Below, one piece after another: positions 1 through 64,000 of a stretch of 64,000 nucleotides of DNA (position 1 is the stretch's first letter; every line of letters begins with the position of its first letter). The notes beneath the pieces are model-generated. The model saw only the letters and a list, made by a program, of their open reading frames with translations, did no database searches and had not been told where the DNA came from. The stretch is from Chlorops oryzae (lineage: Eukaryota; Arthropoda; Insecta; Diptera; Chloropidae), in assembly GCA_020466095.1 (NCBI GenBank), contig CM035808.1, positions 75,199,188 through 75,263,187 on the forward strand. The letters are read 5' to 3'. The position numbers and the translations under genes are program-made.

Positions 1-603
1 AAAATCTCTTGTCAGCATACTTTCTGCCACAAACGCGTCCCGAGGTAAAAAAGGCTTGTTGAAGTCCATAAGTTCTCTATACTTTTCCGCGAAACGAAGA
101 ACGTATATCCCGCAGTCGTTTAAATTAGTTTGTTGGCTGCAATCCGGGTATATCAGTGGCATTGTCTCTTCGTTATATATTACTTTATCCTCCGGAAATC
201 TGCGTCTGGCTTCCCATTGGACTGCTCCTCTAATGTTTCTCGCTATACTGGTGGCATCGTGGGGACGTAGTGAATCGAAAATGTAAATTGTTGGCCAAGT
301 GATCACTGCCAGCATCCAATGATTATGAGCGTGGATAGGGATCATTACCGATTTGTAGTCAAAAATGCTAGTCCTATTCAAAAAACTGCTCAATCGTGTG
401 GCCATTTGGTCTGGGTACTGTTCCATCTTCTCCGTGCATGTATAGAAATGGGTGTCTAGCACATGGATTTCTTTCTTGACGCTCTTATTGATCAGCCATG
501 ACAGGAGTGCGTTTATATGGTCGTCATTTAACCAATTTGTTGCAGTAATATCCGTTAGCGCCGTCCAATCTATTTTTCTTATTTTTCCGTTTTTGGCTGC
601 CAT
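1..603 (-). CDS. Ulp1/SENP-like C48 cysteine protease, partial at window edge
   Basis: This frame runs from an ATG at 601-603 to base 1 without a stop (201 residues visible). It has the C48 fold signature in order: a WLND motif (residues 24-27), His95 in NHWMLAV, Asp110 in YIFDSLRP, Gln158 in CSQQTNLNDCG, and the nucleophile Cys164. All four catalytic positions of Ulp1/SENP SUMO proteases are present with family spacing. It follows the integrase end by about 160 nt in E1, in the place where errantiviruses carry env. The expected reaction is cleavage after a Gly-Gly of SUMO or a related modifier; the substrate is inferred. The C-terminus lies outside the window. No splice acceptor is obvious upstream. 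Confidence 0.85.
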   Translation of the reverse strand, partial: MAAKNGKIRKIDWTALTDITATNWLNDDHINALLSWLINKSVKKEIHVLDTHFYTCTEKMEQYPDQMATRLSSFLNRTSIFDYKSVMIPIHAHNHWMLAVITWPTIYIFDSLRPHDATSIARNIRGAVQWEARRRFPEDKVIYNEETMPLIYPDCSQQTNLNDCGIYVLRFAEKYRELMDFNKPFLPRDAFVAESMLTRDF

Positions 604-766
604 TGAATATTTGCGTTGCTCGTTTGTTGACGTGTCTTTAACTTATGGCAATTGTCTTTTATCGAAAAGACCTTTACTTTCATTTTTTGATGATCACTAT
701 AATAATAATTTGCTTTCATTCTTTCTTTTGTTTTTTTTTTTTTTTGTTGTTGCAATACGTTGTAAG

Positions 767-1132
767 TTATTGCATCGTTTTGCTGACTTTTGTGAACTGT
801 GGTTTAATTAGGTTGGTGTGAAATGTTTTTTCTTTTCCTTTAATTGACAATTTCACATTAACTGGAGTTGGTAGTGCCGTTATTTTGTATGGCCCTTCCC
901 AGATGGGTGACAATTTGTTTTTTCTCGTTTGATTTTTCAGCCAGACTTGGTCTCCTATTTTGAATTTGCGTTCTTTAGATTTCTTATCATAATATTTTTT
1001 GGACTTTTCTTTTGCCGTTTGCTGATTTTTTCGGACTAACTCATGTGTCCGCTGAATTTGAAATTTTAGTATCTTTGCATAGTCGTCCATATTGTATATA
1101 GGCTCTGGTTTCCTTTTCAAATTTACTGGCAA
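767..1132 (-). pseudogene. E1 integrase C-terminal part, frame-shifted from the rest of pol
   Basis: This 121-residue frame holds the C-terminal end of the E1 integrase, with a GDQVWLKN motif and a WEGPYKI motif typical of gypsy integrase C-termini, ending at 767. It aligns with the matching part of E3 at 16990-17523. It is in a different frame from the main integrase. Compared with E3, about 40 nt of the segment after the AMH motif are missing near 1165, which causes the shift. It belongs to pol and is not a separate gene. The run of T bases at 728-743 lies between it and the Ulp1 gene. Confidence 0.8.
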
Positions 1133-3305
1133 ATCTGATTCGAAACCAAAAAGAGTTTTGCAAGGCGTCGTGCATGGCGTTGTTTAGCCATTGATCCCAA
1201 TTACTTCCATCTTCTTTCGCAAAATTTCTTAGGAACTCCGCTAGAGGGCGGTGGCTCCTTTCGAGTGATCCGTTTGCTTGAGGGTGATATGGGGTTGTTT
1301 CCATCTTTTTAATTCCCAATAATTTGCATACCTCTTTAAATAATTTTGAAGTGAAATTTGTGCCATTGTCCGACACTAATACTCTGGGAATTCGGAATTT
1401 GGTTATGACTTCATTAAAGAATGCTTTACCTGCTGTTTCAGCCTCCGCATCAGGTAAAGCAGTACAAATAAAAAATTTTGAAAAATCGTCGATGAAGGTT
1501 AGAATGTATTTGTTTCCGCTAGTTGTTTCCGGCAAGGGACCTACCATGTCCATAAATATTTTGTCGAAGGGTGCATGTGCTATGTTGGTTATTACCATAG
1601 GCATTTTATCTATTCGGGAGCATTTATTCATTTGGCATAACTGACAGTTTTTAACGTAGTCTCTTATCTCTTTATGCATCCCATTCCATTTGTACTGTCG
1701 ACGAATGCGGAAATACGTTGTTAATGCTCCCTTATGACCACCTAAGGGCCCGTCATGAAATGTTTTTAGAACTTTCTTGATGTCCTCCTGGTCTGTTAAA
1801 AAGGTTGCCATATCCTCAATTTCTGCTGCTGCTTCGTTTATTGGTTGTGTTGTGGTGTTTTCTATAACTATCTCTGTTGTTTGGTTTTCGTTTTTTGCTT
1901 TGTTTTGTGCTCTAGTCACTACTGATATGCAATCTTCTGCGAAGGGTAGTCGACTTAGTGCATCCGCATTCAAATTCGCTTTTCCAGATTTATAGCAAAT
2001 TTCGAACTCATATTCAGAGAGCTTATGCCGGAATCGTGCTAATCGTGATGTTTGGTCCTTCAAATTAGCAATACCTTTTAATGGTTTATGATCGGTAAAA
2101 ATCGTGAATTGTCGTCCTAAAAGATAGCATCTGAAATTATTTGTAGCCCAGACAATTGCGAGAAATTCTTTCTCTATGGTTGAATATCGTTTTTCGGTGT
2201 TGTTTAAAGCGCGACTAGCGAATGCAATGGGATGGTCTTCTCCAGGATTTCCTTGCGATAGGACTGCTCCTAAGGCCTCATTGCTTGCGTCTGTTGTTAA
2301 TACGAACGGCTTTGAAAAATCTGCATATGTTAAAAGTGGAGGGCTTATTATTGCTCCTTTCAAGGCTTCCACTGACTTCTGGCAGTTTTCTGTCCAAACG
2401 AAGTTCATATCCTTTTTTAATAATGACGTTAGTGGCAGTAACAATTCTGCTGCGTTTGGAATAAATTTTCTATAGTTATTTGCCGGTCCCAAGAATGCCT
2501 GTAACTCCTTTTTGTTTTTCGGGATTGGGAAATTTTTTACGCATTCTACTTTCCCAGGGTCTGGTAGCACGCCTCTTTCTGAACATTTATGACCCAAATA
2601 GATTACTTCTCTGCGCAAAAATTGACACTTTTCCGTTTGTATTTTTAGTTGATTCTCCCTTAGTGCCTGCAACACTTTCCTTAAACGCAACTCATGTTCG
2701 GTAAGGTTTCTCCCGTATATGACAATATCATCCAAATACACGAAACAGTCGACCCCTTGTAGACCAGTTAACACATTGTTCATTATTCTCTGAAATGTTG
2801 CTGGGGCTCCAGTTAGTCCGAATGGCATTCGTATGAACTCATAGTGTCCCATTCCTGTGCTAAATGCAGTTTTCTCTCTGTCAATTTCATCCAAAAGTAC
2901 TTGATGATACCCGCTTGCTAGATCCAACGTTGTAAAATATCTGCTGCAGCCCAATTGATCGAGAATTTCGTCGATTCGTGGTATTGGAAATATTTGTTTT
3001 ATTGTTTGTTCATTTAATTGCCGAAAATCTACTACCAATCGCCATTTCTTTGTACCATCCGCACCTGCTTTTTTCGGTACCAAAATAATTGGAGCGTTCC
3101 ATGGAGATTTGCTCGGGGCTATGATTCCTTGCTCCAGCATTTCTTTTACCTGTTTGTTAATTTCTGTTTTGTGGGCTTCGGGAAGGCGATATTGCCGGAT
3201 GTTGACTGGTGCTTTTCCGATCACCGTTGGTATTTCTGCTTTATAACATTTGTGTGGCTGAGTGCATCTCCTTTTATATGGAACACATCTGCAAAGTCCT
3301 TGCAT
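1041..3305 (-). pseudogene. pol: E1 pol: reverse transcriptase, RNase H, integrase
   Basis: This 754-residue frame holds most of pol. The RT has LDLASGYHQ (127-135) and the catalytic YLDD (190-193). RNase H begins with TDASNEALGAVL (338-349) and continues to NADALSR (446-452). The integrase has a His517/His524/Cys554/Cys557 zinc site and an acidic triad Asp586, Asp646, Glu682 with a DX35E spacing. The catalytic residues are intact, so the damage is from frame breaks: one base appears missing near 3237, separating it from the protease frame, and the end runs out of frame near 1165. It copies RNA into DNA and integrates it in the nucleus. Confidence 0.9.
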
Positions 3306-4723
3306 ATCGCAAAAAGGGACTGTCGCTCTTCCTCATTCAAAGTATCATTCAACCGCAATGTGTTTATTATTGTATTCAATCTTTCCTCTGACGGTCTATC
3401 TTCGCATACGTTAATTGTTGAATATTCTCGTGTTTGGTAGTCTTCAAAAAGTGAAAAATCTAAATGTTTTCCTTTTTCTAAGTTCACTTTGGTTTCTGAT
3501 GCGTTTAGTACTGTTATATATCCAATTCCTTCTCTTGGTTTCGTTAACGTTTCACCTACATACACCTTTGGGTAAATTTCCATCTTGTGTACCACTAATT
3601 CGTCTGCCAGTAGTCCCGTGTTAATTGGGATTATTCTGGTCGCTCGGGGTGGGATTGTGACAGTCGTTGCTATACAAATCCGTGATCCTCGCTTCAATGA
3701 TGTTAGTGGTAGCGTTGATGTCTGACTGCCTTTTACTTTAAAGGTCAATCGTTTCCTGATTGTGTCCATAATGGTTCTATTCCAGAGCATGTCTCGCCCA
3801 AGGAGTCCATCTGCTGGTAGAGTGCTATTGTATGGTACCACATGCAATTTAAATTGTAATTCAGGATTTTCTTCATGCTGAATATTTATTGATCCAATTG
3901 TTCGAGTATCGCCTCCGAATGCTCCTCTTAAAAACTTCTTCTCATCGTCGTTTATTAGAGTACTTTTAGCTAAGACTTCTCTTTTAACCAAACTTGTATC
4001 GGCTCCTGAATCAACTAATAAGGTGATTTTTCCATCGATAGCCTGTTGACAGGGTATTTCGATGTAAGCATCCTCTTGTGGTGCATTCGCTGAAGCGTAC
4101 ATTATGAGTTTACTAAATTCATTTATAACCATTTGTTTTCCTTTTGATCGAACCATGCTTAATTTTCGCCATACTTTTATTAATAGTGTAATGATTATCA
4201 AAATCCACTCGCACAGGTAGCTTTTTGCTGCACTTGTTATTTCAAAGTAATTATATTGCGTTTGTTTGCCTTGGCATGGCTTAGTTCTTTCCGTTTCCCA
4301 TATATTGTACGTATGATTTTGTATCGTGTCGCTAAATGAAACCTTTTTATTCGACTTTCGTGTTTGCCTTCTTGAATTTTCTTTGTTGTTGTCGAATTTA
4401 ATCTGCATTAGTTTTCGTAGCTCGGATTCCATTTCCTCTTCGCCGGATATACTTTCTTCGTTATTTTTTGATTTTTCCTGATTACCTTTCCAACTAGATA
4501 TTTGTTTTTTATTTTTATCATCTGCGAATTCTGCCCAGTTTTTTCGTCGTATGCATGGTTTTGATTTTTGTGTCGTCTGAGGGGCAGATTGTGGCCTCTT
4601 TTTACTAATTAGTTGGGCATTCCAGTCTGTTGGCCAAGACTGGGCCGTGGTGCGTTTCCCGAATTCTGTTGTTGCTGAGGACAGTTTCTCGAGATGTGTC
4701 CCAATCCTTGGCACTTGAAACAT
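3221..4723 (-). pseudogene. E1 Gag-Pol linker and aspartic protease
   Basis: This 500-residue frame overlaps the end of gag by 115 nt in the -1 frame, so it is expected to be made by ribosomal frameshifting. A charged linker (about 40-160) is followed by a hydrophobic segment (about 168-184, with WILIIITLLI) and then the aspartic protease with LLVDSGAD (DSGAD at 238-242). It should join RT directly, as in E5, but a one-base loss near 3237 ends the frame. The membrane-type segment before the protease recurs in E5 and probably E2 and is unusual for Gag-Pol. There is no methionine start; the nominal start is only the edge of the open frame. Confidence 0.85.
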
Positions 4724-6351
4724 CGAATATCTGATCGGCTGTTGTTTCTATTTAAATTTTGGTTTGAATTTTGCGTGGTTGTCGTTCGTTGTGGTGGTTG
4801 CGGTACTTCTCTTTGTCGTGCATTACCTCGCAAGCAGAAATTATTTGTGCTATGTCCTCTTACTCCACAACGATCGCAAAACAAGCTACCTTGCTTTTTT
4901 CTACAATTTTCGACGGTATGCCCGTGGCGTGAACAGTAGGTGCACATCGGTAGCATCTCTGGCGGTTTGTACTTTTCTGCTTTAGTTATAGTTGTACTTG
5001 CATGACAATTTGGCCCTTCTTCATGCCCATAAGTCCCACATGGCCTACATAATGGTGTGTTCCGTCTTTTGTAGCAAATATCCCATAAGTGGCCGATTTC
5101 CTTGCAGAACGAGCATGCTAAGTCCGTTTGCACAGGCATCACATGTAGCGCGTTTGTATTCACTGTCGTTGTTTGAGCAGCATTAGGAGCTCTTAGTCTT
5201 AACAGTTCTTCCAACTTGTTCGCTGATTCGATTAGCTCCTTAATGCTTGTTCCTGTTAATTTATTTGCTATTTTGTCGTCTCTTAGACCGGTAAGGAATC
5301 GTCTCGCTGTCAAATCATGATATTCGCACAAAGAAGATTTGGCCTCTGGGCCATTCCATTTTTCTTTGATCGCCGCTTCTGCCTCATTGAGATAGGTCTC
5401 CATTCGGGCTCCGAACAGACTCGCTCGCTCTCCTTCTCTTTGAAAACTAGTATCAATATCCAATCTTATATCTTCCAAAGTCCTCCTTGATGCATATGTG
5501 TTCTTCACGAAATGACTCATTTCGTCTAAATTGTTAAATTTCTTGGAATTCATTCTTTCAAACGCGTCTCCTGTCAACCGTTGTTTGATAGCGTTTATAA
5601 CTCCCTGTAAGTGCTCATCATCGACAGTAGATTTAAGAATTTCACATCCTCCGACAAATTTCAGTACCTCCTCCTTAAGTCCTGGCCCTCTTGCTCCCGA
5701 AAAATATGGAACTAAGAGATGCGCACTTCGAATCGCTTCATTTATATTTGTTGCCATTTTAATGTTAATATTAGGAACTGGCTGTTGTGTTGGATTTTTA
5801 GGTTGCTGCGTAGGAATTTCTAACGTTCGTCTTGTTGGAAGCGGGGATGTTTCGCAGATTATTCGCAGCTCTCGTTTAAGGTTACCTATTTCCACCCTGA
5901 GATACTGAACCTCCTTTTCTTTCTCCTTGAGAGCTGCTTTGTCGTGTTCTATGGACTCTGATACGTCTGCTCCGACTACTTCCTTCAGAGCTTCTCTCAG
6001 AGATTCGTTTTGTTGTTCAGACTCTTCTATTAGCAGTGTCTCTTGATCTATTCTATTTCTTAAGGCCTTGCAATTCTTTTGAAGATAACCTACCGTTTCT
6101 TCTAATAATCGAATTTTTTCCTTGGCAGCTTCGTTCAATACGCTCACCGAACTTTTTGATTGCTCTATCAAAAACACTGCCTCTTCTAGCTGGTTAAAAC
6201 GGGATAACGCTACTTGGTTGGTTATTAACGTCAAAAATTCTCTATTTGGATTGATTTCTCTAATTAATTCCCACGCCTCTGCTTGAATAGTGCTAGCGTG
6301 TCCCTCTGATTCCTTCAATTTTTGTTTTAACATATCACACTCTTTTTCCAT
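4609..6351 (-). CDS. gag: E1 Gag with coiled coil and five CCHC zinc knuckles
   Basis: This intact 580-residue frame starts at an ATG about 98 nt downstream of the leader ATG/splice-donor motif. Residues 1-170 are rich in Glu, Lys and Leu with heptad-like spacing, so a coiled coil is likely. Residues about 200-390 look like a retrotransposon capsid. Five CX2CX4HX4-5C knuckles follow at 413-426, 435-449, 470-483, 492-506 and 544-557. Classic errantivirus Gags usually lack such knuckles, so five is remarkable. E2, E3 and E5 carry decayed versions of the same layout. It should form cytoplasmic particles and bind the element RNA. Confidence 0.88.
   Translation of the reverse strand: MEKECDMLKQKLKESEGHASTIQAEAWELIREINPNREFLTLITNQVALSRFNQLEEAVFLIEQSKSSVSVLNEAAKEKIRLLEETVGYLQKNCKALRNRIDQETLLIEESEQQNESLREALKEVVGADVSESIEHDKAALKEKEKEVQYLRVEIGNLKRELRIICETSPLPTRRTLEIPTQQPKNPTQQPVPNINIKMATNINEAIRSAHLLVPYFSGARGPGLKEEVLKFVGGCEILKSTVDDEHLQGVINAIKQRLTGDAFERMNSKKFNNLDEMSHFVKNTYASRRTLEDIRLDIDTSFQREGERASLFGARMETYLNEAEAAIKEKWNGPEAKSSLCEYHDLTARRFLTGLRDDKIANKLTGTSIKELIESANKLEELLRLRAPNAAQTTTVNTNALHVMPVQTDLACSFCKEIGHLWDICYKRRNTPLCRPCGTYGHEEGPNCHASTTITKAEKYKPPEMLPMCTYCSRHGHTVENCRKKQGSLFCDRCGVRGHSTNNFCLRGNARQREVPQPPQRTTTTQNSNQNLNRNNSRSDIRCFKCQGLGHISRNCPQQQQNSGNAPRPSLGQQTGMPN
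4622..4660 (-). promoter_or_regulatory. E1 gag-pol -1 frameshift site (GGGAAAC plus hairpin)
   Basis: On the minus strand GGGAAAC (4654-4660) lies in the correct phase for a -1 slip (G GGA AAC in the gag frame), and the shifted frame continues into the protease frame. Ten bases downstream a hairpin with a perfect 7-bp stem (CCAGTCT with AGACTGG, 8-base loop) occupies 4622-4643. The gag stop follows within about 15 nt. The same hairpin exists in E2 with a compensating base-pair change. Confidence 0.75.
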
Positions 6352-6440
6352 AAAAATTAATTTCTATACGGATGCTCTCCGTTTGATGTATCAAAACAAA
6401 ATATATACCTAAGGTATTAAATATGTATATGTTTGTTTGA

Positions 6441-6450
6441 ACTTACCATT
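6441..6450 (-). promoter_or_regulatory. E1 leader ATG fused to a splice donor (AATG|GTAAGT)
   Basis: The minus strand reads AATGGTAAGT, an ATG followed at once by a consensus 5' splice site, about 98 nt upstream of the gag ATG. The same motif is present in E2 (8921-8930) and E3 (22550-22559). Errantiviruses make env from a spliced RNA. Here the leader could supply the donor, and perhaps the start codon, for the 3' gene (Ulp1 or env); that use is inference. Confidence 0.65.
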
Positions 6451-6640
6451 GTCGGCTTGCTGCAATGTTGTTGCTTCGGTTTTCAGGACTTTTTTGCGTA
6501 TTAATTGATTTATGTCGTTTTATTATCATATAATTTTGGAATAACCTTGGTTTTCTCATGTAAACCTTAATAAGTTGAATTGTTAAGGTGTCCTTTGGAG
6601 TTATCAACTCTCCCAGACCCTTCCCCCTCTTAAAAAAGTT

Positions 6641-6688
6641 TCCTACCGGCTGCGCCATAAATGTTGTATCATCCTACCGGCTGCGCCA
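6641..6688 (-). other. E1 primer binding site for tRNA-Ser, present twice
   Basis: TGGCGCAGCCGGTAGGA on the minus strand is complementary to the 3' end of Drosophila tRNA-Ser including CCA. It occurs at 6672-6688, four bases inside the LTR, and again at 6641-6657, as part of a 31-bp direct duplication that also copies the first bases of the LTR edge. Confidence 0.85.
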
Positions 6689-6969
6689 TAAATGTTGTGT
6701 CGTCTAGGGAGCGCGTCTAAGTAGCTTAACGCAAGGAATTACTCGAGACCGTTTAATATTGAATATAGCATTTATTGATTTACTTTAAGGCGTAACATTA
6801 AATCCTTAAGCTAACTTACTTTTATGAGCTATTCCCTAGCTAACACGGAGATCCACACTTCAACGTCCTGGCTCGTGAGTAGGTGCGTTAAAGTTGAGAT
6901 CTACTAAATACTTCGGTTCACGGTTCTGATCGTAGTCCTCCTCCAGTGCACGAATCTCAGTTTAAATAA

Positions 6970-7209
6970 AGAGATATTGCTGTTCTAGCAATATCGGTTG
7001 TTGCGACACTCTTCTGGGTCATCTCGATTGTTGTTGTTGCGTGCTGCTGTTGCTTAATACTTCTAGCGTCAGCTTTATTCCAGTCTTCAAGAGATATTGC
7101 TGTTCTAGCAATATCGGTTGTTGCGACACTCTTCTGGGTCATCTCGATTGTTGTTGTTGCGTGCTGCTGTTGCTTAATACTTCTAACGTCAGCTTTATTC
7201 CAGTCTTCA
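6970..7209. repeat. 120-bp tandem duplication inside the E1 LTR
   Basis: Two adjacent copies (6970-7089 and 7090-7209) differ at about one position (TAGCGTC versus TAACGTC). Each copy contains the palindrome that lies upstream of the TATA-like box, so the duplication doubles this upstream element. Confidence 0.92.
6973..6995 (-). promoter_or_regulatory. Palindrome upstream of the LTR TATA box (E1)
   Basis: GATATTGC and GCAATATC arms surround a short centre, just upstream of the TATA-like box; it is repeated at 7093-7115. Related palindromes occupy 29665-29689 and 44376-44400 in other LTRs. A dimeric factor binding site is a reasonable guess. Confidence 0.55.
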
Positions 7210-7547
7210 CCTGCTACGTGTTGTTGTTATTATTATTATTGGAGCAGGTCAGTATTTAAGACGATGAACTTCTTGTGCATAGCTTATGCGACATAATTGC
7301 TGACTAGCTGTTTCGGCCATTTCGTCTTGCCGCTCACTCGCCCGATCCAATCGTCTGATGTTCTTAGTATTTGCGATCATTGGCTTTGATTGTTTACGTC
7401 AGCGTTGTTTTATTGATTCTGAACGCCGGTGTTTTCGTTGTTGTACTTTATCGCATATCGAAATAAGGTATAAGAACTGTTTGTGCGGTTGTGACACACA
7501 ACACCTGAATCAGTTCCTTTTTTCAACACAGCTGACTTGATCACACT

Positions 7548-8092
7548 TTAATCCTGCCCAGTGTCCACTAACAAGGCAACCCTATCATTTTCAGCTTGTA
7601 CACAAGGAAATGCTATAAACGGGTCATCTGACACTAATCTTAAACACTGCGTATTTAAGTTTTGTGGTCTATTTCTAATCAGTTTCCTACAAGGTTCTTT
7701 TATCTGCCTATTTAACCATTTGCTTATTTCGTTGCTCAAACTAAATAAATTTTCCTTTAAAATTGCGAAGATATGTAACACAAAAGATAAAAATAAAACC
7801 AAAAACTGGTTCTTATCTTCGTTTTTACTTTTTTCAAATTCAACAATGTTCTTAGTGTTTCTACATTTTGGGAATGAGAATAAGTTATTACTTGTGCTTG
7901 TTCATCTAATTTTGATGGTTTTAAAAATTTTAAAGTTTTAAATTCTCTGTTAATAACTGGCATATCACTTTCGTAAAAAGGAACCACGACATTGTCGTTG
8001 AAATGAGTCCTATGTTTTTTCTTTTTTATAAACATTATTTTTTTACTGTCTATTTTTATACATCTGATCTGTTTTTCTTTTTCAAAATTCAT
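7548..8092 (-). pseudogene. E2 Gag-Pol linker and start of protease
   Basis: Two overlapping frames hold a lysine-rich linker, a hydrophobic stretch (FWFYFYLLCYIS, near 7780-7815) and the protease start, which ends in LLVDTG at the E1 insertion point. The order matches E1, including the hydrophobic segment before the protease. A frame change around 7780 separates the two parts, so it is a pseudogene even without the E1 insertion. Confidence 0.7.
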
Positions 8093-8247
8093 GCCATTTA
8101 TAGCTTTCTGTTCCTCCTCTACATTATCTCAAAAATCTTATTTATGTCTAATTCCTCTAATTCTTTATAATTCTTTGACTTTTCTACTGTTGTATTCAAA
8201 TTTAACACTTGATTTCGCCCTTGATATGCTCGACCTGTCTGAGCATT

Positions 8248-8269
8248 CCGGTCTGTCGGCCAAGACCGG
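8248..8269 (-). promoter_or_regulatory. E2 copy of the frameshift hairpin, with compensatory change
   Basis: The stem is CCGGTCT with AGACCGG, again 7 bp around an 8-base loop. Relative to E1 an A-T pair has become G-C on both sides, which keeps the pairing. The slippery site upstream has decayed to GCAAAAC-like sequence. Confidence 0.7.
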
Positions 8270-8536
8270 GTCGCGGGGGGTTTTGCTGATTGTAAAAATT
8301 AAAATTTCTTGTGCTATTTAAATAAAAATTGTTTGCCATAAACTTATAAATTGATTTTCCCTGTTTCGACTTTCTCCTCTATTAGATTGTGCCCCATTCT
8401 GGTACTGCCTTGCTTCCGTAATATTCTTTATCTTTTTTCGTGTGCAAAATATGTTACTCTTGTCAACATTCATTCCACAAATTTTACAAAAAAAAATTCT
8501 CATCTTACTGAAACACGAGTGCCCATTTCTTCCGCA

Positions 8537-8899
8537 CTAAGTACATGATTTCAAAATTTGACTTGTAGTCCTCATATTGCACCGTACGCTATATTCATGA
8601 CCATACTGGTGACAACTTGTGCAATAAGGTGTGCTCCTTCTTTTTAAGCAGAATTCCCAAGAATGACTTTCAATCTTGCAAAAAGAACAACGAATTTGCT
8701 GATTTTCTACTAAGGGTGTTTTATCTACAAATTTATTAGCATAACATCTTCTAAAATTTTCTGCATAATCCTCAAAATCCTTTGCTATTGCTACCATTGT
8801 TAAATCAATCGGAGAGATTTTTTGATGTGTTGTAGGGGTTAAGTTCATTTTCCGTTTCGAATTAATAAGAATTTTTCTATCAGACAGGACTCCGAGCAA
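8537..8899 (-). pseudogene. E2 Gag fragment with zinc knuckles
   Basis: This 120-residue frame includes CSFCKIESHSWEFC and CTSCHQYGHEYSVRC, matching knuckles one and two of E1 Gag, and ends soon after. The upstream N-terminal part does not align with the E1 coiled coil, so most of gag is deleted. The stretch 8270-8536 holds the decayed remaining nucleocapsid. Confidence 0.7.
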
Positions 8900-8920
8900 T
8901 TAAATTGAATAAAAATTTTT

Positions 8921-8930
8921 ACTAACCATT
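8921..8930 (-). promoter_or_regulatory. E2 leader ATG fused to a splice donor (AATG|GTTAGT)
   Basis: The minus strand reads AATGGTTAGT, matching the E1 and E3 leader motifs. The leader from 8931 to 9519 shows nothing else that I can recognise. Confidence 0.55.
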
Positions 8931-9519
8931 GTCGTTTTATTTATTCTGTGCTTCTGGAATGTTAAATGTGTTGCTTGATGTGTTCTTTTCCTGGGAAATT
9001 TTGAAAAACATTTTAATTTTATTTATTCTGCGCCACATTGCTTGCTGTAATCACTGATTTAATTTTCTTGTGCTTGTTAACTGCTACCGTCGATTCTTGT
9101 AAAACAAAATTATTTCAATATTTCTGCCCAGACGCCAGGATTCAAAAAAATAGTTACTTGTATTACAAAATATTGACATGTGTTTTACCATACAATCGTG
9201 CTAATGAATTGGTCGGCTGTTTTTGGTAGCAACTAGTCGCTAATTAAAATTGACACAATTCCAATTTCAGGCGAAAGTTCGTTTATAGCGATTCATGTGT
9301 GTACACTTTGAATATGTAATTATGTCTTCAATATCTCTTCTAAGCTTTTTGCCCAGATATATTGGCAAGATATCCTTGACAATATAATCTTTGCTCAAAA
9401 ATTACAATCTCGCTTGCAGCATAATAATAAATTTTTTGCCCTGTGGTAGCAACTAGTCGCTAAGTCAAAAAATTCAAAGCCTTGAAGAAACTGAGTTCTA
9501 ATCCAACTGAAAGTCAGTC

Positions 9520-9536
9520 GAATACCGGCTGCGCCA
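9520..9536 (-). other. E2 primer binding site, tRNA-Ser type
   Basis: TGGCGCAGCCGGTATTC on the minus strand matches the tRNA-Ser site for 14 bases and then diverges. It lies five bases from the LTR edge at 9542. Confidence 0.75.
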
Positions 9537-9541
9537 ATTAA

Positions 9542-10190
9542 TGTTGGAATCTAAGGAAGCAAAGCTCTCAGACGGGGTCGAGCGTATAAACGTTCCTTTA
9601 TTCCAATGCTGAGATATAGGAAACAAAGCGCTCAGACAGTGTCGAGAGGACAATAGTCCCTATATTTCCTTTTAAATAAAAAATTGTTCCTAAGGTTTAA
9701 TCGTTTTATTTAATGTATATGGCAAAAAGATCAAAAAGATCTTTTAATGATCGCGGTGCTAAATATTTCATATTATTGAAAATTATTCGAGCTTAACCGC
9801 ATTGCATCTCCCGCCTGTGGGTGGACATGGCCATGTTTCGTCACTTCGCCACTCGTGACTCATCAGCGCCTTTGGGGTGCTAAGGAGTTTCAAATTTCTT
9901 GCACCTTATAAGTGAAGAATTTCAAAACCTCCTGAGAAATATACACACTAATTGTAAAAAATTAGTGGTATTGACGAATTATTAACCTTCGGTTTACCAA
10001 CCTTCCTCTAGTTTTGACTTTAGAAAACATTTGCTTAAGTCTACTCCCGTGCTCAGGGTTTTTTCATATGTATATGGCAAAAAGATCAAAAAGATCTTTT
10101 AATGATCGCGGTGCTAAATATTTCATATTATTGAAAATTATTCGAGCTTAACCGCATTGCACCTTTTTTAATGTTTGTGAAAAGGAGGTC
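9542..10190 (-). repeat. E2 5' LTR, enlarged by a direct-repeat insertion
   Basis: The first 170 bases match the E6 LTR (44072-44250) closely, with the same GGAATCTAAGGAAGC edge. At 9714, where E6 continues, about 450 bases with 93-bp direct repeats at both ends are present, after which LTR-like sequence (AATGTTTGTGAA, 10170) resumes. The outer edge is uncertain. Confidence 0.6.
9714..10161. repeat. 448-bp unit with identical 93-bp terminal direct repeats
   Basis: Repeats at 9714-9806 and 10069-10161 read as identical, each starting TG and ending CA, with 262 bp between. This resembles a miniature LTR element inserted in the E2 LTR, but I see no clear target duplication, primer site or polypurine tract, so local duplication is the alternative. 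Confidence 0.6.
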
Positions 10191-10565
10191 TAAAAAAAAG
10201 ATTGATTTAAAACATCCCCAAACTCGCTTTTTTTAAACCATTTTTTGATGAAAAAATATGAAATTCTTGAATTTGAGAAAAACGCGTTCAAAGTTGTTTT
10301 GGTCAAGCGTTGCTTGCTGTATCCACCAACTAAAACGGCAGTAGCAAAGAAACTATTGTCAATTTCTTCACGAAGCTTTGCTAGCATATTCTTAAAAGTC
10401 TATTCTGCCATAGTATACCCAAAAAATAGATTTAAGTCCCTAATTTCATGTTCGTTAGAAATTGAAATCGTTCATCGACGTGATTTTCGAAGTGTAAATT
10501 TCTAATATTTGGATATAAATCGAAAGGATAAAAAAAACTCCTGCTGCTGAAAGAAATCGTAAGTA
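10191..10565. other. AT-rich stretch without recognisable gene
   Basis: Short frames on both strands show no motif. I see nothing further here. Confidence 0.5.
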
Positions 10566-11189
10566 CACTGGGCTAAAAATCGTAGTAAAAATTACAAAAA
10601 CGTAGTTAATTTAACTACGAACAGCTTAAATTTGGCTTTATTAAGGGACGTAGTTAAAATAACCATAAGCGTAGTAAGAAAGCTAAAATTCGAATTCCAA
10701 TTTTTTTTTTTTATTAATTAAAAGCTTAAAACAAACATTTTATGAAAAAAACCCCAAAAAAAATTTTGAAAGCCGGAATGGGACCTCTTATTAGTGGCGG
10801 GGAAGCTAGATTTTTCATTCTAACTGCCCTTTTTTCCTTTAATATTTTCCCGCTTACTTTAACATTTCCCATTTTTCACACATTTCATTTGCCTGCTGTA
10901 GGATTTGAACTCGAGCCCATCGGATTGCTAAACGAATACGCTACCCGTACGCAACGGAGAAATCTAATACGCGTGGACAAAATATGTTATTTTAAGTCAA
11001 ATGTAAACTACTTTCGTGTTTTTTGATGAACGTTTTTTAAATACGTGTGTGGTGAAATTTGCTCCGAAAGAATACGCATGGCTGTTAAGGTCATGGTGGA
11101 TTACGTTCGTAGTACAGTTTTGCTTTAAAGTTACTTCCGTCGTTGTATATTACGAATCGTTGTTATACAATCGTTGTTTTCGCTCAGTG
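10566..11189. mobile_element. Small non-autonomous DNA element with CACTGRGC ends
   Basis: The left end CACTGGGCTAAAAATCG and the right end (reverse complement CACTGAGCGAAAACAACG) form imperfect terminal inverted repeats, and TA flanks both sides (10564-10565 and 11190-11191). It has no transposase. Inside, CGTAGTTAA motifs recur in both orientations, and a sequence like a tRNA internal B box lies at 10901-10911 (minus strand). The family is not certain; a TA target suggests the Tc1/mariner group. Confidence 0.5.
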
Positions 11190-11389
11190 TATTAATACAT
11201 ATAATGAAAGATAAGTTTAGTGTTTAAACTCAAGTAATTAAATTTACTGTCATCTCAGAACATACAGACGGAAAACGTAAAATAAAGGAGACGGAGATAT
11301 ATATGAAATGGAGAGATAAGAAAAATTAGTGAAGTCTGAGGGGCGAATGAGCTAGGGGGCTCAGAGGAGAACACAAAAAGGGACACGTC

Positions 11390-11675
11390 TTCAAGGAAAT
11401 TGCAGCAGAATTAGTACACGAAAACAATATTGTGATTAAACCTTCTGATATAAGATCAAGGGTAAATGATTAAAAAAAATATCCAACTTGGTCAAACAAA
11501 AATTATCACGAAGCCTGAATAGGCAAATTGAACATATTTTTCAGGCAAGAAAATGTCAAAATCACAAAAAGCGGCGGAACTCCATCGACTTGGGGATACT
11601 TGGTGGATTTCGACACTTCAGAGGGGACGACGTCACCGAAGAAAGTGAAAGTATTGGTTATATATTATATGTGTA
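11390..11675 (+). pseudogene. Remnant of a Myb/SANT-like protein, possibly PIF/Harbinger
   Basis: Across frames the plus strand gives a stretch with FKEIAAELVHEN and RSRVND motifs, then a SGGTPSTW-like motif seen in SANT/MADF-type partners of PIF/Harbinger transposases. Stops and shifts break it. It lies about 730 bp from a Harbinger transposase fragment of opposite orientation, the usual two-gene layout of that superfamily. Assignment is tentative. Confidence 0.4.
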
Positions 11676-12405
11676 ATTAAAGCATGGTCTGGTAGGTAAA
11701 ATATTCATAACCATTATCCCAGTATTTCAAAAATAATACAAATTAATGAAATTGAATTTTTTGGAGGTCCATCTAGAACCGATTGTGCTCTATGTTAGCA
11801 TAACTGGTCCTCGGCCTCATATGATAAAACAAATTCATCGATATCGGTGCAAGTACCATTTTCATCAACAACAAGGACTGGAAGTGAGAATATCAAACGA
11901 CGAACGGAAACCGTTGATGAAAATAATGACGATACAGATTTTAAATAATTTGTGAAAGAAAGATCATAACAGATCAAAAATTGGTATCGTAAATGGAATC
12001 TTCAAATTCAATCCTGTCGTCATTATCAAATATTTTGATCACGTTAGTCAATAATATTCGCACAGCAGCAGTATCATCTAACAGCGAATAATATAAAAAA
12101 AATAATGTTGCATAAATGAAATGAAATGAAATGAAATATAAAGTATAGATCACTTAAAGCTTTTGAAATATGCTTGCAAATCTTTCAAAAATTTAGACAC
12201 TTATATAAGGCATTTAGTTCGGAACGCGATAAAACACAAACCCGTAAATATATGTGATTTAAAAATCAAATTACAGAATTGGAAACAATAAAATAAAAGC
12301 AAATCCTCTAAGAAATTTACTATTTAATACAGTAAGTAGAAACTAACCATGTGCAAAATATTTTTTAATGCTATTCGTTGTCCAACGTCGGCATCGTTTC
12401 CAGTT

Positions 12406-12775
12406 TCATGTTGGTTGCGATAAACTAACAATTTCATTGCATTGTAGGAGCCAATAATTATAAATTGATTCATTTCTGTGGTTGCATGAACTATGCAGAA
12501 GACAATTGCCTTTTATAATTTTATTAGTGTTGCATAGGTTTACTTCCAATCCTTTGCCAAAACGTCTAAAGCGTGCATTTAACTGGCCGAATGCATTCTT
12601 AACAACAAGCCGAAATTTTGATAAGCTAAAATTAAATATTCTTTCATCGTCGGGCTGATAATTGAAAAGCTCAATGGTTTCATTTGGCGACAATTTAAAG
12701 GCAGATCAACCAAAAATCAGTATCTTTCGAAAGAGCTTCACATATAAATGGTGGAGTCATGACTTCGTCCAGGAG
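12406..12775 (-). pseudogene. PIF/Harbinger transposase C-terminal fragment
   Basis: The 95-residue frame at 12406-12693 contains FNFSLSKFRLVVKNAFGQL followed by ARFRRF, the conserved C-terminal block of Harbinger (DDE_4) transposases, including the last catalytic Glu/Asn neighbourhood. A few codons upstream (to about 12775) match the preceding block in another frame. The rest of the gene, with the first catalytic Asp residues, is not recognisable. It is a dead fragment. Confidence 0.7.
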
Positions 12776-12879
12776 TACCGACCTTTATGTACGTGAACCG
12801 GTATCAATGGTCGACAGCAGTGTTAAAGTATTTTCCGATCTATTCCCAAATGAATACACCATCCAAATACTTTAGTGTG

Positions 12880-13525
12880 AATAAATACAAGGAAAAAAAT
12901 AAATTCTTGTAATCTTTCATGATGTTGAAATCTTAAGTTATTATTCACAATTTAACACCTTAACACATATAATTCCTAGCTACACTCAAACAACTTCCCT
13001 AACATCCTAGAAACACGTAGATCCTCGCTCGAATCGCCGTTGCCACTTCGTAATTACGTGCGCTTTGAGTTGGGACCTCTCTGTTCGATCCCAAAAGCTG
13101 CTTTCTGCTTCTCGATGATCACCTTTTATTGGAAGAAAGCGTTGATTTCGTAGTTTTAGATTTCCCGATGATGCTTTTCCACCTTTGCAGAATTTCAGGT
13201 GGAATTTGTAGAAGTTTTGATTGAGGTCGATTAAACTATGCTGATTGTTGGTCTTCTGTTTTTGTTGTGGCTTTCCGCGTTACTCAGCTTTTTCTCAATT
13301 ATTCCGGAATAGGTGTGTCACTTCTTGTTCGTGTTGTCTTTCCTTTTCTTCGAAATTTGCTTACCAAGTGCTATTGTTTTGTCCAAACCATTCATATCGC
13401 GTGCGAAACGCGCTCGGTTTTCATGTTCAGCAAGGTTACTGACCGTTGCTGATGTTGCTAATATTGTTGAGGTGACCAGATGATTGATCGTTCACTCCTC
13501 GTGAGTCAATTCTTGACTCCCAACA
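12880..13525 (-). repeat. E3 3' LTR with adjoining polypurine tract
   Basis: On the minus strand the LTR begins TGTTGGGAGTC at 13525, directly after a purine tract (TCAAAAGGGGGAGGAA, 13526-13541). The other edge is not clear because the 5' partner is truncated. The sequence next to the tract (GTCGCGATGCTCGCGAC-like) resembles that of E4 at 30205-30225, so the two 3' ends are related. Confidence 0.65.
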
Positions 13526-13869
13526 TTCCTCCCCCTTTTGAAGGAGTCGCGAGCATCGCGACGGGAAGCGTGCTGAAGTGAATTTTGTTGTTCGAAAAAT
13601 AAAAAATGGAGAAAAAAGCAGTTGAGTAAAAAACGGTTACTGAAAGATGACGGCGAGAGATCAATGTTGCACAGACGATTAATGACTGCTTATTTTGGTT
13701 GTTGGTAACTACTAGACCTGTGTGCCATTGTTGCTGGGTGCTTTTGCTGGCGATACGAAATAGAGCTTGAGGATTACTATTACATTTACCTTAAATTTTA
13801 CATTTCTATGTTCTATATTTTTTATATATATATAAGTATTTTTTTTTTTTTTGATTTCTTACGTTCTCT

Positions 13870-15905
13870 GATACAATTTTAATGAAATCAAAGCCTAACA
13901 TTAACATTTCTATGTTTTGTTTTTTGCTTCCATTTCTTAAAAATAAAATATATTCCTATTAACTGTGTTATAATTACACTAGTTTACAAAATTAAAAAAA
14001 ATAAATGTTCAGTTGATCCCGCTCCACTTTTTTCATAGATTTTGGGTCCCTGAATCCGAAAACCCCATCGAAAATTTTTTGAATGGTTTGGTTTTTGAGA
14101 TATGACCATTTGAAATTTCGGCTCTTTTTTTTCAAAAGTACTTTCATTTGATGGATCATATCTCGAGATCAAAACAAACTACCTAGTAAAATGATGTACT
14201 AACTTAAAGAATATAAAATTTTAAATCAAAATATGTCCCTTTTTTATGATATTATGGTACAGTGTCAATGTAACATAAGCTAAAAGTTCAAAAAATATTT
14301 TTTTCTATTCAAACTTAAGAAAAAAATGTCATGTTTAAATTAAAAAAAAAACAAATCCTAAGACTGTATTTTTTTTTTGAAAAACCACACGTATAAAATG
14401 AACCCTTGTGAAGAAAACGTGATACCAACGAATAAAATCTATGGGTTAATATTGAATTTATGACCATTTATGTGCAACTTTCAAAGTGCTTCTTTCGTTT
14501 ACACCAACGAGTATGCTTTAATATTTTTAAAATTATGAAAGGCTCTTTATTTATTTTATATTCTTTAAGTTAGTACATCATTTAACTAGGTAGTTTGTTT
14601 CTATCTCGAAATATGATCCATCAAATGAAAGTACTTTTAAAAAAAGGAGCCAAAATTTCAAATGATCATATCTCAAAAATTTTCGATGAGGTTTTCGCAT
14701 TCAGGGACCCAAAATCTATAGGAAAAGTAGAGTGGTGTTTCCTGTACAAAATGGCTGTAAACTTGTGTTATCAATACAAGTGTGCTACTAATGCCATATG
14801 ATATATTGCGATGGAAAATATGCTCTTTTATGTATGGTCTATTTTTAAAACTATTTACTATTATGTCTTCGAAAATGATTGGTGTGTTATTAAGATTAAA
14901 ATTGTTATCAGAGTAAAAATATTATTCTTCCATCATCGCTCGAGAGTTACAAAAATTTTCCTTTTGAATTGTGATACTGCAATTCGAAAAAGGTTTAAGG
15001 GCGTTATTGTTTAATGTTATATTTCTTTGGTCGCAAGTTTGATTTAGAGTCAATTTGTTAGCGTTTTTCACTATGACGGTTCCTTCATCGATATACTTGA
15101 TAAATGTTTTGTTATTGAAAATGAAATTGAAAACGTTCTGGATAGCACAATGCTGACTTCGTTTTCTTGGAACGAGAAAATACTTCCCTCTATTTCGGTC
15201 ACCAACTCATCATTTGCCATTATTTCGAAAAGCTCATTATTAGGGATTGGAGTAATTAGGTTGACTTCTGTCTGTATTAGGTTTCGAGGACCTTAACTAC
15301 AATTATTATTGAATTTGGTTCACGGAACAATATCCCGACTCTAAGGAATTTCAATTTGAAGAAATCAATTTTAATTTTTCTATCTCTTCCGGAGGTAAAA
15401 TGCTTGGGTGTATTATACCGCTATTTGCTGCTGCTATGCTATTCTGAATCCGATTTATTTTGTTTTCGATTTTATTTAATTTAAAGATGTGATCAATGAA
15501 CATTTGGTGTTTTGAGATATTTATGTTTTTGGAGTTTATTGTGTTTATGGCTATCTGTTCATTAAAGCCTTCTATTGCGTTGTGATCATTCTCCACTACT
15601 GTTTTCAGGTGGTTTTTTAATTCTTGTCTGTCCTGATCGTCCATGACACCGACTAACCATTTGGTTCCTGTGCCTTTTGCGTTTATTACCCTTCTCCTTT
15701 GTCGTTTATGCTCGTTAGGAGTTATGGACTGCAATTTTAGTCTAATTCTTTTGATTTAGTTTAATAACAATAATTTGTTGTAACCGTTTAATTTATTTAT
15801 GTATTCTTCCATCGATTTGAGCATACTTGCAATTTCTTGCGGGTGGATTATGTGCAGAGTGGTGAATGCATCCTTCACGATTTCAGTGTTAAACATGTGG
15901 ACCTC
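13870..15905 (-). pseudogene. env: E3 env-like gene (insect errantivirus type), broken
   Basis: Read on the minus strand, an N-terminal part (to about 15735), a basic RRR cleavage-type site followed by a fusion-peptide-like segment (15351-15734), a middle part (about 14815-15010) and a short membrane end (13870-13980) align with the E7 env at 47109-48621. It is interrupted by the fold-back element at 13981-14763 and by several stops and frame shifts. Env proteins of this group are membrane fusion glycoproteins related to baculovirus F protein. This copy cannot be functional. No Ulp1 gene lies between it and the polypurine tract, unlike E7. Confidence 0.75.
13981..14763. mobile_element. Fold-back element with ~200-bp inverted repeats
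   Basis: Arms at about 13985-14215 and 14560-14760 are inverted copies of each other, separated by about 345 bp of AT-rich sequence. The outer ends are AGTTTACA and TGTAAACT. Flanking copies of env sequence (13964-13980 and 14764-14780) look like a target duplication of about 15-17 bp with a few differences. It has no coding capacity; short frames in the arms are mirror images of each other. Confidence 0.75.
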
Positions 15906-16989
15906 AATAAAGCCTTCGTTAGTTTGGGAACACCATCACTCTCCCTTGAGTAGTTGTGATGAATAAATAAATGACAGGAATTATCTGAATAATATAAAGC
16001 TCGTGTTGAGTCACTATGCTGATAATTTTTGCATTTGCATATTCTCTGACTATTTAATTCTACCCCAATTATAGTGACTATTACTTTATTGTGTAATATG
16101 ACAACTATTGCATTTGCATATTATTTTTTATTTAGTTAAAGCTTTGTGTTGATTATTATTTTTCACTAGTGACTTAAGGATTTCGTGAAGGAACCTATAC
16201 TGAGTTTTACAGGTCACCACGCATGCTCTTTGTGATCGTATATCATTTACTATATTGCGTAAATTTATTTTTAAATTTGTCTTTGAATTTGAAAGTGCTA
16301 TATCTAGTGGTATGGCAGTGCCGGTTGGGTTAATGCCAGCCGAACACTCTATTAAAAATTTTGGAAATTCGTTGTTTCTTCGGCAAATTTTTGACGTTCT
16401 CTTATTTTATGCCAAAACTTTAATAGGGGTTTCGGAGTTTCATATTCATATCCTCCAAGCTTTAAATTGCCAATGTTCAATTAAACGAGACTCTTCATTT
16501 CTTTGGTTTGTTATTTTTAATTTACTTTGAATAGAGTTCGATTCTGTTAATTTATATACTGTTTGTATTTTGAAGTACCTGCAGTTAAATGATCTCCTTT
16601 TTTTTCTGCCCAGTAATGATAGAACTCTTTTTCTTCTACTCTGGATAAAATGACTTAATACAATTATGTTCCCACACTATCTACCAGAAATCACTTGTTG
16701 TGTTTACTAGTGGATTTTGCGTTGCGATATATATATTTGGACAATGAACTCCATTTACGTAATTGGGGTGAATGTAATCTGAGCTATTTTGAGTTGTGTT
16801 TTTAGTTTTATTTGGCTATGTTCAAGGCATGGCACGTCAGCATATCTATTTTTGAACTTATTTTTCATGAATGAGTTTTTTGGACTTAAAGTGGTTTTTG
16901 GGTCAGATTTTGCTGCTCGGTTTTTAACCCTTTAACACCTACGCGGCTTAATGACTTTTTTATATCACTAGTTGTTATGTTTTGGTTTA
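15906..16989 (-). other. E3 segment between integrase and env, no clear gene
   Basis: This 1.1-kb stretch lies between recognisable integrase and env. On the minus strand a run of about 80 residues with motifs such as SAGINPTGTAIPLD (near 16300-16360) is open but I do not recognise it. It may be part of the env precursor or a captured sequence. Confidence 0.35.
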
Positions 16990-17523
16990 TCTCCGACTTT
17001 CTATAAACTGCGCAGACATTTTTCTGATTGCTGTGAAAATTTTTAGTAAGTTCCTGTGAAAAGTTTTTAGCTTTCCTTTAATTTTCAGTCTTACTATTGT
17101 TGGAGTCGGCGCTGAAATCACTTTGTATGGTCCCTCCCAAACTGGAGAGAAATCATTTTTTCGATTTTAGTTTTTTAACCAGACTTTGTCTCCGAGTACA
17201 AAATCTCTTTCTTTAGAATTTTTGCCATAATACCTTTTGGATTTTTCTTTGGCCGCTTTATGATTGTCCCTAATTATTTCATAGCAGCGTTGAGTTTGGT
17301 ATTGCAAAATTTTGCTGTAATCGTCTGGATTGTATACTGGACCTGGCTTTTTCTTTAACTTGACTGGAATTTCGAATTCAAAGCCGAAAAGTGTTCTACT
17401 GGGAGTTTGTTTTGTTGTTGTATGGACCGTATTATTATGTACGTGCATCGCATCATGCAGCCATTCATCCCAATTTGTGCCATCCTCGTTGAAAAAATTT
17501 CGAAAAAATTCTGCAAGAGGCCG
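16990..17523 (-). pseudogene. E3 integrase C-terminal part
   Basis: The frame at 17167-17523 and its continuation past a CAA-to-TAA stop (17167-17169) match the E1 integrase end, with RPLAEFFRNF, the GDKVWLKN motif and WEGPYKV. The rest of the integrase continues at 20820. Between them is the Transib-like insertion, and the reading frame is continuous across the insertion if one copy of the GGCCG duplication is removed. Confidence 0.8.
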
Positions 17524-17552
17524 CACAGTGCTTCGTTCCATAGACAAAAATC
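17524..17552 (+). other. Left end: RSS-like signal with 13-base spacer
   Basis: Heptamer CACAGTG (17524-17530), 13-base spacer, then ACAAAAATC (17544-17552), which matches the V(D)J nonamer ACAAAAACC at eight of nine positions. Confidence 0.7.
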
Positions 17553-17814
17553 CAAAAAAACAATTGTTTTAATATATTGATGAAATATATATTTTCGAAA
17601 AGATAATAAAACAACTAATAGAATTATAGAAAAATATTAATGGTTTGACTCTTTATATGACCACTAGAGGGCGCTCAACTAAGACGATTTTAAGCAAAAC
17701 CGCTTCAACAAAATAATTCGCTCAAGTCGATTCAATAAAAATAATGTCAAAAAATTTTTTTTTCTTGAAATTACTTCAAATTTAATTTTTTGACTTCTTC
17801 AATTTATAAGTAAT

Positions 17815-18050
17815 AAATAAAAATATACTTTTTGGCCAAGGGGCTTAATGTCATTTTGTTTTTTTTGCTTTAAAAAACACAAATTTTTGGTTGGATATTC
17901 AAAAATTACAAAACTTTATTGGAGTAAAAAAAAAAAATACGGAAAAACGGTTTTTTTTTTATTCCTATTTTCAATACATTATATATTCTTCTAATAAGTT
18001 ATGAAAAAGTCAGACTTCTATCGAACCACCAATTGAGAAAAAAATCATTT
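17815..18050. repeat. Direct repeat flanking the LINE (partner 20047-20280)
   Basis: A segment of about 235 bp before the LINE is repeated, with many differences, directly after the LINE tail. Shared landmarks are GGGGCTTAATGTCATTTTG-like, AATACGGAAAAACGG and TCGAACCA. The divergence is higher than expected for a fresh target duplication because the LINE frame is intact, so a pre-existing tandem duplication of Transib-internal sequence seems likelier. Confidence 0.7.
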
Positions 18051-19940
18051 TTCCCAAAAGCGTTTTTCTTGATTTATGAAACACTTGTTTCAAGCTGTTT
18101 GGCAAGAAATTGCCAGAAATACATTTTTTGCTTAATAGACTTTAGGTTTGCTGTTTTAACTTTTTCATATGAGAAGTACATTAAAAATTTCCAGCAATCC
18201 AGCATTAAATCGAATCCAAAAGAGTTTTGGCGTTTTGTCAATTCTAAAAAACAGACCTCCAATATCCCAAATTTAGTGTACCTTAATGAAGTTACTGCTA
18301 CTTCTCCCTTGGAATCAGCTAACTTATTTGCGAATTATTTTAAATCAAATTTTGAATCGTATCATGATGTTTCTCAAGATATTCTTGATAATATGGCAAA
18401 TGTTAATTTTGGTATATTTAATTTATCTTTGGCTGAGGTTATATCGGCCATGATTAATTTAAAAAACTCCGTAAAAATTGATAACGATGGTCTTTCCGCG
18501 AACCTCTTTAAGATGTGTGCTTTAAGCTTATCTGTTCCTTTGACTATAATTTTCAATAAATCATTGTATACTGCCGACTTCATTTCTGATTGGAAAAAAG
18601 CTTTTATTAGCCCTATTTTTAAATCGGGAAATAAAAATAATGTAGAAAATTACAGACCGATCTCGAAGCTTTCAACTTCAAGTAAACTATTTGAGTCAAT
18701 TGTTAAAGGTAAAATTTATTTTGCCATGAAAACCATTATTTCGCCATTTCAGCATGGCTTTGTAGTGGGTAGATCTACTGTAAGTAATCTTGCTGTCTTT
18801 TCGGAATATTGCATCTCAGCTTTCAATGAAGGCCTTCGAGTGGATACCGTTTATACTGACTTTTCGAAGGCGTTTGATAAAATTTCCCATTCGATACTAA
18901 TAAATAAATTACAATGCTTAGGGTTTCATTCAAAATTTATAAATTGGATTAAATCTTATCTTACAAATAGAGTATCATTCCGCTTAGAAGATGTCCAATC
19001 ATACTCTTTTATAGCTACCTCTGGTGTGCCTCAAGGAAGTATTCTTGGACCTCTTCTTTTCATTATGTATATTAATGATATTACAAGCGTCATCCGAGGC
19101 TCTCGATGTTTGCTTTTTGCAGACGACATAAAAATATATCTTAAAATCAGATCTTTTAATGACTCCTTAATTCTTCAATCAGATTTAAATGAACTAAATA
19201 GTTGGTGCAAAAACAATAAGCTTTTTTTAAATTTCAATAAATGCGTTGCCGTAACGTATACTAAATCCCATAGACCTATTGTTTCCTCCTATCAACTCAA
19301 TGAATCTTCTCTCAAAAAAATTGATTTTGTTAAGGATTTAGGTGTTATTTTTGAATCCCAATTCACATTCAATAAACATTTGAATTACATTATTCCAAAA
19401 GCTTATGTCATGCTTGCATTTATCCGAAGAAATAGCCTAAATTTCTCAGATCCATACACTTATAAAGCTCTCTTCACTGCGTTTGTGGGTTCGACATTGG
19501 AGTATGCGTCTATTATTTGGAATCCATATTACAATTATCAGATCTTACGAGTTGAGCGTATCCAGAAAGCGTTTACCCGTTTTGCGTTACGTTCTCTGCA
19601 TTTTGAAAATCAACTGCCAGCATATAATGTGCGTTGCATGCTTATTGGGCTAAAATCGCTAGAATCTAGACGAAAAGTACTCTCAGCGCTTTTTGTTGCT
19701 GATATTATTAGTGCCAGACTTGATTGTCCTGCTCTTTTAGAGCTTATTAATTTCAACGTCCCTTTTAGAGCTCTTAGACGTGTTGATACTTTTTACTTAG
19801 ATGTCAGACGCACGAATTATTCATCGCTGGCTCCTATTTATAGAACTTTAATGCTTCTAAACTCGCTCCCAATCGGTACTAATGTTGACTTTACATTTAC
19901 CAAATATCGTCTTAAAGAATTACTCCTAAGCATTTTGTAA
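18033..19940 (+). CDS. 5'-truncated LINE reverse transcriptase (possibly CR1/Jockey group)
   Basis: This 635-residue frame has no stop. From about residue 45 it reads as the endonuclease-RT linker and RT of a non-LTR element: FWRFVNSKK, YRPISKLS, TDFSKAFDKISH, SGVPQGSILGPLLFIMYIND and the catalytic FADD in LLFADDIKIY. The first 40 or so residues come from flanking DNA. The endonuclease is missing, so the copy is 5'-truncated. The 3' end runs to about 20045 and finishes in a repeated TGAATTGAATTGAAAA tail rather than poly(A), which is seen in CR1-like and some R1-like elements; the clade is not certain. An open frame in a dead copy suggests a recent insertion. Confidence 0.8.
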   Translation: MRKKSFFPKAFFLIYETLVSSCLARNCQKYIFCLIDFRFAVLTFSYEKYIKNFQQSSIKSNPKEFWRFVNSKKQTSNIPNLVYLNEVTATSPLESANLFANYFKSNFESYHDVSQDILDNMANVNFGIFNLSLAEVISAMINLKNSVKIDNDGLSANLFKMCALSLSVPLTIIFNKSLYTADFISDWKKAFISPIFKSGNKNNVENYRPISKLSTSSKLFESIVKGKIYFAMKTIISPFQHGFVVGRSTVSNLAVFSEYCISAFNEGLRVDTVYTDFSKAFDKISHSILINKLQCLGFHSKFINWIKSYLTNRVSFRLEDVQSYSFIATSGVPQGSILGPLLFIMYINDITSVIRGSRCLLFADDIKIYLKIRSFNDSLILQSDLNELNSWCKNNKLFLNFNKCVAVTYTKSHRPIVSSYQLNESSLKKIDFVKDLGVIFESQFTFNKHLNYIIPKAYVMLAFIRRNSLNFSDPYTYKALFTAFVGSTLEYASIIWNPYYNYQILRVERIQKAFTRFALRSLHFENQLPAYNVRCMLIGLKSLESRRKVLSALFVADIISARLDCPALLELINFNVPFRALRRVDTFYLDVRRTNYSSLAPIYRTLMLLNSLPIGTNVDFTFTKYRLKELLLSIL

Positions 19941-20775
19941 AATTCCTTATTTGTAGATTTAATTATTTTATTTAAATTTTTATTATCATTAGTCTGTAAG
20001 AATATATATGTTCATAGACTGAAATAAATGAATTGAATTGAAAATATGCTTTCAGGCAGGAAAGGAGCTTAATATCATTTTGCTTTTCTGCTTGAAAAAG
20101 GCACAAGTTTTTTTTTTCATAGTAAAAAATATCGAAACTTTAATGGAGTAAAAAAAAAAGAATACGGAAAAACGGTTTTTTTTTAAATTCCTATTTTCAA
20201 TACCTTATATATTCCTCTAATTAGTTATGAAAAAATCAGACTTTTATCGAACCAACAAATAAAGAAAAATTTAGATTATAAAAATGTATATTTTCATGAT
20301 TTATACTAAAGTTTTCTTTGTAAATAAACATTATTAAATGCAGCCAAAAAGTATGCTTTTCAATATTTATGAAATGAGCATGCATTTATAAGTCTTTACC
20401 TTCGTTGTTTTTCGTTGCAATTTTAAAAAATGTGGCTGATTATTGAGTCTTAAGTCCTTGCTTTGTCTCTCTCGTTTTTTTAACAGAACTGTCTGCGAAA
20501 AGACTTAAGACGCGAACGAGAAAGCAGTAATAAAAATCTTACGAAATTAATGGAGGAAATATTATTTTTTGATAAGATCGCATATGTATTAATACTCTTC
20601 CCCCAATTTTTAAGAAATTTTTGGCAAAATATCAATTTTTATAGCCAAAAATAACTTTGGGTGGTATGGGCGGTGGGTGGTGGGTGGGGTCAATTTTGAT
20701 GAAACTTAGAAATTTTCTTAATTAAGCCATATTAGGGACTTGTGCCAAATTTCATTGCCCTACGACACTTCTTTC

Positions 20776-20814
20776 TATTTTTGTCCATCGAATGTATGGG
20801 ATCGAAGCACTGTG
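20776..20814 (-). other. Right end: RSS-like signal with 23-base spacer
   Basis: Read inward on the minus strand: heptamer CACAGTG, exactly 23 bases, then ACAAAAATA (20776-20784), seven of nine matches to the V(D)J nonamer. The first five spacer bases (CTTCG) equal those at the left end. Confidence 0.7.
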
Positions 20815-20819
20815 GGCCG

Positions 20820-20965
20820 TTGACTCTTTTCGAGAGCACCGTTGGCTTGTGGGTGATAGGGAGAAGTTTAAGATTTCTTTATTCCAAGAATTTTACAAAT
20901 TTCTTTAAAAAAATTTCACTTGATATTAGTTCCGTTGTCCATGGCTAAAGCTTTTGGAATCGAAA
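20820..20965 (-). pseudogene. E3 integrase core remnant
   Basis: On the minus strand the motifs MDNGTN, YHPQANGALEKS and RP continue into 17523 after removal of the Transib-like insertion. Stops are present. At about 20965 the sequence switches directly to gag zinc-knuckle sequence, so protease, RT and RNase H have been deleted. Confidence 0.75.
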
Positions 20966-22457
20966 TCTGCGAAATCTCGCAATGTGACGGTACTGTGAGG
21001 CTTTAAAGCATTGCATATTTTTAGGCTGTGGGTTTGGAGTCTTTGTCGAATTGTTCGAATTGTGTGGTTCGGTTGCATTGAAATTGTGTTGCCTGCCTTC
21101 GTTGCCATTATTTTGAGATCTGAATGGGCTGAAATGTTGTTGTGCGTTTGAACTAAAGTTTTGTGTTCTGTTCTGGGGTTGGGTCTCAGTTTGTTGGCCT
21201 CTTTTCCTAAGGGTGTCACAACATATATTCTTTTTATGCCCTCTCAATTTGCACACGTTGCAAAATAATTTTTCAAGTATTCCAAAGCATTTTTTATCCG
21301 AATGTCCCTCTTTTCCACAAAATTTGCAATTTATATAAGTACGACTGCATTGCTGTTCGGTTTTACCGCATTTAGCTGTTGGCTCATGCCCGTATGCGAA
21401 GCATACATTGCAGTAAGGAGTACACCTTCTTTGCTGGCAAAAATCGCGTATATGGACCGCAATATTGCAAAAAGAGCATAAAATGGTTTGTGCAGGGGTA
21501 CTAATTTGACTTATAAAATTATTTGTATGAAATTTTATATTTTCCTCTTGCAGACCTTCTGCGTCTTCTGCCAATTTTTATTAAAAATGAATAGAGTTTG
21601 TCCTTTTGTCTTTCTAAACGGAGCTGAATATACCGATCTTTTATACCGAAAAGGAATTTAGTCTTACCTAGCCTATTATACTCGCGAAGAGCAGCTGCCT
21701 CCGACGTACTCCATGTTTCTATAATCAATTTTTCGGCTTCTTTTAGCATGGCCTCTATCCTTTTCCCAAACGGCGATGCTTTTTCATTTAAAAATTCAGC
21801 ACTGCTTTCTATTTCAACTCTGGTCGTATCCAAACTTCTTTGTTTTTAAAAATTTTTTCGCCTGTGGTATCGGGGTTTTTGTATTTGTGGTTTGAGAATT
21901 TCCTGTTTGCTCTATAACCTCAAGCGTTTATTTTGTTATTGTTGGGCTTGGCATCGGTGAAGCAGTGTAGACTGTCTTCAACTCTTTCTTTAGTTTTGTA
22001 ATTTGATCTTTAAGTCTTCTTACCTGCTCTTCCCTTTCTCTAAGAACGGCTCATCTTTTTTTTAAGTGTCTGTTAACCCTTCCCCTACCGATTTTTTAAG
22101 GCTTCCGTAAGACTATCGTTTTCTTTCTCGGATTCCTCTATTAGAGTGTTACTATGTTCTATTTTCTCTTTAGCTTTTTACAACTTTTTGACAGGTACTT
22201 AACAGTTTCCTTTAAGGTGGTTATTTTGTCCTCTTCCGCGTTTGTATTTCCTGAATTTTTTACCTGATTTATTAAAAATATTGGCTCCTTTATTTGGGAA
22301 AATTGGCCTAGCGCACGCTGATCTTTAATTAACTGTAAAATTTTTTTGCTTAATTTCGATTCATGCAATAACTCTTTTGCTTCTTCCAAAATTCTATTGT
22401 TGTCAACTTCTGATTGTGAGAACTTCTGCCCCAGATTTTCTTACTCTTGTTCCATAA
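20966..22457 (-). pseudogene. gag: E3 gag, decayed, with zinc knuckles
   Basis: Three frames on the minus strand align with E1 Gag: the N-terminal coiled coil (22159-22389, and a start at about 22457 followed quickly by a stop), a capsid piece (21519-21833), and the nucleocapsid (20966-21574) with CSFC, CNVCFAYGH, CKFCGKEGH and CNVCKLRGH knuckles. The fifth knuckle has lost its Cys and His positions. About 360 nt between the coil and capsid pieces (21834-22158) are too decayed to translate. The five-knuckle plan matches E1, so E3 belongs to the same Gag lineage but carries env. Confidence 0.8.
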
Positions 22458-22549
22458 GTTAAAAATGAATACGGCAGAAGTCCGCATAAAACACATTTAA
22501 AAAAAAGGCTCTTTGCGATAAAAATATTGTTTTTCAATTTTTAATTTGT

Positions 22550-22559
22550 ACTAACCATT
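22550..22559 (-). promoter_or_regulatory. E3 leader ATG fused to a splice donor (AATG|GTTAGT)
   Basis: The minus strand reads AATGGTTAGT about 100 nt upstream of the gag start, the same distance as in E1. Confidence 0.55.
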
Positions 22560-23560
22560 TTCATAGTTGGCTGTATGAAGGTCCCTCTTTGGTTGATTTT
22601 CACGCTCTCCTACCGTTGAATTTTAAACAAGTATTTTAATTTCTCAAGGTATTAATTTGTGAATTTTTCAACGAAATCTTTGATTAAAACGCTATATTTA
22701 ATTTTTTGTCGCGTCTGAGACGGTAGCTTTTATGAATACGAGCTAAAGCTAATTTGGTTAGTGTTTACTACCCTTTTAAAACCTGCAAGGTTCCGCATTA
22801 GCTTCACTTTCGTTTTTCACACTCTCTACCGTACAGATGTAGTTTTCTTACTACAAGGATTAAAATTTTTCCAAAGAAAGACCAACTGATTACGGTGAAA
22901 ACGTTAAACATTGTCCAAGCAACCTTAACCGTCTTTGCTGTTCGACTAACGAATTGAGTTCAACTACAACGGTAAATGATAACAAGACGTTTAAAACCAA
23001 AATGTGCTCCGTTTTAAACTAAACTAGTATTTTCGCACATCGTCCTTCAAAATTCTTAAAGGATAACTCTTGTTAAAAGTTTTGAGCCTTGCTTCGTTAT
23101 GTTGTGTGCTGGGGATGGACGTCTAAGCGAAGACCCAAAATAAAAACGCCATCGACTTCAATTTCAATTGTTCTTTATTGAAGTCCTTTTTTCTTTTTAA
23201 CAGTCGTATTATAAAGTTCGCGTTGGCAACCCTATTCGGGATCATCAAAGTTTACGCGCTCGTCAAAACGAAAATTTAAAAATTTAAATTTAAAGTATTA
23301 AATAATAACTTATATACATTTCTCTGTCTCGCGCGATTCTTCTCGAGTCCATCCTCCTAAGGAACTGAGGAATTCAAGCTTCGTCGGGTGAGACGTACCA
23401 TTTCCAAGTCGAAATCTATAAATTTTCCGAACTTCGACTTTCTCCACTCTTTCTTTCTCTTAATTTATCGTTTCTCTCATTGTAGCTTTGTTCTTTCGCC
23501 AAAGCTGTCCAGAATATATTTTTAGCCTATACAAGAACCACAATAAAGCTTTGAGCTCTG
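22560..23560 (-). repeat. E3 leader and truncated 5' LTR
   Basis: The leader (22560-23096) has no recognisable gene. LTR-like sequence starts at TGTGTGCTGGGG (about 23097) and includes an AATAAA signal on the minus strand context near 23150; it is cut off near 23560 by the start of a Jockey element. A tRNA-Ser primer site is not visible at this edge, so some sequence is deleted or the boundary is misplaced. Confidence 0.45.
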
Positions 23561-25070
23561 CCTATTACAGGCTAGACTAAAAGCTAGCCCCAGGGCAGTA
23601 TTTAAATTTTGCATACTGGTACAACGTACGCATCGCGATAACTTAAAACTTCAGCCTGAAAGAAGGCACTCTTTTAGTGGCTCTAATGCCAGAAATGCTT
23701 ATTTAATAGCAAAAGCGCCTGAAGTACCGCCCTCGCAAAATCATCCCACTGCTCACACGGAATTATCCAATACAAAAACCAACAAGACTGCGAGATCAAC
23801 AACAGAGGTTGAGCTTTCTGTTAACAGCGGTTCAAAAGCTCCTGCTAATAACGTAGGTGATCCAGCAGTGCAGACAGGCATGGATCGCTACATTAAGATT
23901 AAAAGGAAACTTAGCCCACAGAAATCCAATGTGGGTAAAGCGAAAATAAATAAAACAAAATCTGACGCTAACCCATCGAACGCTTTTAGTGGAAATAGAT
24001 TTGCGGCTCTAAGCACAGAGCCCACTGAGACCTCTGATACATCAAAGGATGGTGGAGAAAAATCACCAAAACCGCCTCCAGTATATCTTAGAGAGCGTAG
24101 CTCCAACAATTTGGTCACGAGCCTGACCCAGTTAATTGGAAAGGAGTCCTTCCACATCATGCCTCTTACTAGAGGAAATGTTCATGAGACCAAAATTCAG
24201 GTCTATAATGTAAATAATTACAGAATTGTCACTAAATTCCTTAACGACAACAAAAAAAGCTACTACACCTATCAGCTTAAAAGCAGCAAAGGCCTTAGTG
24301 TAGTTATTATATTCATTGAATCAGATGTAGATCCTGTGGAAATTAAACAAGCCCTAGAAGAAAAAGGCTTTAAAATTAGGAACGTAATGAACATTTTCAA
24401 TAGGAATAAAACCCCACAGCCGATGTTCAAAGTAGAACTTAGCCCGGACAACTTAAAACTAAAAAAAAATGAGACTCATCCAATCTACGGACTACAATAT
24501 CTTCTCCACCGTAGAGTTGTAATAGCAGAACCTCATAAGCGTACTGGCCCTGTCCAATGTATTAATTGCCAAGAATATGGCCATACTAAGTCCTATTGTA
24601 CCCTACGCATGGTCTGCGTCGTTTGCGGAGAATTTCACAACTCTGCAAATTGTAATCACACAGCAAATTATAGGGGATGTCCAGTATATAAAGAACTAAA
24701 AAATCGTATGTCAGAAAAAAAGCAAGCCAGTCGTAATAATCCGAATCAAAATGCATTCCAAAACCCAATTTTCTCACAACCTAATAAATCCAGCGTTCCA
24801 GTGACTAATAAAATGTCCTATGCAAATGTTGCTAGCTCTGCCATAAGTGCCCATTCTGCCCCTCAACAGCAGAACGGTAGCTTAGAATCCATGTTAGTCA
24901 GTCTGACACAGTGTATGACACATTTTATGTCGCAAATGCAAAACACACTCCAGGAGTTACTAAGAGCACAAAACCAGTTGCTCCAAATTTTAACTGCACA
25001 AAAATGAGTTTATTTATTATATCCTCATGGAATGCAAATGGTATAAATCAGCGTAAGCTAGAATTATCAC
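23560..25070 (+). mobile_element. Jockey-clade LINE, 5' part
   Basis: This copy contains the 5' region, ORF1 and the first codons of ORF2, then stops at 25070 where a reversed BEL fragment begins. The overlap with the second Jockey copy (24866-25070 versus 26166-26378) shows they are separate copies of one family. The 5' edge is approximate. Confidence 0.7.
23868..25007 (+). CDS. Jockey ORF1: Gag-like nucleic acid binding protein
   Basis: The frame has a PRE_C2HC-type region (about 90-220) followed by three cysteine-rich knuckles beginning with CINCQEYGHTKSYC (about 228-241), CVVCGEFHNSANC and a C-H-R-G-C-P motif, then a Gln-rich tail. This is the standard ORF1 layout of Jockey-clade LINEs such as jockey, Doc and F. 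The frame is also open upstream to about 23560 without an ATG; the first in-frame ATG is at 23880, so the true start is uncertain. ORF1 protein binds LINE RNA in the cytoplasm. The stop overlaps the ORF2 start (MSLFIISSWNANG). Confidence 0.85.
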   Translation: MQTGMDRYIKIKRKLSPQKSNVGKAKINKTKSDANPSNAFSGNRFAALSTEPTETSDTSKDGGEKSPKPPPVYLRERSSNNLVTSLTQLIGKESFHIMPLTRGNVHETKIQVYNVNNYRIVTKFLNDNKKSYYTYQLKSSKGLSVVIIFIESDVDPVEIKQALEEKGFKIRNVMNIFNRNKTPQPMFKVELSPDNLKLKKNETHPIYGLQYLLHRRVVIAEPHKRTGPVQCINCQEYGHTKSYCTLRMVCVVCGEFHNSANCNHTANYRGCPVYKELKNRMSEKKQASRNNPNQNAFQNPIFSQPNKSSVPVTNKMSYANVASSAISAHSAPQQQNGSLESMLVSLTQCMTHFMSQMQNTLQELLRAQNQLLQILTAQK

Positions 25071-25755
25071 GTTTTTCTAGTGAAAAAAAAAAAAAACGCT
25101 GAAGTGCAACTTGATGCGATTCGCCCAAAGCCGATGCATTCTCTAACCGTGGTAGTTGCACAATGTATTTGCCGTCATGGTTCCGGGATATAGTTTGGTC
25201 AAAGTGATTCTCGCATTCCTTTTCTGAGACTGTCATTTGGCGTTGTGGTTCATCCGCATCATCGATTCTCCAGAATCGCTCCACAATTTGAGAGATCGCA
25301 GTGTCATTATCCACTAAAACTCCACACGTGGCGGATTTGTTGGGCCCTCCACCTTTTTTTTCAGTAAAAAGCCATCCTTATGCAGTATTTTGTAGTATCG
25401 GCAAACTGTTGTTAAATGTGATTTGTTCTGGTCGCATTAACTGATGATAGAATTCGGCTTCAATTAATATATCGATTCTGTCGGTGTGATTAAAGTTTGG
25501 ATCTGCAAACTTAATGTTCTGAGGGAGTGGCCATTTTGATGTATCGATTGTTTGCGTGGGTTGCGGTGACACTATGTTAAGAAGAACCACTGCTTCAATT
25601 CTGGTGAAGAACTTGCCATGTGTCAAATTTAGCTGTACATTTACTCGCTGGTTCACCTTTCGAGTGGCTCGGGCCAATGCCTTCAATGCATAGCGATGAT
25701 TCAACCGGTGATAACGCTAGTTTCTTCATCAGTTGCTCTGTTACGATGTTTATTT
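25069..25755 (-). pseudogene. BEL/Pao protease-RT fragment (reversed)
   Basis: Two frames on the minus strand (25048-25314 and 25378-25704) match the protease end and pre-RT part of the BEL element at 34323-35013. It is cut at 25069, where the same sequence in the right arm continues into RT. It is a partial copy without catalytic domains. Confidence 0.85.
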
Positions 25756-26165
25756 GAAATCCCTATGGGGAAATGTGCTCACAGCCAGATCAGGTGCTAA
25801 TAAGGACGAAGTTAACTTAACCTACATCACCAAATTAATAGCGACCAAATTTGAACGTTCTTCGAGATTTGCCAAATTTTAACGGGAGGGACATGAGCAC
25901 AATATTAGCCCAAGAGCCGTTTTTGCAAGATATCACTCTTGCATAATAAGGTCTTGGAATAATGTTCCCACGAGCCCATATTCAACTAAAATAGATTCAG
26001 AAAGCAGTGTCAGTATGCCGTAAATAAGATCTTACTAACGTCGATATTAAAGGGATACAATTTAACCTTAATATATTAAATTAGCAATTGATTGTACTTG
26101 AGCCAAATGTTTAAAAAGAAAAGTTAAAAAAATATCGTTTTTAATGAAGTATGTATTAAAATTTT
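25756..26165 (-). repeat. Unit R, unknown repeat, left-arm copy
   Basis: About 410 bp that recur at 33912-34322 (reversed) and in part at 46532-46771. There is no coding motif. It lies directly before BEL protease sequence in both arms and may be BEL-derived non-coding or decayed gag DNA. Confidence 0.6.
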
Positions 26166-28993
26166 ATGAAATCAACAGCAGAACGGTAGCTTGGATTCCG
26201 TGTTAGTCAGTCTGACACAGTGTATGACACAATTTATGTCGCAAATGCAAAACACACACCAGGAGTTACTAAGAGCACAAAAGCAGTTGCTCCAAATTTT
26301 AACTGCACAAAAATGAGTTTATTTATTATATCCTCATGGAACGCAAATGGTATAAATCAGCGTAAGCTAGAATTATCACATTTCCTCTCAAACTACTCTA
26401 TTGATGTGATGCTTATTTCGGAGACACATCTAACAGATAAAAAAAATTTTTCGCTATCAGGCTATAAATTTTACAAAACAAACCACCCCGATGGGAAAGC
26501 ACATGGAGGAACATGTATATTGATTCGTAATAGAATTAAACATTTCCCTGTTGAACCTTTCGCAAAAAATTACTTCCAAGCAACTTCAGTTTCTATTGAA
26601 ACTTGTGGTGCAAATTTCATTTTGTCAGCAATATATTGCCCTCCACGATTCTCAGTCAGCGAGAATCACTTTAATTAATTTTTCAACACCCTTGGAACTA
26701 AATTTTTAGCAGCAGGCGATTATAATGCAAAACACACCCATTGGGGCTCTCGTCTGATCTCTCCAAGGGGTAGAAAATTATATAACACACTAATAAATAG
26801 CTCCAGTACTCTAGGATTTATTTCGCCCGGACATCCCACGTATTGGCCAACAGATCGAAATAAAATACCAGATCTCATAGACTTTGCCATTACAAGAGGC
26901 TTTGATAATTCGCGTATCTCAACGTCGATTTGCTACGAAATGTCCTCAGATCATTGTCCTCTACTAATACAAATTTCAGAAAACATAAGAACAACATGCC
27001 CCCCTTTTAGACTGACCACTTCGAAAACGAATTGGGTTAATTATAAAAAGTATGTTGCAACACACATACACTCCGAATATACAATATGTAATGAAAGTCA
27101 AATCGATGAAGCGGCAGCAACCCTGAATTCAATATTAACTTCAGCGGCGGAGCATTCTATCCCAAAAACCTTTGAGCCTGCCGTTAGAAATTTTCATCAT
27201 ACATATAGTCATATTGAAAGATTATTGCGCGAAAAACGTAGATTGAGAAGAGAATGGCAACAACATAGGTCCCCTGGCAGTAAAGCTAGACTCAATACAG
27301 CTTCAAAGCAACTTAAAACTGCTCTTCAAAAAGACCAAGACAGGAAAAACTATAATTTCATTTCAAATCTTGCTCCTAATAGCACGTCGAAAAAGTCATT
27401 ATGGCGAGCTCTCAAAATAAAAAAATTCACCCATAGAACATGAATCTCCCTTAAGGAATTCAATAGGAAACTGGGCAAGAAGTGATGAGGAAAAAGCGTC
27501 AGTCTTTGCTCAACACTTGTGCTCAGTTTTTCTACCAAACGCAGCGGTAAACGGCCTTAGATTTCCCCTCTGCGAGGTGAACAACCAAATTATCCCTATA
27601 ACATTTAATGCCAATGAAATAAAATGCATAATTAAGGAAAATTTTGCGAGAAAAAATCTCCAGGCTATGACTATATAACCCCAAAAATGATCAAGGAATT
27701 GCCCTACATTGCTCTTACGTACGCAGCACGACTTTTTAATGCTATTGTGAGCATCTCCTACTTCCCTGTGATATGGAAAGAATCGGTCATCATGATGATA
27801 CTGAAGCCCGGAAAAGACCCGACGACAGCCAGCTCATATCGCCCAATAAGCCTTCTCCCCTGCTTATCTAAGCTCTTTGAAAAAGCTCTTCTTATAAAAA
27901 AAACGCCATACATCCACGAGAATAACTTAATCCCTGCTCATCAATTTGGCTTTAGAAAAAAACATGGAACTATTGAACAGGTAAATCGAATCACTCGTGA
28001 AATTCGTAACGCCTTCGAAAAAAAAAATATTGTTCTGCAATATTCCTAGATATCGCTCAAGCTTTCGACAAAGTGTGGCATGGGGGTCTTATTGCTAAAA
28101 TAAAGTCCCTACTCCCTCAAAATTTTCACGAAATTCTTATATCATACCTCCAAAATAGATTCTTTAGAGTAAGAGTTAATGAATTTATAATGGAAAAATT
28201 TGAAATTAAAGCTGGAGTCCCGCAAGGCAGTGTATTAGGCCCCTCTCTTTACCTTCTTCTAACAGCCGACATCCCCACTAGTAATAATATTGTAATGTCA
28301 ACTTTTGCTGACGACACAGCAATATTGAGCTGCCACCGCGATCCCATGGAAGCATCAAGAAGCCTACAAGAACATATGCAATTAATTGAAAATTGGCTCT
28401 CTACCTGGCGAATTAATGTAAACGAAGGTAAATGTAAACACATTACATTTACGCTTAGAAGAGGTATAAGCCCTGCTTTTCTCCTTAAAGGAGTATCCAT
28501 CCCCCAAGTAAATAGTGTAATCTACTTAGGAGTCCACTTAGATAAACGATTAACTTGGCGAAAGCACATCGAAGCAAAGAGGACCAATCTGAAACTTAAA
28601 GCATCAAAAATTCACTGGCTAATAAACTATCGCTCCCCTCTTAATATGGAGTATAAAGTTCTATTATATAATAGTGTATTAAAGCCAATCTGGTCTTATG
28701 GCATTGAGTTGTGGGGAAATGCCTGCGCATCCTCTATAGAAATAATCCAAAGAGCTCAATCGAAAATTCTTAGAATCATTACAGGTGCTCCATGGTACAT
28801 ACGTAATGAAAGCATTCACCGCGATCTGCAAGTCCCACTTATTAAGGACGAAATCGTTCGCCTAAAATCATCCTATCATGAGAAGCTAAGGAATCACTCG
28901 AATCAGCTGGCAAGAAGCCTTAACAGTACAACACGTCGAACACGGTTAAGAAGAAAGGACCTTCCGTCCGCTTCTATTATTTTGGAAACATAA
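26166..28993 (+). pseudogene. Jockey ORF2: endonuclease-RT, frame-broken
   Basis: The copy starts inside ORF1 (last 45 codons, to 26313) and continues with ORF2. The AP-like endonuclease spans 26314-26960 (SSWNANGI, SETHL, AAGDYNAKHTHWGS, SSDHCPL). RT follows at 27687-28993 with YRPISLLPCLSK, AGVPQGSVLGPSLYLLLTADI and catalytic FADD. Stops or shifts occur near 26678, 27443, 27660 and 28049. The catalytic motifs themselves are intact. The 5' end is truncated as usual for LINE insertions. Confidence 0.88.
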
Positions 28994-29480
28994 CACCGAT
29001 ACGCTGTTATCTGCACCTCGCTCGTGCATGTCAGACGTTTGGCCAATTAAGGCATCATACAGATTGAGGCCCCTCACTCGTGCACTCTCAACGCTCAATG
29101 CTCCTAACTACCATCAGAGTAGCCGTTCCAGCCAATCAATTTTACGCACCTTGCTCGTGCGCACCGTACGCTTATCCAACCAAGGATTCACTAAGCTTGA
29201 CGCACCTCGCTCGTGCATGATCAAGACTCATCCTACCAACGGATTCACTAAGCTTGACGCACCTCGCTCGTGCATGATCAAGACTCATCCTAGCAACGGA
29301 CGCGGCTTAACAGTAATAAGTCCTCAGCAGCCCAGTTTCTCAAATAGAGGCCCGTTGGAATCAAAACTATTATATCTCTGTATAAATAGTTAAGTTATAT
29401 TTAAAAAATAAGATTTGATTAATTACTGTTAGTTCCCACCCAAAGGAAGATACAGTAAAGAGAAGCAAAGTTTAAATAAA
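28994..29480 (+). repeat. Jockey 3' UTR with repeated GCACCTCGCTCGTGCA motif
   Basis: The motif or close variants occur at about 29013, 29068, 29146, 29201 and 29260, and a 59-bp block is duplicated in tandem (29183-29300). The element ends in a poly(A) run at 29479-29496. The right-arm copy keeps the motif but not the tandem block. Confidence 0.8.
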
Positions 29481-29498
29481 AAAAAAAAAAAAAAAACA

Positions 29499-30191
29499 GT
29501 CGTATTCTGCCCTAATTAACTGCCCTAATCACTCGCTATACTGAGATCCACACTTTGTCGTCCTGGCTCGTAAGTAAGTGCGACAAAGTTGAGATCTGAT
29601 TGTTAACTTCTCGATTCCAAACCGCAAGTCCTCTTCCATTGATCGAAGCTTCGCTTAATCAGATCAATATTTCTGATCTAGCAATATTGCATATTGACCC
29701 TGCATCAGCTTATTTTCGGTCTTCCCCTGCTGGCGTGCTTTCGTTGCACTTGTTGTTGTTGTTTTCGTTTTAGCAGCGGCTAGTCTCTTACTACTGCGTT
29801 TCTTGCACTTCTCGATCGCCTGTTGTTGTTGCGAGTTACGCCAATAGCTTTATTGCTGGGTTTCCATTTCAGCTTTCATTGCATTGCATTGCGTTAATTG
29901 CATTAGCACCTCTGGCTGTTGTTGTTGTTTGGCTGTATTCCCGAGCTTCCGATCATTGCAAAAGCTATTGACTGAAAAAGCGTGTAATTGTTGTTTTGCC
30001 GTTCTACCTTGAACCTCTGATCATAAGCTGTTGTTGTTGTTGTTAAAAGAGTGTCCACTTTCATTCTTGGCGTTGTGTCGTCGAACTCCTTGGCTGCGTT
30101 TTAATTGTTTTTATATGTTTTGGCACTTTATCCCGCTAAGAGCTGGTAGCATGACGGTAGAGTGTGATGTGACGCTTTTCGATTCACAACA
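29499..30191 (-). repeat. E4: gypsy 3' LTR remnant
   Basis: On the minus strand the LTR starts TGTTGTGAATC at 30191 right after a polypurine tract (GAGGAGAGGAGGGA, 30192-30205). It is related to the E1 LTR (shared blocks around GAGATCCACACTT and GTCCTGGCTCGT). It is cut at 29499 next to the Jockey poly(A). The palindrome upstream of the TATA region is at 29665-29689. Confidence 0.75.
29665..29689 (-). promoter_or_regulatory. Palindrome in E4 LTR
   Basis: Arms CAATATT and GCAATATTG surround TCTGATCTA; the position in the LTR matches the E1 and E6 palindromes. Confidence 0.5.
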
Positions 30192-30205
30192 TCCCTCCTC
30201 TCCTC

Positions 30206-30720
30206 GGCAAGTCACGAGCATCGTGACTGTTTAAAAAATCGTTGCAGCTACCAGGTTGAAATCTGATAAGGCTCTGGTAGGTTGCTTGCTTAGGTGGGTG
30301 TGATGATTTCTAATTATACCGATCTTCTTGATAGTTGTACCATTGTGTGATGGAAATTTATATAGCTGCTTCGTTGATGCGTTTTTTCTTGATTATTGCT
30401 GTTATGGTGTGGGATCCCAGTGTTTTGATGAAACTTAGAATTGTACCTTAAGACTTTTTGTTTTCAACTATTTCGATATTAGAAATGCATATATGTTATA
30501 CTTTAGTTATGCTGATAAAAATTACTCGGTACCAAAAATTTTATGAATCCGTTTTTTCTTTTTTTTCAAATCGTGCTGTCTATTAGCTTTTTTTATCGAA
30601 GACTTTTTTCTTATATATTTATTGTATTTTGTTTTTGAATTTTTAAGATTGCTTATGCATCAGTGTTATTTAAATTGGATCCAAAATTGAATTAAATAAG
30701 AATAAGTAAACATATATATT
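30206..30720 (-). other. E4 3' untranslated remnant between inverted arms
   Basis: AT-rich, no gene recognised. A segment at 30665-30720 recurs at 46475-46531. It forms, with the LTR, the ~1.24-kb spacer of the large inverted duplication. Confidence 0.5.
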
Positions 30721-33700
30721 TTTTTATTAAACTTTGCTTCTCTTTACTGGATCTTCCTTTGGGTATGAACTAACAGTAATTATTCGAATCTTAATTCTTA
30801 AATATAACTTAACTATTTGTACAGAGACATACATAAATAGTTTCTTTGATTCCAACGGGCCGCTATTTGAGAAACTGGGCTGCTGAGGACTTATTACTGC
30901 TGAGCCCCATACGGTGGTAGGATGATTCTTGATCGTGCACGAGCGAGGTGCGTCAAGCTTAGTGAATCCTTGGTTGTATAAGCGTATGGCGCGCACGAGC
31001 GAGGTGCGTAAAAATTGATTGCCTGGAACGGCTACTCTGATGGTAGTTAGGAGCATTGAGCGTTGAGCGTGCACGAGCGAGGTGCCTCAATCTGTATGAT
31101 TCCTTAGTTGGCCAGAGCCTTTCTTCTTAGCCGTGTTCGACGTGTCGTATTGTTAAGGCCTCTTGCCAGCTGATTCGAGTGATTCCTTAGTTTTTCATTG
31201 TAGGATAACTTTAGGCGAACAATTTCGTCCTTAACAAGTGGGACTTGCAGATCGCGGTGTATGCTATCATAACGGATGTACCATGGAGCACCTGTAATGA
31301 TTCTAGGAATTTTCGATTGAGCTCTTTGGATTATTTCTGTAGAGGATGCGCAGGCATTTCCCCACAACTGAATGCCATAAGACCAGATTGGCTTTAATAG
31401 ACTTTTATATAATAGAACTTTATACTCCATATTAAGGGGAGAGCAATAGTTGATTAGCCAGTGAATTTTTGATGCTTTAAGTTTCAGGTTGGTCCTCTTT
31501 GTTTCGATGTGCTTTCGCCAACTTAATCGTTTATCTAAGTGGACTCCTAAATATATTACACTATCTACTTGGGGGATGAAGACTCCTTTTAGGATAATGG
31601 TAGGGCTTATACCTCTTCTTAGCGTAAATGTAATGTGTTTAAATTTACCTTCGTTTATATTAATTCGCCAGGTAGAGATTCAATTTTCAATCAAGTGCAT
31701 ATGCTCTTGTAGGATTCTTGATGCTTCCATGGGATCGCGGTGGCAGCTCAATAATGCTGTGCCGTCGGCAAAAGTTGAAATTACAATATTGTCACTAGTG
31801 GGGATGTCGGCTGTTAGAAGCAGGTAAAGAGAGGGGCCTAATACAGTGCCTTGTGGGACTCCTGCTTTAATTTCAAATTTATCCTTTATAAATTCGTTAA
31901 CCCTTACTCTAAAGAATCTATTTTGGAGGTATGATATAAGGTTTCGTGAAAATTTTGCGAGAGAAGAGACTTTATTTTAGCAATAAGACCCCCATGCCAT
32001 ACTTTATCGAAAGTTTGCGCGATGTCTAGGAATATTGCAGAACAATATTCTTTTTTTTTTCGAAGGCGTTACGAATTTCAAGAGGGATTCGATTGACCTG
32101 TTCAATAGTTCCATGTTTTTTCCTTAAGCCAAATTGATGAGCAGGGATTAAGTTAATCTCGTGAATATATGGCTTAATTTTAATAAGAAGAGCTTTTTCA
32201 AAAAGCTTAGTTAAGCAGGGCAGAAGGCTTACTGGGCGATATGAGCTGGCTGTCGTCGGGTCTTTCCCGGGCTTCAGTATCATCATGATGACCGACTCTT
32301 TCCATATCTCAGGGAAGTGGGAGAAGCTCACAATAGCATTAAAAAGCTGTGCTGCATACGTAAGAGCAATGTATCGCAATTCCTTGATCATTTTTGGGCT
32401 TATATAGTCAAAGCCTGGAGGTTTATTATCCCAAAAATTTTCGTTAATTATGCATTTTATTTCATTGGCATTAAATGTTATATCTTAGGGATAATTTGGT
32501 TGTTCACCTCGCAGAGGGAAAATCTATGGCCTGTTGCCGGTGGGTTTGGTAGAAACACTGAGCACAAGTGTTGAGCAAAGACGGATGCTTTTTCCTCATC
32601 ACTTCTTGCCAAATTTTCTCTTGAATCCCTTAAGGGAGATTCATGTTCTATGGGTGAATTTTTTATTTTTAAAGCTCGCCATAATGACTCTTTCGACGTG
32701 CTAATAGGTGCAAGATATGAGATGAAACTATAGTTTTTCCTGTCTTGGTCTTTTTGTAGAGCGATTTTAAGTTGCTTTGAAGCTGTATTCAGTCTAGCTT
32801 TACTGTCAGGACCTATGTTGTTGCCGTTCTCTTCTCAATCTAAGTTTTTCTCGCAATAATCTTTCCATATGACTATTAGTATGATGAGAATTTCTAACGG
32901 CAGGCTCAAATGTTTTTGGTGTAGAATGCTCCGCCGCTGAAGTTAATATATAATTCAGGGTTGTTGCCGCTTCATCGATTTGACTTTCATTACATATTGC
33001 ATATTCAGAGTGTATGTGTGTTGCAACGTATTTTTTATAATTAACCCAATTCGTTTTTTAAGTGATCAGTCTAAAAGGGGGGCGTGTTGTTTTTATGTTT
33101 TCTGAAATTTCGATTAGTAGAGGACAATGATCTGAAGACATTCAAATCGACATGGCAAATCGACGTTGAAATACGCAATTATCAAAGCCTCTTGTAATGC
33201 AAAGTCTATGAGGTCTGGTATTTTATTTAGATCTGTTGGCCAATACGTGGGATGTCAGGGTGAAATAAATCCTAGAGTACTGGAGCTATTAATCAGTGTG
33301 TTGTATAATTGTCTACCCCTTGGAGAGATCAGACGAGAGCCCGAATGGGTGTGTTTTGCATTATACTCGCCTGCTGCTAAAAATGTATTTCCAAAGGTGT
33401 TTAAAACTTCATTAAAGTGATTTTCGCTGACTAAGAAGTGTGGAGTGCTATATATTGCTGACAAAATGAAATTTGCACCACAACTTTCTATAGAAACTGA
33501 AGTCGCTTGGAAGAAATTTTTTGCGAAAGGTTCGACAGTGAAATGTTTAATTCTATTACGAATCAATATACCCGTTCATCCATATGCTTTCCCATCAGGG
33601 TGGTTTGTTTTGTAAAATTTATAACCTGATAACGATAAATTATTTTTATCTGTGAGATGTGTCTCCAAAATAAGCATTACATCAATAGAGTAGTTTGAGA

Positions 33701-33911
33701 GGAAATGTGATAATTCTAGCTTACGCTGATTTATACCATTTGCGTTCCATGAGGATATAATAAATAAACTCATTTTTGTGCAGTTAAAATTTGGAGCAAC
33801 TGCTTTTGTGCTCTTAGTAACTCCTGGTGTGTGTTTTGCATTTGCGACATAAATTGTGTCATACACTGTGTCAGACTGACTAACACGGAATCCAAGCTAC
33901 CGTTCTGCTGT
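30721..33911 (-). pseudogene. Jockey copy in right arm: ORF2 and 3' UTR, broken
   Basis: On the minus strand this is the inverted counterpart of 26166-29480: ORF1 end and endonuclease (33255-33866), RT N-terminal part (32026-32391), RT catalytic and C-terminal parts (31104-32025) and 3' UTR (30721-31100). It has more frame breaks than the left arm, for example near 33570, 33060, 32640 and 31430. The 5' truncation point is the same as in the left arm, which shows one insertion event followed by duplication. Confidence 0.85.
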
Positions 33912-34322
33912 TGATTTCATAAAATTTTAATACATACTTCATTAAAAACGATATTTTTTTAACTTTTCTTTTTAAACATTTGGCTCAAGTACAATCAATT
34001 GCTAATTTAATATATTAAGGTTAAATTGTATCCCTTTAATATCGACGTCAGTAAGATCTTATTTACGGCATACTGACACTGCTTTCTGAATCTATTTTAG
34101 TTGAATATGGGCTCGTGGGAACATTATTCCAAGACCTTATTATGCAAGAACGATATCTTGCAAAAACGGCTCTTGGGCTAATATTGTGCTCATGTCCCTC
34201 CCGTTAAAATTTGGCAAATCTCGAAGAACGTTCAAATTTGGTCGCTATTAATTTGGTGATGTAGGTTAAGTTAACTTCGTCCTTATTAGCACCTGATCTG
34301 GCTGTGAGCACATTTCCCCATA
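33912..34322 (+). repeat. Unit R, right-arm copy
   Basis: Same sequence as 25756-26165 reversed. It starts at TGATTTCATAAAATTTT next to the Jockey truncation point and ends where BEL protease sequence becomes recognisable. No gene seen. Confidence 0.6.
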
Positions 34323-37300
34323 GGGATTTCAAATAAACATCGTAACAGAGCAACTGATGAAGAAACTAGCGTTATCACCGGTTGAATCATCGCTATGCAT
34401 TGAAGGCATTGGCCCGAGCCACTCGAAAGGTGAACCAGCGAGTAAATGTACAGCTAAATTTGACACATGGCAAGTTCTTCACCAGAATTGAAGCAGTGGT
34501 TCTTCTTAACATAGTGTCACCGCAACCCACGCAAACAATCGATACATCAAAATGGCCACTCCCTCAGAACATTAAGTTTGCAGATCCAAACTTTAATCAC
34601 ACCGACAGAATCGATATATTAATTGAAGCCGAATTCTATCATCATTTAATGCGACCAGAACAAATCACATTTAACAACAGTTTGCCGATACTACAAAATA
34701 CTGCATAAGGATGGCTTTTTACTGAAAAAAAAGGTGGAGGGCCCAACAAATCCGCCACGTGTGGAGTTTTAGTGGATAATGACACTGCGATCTCTCAAAT
34801 TGTGGAGCGATTCTGGAGAATCGATGATGCGGATGAACCACAACGCCAAATGACAGTCTCAGAAAAGGAATGCGAGAATCACTTTGACCAAACTATATCC
34901 CGGAACCATGACGGCAAATACATTGTGCAACTACCACGGTTAGAGAATGCATCGGCTTTGGGCGAATCGCATCAAGTTGCCCTTCAGCGTTTTTTTTTTT
35001 CACTAGAAAAACGTCTTAGTAAGGACACAAACATAAGAGAAATGTATACTGATTTCATGACCGAGTACGAAAGACTAGGACACATGAAGGAAGTGGACGT
35101 TCAGAACGTTCCGGCACCAAGATACTTTATACCGCATCATTGCATCCTGAAGCCCGAAAGCACCACAACGAAAGTACGTGTTGTTTTCGATGCTTCAGCA
35201 AAAACATCAACTGGACTGGCACTTAATGATGTGTTACAAGCTGGTCCTACGGTTCAAAGCTAACTCTTTTCAATATGAGTAAGGTTCCGCATGCACCGTT
35301 TTGTGTTCACATCAGACATCGAGAAGATATATCGGCAGATCTTGGTACAAGATGCTGAATTAAATCTTAAATTAATTATATGGAGAAAATCAATCAGAAG
35401 AAATCAAATATTACCGGCTGACTACAGTGAAATATGGCACAATTTCGGCCCCATACTTGGGCACCGAATTTCTTCAACACTTAGCCAACAAGAACATGGA
35501 GAGGTATCCACTAGGAGCCACGATACTACATGATGATTTCTATGTCGACGGCTGTCTCAGAGGAACTGATAAACTTTACACCGCATTGGAAGCAAAAACT
35601 CAACTGGCTGCAATACTTCGAGAAGCCGGATTCAACTTAAGAAAATGGTGTGCGAATCATCCACAACTCTTAGCTGGAGTAGCTCCAAAATATCAAGAGA
35701 TAAGTCTCAATTTCAATTCAGAAGCAAATCCGGCACAAAATGCCCTGGGAGTAATATGGCTCGCAAAAACTGACCAGCTCTGTGGCAGAGCAAACATACA
35801 CACAACATGAAGGCCACAAACAAAAAGGTCTGTGTTCTCGGGCCTTGGAAAATTATTTGACCCTCTCGGAATGTTAGGACCGGTACTTGTTAAGGGAAAA
35901 ATTTTCACACAGCAATTGTGGCAACTAAAGCTAGCTTGGGATGACGCGCTACCAGAAAACCTGCAGCATGACTGGAGGCAGTTTCAAAAAGGCATAATTA
36001 CATTGAACGAAGTGAAAACTCCTCGGCATATTTTCAACCACAACCTAGTTCAGCCGGACCATATTCAATTGGACACGTTTGTGGACTCATCCGAACAGGC
36101 ATACGGGGCTGCAATTTACATCCGGGCATGCACTAAAGATGGCACGATCAAAGTCAATCTGCTTTGCGCCAAGTCACGAGTTGCGCCAATAAAGAAACAA
36201 ATCTTGCCAGGCCTGGATTTGTGTGCAGCTGTCTTAGGGGTTGAATTAACGCAAAGGGTAAGGCGCGATCTAAAAAGGCCAGATATAGCAACCTATCGCT
36301 GGTCCGATTCAGAAATAGTGTTGTCATGCATCAATTCACAATCATCAGCATACAACACCTTCGTTGCAAACCGCGTCAGCAAAATGCAACCACTATCCTG
36401 CGCAACGCAGTGGCGACACGTCCCTTATAAGGAAAATCCGGCCGATATACTATCACGGGGACTGGCTTCAGAAAAACTGTCCTCCTGCAACATATGGTTT
36501 TATGGACCATTTTTTCTTCACGGAAACGAATTGAAATGGCCACAGACATCAAAAAACGATGGGCTCCCTGTACCGAATATTGAAATGAAACAAAGGCAAA
36601 CAGTAGCCCTGGTCACGGAACAAAACGGGTTAACTGACATGAAACACCAAGTAAATCACAGAAATTCATTCGATTTCCTTCAATGAACGGTTGCACACGT
36701 ATTAAGGTTTATCACTGCCGTTAGAAAAACCCAAAACCAGCACACCACTCCATGCCACATCACCCCAACCCCCCTGGAACTTTATACAGCACTTCAGGTC
36801 TTTGTAAAGGCCGTACAAGGGTCCGAATTCAAAAATGATATCAACAATCTTAAAGCATGTAAAACCGTCAAGGCTTCCAGCCAATTAAACGGATATGCAC
36901 CATTTATAGACGAATATAATCTATTTCGTGTTGGTGGACGTCTTTAAGCTGCAGCACTCGCCTTTGATGCCAAATATCCAATGGTGCTGCCTTACAATGA
37001 TCCAATTGTGAAATTGCTGTTTAAAATGGAACATGAAAAACACTCTCACTGTGGCCTACAAGCACTACTCAATATCTTAAGACAACAGTTTTGGCCAATC
37101 AAGGGTAAAATTACAGCACGCAACACAGTCCATAGTTGTATTCGATTCACCAGAGCTGAACCACATTTGATGACGCAATTAATGGGAAATCTTCCAACCG
37201 ACAGAGTCACGGCATCCAGACCATTTTTGAAGACCGGAGTTGACTATTGTGGCCCATTTTGGGTGCATTATAAAATAAGAGGAAAAAGGCCGTACAAGGC

Positions 37301-38130
37301 ATACCTGGCCTGGTTCTGCTGCTTTGCAACCAAGGCGGTTCATCTCGAGTTGGTCAGTGATTTAACGACTGAAGCCCTTATCGGTGCTATTAAGCGGTTC
37401 ATCGGCAGACGTGGAAGATGTCAAATCCTCTAAAGCGACAATGCCACTAACTTTGAGGGCACAAAAAATCAACTTCAAGAACTGGAAACAGCAATCTATT
37501 CAAAGAGTGCACAACAGGCCATCATAAGAGCAAGCAGTAATCATGGCATAGAGTTTAAATTTATTCCTCCAAGGGCACCACATTTTGGAAGCTTGTGGGA
37601 GGCCGCAGTTAAATCAGCAAAGCACCTTCGCTTAAAGGGCATGGCAAATGTATCATTCACCTATGAAGAGTTTGAAACTGTGATAATTGAGATCGAAGCC
37701 ATACTTAACTCCAGACCACTAACATCGATGTCCTCAAACCCAAACGATATGACTGCTCTCACCCCTGGTCACTTCTTAATTGTCGAAGCGTTAACCACTC
37801 AAGTAAACCCACATGTAGCACCGATAAAAACTACTTTAGCAGCCAGATGGCGACTGGTGACAAATATCAAGGAAGAATTTTGGAGGCGTTGGTCTCAGGA
37901 ATATTTCAATGAACTCCAGTTCCGTCACAAATGGTGAGTCCAGAGCCAAAACATTAAGGAGGGCAACATTGTTATCATAAAAGACGACAACGCCCCAACA
38001 ATAAAATGGCCATTAGGACGGGTGATCCAACTCTACAAGGGTAATGATAATTTGGTCCGAGTGGTTGACATCAAGACGGCCAACGGAACTTGTAAACGAA
38101 TTCTTCATAGACTTGCTCCACTATCTAACG
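34323..38130 (+). pseudogene. pol: BEL/Pao (roo-like) pol: protease end, RT, RNase H, integrase
   Basis: In order: the protease end (VTEQLMKKLALS, 34340), RT (34772-35810, with VRVVFDASAKT and FTSDIEK), RNase H (35832-36686, with DSSEQAYGAAIY and ENPADILSRG) and integrase (36981-38130, with acidic motifs VDYCGPF, SDNATNFEG and GSLWEAAVK). The RT catalytic box reads FYVDGC, so the second Asp of the YVDD motif is Gly. Stops or shifts lie near 34708, 35262, 35410, 35808, 36685, 36945, 37432 and 37935. The 5' LTR, gag and protease active site are missing. This copy is dead. Confidence 0.88.
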
Positions 38131-38159
38131 AAAACAACCACGTGGCTCCACGCAAAAGG

Positions 38160-39943
38160 CCACTGGAAGAATCCAACTCACCCAAACGTCGCTCAATCTC
38201 TCACAATTCCATAATCACTATAATCATTGTATCCCTTCTGCTACTTCCATTAGCCTGTGCAACTCCGGTAAAGATATTACGATTTGATAAAAATAGTGGA
38301 ATATTCTTCAACGGCATTGGCACTACCAAATTAATCACCGGAAGTTGGAATATCATTGTTTACTATGATCTCAAACCAATTTAGGGAAGAAACAAAATCT
38401 TGGAAGAAGGAATTGCAACGCTTACAAAAATTTGCGATAGCACCGTGCATAGTTCATGTCATTCACTCATACAGCACCTCAAACAATCTAGCAACGAGCT
38501 CCTTCAAGAAAAAAATCTGATAACCCCAGTTCGACCTCGAAAAGCAGCTTTGGATATTGTTGGCAACAGGGCCCATGGCCTGTTCGGAGTGTTGGACTCA
38601 AACTATGCTGAAGACATGTCAAAAACAATCAGCGACGTTAAACAAAATGAAGTGTTCTTGAGAGACTTAATAAAAAATCAAACATCGGTCGTAGATGCAA
38701 CTATCAACATTCTCAAAGATGACGCATCTAGCACCAAGCAACACATCGCTCACTTCGAAGAAGCCCTTACACAAGAGCTGAATGAGATAGACTACAGCAG
38801 AGCCCAGTTGCGGCGTTCACAGAAGATAATAGAGCTTACAGTTCAATTAAGTATGCAGGCTTCAGACGGTCACAGAATTCAGACAGAACTCATAAATGCA
38901 CATACTCATTCCAATCACGGAAACATTAGCCCAACAATTCTAAAACTTCAACAATTAAGAAGAGAAATCAGCAACATCTAGGGACACCTTCCGTACGGCC
39001 ATAAACTTCCCTTTGACGATCATGATCTCTTACATCTGTATAAAATTATGCGCATCAAGGGAGCCGTAACAAAGGCTCACAGTATTTTCAAAATTGAAGT
39101 ACCACTCATCAATCATCAATTCTTCGAAATGTTTCCTCTTATTCCAATACCAGTATATATGAATAACACCATGCTCCTGCTTAATCCGAGAGCAGAATTT
39201 TTGGCCGTCAGTAATCATCGAGATCAATACATAATCCTAACCACAGCTGATCAACACAATTGCATAACGACAATCGATGAAACATATATGTGTCCAAATA
39301 TCCAAGCAATGATCGTAAAAAATGCTGGCAGCTACTCATGCGAGATTGCGCTTTTAATAACAAAACGTCCCCTAACTGCAAGGTGGAGCGACTTTATAAT
39401 ACTATTTCACTCATACCAACACATCAACCAAATCAATGGATCTTTGCCACTAATACATCAAGGGAACTTACAGCTGTATGTGGCGATGATGTTCAAGAAA
39501 TCACGATAATGTCGTCAGGCATGCTATCTGTACAGCCGAATTGCATATTAAAGAGTGGTTTTCTGACCATCCAAGGCCACGAAGTAACTTCAACCACAGT
39601 GCATACTGCTTTCCTATCATTTGGTAATTTAACGTCTGTCAGTGAACCTGTAGAACTAAAAAGAGTATTCAATCTGGATCCTAATCACCTCAACGACAAA
39701 TTGGAACAGCTCACCAAATTCCAGCAACAGCTGCAGCACAACATTCAATTGCCATCAGAGCGTCATCGTTCCGTCGGTCATAAAGTTGTGAGCTATTCTG
39801 CGCTCCTTCATACTGCTTGGAGCTCTAATTTTTGTTATGTTCCGTCTTAAAAAGCATTGTCAGCAGAAACGACTCACAATCGAAATTCCACCACAACCCT
39901 CTCCGCGCCGTACAAACAATGTCGTTGAAGTCGAAGCCCACTA
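38160..39943 (+). pseudogene. env: BEL/roo-type env, broken
   Basis: After the integrase, a signal-peptide-like hydrophobic stretch (IITIIIVSLLLLPLACA, near 38215-38262) begins an env-like protein that continues in pieces at 38400-38981, 39048-39509 and 39290-39850. The 38400-38981 part holds a region after a basic RPRK site and a long helical segment, as in the fusion subunit of insect retroelement envelopes. Stops near 38382 and 38979 and a shift near 39480 break it. roo-like BEL elements are known to carry env remnants. No functional protein is expected. Confidence 0.75.
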
Positions 39944-39987
39944 AAGACGTTGAGCAATAAAAACTGTCGCTCAACCGAGGGGCAGAA

Positions 39988-40370
39988 TGTTTAGTTTTGT
40001 ACGAAAGAATAAACAAAGGTGAAAGAAAAAACAATAAAACATTTTTGTAAGCATTTAATGCATTCAAGGCAAAAAGTCATACGTTGAACTCAAAAGATAT
40101 CAGATTTCGTTTAGCTCATACATAACCAATATATTTATGCATAATATTTGATTTAATTAAATAAACAAAATATTGGTCATAAAAATAGCATACTAAACAA
40201 TAAAATTGTATAAAAGAATTGCAAATGATCAATAAAAATGAGTCCAATTCTAAACTCTTGACTGATCAATTCACTTAAGCGTTCATATTGGCTTCGAGTA
40301 TCAACAGTTCATGTGCCGTCTGATACAACTTAAATTTAAAATATCTGCAGTTTATGTGCAGCACGGTAAT
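39988..40370 (+). repeat. BEL 3' LTR
   Basis: The LTR starts TGTTTAGTTTTG after a purine tract (GAGGGGCAGAA). Its end is set near 40370 because E5 RT sequence is recognisable from there. The 5' partner is absent, so length and target duplication cannot be confirmed. Confidence 0.6.
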
Positions 40371-41410
40371 TTGATTTAGCTCCCCTTTTCAAAACTTAAT
40401 CACTGCCAATTGGCATTCCTCCGTCCAAACGAACTAGACATCTTTTCTTATCAGTGATGTCAAAGCCAAAAGAAGCGCTGCGGTATTTGGTATGAATTTT
40501 TGGCAGAAGTTTGCCAGTCCCAGGAACGCTTTCAATTCTTTTTTATTTTTCGGTATCGGGAAAATTTTGACACATTCAACCTTACTTGAGTCCGGCCTTG
40601 GTCGGAACACTTCTGACCCAAATAGACTACTTCCTTCCTTCAGAATTGGCATTTTTCTGTTTGTATTTTTAATTGACTGCTTTTTAGGGCTTGTAATACT
40701 TTACAAAGCCTTATTTCGTGTTGCTTCAGGTTACTTTCGTAAATCACTATGTCATCCAAATAAACAAAACAATCGACGCCTTGCAGACCGGTCAGAACAT
40801 TATTCATAAATCTTTGAAATGTTGACGGGGCTCTGGAGAGTCCTAATGGCAATCTTACAAATTCGTAATGTCCTATTCCAGTGCTGAATGCTGTCTTCTC
40901 TCTGTCTTTCTCATTCACATGCACTTGATGGTATCCGCTTGCCAGGGCTAGCGTTGTGAAGTACCGGCTGCAACCGAGTTGGTCAAGAATCTCATCAATG
41001 CGTGGTATAGGAAATACCTGCTTGATGGTTACGTTATTCAGTTGCCGGAAATCGACCACCAATCGCCATTTTTTTCCCCGTCGCACCTGCCTTTTTAGGC
41101 ACCAGAATGATTGGTGCGTTCCAAGATGATTTTCTTGGGGGCAATTATGCCTTGTTCTAACATCTTTCCCAACTCTTTATTTATCTCCGCCTTGTGGGCC
41201 TCCGGAAGGCGGTATTGTTGAATATTTTTTGGTGCTTTCCTGACCTCCGTGGGTATTTCGTGGTTGAGCACGTGGGTGTCACTCAATTCGTCACCCTTTA
41301 GGTGGAAAACATCCGCATAGTCTCTACATATATTGACTATGGACTGTCTTTCTTCGTCGTTCAAATTTTCTTCCAACTTCAAAGATTTAATTAATAGATT
41401 TGTCCTCTCG
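40371..41410 (-). pseudogene. E5 reverse transcriptase fragment
   Basis: On the minus strand three frames (41095-41382, 40640-41086, 40434-40652) match E1 RT from the protease-RT linker to just past the thumb, including WRLVVDFRQLN, LALASGYHQ and catalytic YLDD. The frames are separated by small shifts near 41090 and 40650. At 40371 the BEL LTR replaces the remainder, so RNase H and integrase are absent. The protease-RT join is in frame here, unlike E1. Confidence 0.85.
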
Positions 41411-42330
41411 TCTGTCTGATCACTCTCAACAACGCTTATTTCTGACGTGTTTGACGTTCTAAACTCCTTTAATAGAGAGTATTTTAGTTCCGTGCCACCA
41501 TTTATTTCGGCATTTTTTTCCGTAGCGTTTAGTTTTGTTACGAATCCTATTCAATCTTTGGGCTTCGTAAGACTCTCTACTATATATATTTGTTCCGCAA
41601 TTTGTTTTTTATGCACCACTACTTTCTCTTGGAGCATTCCTGTGCTTGTTTGTGCTATTAGTTTTGTTCTAGGGGGAATTTTGATGGTCTCCACCATACA
41701 TATCCTTTCCCTCTCACACTCAGTAGTACTGTTGCCACTAAGTTAGCTTTTTCCTTAAATGTCAATTCCTTTTCCATCGTGTGCAAGATAGCTCTGTTTC
41801 AGACCATGTCTCTTCCCTGGAAACCATCTGCTGGCAAACTGCTATCGCGTGGCAATACATGCATTCCCATATCTAATGTTGGCTTTCATTTGTGTTTTGT
41901 TTCTACCGTTTTAATTGTGTTTAACTTTCCTCCAAATGCAACTCTTTAGCATTTCGTGTCCTCTTTGTTTATTGGCACGTCTTTCACTAGTTCTTCTCTT
42001 TTAACTATGCTTGCGTCCGCTCCTGAGTCGACCCACAGAGTGATGCTGCCATTGATAGCCTGATTTCAGGGCATTTCGAAGTATGCATCGTCCTCTCAAG
42101 TCTTAATAGCCGCGGTCCAACTTGCCTTTTCGTTGCCTCGCGAGTCCACTAATCTGACTTTGGCGCTGATAGCCTGTTCGCAGGATAATTCAACGAGTTC
42201 ATCTTTTCGTGTACTTCGATCGATTTTCCAGAGTTTTATCGCACTTTGGCAAAACGTCGTCACCAGGAGGAACATTATCAGCCCTAAATATCTAAATAAG
42301 TTTTTATGCGCCTATTTTTTGTGCTTTCCA
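41411..42330 (-). pseudogene. E5 protease and membrane segment
   Basis: The minus strand encodes a decayed protease with VDSGAD (near 42025-42045) preceded by a hydrophobic segment LFRYLGLIMFLLVTTFC (near 42249-42300) and a basic stretch. Several stops are present. The layout equals E1. Confidence 0.7.
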
Positions 42331-42419
42331 GCCATCCTCCAGACGTTGCTCTTCTTCCTTCGGTTTTCACCTCTCATACAGGTTAGGTGAACACTGTAAC
42401 CATATTCTTGAAGGATACT

Positions 42420-44071
42420 TTCTTCTTTTTACTTGTATCCTTTTTCTTCTTTTTTGGTTTCAATTTCTATGCTTATTGCCATTTTTTCCCTTATTTCAGT
42501 TTCCATTTCGCTCATTGGTATTTCTCTCCTTGATTATCCCCATTTGCCTTTCCTTGAAGTATCGTTGCCAAGGCGGTCCAAGGGGACCTCTTGGTATCTG
42601 GGTTTCATGTCTTTGTGGTTCATTCTTTCATTATTGTCCCAGTTGCCTGCCGTTTGGTTTGGACTTTGTTCTTGGACAGGGATTGGCCGCTTTTTGTCCT
42701 TTGTTTTGGCATTCCAGTCTACTAGCCAAGCCTTGGCCGCTGGGAGTTTTCCGTATTTTGTTGCCTCTCCTGTACACAGTTTCTGGATATATGTCCGATT
42801 CCTTTGCAGATGACACACTGTATTTGGTTGTTCTCATTGGTTCTTTGTCGATTACTCTGTCCCGGTCTTGGTTGTGCGCTCTGCTGTATGTTTTCCCTCT
42901 AACAGAATCTATTAGTTTAATGCCCTTTTATTTGGCATTTCTCAAAATAAGCTGCCCAATTTCGTCCTACACGTTTCGGCCATATCTCCTGCAACAGTGT
43001 GTGCACGCAGGCTTGGTTGTTTTACTCGCCTCTACTGTTTGTTGCTTGTCCTTGTGGCACCCCGGGATTTCCTCGTGTTCATAAATGCCCCACAGCTTGC
43101 AATATGGTATATTTCTCCTTGTTATACAAATATCTTTTGTATGGGCTTGCTGTTGGCAAAAAGAGCATATCAGTTCGGTTGTTGGGGCCGAGCTGATTTT
43201 GCTTGTATTAAGTTGATTTGCTCTAAGAATATTCTCAAAACTCTCAGCTGCTTCTATGAGATGTCTCAAGTACGGGTCCTTCACATTAACAAGCGCCTGC
43301 TTTAGCGATTGGTCCTTAAGACCTATTATGAATTGTCTTTTTGCCAGATTTTGGTATTCCCACAGCGCTGCCTTTGATTCTTCCACCGTCACCTTTTTCG
43401 TTATTAATTCTTCTGCTTCCTATAGGTAGGACTCCATTCGAACTCCAAACAATGATGCAGGTTCCCCCAGCTGGTGATGTCCATTAATAATGTCCGCTCT
43501 TATATCCTCCAAAGTTCTTACCGTTGCATAGGTTTGCTGCACAAAGTCGCGGAGTTCACTTAGAGTCTCGAATTTTCTGGTGCCAATTGTATTGAACGCA
43601 GATCCCGATAGTCGCTGCCTTATACATGTAATAGTTTTCTGCATGTCCTCCGGGGCAATCATACAATTGAGGAATTCTATGCCCACGACAAATTTGATTA
43701 CGTCCGCCTTAAACTCAGGTCCTCCTGCACCGGGAGAAGATGGTACAAAGTGTTGGAAATTTTTGACAATTTCTGCAAAATCTGTGAATTTGCCATTGTT
43801 ACTTGAATTTTGGGTATATGTACTTGTGTTGGTGCTTTTACAGTTGATTCGTTGATTGGCGTTGTCGTGGAACTTTCTGAAAAACGTCTTGCGGGAAGTG
43901 GAGATGTACTCCAAACTATTCTCAATTTTCTCTTCAAGTTTCCAATTTCTACCTTTAGATATTGGATTTCTTTCTCCTTTTCTTTGAGAGTGGCTTTGTC
44001 CTTTTCTATGGACTCCGATATGTCCTTTCCTTCTGCCGTCTGAAGAGCTTTTCTTAGAGATTCGTTCCGCT
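42420..44071 (-). pseudogene. gag: E5 gag, broken
   Basis: Four frames align with E1 Gag: the coiled coil (43698-44071), capsid (43420-43914 and 42967-43392) and nucleocapsid (42534-43100) with CSFCQQQAH and related knuckles, several having lost ligands. The N-terminal 110 codons lie beyond the E6 LTR insertion at 44072. The frameshift region is at 42714-42745, with the hairpin half decayed and the slippery site changed to GGAAAAC. Large plus-strand frames here (such as 42476-43084) are shadows. Confidence 0.85.
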
Positions 44072-44911
44072 TGTCGGAATCTAAGGAAGCAAAGGGCTCA
44101 GACGGCGTCAAGCGTATAAACGCTCCTTTATTCCAATGCTGAGATATAGGAAACCAAGCGCTCAGACAGTGTCAAGCATACAATAGTCCCTATCTTTCTT
44201 GTAAATAAAAGATTGTTCCTAAGGCTTAATCCTTTTATTTAATGTTTGTGAATCCTAAGGTCAAAACAGACCTTCTATATCCTAACTTGACACTGCCCTA
44301 TGATTCCGACGTCGTGGCCCGTGGGTGAGTACGAAGAAATTCCGTTCCAGTCGTCGAAGCTCCATTTATATAAATCAATATTGCTGATCTTGCAATATTG
44401 GAAATTCCTACTGTCCGCGATCGTCGTGGATTCTTCCCGAACACATTGCATAAGCTTGACCGCGACTTTCACCCGGAATTGTACCAACATTGCCAACTTG
44501 TTGTTGTTGTTATATGAAGCTATTCCGATGTTCCTATTGCTTCTTTTGTAGTTGTTATTGTTGTTGCCAGCGATCGGATTGCAATTGTGCATTTGCTGTG
44601 CCAGTGCTGAGATTTGTCAATCGTGCATATACGGGCCTGTGTTTTTTTTGCTGGCTGTCGCCCTGCAAATGCATGCACCGTGTTTGTGCTTAATGTTCTT
44701 GTAATTTCCAGCGATCGGGTTGCGCATATTCTTATGCTCGTGCTGGTGTTGTTGTTATAGTAGCCAAATTGTCTCTATCAGCGGTTTTTGCTGGCTGTTG
44801 CTTTTCAGTAGCGTTGAATCACCTTGACGAAAAAATTCATAAGAGCAGCTCACTGGCTTTTGTTTGCAGTTTTAAGGTGACCACATGTGAGTTTGGGAGA
44901 GACTCTCAACA
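44072..44911 (-). repeat. E6 3' LTR inserted in E5 gag
   Basis: The 840-bp LTR starts TGTTGAGAGTC at 44911 next to a polypurine tract and ends ...GACA at 44072, where it joins E5 gag exactly at the LTR terminus, as expected for an integrated element. It is the same family as the E2 LTR. It holds a TATATAAA box (44367-44374 region) and the palindrome at 44376-44400. Confidence 0.8.
44376..44400 (-). promoter_or_regulatory. Palindrome upstream of TATA box in E6 LTR
   Basis: CAATATTGC and GCAATATTG arms with a seven-base centre, directly upstream of TTTATATAAA on the minus strand. Confidence 0.6.
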
Positions 44912-45849
44912 TTTCTCCCCGTTTGAAGAAAGTCTCGCCAAGACGACCGTAGAAAACTCAGAATTGGACGCTACTTGTTATGTATAAGTTCGATTACGTT
45001 GTGGCGGTTGAGATTTTTCTCGATGATCATCATGTTAATGTTGCTATTGAAAGTTGATTGGAGCACATAGCGATCGGAAAATTATTTGTTGCAAGATGTG
45101 TTTGTAAGTTTGATTTCATCCTGGCGATGGCTGGTAGAGATAACCATTCTCGCTCTTCGTCTTTGCTGATTTCATAGGGATTGGTGCATGGTGGAGTTAT
45201 GTTTAGCACCAGACTTTGTTACATCATTCCAACCCTGTATTTTGTTGCTGTTTTGTAGTGAATTGGTCTTGCCATCTGCACTTGTTTGGCGTAAAACATC
45301 ATCTTCGGTTGACAGTTAAGGGCTGAAGTTCTAAGTGATGACTTATTTGCTAACTTATTGCGTAATTTAGATGTTAATGTTAATAAATTATCTCTTCTTC
45401 AATTTTGTTTTGTGTTCTTCGTCTTTTTTAATTAACATTTTATTTTGATCGGGTTTTAAGAGGTTTTTAAGAAAGTTTGTTTTGTATCGATCCTTTACAC
45501 CCATCTGAGGAAGGTTGCAAATTTACTCTTCTTAATTGTTTTCTTGAATACAATTTTTTATAATTAAAATTACATTTTACTTATTTATTTATTTTGTTTC
45601 TTCTTAATTGATATTATTAAATAAAGAACAAAGATTTTATAAACTTTTCTTCACATAAAAAGTTAAACATTTATAAAGTTAAGGTACACATTTTCAAACA
45701 ATGTTTTTTTCTTTTGTTATTAATTTGTGTTCTGTTTTTCTTTTAAACTTTTCAGCATGGTTGGGGTCTTTTTTTTTTGTTTTTAATTTTTTTTTTATTG
45801 CATAAAGTTTTGATTAATTGTGAAAAATCAATTTTAGATATATTTATAT
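44912..45849 (-). other. E6 3' untranslated region and polypurine tract
   Basis: Purine tract at 44912-44930 (minus), then AT-rich sequence with no gene that I can recognise up to the end of the decayed Ulp1 gene. Confidence 0.55.
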
Positions 45850-46475
45850 AATTTTTTTTTTTAGATTATATTTTCTTCCTAAACATTTTATTTCAAACTT
45901 ATTTTGTCTAGTTATTAATAAGTAAAAAATCTTTCCATTTAATTTTACTTGTTTTCCTATTTTCGTTTTCTTTGTGGTTTTATTCTTCTTCATTTCTTTC
46001 AATATTTCCAACAGGGTTTCACTTTCAAATTGTGTTATGGAATTTCGTTCGTTTTCTCATTTTTTTAACAATGCCCCCAGATAGGCTCTACTTATTTGAA
46101 GCGATCCATTTTCCATATCAAAATTTATTGGATGGAACGGTTTTTCTTTCTTTATTCTCGCACAGAATTCATTTGGGAATTTCAAAATTAAAATCCCACA
46201 GTCCACTTGATTCTCTTGTTGCGGATAATTTGGGTAGGATAGTTTAAACTCTCCTTTGAAATTGCAAAAAATTATTGATCTTACTTTAATTTTAAAAAAT
46301 TTATTGTCTCTCCTATTTCCTCTACATCGTTTGGTCGCAGGGAGTCTAATACAAATAAATTGCCCTCAACTATTATAACGAGCATCTAGTGATTGCTCTG
46401 ACAAATTGGGAAAATGAAGTTTTCATATGCCTTCATGGCAACCCTTTTTATTAACGTACTAATTCTTAATTCCCA
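45850..46475 (-). pseudogene. E6 Ulp1-like protease, decayed
   Basis: Translation of the minus strand across frames shows the C48 pattern: ICQSNH (catalytic His at 46389-46391), then a stop where Trp is expected (TGG to TAG, 46386-46388), then FVLDSLRPND with the catalytic Asp, then after a shift QQENQVDCGILILKF with catalytic Gln and Cys (Cys codon 46198-46200). A C-terminal region follows (KQVKLNGKIFYLLITR, to about 45850) that matches the C-terminus of the E7 protein, with a second Trp-to-stop change. The N-terminal part before residue ~75 is cut at 46475. It was once an Ulp1 gene next to the 3' LTR. Confidence 0.8.
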
Positions 46476-46940
46476 CTGTTATTTAAATTGGATTCAAAAT
46501 TGAATTAAATGAAAATACTAAAACATATATTTTTGATTCCATAAAATTTTAATACATACTTCATTAAAAACGATATATTTTTAACTTTTCTTTTTATACA
46601 TTTGGCTCAAGTACAATCAATTGCTAATTTTAAATACTTAGGTTAAATTGTATTCCACTAAGATCGACGTCAGTAAGATCTTATTAACGGCTTACTAACA
46701 CTGCTTTCTGTATCTGTTTTGGTTGAATATAGGATCGCGGGAACATTATTCCAAGACCTTATTAAACAAGAGTGTCAATCGTGCATATACGGGCCTGTGT
46801 TTTTTTTTTGCTGGCTGTCGCCCTGCAAATGCATGCACCGTGTTTGTGCTTAATGTTCTTGTAATTTCCAGCGATCGGGTTGCGCATATTCTTATGCTCG
46901 TGCTGGTGTTGTTGTTGTAGTAGCCAAATTGTCTCTGTCA
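46476..46940. other. Patchwork of three repeated fragments
   Basis: 46475-46531 repeats 30665-30720; 46532-46771 repeats the first ~235 bp of unit R; 46773-46940 repeats 44615-44780 of the E6 LTR. No gene. Confidence 0.75.
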
Positions 46941-47108
46941 AAGTTTAAAGGGGTAAACAGCAGGAACCCGGTTCTTATAGGCCAAAAAAGCCAACACAGC
47001 ATTTAATTCCGATAAAAAACCGAACATAACCAAAAGTGCTGATTTTGGAATTCAGCCAATCTTGCCATATCTAACATACGATTGAAAAGCTAAAATACGA
47101 GCACACCA

Positions 47109-48621
47109 TTGAAATCCAACCAATCTGGATCGAGACTAAAAATACAACAAAAAATCTCAGTGTTTCAGATTTTTCCCCTGTTGATATGTTTATTCACTGC
47201 GGCCGAGGGAAACCTAATGTCTACACCAATTCCAGACCAAAAGGGATTCGTCGAAATCAACTTGCGGGACACAAACATTGTTGCGGACTCATACACAATC
47301 TAACATATAATCCATCCCAAAGAGGTTTCTACTATGCTGGATTCAATAGAGGCATATATTGATGAAACTGATATATACAGCAAACACCTGTTAAAGCATG
47401 AAATCAAAGCCATTCAAATTAAGCTTAAATCAATAACACCATTCGAATAAAGGCGCATGCAAAGGGGACTGATAAATGCGGTAGGCACTGCAATCAATTG
47501 GTTGTTTTGTATAATGGATGATCAGGATAAACAAGAGATAGAAGATCATCTCAAAATAGCGGTCGAAAATAGCCATAACGCCATGGAGGGCCTAAATAAA
47601 CAAATCGTAATTAATAACCATTTCAATGAAACCCTGGGAGTTATAAGAAAAGCAATAGAACAAGATAAGCAGTTTTTTAAAACTTTGGATAAACGAAATA
47701 AAGAGCTTTCAAAACACCTCCTGTTCAGTGAATAAATGTTTTAACTCAAAAGTATTGAAGATAAAATAAAATTGATACAAGACAGTATTGCGGCGGCAAA
47801 AAATGGATTAATTCACCCCAGCATCCTTACCACAGAGGAGATCGAAAAATTCAAAATCGACTTCCTCAGGTTAAAATTTATATGAGTAGGAATATTGTCT
47901 CATACAGATAATTCCATAATAATTGTCATTAAAGTACCAAAAACAATGATAAAAGCAGAGATTATGCTGATTACAGCAGTCACAAATAAAAATTTTTTGG
48001 AAATAATGACAAACGACGAAATAATTACATCAATTAATAACACAATTTTTACTTACCAAGACAACTCAATTTTGAAAGAACTGAAACGAAGCCGCCATTG
48101 TGCTGTCCAAAACAAATGCCATTTCATTTTTACCAATAGTACCTTCATTCAATACCTGGATGAAGGGACAATAATTGTAAAAAACGCAAGGGGGCTAAAG
48201 TTGTATCAGACCTGCGATAGAAGGAATTTAACAATAGAAAGGAACGCTCTTATCTCCTTCTCGAATTGCAGTATAGAGATTGGAAATGAAAAGTTTTTCA
48301 ATGCAAGATCCATAATGGAAGACCAATTTTTTTATCGAGAGAACACAGAAAAGAAATACGCAAATAACCCAATCATATTCGAAGATGTGGTAGTTGATAG
48401 TTTTAAGAATACGCTCTATATAAAAGAGCTAAAATTCCACAGAAACTTCACATAAGAAATAAGCGGCACGCTTTTCCTTCTAATTATTGGAAGCGTCATA
48501 ATATTCTTTATAATAATTAAAAGAATATCAGTAATTGTGGAAATAAACCAGGACCCAGCACTCGAGAAACAAGAAGATTCTAGTTTTGAAGCAGTCCGTC
48601 AAAAATATCAGGAAGAGGACT
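47109..48621 (+). pseudogene. env: E7 env-like gene, broken
   Basis: The plus strand encodes an insect-retroelement env: a hydrophobic signal segment (ISVFQIFPLLICLFTA, near 47156-47203), an N-terminal subunit to 47450, a basic RRMQR site followed by a fusion-peptide-like segment (47457-47520), a helical region, and a membrane anchor (near 48470-48525) with a short acidic tail ending at 48621. Stops occur at about 47303, 47448, 47735, 47885 and 48455, so it is not functional. It aligns with E3 env. The stretch 46941-47108 before it is untranslated or decayed pol end. Confidence 0.8.
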
Positions 48622-48926
48622 AACCGAAGTCAGTAACATTTTGAACAACCGCTCGTATGGTACAGCATCTTGCATACTGAGTCTTAAATTTGGCGATCTG
48701 AACAAAATTGAGCTAAACAAATAATCAAATGACACTTTGCATAATAAACAATGTCTAACAGAAGGTATTCGGTGCGAATAATTCTCAGTCTTTGTTTCTT
48801 TTGTATCAGAACAGAACGAGAACGGAAAAATCATCAAGCCACAGGCAAAGAAAGAAAAATTTACAAAAAAAAAAAAATAAACCTTTGTATACAATGAAAT
48901 TTTTTCAAGCATGATCGTAGAGCATA

Positions 48927-51062
48927 ATGGGTGAAAGTAACACCCTAATAAGAAATCGGGAATATAATTTTTTGATTGAGAATAATCGGTTCAATGACAT
49001 TCATATAGATGTTTTCTTGTATTGGATTAAAATTACACATAGATCGGAAAAAAGTATACACATATTTAGTGCATTCACTTATACAGGGATCAAATTAGCT
49101 AGATTAACTGACAATGGTAATATTTCTGAGTTTCGAATACGTTCTTTGACAAAAGGAATTGATATTAATAATATTAGAACCTTAATTTTCTTAATATGCG
49201 AAGAGTATCATTGGATGTTCGTCATAGTCCCCCTTAATGTTGTATACATCTTGGATTCACTGCAACCACATAATACAAAGGATATATATAATAATATAGA
49301 ATACTTTATTAAGCAGTTCAAATATATTCATCACCTAAATAAAGACGAAGAATTAAAATGGGTATACCCTAAATGCCCACAGCAACAAACTTCAATAGAT
49401 TGCGGTTTGTTAGTGATGCGATTTGTTCATGAACTTTTTAACTACAACGGAGAAAAGGGAATAACAGTTTGGCTGATAAATCCCCGGTCTGACACATAGA
49501 TGGCGTCGCTAGTATTAAATGCATATTATTTTTATATAGTGGCAACCTTCAAATGATTCGTGTCAAAATTTGACGTCTGAAAGTCAATTAGTTTGTGAGA
49601 TAGAGCGTCTTTTGTGAAGCAACTTTTGTTATTGTGAAAAAAATGGAAAAAAAGGAATTTCGTGTTTTGATAAAATACTGTTTTCTGAAGGGAAAAATTA
49701 CAGTGGATGCAAAAACTTGGCTTGATAATGAGTTTCCGGACTCTGCCCCAGCAAAACCAACAATAATTGATTGGTATGCAAAATTCAAGCGTGGTGAAAT
49801 GAGCACGGAGGACGGTGAACGCAGTGGAAGCCCGAAAGAGGTGGTTACCGACGAAAACATAAAAAAAAAATTCACAAAATGATTTTGAATGACCGTAAAA
49901 TGAAGTTGATCGAGATAGCAGAGGTCTTAAAGATATCAAAGGAACGTGTTGGTCATATCATTCATCAATATTTGGATATGAAAAAGCTCTGTGCAAAATG
50001 GGTGCCAAACGAGCTCACATTTGACCAAAAACAACAACATGTTGATGATTCTGAGCGGTGTTTGCAGCTGTTAGCTCGAATACACCCGAGTTTTTGCGTC
50101 GATATGTGACAATGGATGAAACATGGCTCTATCACTACACTCCTGAGTCCAATCGACAGTCGTCTGAGTGGACAGCGATCGGTGAACCGTCTCCGAAGGG
50201 TGGAAAGACTCAAAAGTCCGCTGGCAAAGTAAAGGCCTCTGTTTTTTGGGATGGGCATGGAATAATTTTTATCGATTATCTTGAGAAGGGAAAAACCATC
50301 AACAGTGACTATTATATGTCGTTATTGGAGCGTTTGAAGGTCGAGATCGCGGCAAAACAGCCCCATATGAAGAAGAAAAAAGCGTTGTTCCACCAAGGCA
50401 ACGCACCGTGCCACAAGTCATTGAGAACGATGGCAAAAATTCATGAATTAGGCTTCGAATTGCTTCCCCACCCACCGTATTCACCAGATCTGGCCCCAGC
50501 GACTTTTTCTTGTTCTCAGACCTCAACAGGATGCTCGCAGGGAAAAAATTTGGCTGCAATGAAGAGGTGATCGCCGAAACTGAGGCCTATTTTGAGGCAA
50601 AACCGAAGGAGTACTACCAAAATGGTATCAAAAAATTGGAAGGTCGCTATAATCGTTGTATCACTCTTGAAGGGAACTATGTTGAATAATAAAAACGAAT
50701 TTTGACAAAAAAATGTGTTTTTCTTTGTTAGACCGGGGACTTATCAGCCAACCTGTTATAACCCGAATTCAGAAAAATTTGAAACAAACACTTTAAAAAT
50801 AACTCTAACTTTTCTGGCGAATTTATTAAAAGAATGGGAGGGAAAAGAGATACAAATAAACAAATTATCAAAAATTGAGCGAGAAAATGTAACAAAACTA
50901 TTAAAACACATGAAATCGAGGAAAAAAGGCAGGCAACCTGTAGAGAAAAGAGTACATTTAAACAATCAAACTTTCATTTTAGAGGTAAGCAGAAATAATA
51001 AATTTAAAATAAATATTAGCCAGGATTTGGCTGCCTGTTGGTTTAAAGCCATGACCTTATAA
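48927..51062 (+). pseudogene. E7 Ulp1-like protease, split by mariner
   Basis: The 5' part (48927-49463) encodes 179 residues with His95 (EYHWMFVIV), Asp110 (VYILDSLQP), Gln153 and Cys159 (CPQQQTSIDCG), the full C48 catalytic set. The C-terminal part continues after mariner (50757-51062) with a basic region and LNNQTFILEVSRNNKFKI, matching E6. The two parts are one base out of frame even after removing mariner, so a small indel also exists. It follows E7 env on the same strand. A good splice acceptor (polypyrimidine tract then TATCAG, ending at 48809) lies upstream of its ATG. Confidence 0.82.
49464..50756 (+). mobile_element. mariner (irritans subfamily, Himar1-like), inactive
   Basis: The 1293-bp element has inverted ends of about 30 bp containing GATAARTCCCCGGTCTGACAC-type sequence split between the two sides, and TA target duplications at 49462-49463 and 50757-50758. 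The transposase (49643-50689) is very close to the horn-fly Himar1 type, with MEKKEFRVLIKYCF at the start and ALEGNYVE-like end. The first catalytic Asp is in VTMDETW. The second (HQDNAP) has become Gly (GGC, 50397-50399). Shifts occur near 49870, 50090 and 50498. It interrupts the E7 Ulp1 gene. Irritans mariners are known for horizontal transfer. Confidence 0.9.
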
Positions 51063-53502
51063 ATTAAGAAAGAAAAATATAACAACTTTATTGCTTGCAT
51101 TGCATTTAATTTTACAAACAATTACCTTTGACAAAGCTTTAACGCAGCATAAAAAATTATATTATAAGATCAACATTAAAAATCATTATCTTAATAAGTG
51201 TGAAAATTTCCCACCAAAATCTTGAACAATAAGCAACTTAAATTGAGAATTTAGCATTTAATATATATGTATGGAGAAAAAAAAATGTGTTTCAAAAGGT
51301 ATTACTAAACCCTGGAACTAGATCTAATAACGTTTAAAATCATTCTTTCAAATATTTCAATTTTTTTTGCATGTTAAAAACTTATTTAGAATAAAAAAGA
51401 AAAAGCCAATTTATCTAACGTTTAAACAAAGGCATTTCAAATAAACAATTAACTATAATTAAGAACAACAAAACTAACACTAATATCGTCAACAATTACC
51501 TAAAAAAAAAAAAATAAAATATTAATTTGAAAACTTAAATAGTAATAAGAGTTTTTATGTTAAACTAAACCGAATGGAAGTTTTTTTTAAAGATTGTAAC
51601 TTGGTAGGCTGTGTGAGTGTTGTGCGTTGCGGTGGTTCGGCACAGTGGCTTTGACTCCGGCTAGCTCGCCTTCGGCGTGGGGTCTTGCAACACCGCTTCA
51701 ACACCGCCTCCAGTTATTAATAAAATTGTGCCGTCGACAGGTTAAAAAAAAAAAAATATATAAAAAAAAAGGTCAAAGGACTTATTCAGTTATTTGGACC
51801 TGTGTGCATAAATCCAAAGAAATAACAAAACTAAAATTCATATTAATTTTTTTTATATTTATTATTAGTAAAAAAAATTCCTTTCAGTTTGTAACAAATT
51901 CATAACATATATATATATATTTATTATGTCCACTGTTATCCTATTCATTCTGTTGTATTTAAATAAAAATTTACTATGAATACACCTTACACTAATCGAT
52001 GTGTGACTCACGTTCCTGCTGGGGCACTCTTTAGTCAGACAAAGAGAGAGAAAGAGAAACAAAAGAATCAGTAATAATTTTACAATAAAAAAAATATATG
52101 GTGTGGTGGTAAAAAAAAAGGAAAGAAAGGAAAACGAAAGCTTTTATGTTTTTGCCCGGAAATTTAGGAATTTGAAATTATATGGATATTCTTCATTTTT
52201 CCTCACTCTTTTCACAGTAGCACCATCACACCATAAAAGTAAAAATTAAAAAATAAAAAAAAAGGAATGCTAAATTCTTTTTCTTTATTTCTCCTTTATT
52301 TAAAATATTTAACGGTAAAATTTGAATGTCGATTTAGAAATTGCATTGCATTAGATGGGTTTCCGCTTTTATTAATTTATTACAATTTTTATTGCTTTAT
52401 TCTTTTTTTTGATTTTATTTTTTTATTTTTTTATTCAGAAAAACATCCTGATTATATTAAATGTTCTTTTCTTTAAGGATTCATACCTGGGATCCTTTGC
52501 ACGTTTAAAAAAAAAAGAAAAAAAAGGAAACTTTTTATTTAGACAATTCAAAAAAAAAAAAAAAAGAAGGAAAAAAGATTTCTTTGTTCCGCAAGGACAA
52601 CCTCTTGGAAGCTTTTTGAAATTTGATTGCACGTCCAGAACGCTATTGCAAATCTAAACCTTTCTCAGAATGCATTTTCTTTTATAGTTTTCCCAACAGC
52701 AACTTAAAAACATTTCCCTACTTTCGATGTGTGGGTTAAGGTTTTTCACCATTAGTAAATTGTTGTTGTGATTTTTCTGGAATCGTGTTTTACGCATCCT
52801 TTCCAGCAGTTTCCTACCTAGGAATCTTCATTACTGCCTGGGTAGTGATTCAAGGCCTCATCTTTGATGTTCCATATCTTCAGTTTTGATTTAATTATTT
52901 TTGAATTGCAAATTTAAATTTTCTAACTGTAAAATTGCAACCCTGAAAAGGGGTTGGGCCTGTTCTCCTACTGTCTCTTTCCAGTCGTAATATCTCTTTC
53001 TCTTTCTCTTTTTCCGATCTGACATTTAACATTTTCCGATATGACATTTCTATTTTTCTGATCTTGTTTCCCTTCATTCGTAACAATGGCATACATTGCT
53101 TCCGCGAGTGCAAATAGTGAAAGTGTTTTTATAATTATTGTAAACATCAAATATAAACTTAAAACTAATCTACGAATACTTACTAACTAACTAACTAACT
53201 AACAAAAAACAAAAAGTGAAGTGAACGTGTGGGTGGATTCAGGAAGGTGAGTCTGGTAAAAAAAAATATAATATATAATTCATTTTGTTTTTTTTTTCTT
53301 TCCCTGCCTCATTTCTTCTTAACTTAATGTTTGTTTGTTTTCTTTACTTAGAATTAGAAAAAGTCATGTATCGTTATTTAGTTCTGTTCACCTTAACTCT
53401 ATCTTATATATATATATATAGATACAATTCATTTACATTTCATTAAAAAAAATTTCAATTCATTTATATTTCTATTGACAACAACAACAATCCATCATGT
53501 TC
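51063..53502. other. AT-rich region, no recognisable gene
   Basis: The first part is probably the E7 3' untranslated region; no LTR can be recognised. Simple-sequence tracts are at 51908-51920 (AT), 52026-52060 (purine), 52508-52575 (A-rich) and 53180-53203 (ACTA). Short frames on both strands show no motif. Confidence 0.5.
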
Positions 53503-53790
53503 TTAGCCGAAGGTGTCCAGATCCGTGTAGCTCAAAGCGGGTCTTCTTGCGGTCGGCTCATTTCTATGGTTATTCCTTGCTTTTCGCTTTTGATTGCTTT
53601 TATTGACCTTTGGTGATATTGTCTGGGTTGTTTGGGACTGTTCGTTTCGTTTTTTTAGAATTGTTTCCCCTGCTACTGGTATTATCACCTGGTATCTTAT
53701 GCCATTGACAAATTTTAAAAAATGCAGCTTTTTGCCGGGCTGGCGGGTTCGTTCTGCTTCTAGAATGATTTTACGCAGGATCATTGGCAA
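53503..53790 (-). pseudogene. Possible C-terminal fragment of another Ulp1-like protein
   Basis: This 95-residue frame, rich in Lys and Arg, has an order of features like the C-terminal extension of the E6 and E7 Ulp1 proteins: an ILRK helix, a basic stretch, and FVNGIRYQVIIP, which resembles the LNGKIFYLLITR motif. There is no C48 core upstream; the sequence becomes unrelated before the tandem repeat at 53996. The similarity is short and could be chance. Confidence 0.3.
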
Positions 53791-53995
53791 GCTATCTACT
53801 CAGGGACCGAAAATAATAGTTATTTGCGAAACTTTAAACAAAAAAAGCAAATACAACGACTTGACGCACAAACATATTGATGACTCAGTTTTGATTGTCA
53901 CCTCCTTGACTTCAATTTCAAGACATAATTTTTAAATCTTTGATTTTTATTTTTAATTCAAAAACAAACCGTTATTTTTTGCCGTTTATTATATT

Positions 53996-54125
53996 CAGCC
54001 TGAATAATGGTTATTCTAGGCTTTTTATTTTTTGTAGCCTGAATAATCGTTATTCTGGGCTTTTTATTTTTTTCCAGCCTGAATAATCGTTATTCTGTGC
54101 TTTTTATTTTTTCCAGCCTGAATAA
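53996..54125. repeat. Three tandem ~41-bp units with a palindromic core
   Basis: The unit AGCCTGAATAATSGTTATTC plus a T-rich tail is repeated three times, with a partial fourth. Each core is a near-perfect palindrome (GAATAA/TTATTC inside AGCC/GGCT). Confidence 0.85.
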
Positions 54126-54199
54126 AAAGCCTGGCCTTTTTTTGACTAAGCAATACGTCAGTTTGGAAAACTTTTGATGCAATAGTATACTTTATTACT

Positions 54200-55300
54200 T
54201 CCTCTTTTAGAATTTATCAAAAATAGGCGTGGCCCGCCCCTTTTAAAGGCATTTTTAACATCTATTAATCGAAAAGGCATATTCACTTGATACTCGAGAA
54301 CAGCAGTAACCTGCAGTATATTTTTTGGTATGCTTTACCCGAATTTGTGGCCAGAAGTCACCCACTTTGCTCAAAACCACTCAGAAACGCCCCTCCCCCC
54401 CCTTAAAGTGGACCCCCTTTCCCCACCAACGTAGGGGAAGCTTTTAAAATCCATTAAACCATAGATATTTGAGTTGACTTTATTTAGCACAATGAGTAAA
54501 TTTTTTTTTATACCCGAGACACTCTGTATCGAGCGTAGATATTGTGTTTGTGCGGTTGTGTGTAACACCCAAAACCAGTCGAGATTGACCATACAAAATA
54601 TATAATATAATATATAGAAATGATCTGTCTGTATACAGTTTTCTTATCGAAGAGGTTGAGCTATCTTGACGAAATTTGGTATGCGTACTCACAGGCACAT
54701 AAACAAAAACAAATTAGAGAATGGACCGCATCGGACCATTTTTAGGGGTACCTCCAGTACCAGGGTCTGTTACGAAAACAACAAAAACTGCTCTAAAATC
54801 GAAGTTTTTCCAGATATTTTGATGAAATTTGATATTTGAACATTTTTAAAGGCACGTAATATGATTTCCAAAAATTGGAAAAGTGGGCGTGACAGAAGGG
54901 CGTTTTTCGAAAATTGTCCCCTACACCCGAAATTCAAATGGGACTTGAACGAAATTTGGCACTTATGCTTCCTTTGTAGCCATAAACCTGCTCTCCAAAA
55001 ATTTTTTTGATAGGTCTATTATTAAGGGTGGCTCCAGTACTAGGGTCTGTCACAAAAATCCCAAAACTGCCTCAAAATCGGACTTTTTCGAAATATTTCA
55101 ATGAAACTTAGAATTTGAGCGTATATTAAGCCTCCGATTAGAATTGCAAAAAAATGGAAAAGTGGGCGTGGAAAAGGGGCGGTTCTCATAAAGAAATTTA
55201 ACAAATGTTGGTATATGGGGCGCCTTATGGACTTAAACACCTCTTGATATTAAGAATTATTTGAACATGTGTGTCTGTGTCGGGTATTCTATTGTCAGGC
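54200..55300. repeat. Diverged tandem repeats with GGAAAAGTGGGCGTG motif
   Basis: Blocks at about 54730-54910 and 55015-55200 share a GGTCTGTYAC start, ATGAAAYTT middle and GGAAAAGTGGGCGTG end, with a spacing of about 285 bp. No coding capacity. Similar wording (TTGATGAAACTTAGAA) occurs at 20695 and 30427, so a dispersed non-coding repeat family is likely. Confidence 0.7.
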
Positions 55301-55309
55301 TCGCCATAC

Positions 55310-55604
55310 TATAACACCCTTGCTTGTTTTTTTTTGCGGCGAGGAGGTCAAAAATCCCTTCGGACTGCCAGCATCCGTCCTTGCTGGGTGTGTGGTGTTT
55401 CCTCTAAAAAAAACGTCCTCCTCTCGTCAGACGGACGTTTCATACTAATAACCCTGCGGCCGGGTCCCGCTTCATACATTTATTTACCAGTCTGCATGAT
55501 TTGACTGGGGCAATCGGCTAGCACCGCGACTCGGGAAAGGCGGGGCCGTCGCGCCCGTGACCCGTGTCATGGGGTCTCCCTGCCTTACACTGGCTCGATA
55601 TGGC
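55310..55604. other. GC-rich fragment of unknown origin
   Basis: Base composition differs sharply from the neighbours (for example CGGGAAAGGCGGGGCC near 55530). It may be the end of an R1-like LINE, but no motif proves it. Confidence 0.4.
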
Positions 55605-57640
55605 TTAAGCAAGCTCGATATTTTTGGTGTTTAGTTTCACCATCATAATGGCTGCTAAATTGGCATCAGAAAGGTTATGCCTCAAATCAGTCAATACCAG
55701 CTTCAATGCTGAAAACGACCTCTCTACGCTTACTTGTGTTGCTGGTACCGTATGCACAATCAAAGCCAACTTTCCGAGCCACGGGAGGGAATACTTTTTG
55801 CTCTGCCAGTACTCAAGCAAGTCAGCATCAACATCGTACTGCTTCTCTTTATAGTTGTCGATTTCGTAGAAGGCCTTAATTGCATCTTCGTTGCTATCTT
55901 GCTCTTCGTCATCGTCGGAAGCATTTTGCGAAAGCAACATTTCCCGGATTCCAACTCTCAACAAGGATGAAGTGCTTTGATTTGTTCCCTCATCAATTGC
56001 GAAGGGATTTTCCTCAGAGCATTGGGATGTTGACGGCTGATCTTCATCAACGACTAGTGAATTGCTCTTCATTAACGAGTGGTGAAAAGAAAGTATAAAA
56101 CTTAGATATGTAAAATTTACTGGGTACGTGTGTAGTAAGTCACCTTTTGCACACGCAAAATTTGGGAAACAATATCCTTCAGGTGTTTTCTTGCGGCTAT
56201 TTTTTTTTTTTCAATGCTAAGCAAACGCCTAAATCTAGGATCAAGATATTAGGCGGCATACATAGTTTCATTTTCAAGCAGTCCAATTTGTCTTGATTCA
56301 ATAAGAGTCAACACTTTCCTACTGTTTTCACTATTGATGCTTTTAAGCAGGAAAGATAATTCTAACCAAAACTTGTAAAAATCACCTAATAGTAACTGGA
56401 AATTTTGCAGTTTTAAGGTCAGCGTAAGTACGGGCGCTAGAACGGAAACAATGCTTGTAATTGCCCCCCAATCTTGAACACTTAGATTTTGCGTCTGCAC
56501 ATTATCCGAAATGAAATCTCGCAACTCCAACAGTCTTCTGAGCATATTAAAGGATGAACTCCAGCGTGTTATCACATCAATTATGGGCTTCGGCAATTTT
56601 AAATGCTGCATTTCATAACTAAATATTAACACGAATAAGTAATTTTCCAGGCATTATTTTGACATTTGTGGTTGCTTACCGGTATCCTACGGTTTTAATG
56701 TCTTTACTATTTCACGAGCTTTGCATAGTAAATTTGGGAAGTCATTTAAGAAATCCTTCACAGCAAGTTGCAGCGTATGAGCAGCACACTTAAATGAAAC
56801 AACACCCATTCCTTTGCAAAAGGCGTCACCGATTTTTTTGGGAATTCTCTCATCGGGTTCACCGTCCTCCAAAAACTCCTCCTCTTCCTCCAACTCTTGC
56901 TCCTCTGTCTCCTCCTCTTCCTCCTCATCTTCTACGCCGACGTTTGCAGCAGACAAAAGCTCTACTGCTTTAACCATATTCCGGCCGTTATCTGTTGTTA
57001 CAGAATATTATTGTTGGAGTGAGATGTTGTAGCCACCAAGCACATTTTTAACTTCCTCCTTCAGATTTTCGGCTGTATGCCTCCGTTTTATTTCGATCAT
57101 TGCCAGAGTGTAAACAACAATTTTATTATTTTTTATCATTTGCACGTTTACGCCGAGAACGGAACGATCATTTCGAGTGGCTGTGTCCATTTTCAGGGAA
57201 AAAACTTTCCCGGCTAGGTTTTTAGCAATTTCAGCTTTTACCCAATTGCATTTTTCCCGAATCGATTCCATGGCATTTCTGGATGACATTTTTGGCATTT
57301 TAAGGCCATCAAACAGCTGGTTGGTCAGTGCCTGAAACGATGGAGAGTCGAATACTGACAAAGGCTGCGAATCTGCAGTCACCATTCCTATACATGCATC
57401 GATAACATCCTTTTTGGAATATTGCACTGTAAATTTAATTTTTTTTTCATTTTCGTCCGAATTTTGGTCGCATCGCATTTTTTTTTCGTAGTCACGCATA
57501 ATTTCCGGATGTTTGGTTTGAATGTGGCGCTTCAAATTGGTGACGTTGTTGTTAACAACGTCGCCACACGTCTTGCACTTCGCATCTGACCCGTTTTCGG
57601 AAAAAAAATCGCGAATTAAAACATTACGTTTACGACCCAT
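55605..57640 (-). pseudogene. hAT transposase with BED zinc finger, broken
   Basis: The minus-strand gene starts at 57640. A BED-type finger (CKTCGDVV...HIQTKH, residues ~19-45) is followed by the catalytic region (LKMDTATRNDRS; VTTDNGRNM), a very acidic insertion (56880-56950), the CAAHTLQLAV motif, YLDPRFRRL and the C-terminal dimerisation block (YWQSKKY, VSVERSFSALKLVLTDLRHNLS). Two GT-AG introns are likely (about 56630-56692 and 56085-56150). A TAA at about 57007, a TAA before YLDPRF (about 56250) and a lost A near 56697 make it a pseudogene. Terminal repeats are not visible; the 5' flank is cut by the E8 LTR at 57739. Confidence 0.85.
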
Positions 57641-57738
57641 TTCAATGATTTTTTAATTAAACAAAAATTCTGCTCGATTTGAAAGCTTCTTTACACTTGG
57701 AACTTTCGTATAAAAGTAAACGATTAGAATCTAACAAC

Positions 57739-58715
57739 TGTAACGACCTATTTCTGCCGGGGTGGGCTCAGCCTAACCCAGGGTCGTACAAGAAATTTAT
57801 ATTTCTAACGTAGGTTTCTAAAGGAATAATTCAAGGGTTTTAATTCAATGTAATTCAATATAATTTCTTTGTAATTCAATATAATTCAATGTAATTCAAT
57901 ATAATTCAATGTAATTCGATATAATTCTCTGATTTGTATGCGTCACGGGATTTCCTCAAATAGCGAAGCTTCACTGTAGTCTCATACGGTCTCTAGAGCG
58001 GGGTTCTACTGTGGTTTCCCAGTGCGGGGTTTTACTGTTGTCCCAGAGGTCGAGGTTTTGCTGTGGTTTCTCGACGTGAGGGTTGACTGTTGTTCCAGAG
58101 GTCGAGGTTTTACTGTGGTTTCTCGGTGTGGGGGTTGACTGTGATTTCCCCGTACGAGGTTTTACTGTTGCTCCAGAGATCGAGGTTTTACGGTGTATCC
58201 TGCGAGGATGTTCTTGAGAAAGACGCACTGAGTGGCTGACAACAGGATCCTAGTTTCCTTGTGAGGCATAGTCTCGTTACCAGAAACTAGAAACAGGCTA
58301 TCATCCTTCAGATTTGTCCAATTTCTTTGAATCGTTTGTGAGGCAAGGTCTCGTTACCACGATCGAAGAATTTCTCTTGAGCTGTACTCACACTGACTGA
58401 CTTTCTCTTGCGTCGTCGTCTGCTTTTATACTATTCTTCTGAGCTGACCTTTGGACTTTTGAGTCACGTTTTCAGCGTGTGTCGACCTTTGGACCCAAAT
58501 CATGCGTTACTCGTGTGCTGACCTTTGGACTACGATCATGCGTCGTCTGCATGCGTTCTGCGTGCTGTTGTTCTGCGTTGTGCCATTCTGTTGTGTGAGT
58601 TGTTGTTGCGCATGCCTGTTTTCGTTCTTCTTGTAATTATTGTTGTCATTTGTGGGCGTTGTTTTCTGTTCATTGTTGTTTGTGCATTGTTTGTGACGAT
58701 TTTGTGGTCGTCACA
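57739..58715 (-). repeat. E8 3' LTR with polypurine tract
   Basis: The 977-bp LTR is bounded by TGTGACGACC and GGTCGTTACA, which are imperfect inverted repeats. The polypurine tract GGAAGAAAGGAGGGAG lies at 58716-58731. Inside are two tandem repeat zones: TAATTCAATR units (57838-57930) and about three and a half ~55-bp units around CGAGGTTTTACTGTTG (58005-58195). A minus-strand frame across the latter (57971-58228) is repeat-driven and unlikely to be a gene. Confidence 0.85.
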
Positions 58716-58849
58716 CTCCCTCCTTTCTTCCGAAAACGTGACGCCGTCGTTGTCATGCCTGTACGCTCGTGTGGGGTCCCATCCGATATAACTCAGCTTT
58801 AGTTTGCCCGTGATCAGCTGTGTTTGATATTTTCGTGAGTTTTCCATAT

Positions 58850-59740
58850 TTAGTTTGTCTTTGATACTTTTATTTTCCCAGCTCGCGTGATGGAGATTCT
58901 GGTCGTAATCGTCCCAAACTTCCGTAGGCAGTTACTCTGGGTCCCCTTCTTCCACCGTTTGTGCATCTCGACTGCGATTTGTTGCACCTTCTCTTCCCAC
59001 TGCTCGTCCTGTGGGCGTTCGGGTACCTTTCGGACCAGGTCTGACCACAGCACGTCCCTTTTGCAGATTCCTTGAAATACCTCGACCAACCTATGGCGGG
59101 TGGGCATGGTCGTCATGCCTTCAAAAATGAGGTGATGGGGTTGGAATCGTTTTCCCGCGCGAATGGTTTGGAGGAACCGCTCTAAAAACTTTAAGGTAAA
59201 TAGCCCGCAGTCGGCACCATTTTCCTGTTGTGCAGTGGGTACTTCCACGATTTTCATGTGTTCCATCCTTTCCATGTTCTCCGCCCCTGTCCGTGTCGCT
59301 TCTTCTCGGAGGAACTGGTAAATTAGTTGTGCCGCGTCGCGTTGTCGGGTTCCTCTCAAGGAGTCGCAATGGAGGATTCGGGTGTCATCTACGATCGCGA
59401 GTGTCCAATGGAAGTTGTCGACCACTGGGATGATTATATAGTCTCTCTCGAAGATCTTCGCCCGTCGCATCCATCCATTTAGGGAGTCTCTGGGTCGTTC
59501 TCCTTTGCTGACTGCCACTAATTGCGGGGAGAAAAGGCCGCTGAATATGTACGTTTTTTCCTGATCTTCCGGTGCTATCAGTTCCTGGAATAGCCATGCT
59601 CCGTACACATCGATGATCGTATCATTCAGCCACTTCCCTTCGGTGAGTCTCTCCACGTCCGCACGGAAGATTGAATAACCTCTACCTGTTTTTGGATATG
59701 TCCCGATGACCTCGGTGAGATTTCCGGTTGGGTGTTGCAT
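58850..59740 (-). CDS. E8 Ulp1/SENP-like C48 cysteine protease, intact
   Basis: The complete 296-residue frame starts at an ATG (59738-59740). It has the WLND motif (37-40), His111 in FHWTLAIV, Asp126 in ILHCDSLRG, Gln172 in TAQQENGADCG and nucleophile Cys178, the full Ulp1/SENP catalytic set with family spacing. The last 100 residues are basic and end with ISITRAGKIKVSKTN, resembling the LLITRQNKFEIK and LEVSRNNKFKI ends of the E6 and E7 proteins. It lies between pol and the polypurine tract. It should cleave SUMO or a similar tag; whether it processes a viral protein or acts on host SUMO is not shown by the sequence. Confidence 0.88.
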   Translation of the reverse strand: MQHPTGNLTEVIGTYPKTGRGYSIFRADVERLTEGKWLNDTIIDVYGAWLFQELIAPEDQEKTYIFSGLFSPQLVAVSKGERPRDSLNGWMRRAKIFERDYIIIPVVDNFHWTLAIVDDTRILHCDSLRGTRQRDAAQLIYQFLREEATRTGAENMERMEHMKIVEVPTAQQENGADCGLFTLKFLERFLQTIRAGKRFQPHHLIFEGMTTMPTRHRLVEVFQGICKRDVLWSDLVRKVPERPQDEQWEEKVQQIAVEMHKRWKKGTQSNCLRKFGTITTRISITRAGKIKVSKTN

Positions 59741-60808
59741 CTTGCAGTTTCGTCGTAAGCGCTTGAAGTTTTACTCGAAAGTGAATTATTCGCAAGAGAA
59801 CGCTCCTTTTATAATTGTAGGATTTAAGGATTTGTTGTTGTATTAAAATTTTCAATAACTAAATAGCGTAAATTTCCTGAAACGGTAGAAATCATGTTTG
59901 TAATTTCTAAGATCATTCTCGAACGGGGCTTTCCGCTGCATTTTATATGCCCTTGAATTCAGTGGTATGCACATTCATAGTTCATTAGGAATAAGAGAAG
60001 GAAAGCATATTTCAAACTTCTGGTCTGTTGCTTTCTAGCCAACTGTTGCACATTACTTTCCCTGTTGTTCTGTGTGTATTTATGTGTATGAGTACCTCCG
60101 CTGGTTTGCATGCGATTGGTGGATGCCAATTCTCTCATTTTCTTCCTTTCTCGGGTCATTGCCCTGATTCTTATTAGGTCATGTTCCACATTTTCCTTTT
60201 GGGATTGTGGTCTTTCGATTATAAAGGACTCTATGCTGTTCAAGTAAATCCGAAGGAAGTAATGAGCTCATTCTTTTGAAGAAAGAAAATCAGGGGTGAT
60301 TTTTCGATGACAAGCCGACTCAAACTTAATAAGAGGTATATAAATTTCATCTTAAAAAGTGCGCCCCGAATTCAGTGTATCTCGCATAACCGTTTACGAT
60401 TTACTTTGGCCAATTAATCAACACGCTCATTAATATCGTGAAGTAAAACGATTTTTGTTTTTTTTTTTTTTCCACTAAAAATGCAACCCTGTGGGTCTTA
60501 TTACTTGTAGTTAGCGTATGCCTTGAGGTAGCGAAAGTAGATCAACGTACTTCTTTGTTTTCTACATGTGTTTAGTATAGAAGTTTACTTGCTGCTTTAG
60601 AGCGTACAGCCCTTAATGTGTGAATTCGTATTATAACCGGCCTTTAGTTTCCTATGTTTTGTGTTTTTTTTTTTTTCTTCTTGTTCATTTGAAACCTTCA
60701 GATGGTTAAATTTTTGTTTTGGAAAATTTTTGTTGCCGCTCTTCCGAGGATGCTGTTTGAATGGATGATGTCGTCTTCAGGGAAATTCTGTGTCGCTGTG
60801 GATGTACC
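59741..60808 (-). other. E8 spacer between pol and Ulp1 gene
   Basis: About 1.07 kb. One 94-residue frame (59959-60243, minus), rich in Arg, Gln and Asn with a hydrophobic end, is open but unrecognised. It could be a small accessory gene or an intron. Otherwise nothing is seen. Confidence 0.4.
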
Positions 60809-61542
60809 TCAGGACGGAAAAGGTACGTCGTTATTTTGTGTTAGCGGTTGCTCTGTGTTTTCATTTTGTTGCAGGTCGGTTTCATCTGTGTGGAACGGCT
60901 TGAGCTGGGAGATATGGGCCGTTTTTATTGCTTTGCCGTCCCTCAGTTTCACAATCACTGGGGATGAGAAGGACTCCACGAAAAATGGTCCATCGAATTT
61001 CGGCGCCAGCTTCGCTGCGAAGTCATCGACAGCTTTCGACAGAGGGTGAGTTCGAAGGAGTACTTGTTGTCCTCGATAGGGTTTCCAGGGTCGTCGTCGT
61101 AAGTTGTAGGTGCGGGCTTGCTCCTGGCTTGCTTTTGTTAGGTTAATTCCCACAATTTTGAAAATTTCTTGCAGTCGGTTGCGTCGTTGTTCGACTGTTA
61201 GTGCCTTCGTCCCTGTACCTACTGTTGTCTCATCGAAGACGCTTTTTGGTAGTCGGGGCTCCCTGCCTTGTGTTAACATGGCTGGGCTGAAACCTGTGGT
61301 GTCGGAAACACTTGTGTTTATGGCCAACATGATCTCTGGTAGTGCCTCGTCCCAATGTTTGTGCGATGACTGTGTATATTGTGCGATCATTGTTTTGATC
61401 GTTCGGTTCGCTCGTTCGGTGGGATTTTCTTGTGGTGTGTATGGGGCCGTACATTGATGATGTATACCCATTTCTTCCAAGAATTTCTCAAAGTTGCGAC
61501 TCGTGAATTGTGTCCCATTGTCAGTCAACAAGACCTTGGGTA
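60809..61542 (-). CDS. pol: E8 integrase, C-terminal half, after a frame break
   Basis: The frame continues the integrase from VPKVLLTDNGTQF through NPTERANRT to the C-terminus at 60809 (FDGPFFV and HISQLKPF motifs). Asp and Glu of the integrase triad are 35 positions apart. It is out of frame with the upstream pol at a run of six C bases on the plus strand (61543-61548), so a base change in run length, or a sequencing error, is the simplest explanation. Confidence 0.85.
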
Positions 61543-64000
61543 CCCCCCGTATCGTGCGATTATTCGCTCTCGAAGGGCTTTCCGGACTGCGTCGGTGGTA
61601 GCGCTTCGTAGTGGTATTAGTTCTACCCATTTCGAAAATTTGTCGAAAAATACTAATAGTGTTGTATTTCCGTGTATAGAGCGTGGCAATGGTCCCACGA
61701 AGTCTGCACATAGGATAGCCCATGGTTCGTCTGCTATTTTAGTGAGCATATATCCCGCTGGTTTCTGTTGATTTACTTTAAATTGTTGACAACTTTTGCA
61801 TCGAAACACATGTTTTCGTATGTCTTTGATCATGCTTGGCCAGAAATATTTTTTCGCTGTTCGGAGGAATGTCTTTCGTATGCCCAGATGACCAGCTGTT
61901 GGGTGATCGTGATTCTCTTTTAGTACTCGATCGAGATCCTTCCTCCTTACACACAGTTTCCAAGCCACGCTGTCTTCATCATCTATGTTTGGGGGTAAAT
62001 GCCTATATAGGTTTCCATTTTCTATTATATATTCAGGAAATTTGTGTGGTTCTTTTCCAATTTCCTCCATTTTCCGTGTGACCCAGTCTTTAGGAAGAGG
62101 CGGTATTTCTTCCTCATGTATGCGTCGTGTTGTCTCCAATGGATCTCTTGATAGAGCGTCAGCAATGACGTTCTCTCTTCCTCTCCTATAACGGACTTCG
62201 AAGTTATATTGCTGGAGCTCTAGTGCCCATCGTGCGATGCGTCCTGACGGGTTTTCTATGGAATTTAGCCATTTTAATGAGAGGTGGTCGGTGATAACGA
62301 TAAAATTATAGCCCTCAAGGTAGTGTCGCATTTTGCGAATTCCCCAAACGATCACCAGGCACTCCTTTTCAGTGGTTGAATAATTTATTTCGGGTTTGTT
62401 AAGGTGGCGGCTTGCATAAGCTATCACTTTTTCTGTTCCCTCATCGTCTTGTGTCAACACTGCGCCAAGCCCGTAGTCGCTGGCATCTGTTTGTAAAATG
62501 AATTGTTTGTTGAAATCTGGGCATGCAAGGATGGGTGCTTCGGTCAATTTTTTTTTTAATTTCTCGAATGCTTGTTGGTGCTCCATAGTCCATAGCCATT
62601 TTGTTCCTTTTTTAAGTAGTGTTGTCAGAGGATATACAGTGTCTGCGAATTCGGGTACGAATCGTCTGTACCATGATGTGATTCCGATGCACTGTCGTAG
62701 CTCCTTTATGTTCGTGGGTGGTTTGAGGCGCTCGATTGCTTCAATTTTTGACGGGTCTGTTTGTATGCCTTTGCTGCTTACCATATGACCAAGGTATTTG
62801 ATTTCGGTTTTTAGAAATTCGCATTTTTCTGGATTTATTTTGAGGTTGGCCTCACGTAATCTTCTAAAAACTTCTACTAAATTCGTCATATGTTCTTCCA
62901 GTGTTCGACCTAGTACGATGATGTCGTCGAGGTACGCAAAAGCGAACGGTTCTAGTTCAGGCGTTATTACTGAGTCTAATGCCCGTTGGAAAGTTGCGGG
63001 TGCTGAGTGTAATCCGAACGGCATTACCTTCCATTGGAAAAGGCCCCGTCCGGGCACAGTGAACGCGGTATACTGTTTGCTTGTCTCGTCCATTGGAATT
63101 TGCCAGTAGCCATTTTTAAGGTCCAGACTGCTAAAAATTTTTGCATCCTTCAGACGGTCCAAAATGTGGCTTATTCGTGGTAATGGGTATGCGTCAGGGA
63201 TTGATTTAGCATTTAGTTGCCTGTAGTCGATGCAGAGTCTCCATTTGCCATTTTTCTTTCGAACGAGTACTGTAGGTGCACTGTATGGGCTGTTCGACGG
63301 TTCTATGCATCCCTTTTCGAGGATATCGTCGATTTCTTTATTTATAATTTCTTGTTTTGCAGGATTTTGTGGGAAGTATCTGGCTTTGATTGGGACCTCA
63401 TCCTTTACTCTTATGTGGTGTTTGGCAATATTCGATGGCCCCTCCATGCTTTCGAAACGTTTGATTTCCCTCTGGATTATCTCTTCGGCTTCCGCTCGGG
63501 TGATTTGTTCGCTTTTTGAGATCTTTTCTGTGTCGCCATTGAGTTCTCGTATTGATAGTGCATTCCAGTTGGCGGCTTGAATCCTTGGAATTTTTATACT
63601 CTGGCCTGCAATCTCCAACTGTGCGTCTAGCGCTCCCAGTGTGTCCATGCCGAGTATCACGTCGTCTATCACATGTTCCAGTATTGCTAGTTCGATTTGT
63701 AGTTGTTTTTGTCCAAGCTGTAGTGTGGTTGTGGTTGCCTCAGTTACGATGGTTTTTCTGCCGTCTGCTAGTTGTATGTTGGCACGAATTTGGTGTGTGT
63801 GACTGGAGTCCCGAATTTGTTTTGCCATAGCCCTACTAATGTAGTTCCTTGTGGCCCCGGTGTCGATTGTTGCTACTATGGGTTTTCCTCCGAGTGTAAC
63901 ATTGGCAACGATGGTGTTGTTATTGAATTTTAAATTCGAGGTCTCCTGTAGGGGCCTGCCGCTGTGCCTCGTTATTTGCGGTCCCCTTGTTCGTTTCCCG
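61525..64000 (-). CDS. pol: E8 pol: protease, RT, RNase H, integrase N-terminal half
   Basis: The frame is open at base 64000 and runs to 61525. The protease active site DTGA lies at about 63853-63864, upstream of the first internal ATG (63828). Counting from that ATG, RT has DLKNGYWQI (236-244) and YLDD (299-302), RNase H TDASDYGLGAVL (447-458) and ITDHLSLKW, and the integrase zinc site His642/His647/Cys677/Cys680 with catalytic Asp709 in CADFVGPLP. All catalytic residues seen are intact. The frame ends at a six-base homopolymer where the integrase switches frame. Confidence 0.92.
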   Translation of the reverse strand, partial: GKRTRGPQITRHSGRPLQETSNLKFNNNTIVANVTLGGKPIVATIDTGATRNYISRAMAKQIRDSSHTHQIRANIQLADGRKTIVTEATTTTLQLGQKQLQIELAILEHVIDDVILGMDTLGALDAQLEIAGQSIKIPRIQAANWNALSIRELNGDTEKISKSEQITRAEAEEIIQREIKRFESMEGPSNIAKHHIRVKDEVPIKARYFPQNPAKQEIINKEIDDILEKGCIEPSNSPYSAPTVLVRKKNGKWRLCIDYRQLNAKSIPDAYPLPRISHILDRLKDAKIFSSLDLKNGYWQIPMDETSKQYTAFTVPGRGLFQWKVMPFGLHSAPATFQRALDSVITPELEPFAFAYLDDIIVLGRTLEEHMTNLVEVFRRLREANLKINPEKCEFLKTEIKYLGHMVSSKGIQTDPSKIEAIERLKPPTNIKELRQCIGITSWYRRFVPEFADTVYPLTTLLKKGTKWLWTMEHQQAFEKLKKKLTEAPILACPDFNKQFILQTDASDYGLGAVLTQDDEGTEKVIAYASRHLNKPEINYSTTEKECLVIVWGIRKMRHYLEGYNFIVITDHLSLKWLNSIENPSGRIARWALELQQYNFEVRYRRGRENVIADALSRDPLETTRRIHEEEIPPLPKDWVTRKMEEIGKEPHKFPEYIIENGNLYRHLPPNIDDEDSVAWKLCVRRKDLDRVLKENHDHPTAGHLGIRKTFLRTAKKYFWPSMIKDIRKHVFRCKSCQQFKVNQQKPAGYMLTKIADEPWAILCADFVGPLPRSIHGNTTLLVFFDKFSKWVELIPLRSATTDAVRKALRERIIARYGGYPRSC

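Follow-up and report, generated by a model that had tools for sequence, protein, structure and literature searches.

Ulp1-like protease domains are known as cargo of several kinds of mobile element. Ginger1 DNA transposons are described as having a C-terminal Ulp1 or OTU domain, Mutator DNA transposons are stated in the same paper to contain a Ulp1 domain (PMC2836005), and oomycete Cryptons are reported to encode a C48 peptidase (PMC3212892). Among non-LTR retrotransposons, NeSL and Utopia of nematodes are described with an N-terminal Ulp1-like protease (PMC4640811). No report of such a domain was found for LTR elements, and the main text of one insect endogenous retrovirus study does not contain the terms SUMO, phosphatase, accessory or additional ORF (PMC12992720). 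With the C48 genes described here, LTR retroelements join the DNA and non-LTR transposons as carriers of Ulp1-like domains. As with Ginger1, the elements of Chlorops oryzae combine mobility with a Gypsy-like integrase and a Ulp1-family domain, but Ginger1 is described as a cut-and-paste transposon with terminal inverted repeats, no reverse transcriptase (RT) and the domain at the transposase C-terminus, whereas the present elements have RT, LTRs, a primer-binding site (PBS), a polypurine tract (PPT) and C48 as a separate gene. NeSL and Utopia are likewise retroelements that encode a Ulp1-like protease, but according to their description they are non-LTR elements with a restriction-like endonuclease and neither LTRs nor integrase, and the protease domain lies at the N-terminus of their own RT protein. 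Cryptons and Mutator also carry C48 on a mobile element, but both are DNA transposons.

The window, which is the whole 64-kb stretch of DNA that was analysed, contains four C48 stretches, one of them broken and one split by a mariner. The PF02902 profile matches three, at 1-603 (minus strand, E=1.2e-15), 48927-49499 (plus strand, E=2.8e-12) and 58850-59740 (minus strand, E=5.2e-22). The fourth is a broken copy at 46060-46490 on the minus strand (45847-46490 with its tail), whose pieces match the other C48s of the window. All four genes claimed in the earlier note are therefore present, although the copy placed at 45850-46475 is broken and lies on the minus strand, and that at 48927-51062 is interrupted by the mariner at about 49464-50756. 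Its reading of a catalytic His, Asp, Gln and Cys holds for all four. A fifth candidate, a possible tail at 53503-53790, was discarded: a profile built from 13 C48 tails did not pick it up at E<=10, and a comparison with 35 loci gave no match at 1e-8. Rfam and tRNA scans gave no matches.

The intact gene belongs to the element termed E8, which lies on the minus strand and is a Ty3/gypsy LTR retrotransposon. Its type has the RT-RNase H-integrase order, paired LTRs, a PBS-like site, a PPT and a target-site duplication, with no recognised env. Within the window, pol (61525-63999) runs past the right edge and is followed by the C-terminal part of integrase (60809-61723, Pfam), the C48 gene of 296 amino acids (58850-59740, with SENP matches), a PPT read from the sequence (58716-58731) and the 3' LTR, TGTGACGACC...GGTCGTTACA (57739-58715). 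The 5' LTR is found in locus L033, where 652 bp match the 3' LTR with 1 mismatch; the start of the 5' LTR was not found. Upstream of the ATG of E8-type C48 genes there is a CAG at about 135-150 bases, together with TATAAAAG.

The element at the left edge, E1, is also on the minus strand and is cut by the window. From its 5' LTR (6693-7503) it proceeds through a PBS-like TGGCGCAGCC starting at 6688, presumably tRNA-Ser-like as in its type, a gag with a CCHC finger found by domain scan (4609-6351), a protease region with an RVP match (3221-4723) and a pol with RT, RNase H and integrase assigned by Pfam (1041-3305) to the 5' part of its C48 gene (1-603). The C48 frame continues in L032 for about 251 bases past the left edge, giving a protein of about 285 amino acids with a basic C-terminal tail. 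The 3' LTR that pairs with the 5' one is in L045, beyond the left edge of the window (6 mismatches and 3 gap columns over 811 aligned positions). The scanned piece of E1's own env reached no Pfam family; this env is matched by related loci in tblastn, and that of the E1-type locus L017 matches Gypsy (E=7.7e-20) and Baculo_F (2.3e-07). Judged by its sequence, the E1 type is errantivirus-like, with an env: L017 has gag, pol and a Gypsy/Baculo_F-type env, and the LTR in L022 runs TGTTGTG...CAACA. Unlike errantiviruses and other gypsy-type insect endogenous retroviruses, the E1 type has the extra C48 gene, and L017 and L018 also a receptor-type tyrosine phosphatase behind the integrase. A remnant of such a phosphatase (PF00102, E=6.6e-13) is found in the window at 16131-16406 (minus strand), between what remains of the integrase and of the env of a third element; the env remnant covers 14676-15755 (minus strand, with a Baculo_F/Gypsy match in 15354-15755).

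A further arrangement is seen on the plus strand, where an env remnant (47451-48452) is followed by the catalytic part of a C48 (48927-49463), a mariner insertion with a Transposase_1 match (49464-50756, the ends being approximate and taken from family matches) and the C-terminal tail of the split gene (50757-51059, from family matches). In all, C48 was found in two pol lineages, E1 and E8 being different as the earlier note had proposed (pol identity 39%), and in four arrangements. It is the last gene in the E8 type and stands between pol and env in the E1 type. In a third arrangement it comes after env, and in the fourth, the L020 type, it also follows env but on the opposite strand and with what looks like an intron. 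The description of C48 as the last gene of its element is hence only partly right: it is correct for the E8 type, and in the env-C48 type C48 comes after env, but in the E1 type C48 is followed by env and then by the 3' LTR past the window edge.

In both E8- and E1-type elements the gene that follows integrase is C48. This position would suit an enzyme that helps replication or integration by deSUMOylating Gag, integrase or DNA-repair factors for cDNA integration and gap repair, and a role in DNA-repair activation has been proposed for the Ulp1 and OTU domains on Ginger1 transposases (PMC2836005). However, in these two types C48 is read in a frame of its own from its own start and is not fused to integrase, and in the other types it is found after env or on the opposite strand. 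The variable position indicates no fixed tie to integrase, and such a role is considered improbable.

The association of C48 with these elements extends across the window's own assembly (442 Mb), to which all genome counts refer. Among the best 59 of 7579 pol candidates, which were those scored, and in lists compared without a few fragment rows, a same-strand C48 match lies downstream in 33 of the 34 E8-type copies, at a near-constant distance of mostly 1.4-1.9 kb. A sister pol family, at 60-62% identity, is represented by 25 copies, and none of them has a C48 among the listed matches, a count that covers the best-scoring C48 candidates. This suggests that such elements can live without the gene. 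All four C48s of the window have relatives elsewhere behind pol or env: that of E8 is 99.6% identical to L009/L010, that of E1 99% identical to L042, the broken copy 93% identical to L040 and the split gene about 90% identical to L034-L037 and L039. LTR pairs enclose pol and C48 in L009, L010, L012, L013 and L015, and in L022/L029 and L027/L031 they enclose elements of the E1 type; in several copies the paired LTRs are 98-100% identical. There are 0-2 LTR mismatches in L010, L012, L013, L015 and L022, compared with 6 in E1, and these same five copies, all that were read, have 4-bp target-site duplications. C48 thus lies inside LTR-bounded insertions, has multiplied with the element in many copies and belongs to it, the last point being as the earlier note had supposed. 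The conditions named there for chance juxtaposition, other copies without the gene or C48s beside single insertions, do not hold.

That C48 represents host SENP pieces lying by chance beside insertions, or functionless passive cargo, is most improbable. Some copies are broken, a hand count of the 150 listed C48 matches giving 25 with stops, and for 14 of 37 long E8-type matches the listing shows no pol in the 6 kb upstream; yet the two of those 14 that were inspected, L011 and L014, do have pol pieces upstream. Chance juxtaposition is rejected by the pol-C48 spacing, the LTR pairs and the target-site duplications. Moreover, a host-like Ulp1 locus stands apart with 162 bits against at most 79 bits for the other 149 listed, and dN/dS speaks against passive carriage.

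A comparison of dN/dS across copies, suggested in the earlier note, reveals purifying selection on C48 in most family pairs. The ratio is 0.09-0.25 in eight of nine pairs with dS of 0.2-1.3, trimmed values having been computed as well; L017/L028 gives 0.48, the very close pairs L012/L015, L017/L018 and L012/L014 give 0.43-0.86, and six more divergent pairs are saturated and yield no ratio. Within families, 58-63% of the differences fall at third positions. C48 changes faster than RT, with identities of 51.5% versus 91.2% between E1 and L022 and 77.5% versus 95.8% between E8 and L012. This fits the expectation for a host-facing protein, although the rapid change can alternatively reflect weaker constraint, to which the higher ratios of L017/L028 and of the very close pairs would point.

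The element C48s exceed the PF02902 gathering score (47-79 bits, cut-off 20.7). The His, Asp, Gln and Cys and two Trp, which we take to be the tunnel Trp, do not vary among 12 element C48s and the host-like C48; L043 carries Tyr in place of the catalytic Cys, and the split gene of the window does not have the first conserved Trp. In sequence and in fold they match SENP1/2/5/7 and Ulp1/Ulp2 best, with SENP8 behind, so that the proteins appear closest to the SENP/Ulp1 deSUMOylases, by sequence and by a structure model that is weak (mean pLDDT 55). Enzymes with the C48 fold may also act on NEDD8 or ubiquitin, and the fold is common to NEDP1/SENP8 and to XopD/NopD-type enzymes, but the SENP8 profile match (9e-06) is far weaker than that to SENP7 (3.9e-29), and NEDD8 or ubiquitin in place of SUMO is an unlikely substrate. 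Still less probable is a particle-maturation protease that cuts Gag or Env in the style of adenovirus or poxvirus core enzymes. Fold matches to poxvirus core proteases exist but are weak, the best viral folds being algal-virus cysteine proteases; SENP/Ulp1 is much nearer in sequence and fold, and an aspartic protease is already matched in E1, with a weak below-cut-off match in E8 pol. Neither a NEDP1-like nor an adenovirus-like assignment was retained as first choice, since the SENP/Ulp1 matches are nearer.

Protein searches with the C48 of E8 or E1 alone gave 362 and 31 candidates, respectively, none at E<=0.001, and an alignment that included the host-like Ulp1 retrieved 1254 proteins at E<=0.001. 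Of the 120 of these that were listed, the 15 inspected look like cellular SENP1, and the L017 C48 is 21-31% identical to the 120 public proteins of this list. Searches of viral contigs gave no match apart from two weak ones. The host-like copy (G000:C3:45475548, L044) has the catalytic domain in common with the element proteins, but its frame does not have their basic C-terminal tail. A tree of 19 element C48s and four SENPs places the element C48s on one side (support 66/37). The tails of both element types align profile to profile in a single hhalign comparison (probability 95%), the sequence-to-profile test not being significant.

LTR elements are silenced by their hosts partly via SUMO. 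The maintenance of an intact enzyme of the deSUMOylase kind in whole element families suggests interference with this silencing tag, and its most likely function would be SUMO removal from host silencing factors. Our main reading, to which we give a probability of about 0.45, is that C48 is a stable accessory gene in two Ty3/gypsy-type lineages, acting as a deSUMOylase against host silencing of the element's own LTR. The protein would be made separately, from a spliced transcript or an internal promoter, would enter the nucleus and would there act on chromatin or transcription factors of the host by stripping off their SUMO; its basic tail may anchor it on nucleic acid or chromatin. The resulting weakening of SUMO-dependent silencing of the LTR would favour transcription of the element. 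Piwi-linked silencing in Drosophila is reported to require the SUMO machinery (PMC8733420), and activation by decreased SUMOylation has been proposed for the yeast LTR element Ty1 (PMC8585004). A selected, fast-changing deSUMOylase-like gene on an LTR element would be an active counter-measure to SUMO silencing, and C48-bearing elements offer a way to put the piRNA-SUMO arms race to a direct test.

A broader scenario, tentative and as a whole rather unlikely, is that animal LTR retroelements carry signalling erasers taken from their hosts, namely a deSUMOylase, joined in some elements by the receptor-type tyrosine phosphatase, and that these turn off SUMO-dependent, piRNA-linked silencing; that C48 was gained before the present families split and was transferred between the two pol lineages, for which the alignable tails are offered; and that it re-entered one family in the opposite orientation, with an intron and a start of its own. 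If true, this would amount to a silencing suppressor encoded by animal transposons, a counterpart of the RNAi suppressors of viruses. The 3' half of these endogenous retroviruses has reshuffled gene order and orientation and taken up extra enzymes such as the phosphatase. A C48-env fusion in L024 was considered as a product of splicing, which was rejected, as its two missing stretches end in overlaps of 8 and 15 bp and hence look like deletions.

The C48 gene of E8, the element at the right edge of the window, lies at 58850-59740 on the minus strand and is recognised by Pfam Peptidase_C48. On the same strand it is preceded by pol (61525-63999) and integrase (60809-61723), with a gap of about 1 kb between integrase and C48, and is followed by a polypurine tract (58716-58731) and a 977 bp LTR (57739-58715) with the ends TGTGACGACC and GGTCGTTACA. 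A second LTR is found in the flank immediately right of the window (652 bp, 1 mismatch; its first part was not found), and since LTRs flank both sides the C48 gene is within the element. E1, at the left edge, carries gag, protease, pol and C48 (1-603, Pfam Peptidase_C48) in this order on the minus strand. The earlier note had taken C48 to be the last gene of its elements, which holds for E8 but not for E1, where C48 sits between pol and env because env and the 3' LTR lie beyond the left edge: the C48 frame ends about 251 bases outside the window, env comes next (L032) and then the 3' LTR (L045), which matches the 5' LTR at 6693-7503 with 6 mismatches and 3 gap columns over 811 aligned positions. 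Upstream of the E8-type C48 start a conserved TATAAAAG and a pyrimidine-rich CAG can be read by eye in the window (about 59740-59900, minus strand), L012 and L015, and are candidates for a putative internal promoter and splice acceptor.

Elsewhere in the assembly, pol-C48 is enclosed by an LTR pair in L009, L010, L012, L013 and L015. The paired LTRs differ by 2/923 mismatches in L012, 0/948 in L013, 1/850 in L015 and 0/959 (with 18 gap columns) in L010, and by 1/636 in the E1-type L022. Target-site duplications were legible by eye in all five loci read, namely AAGT (L012), AACC (L013), AGAG (L015), TGAT (L010) and GTAT (L022).

The gene occurs in several arrangements. The E8 type is gag-pol-C48, E1 shares gag-pol-C48-env with L022, L023, L025 and L027, and a sense env-C48 order is found in L017, L018, L028, L034-L037, L040, L041 and window copies; in L039 C48 directly follows pol. 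In a fourth arrangement, seen in L020, env is followed by an antisense C48 (7514-8413) and then by a polypurine tract and LTR start; L016 has the LTR start and a nearly identical C48, with env absent from the stretch read. Here, in L020, L021 and L016, the ATG is followed by an apparent intron (GTAAGC...TTCTAG), which would fit an antisense gene, since retrotransposition is expected to leave in place any intron that runs antisense to the genomic RNA. In L024 C48 is joined in frame to env, and this copy has two internal deletions whose ends overlap by 8 and 15 bp. The C48-bearing elements of L020, L026 and L028 adjoin tandem repeats, the period being about 163, 122 and 150 bases, respectively.

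Linkage to pol was followed through the assembly (442,144,510 bases, 1044 contigs; the window is C3:75199188-75263187). The E8 pol search gave 60 rows (best 59 of 7579 candidates scored): 34 copies at 89-100% identity, 25 sister copies at 60-62% and one short piece that was set aside. Downstream of 33 of the 34 E8-type copies there is a same-strand match to the E8-type C48, fragmentary in some copies, no more than 6 kb away and mostly at a spacing of 1.4-1.9 kb; the 34th is in a rearranged region with no C48 within 6 kb. Among the matches listed, none of the 25 sister copies has C48. The E8 C48 query has at least 136 matches (best 132 of 592 candidates scored), and among the matches listed an E8-type pol lies no more than 6 kb upstream of 23 of its 37 hits exceeding 800 bases; two of the other 14 were inspected (L011, L014) and have pol pieces upstream. 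The Pfam family search found at least 150 matches (best 150 of 513 candidates scored), 125 of the 150 listed being stop-free within the match by hand count. The top match, L044, scores 162 bits and reads as an ordinary host Ulp1, the remaining listed matches being at 79 bits or less. Among the 20 loci L009-L028, hand-chosen to span the C48 families, C48 is preceded by a same-strand pol or env in 16; two (L020, L021) have env on the opposite strand and two (L016, L019) show neither in the locus map. The same-strand upstream pol or env is present in 10/10 of L034-L043, which were taken from other rows of the Pfam search, several from one family.

Within the window, the catalytic His, Asp, Gln and Cys are legible in all four C48 copies. 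The copy at 48927-49499 (plus strand, Pfam Peptidase_C48) lacks the first conserved Trp; env precedes it, and a mariner interrupts it. Its env-C48 family is unbroken in L035 and L036. The broken copy at 46060-46490 (minus strand, tail at 45847-46056) groups with L040, where the order is also env then C48. A fifth piece, suggested earlier as a possible tail at 53503-53790, is not supported: a profile built from 13 C48 tails recovers those of E8 and the 48.9 and 46 kb copies but does not match this piece at E<=10, and 0/35 loci match it at 1e-8.

The dN/dS comparison across copies that the earlier note had proposed points to purifying selection in most family pairs. By the Nei-Gojobori method on 21 pairs, which share sequences and so are not independent, values are 0.09-0.25 in eight of the nine pairs with dS of 0.2-1.3, for example E8/L012 0.13 (0.10 trimmed), E8/L011 0.23 and L026b/L027 0.09, the exception being L017/L028 at 0.48. 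The remaining 12 comprise three identical, six saturated and three other close pairs (L022/L023 0.25, L017/L018 0.50, L012/L014 0.86); trimmed L012/L015 gives 0.43. Of the differences within families 58-63% fall at third positions, against 50-51% between families and 44% in L017/L028. RT is under stronger constraint (dN/dS 0.03-0.07) and the C48 protein diverges faster, E1 and L022 being 51.5% identical in C48 against 91.2% in RT. C48 and RT trees of 12 elements agree on the split between E8 and E1 types and on the place of L017 but place E1 differently with respect to L022, a fork that the C48 tree leaves unresolved.

The closest solved structures are SUMO proteases. Single-sequence searches of the PDB match E8 to SENP2 (4e-17), and E1 and the 48.9 kb copy to SENP7 (2.5e-10 and 1.2e-07), and a C48 profile finds SENP7 at 3.9e-29, SENP2 at 7.1e-22 and SENP8 at just 9e-06. 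With an AlphaFold model that is weak overall (mean pLDDT 55, pTM 0.54), the first 26 Foldseek matches are SENP or Ulp1/Ulp2-type SUMO proteases. Trp23, His99, Trp100, Asp114, Gln164 and Cys170 are invariant in 12 element proteins and a host-like one. Both E8 and E1 types carry a basic tail; comparing the two tails profile to profile gives a probability of 95%, and a stricter test is not significant. Position, selection and enzyme class support a predicted deSUMOylase that would serve the element, possibly in 'anti-silencing'. In yeast, the Nup84 complex is reported to repress Ty1 through Ulp1, and decreased SUMOylation of as-yet unidentified factors is thought by the authors to be responsible for Ty1 activation (PMC8585004). 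As pore-tethered Ulp1 represses Ty1 in that system, the link runs via SUMOylation and not simply via more Ulp1.

Ulp1-like domains are known from Ginger1 and Mutator DNA transposons (PMC2836005) and NeSL/Utopia non-LTR elements (PMC4640811), and a C48 peptidase domain from Crypton DNA transposons (PMC3212892). No LTR element with a C48, Ulp1 or SUMO protease was found in the open-access listings and passages covered. C48 in an LTR element is therefore provisionally new, the search having been limited to open-access sources, mostly at listing level.

A tyrosine phosphatase is, from its sequence, a second enzyme captured by these LTR elements. In the env-bearing element of L017 a PF00102 domain (E=4.3e-72; 4229-5704, minus strand) lies behind integrase in the same frame, with intact HCAAGIGR and WADQG motifs and the receptor-type PTPRS/LAR as closest solved structures. 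L018 likewise carries it (4739-5455, plus strand), and a remnant lies between integrase and env remnants in the window (16131-16406, minus strand). The window also holds an inverted repeat at 25069-35014, with arms of about 3.9 kb that are 94% alike and a centre of about 2.2 kb, whose frames look by eye like a non-LTR element.
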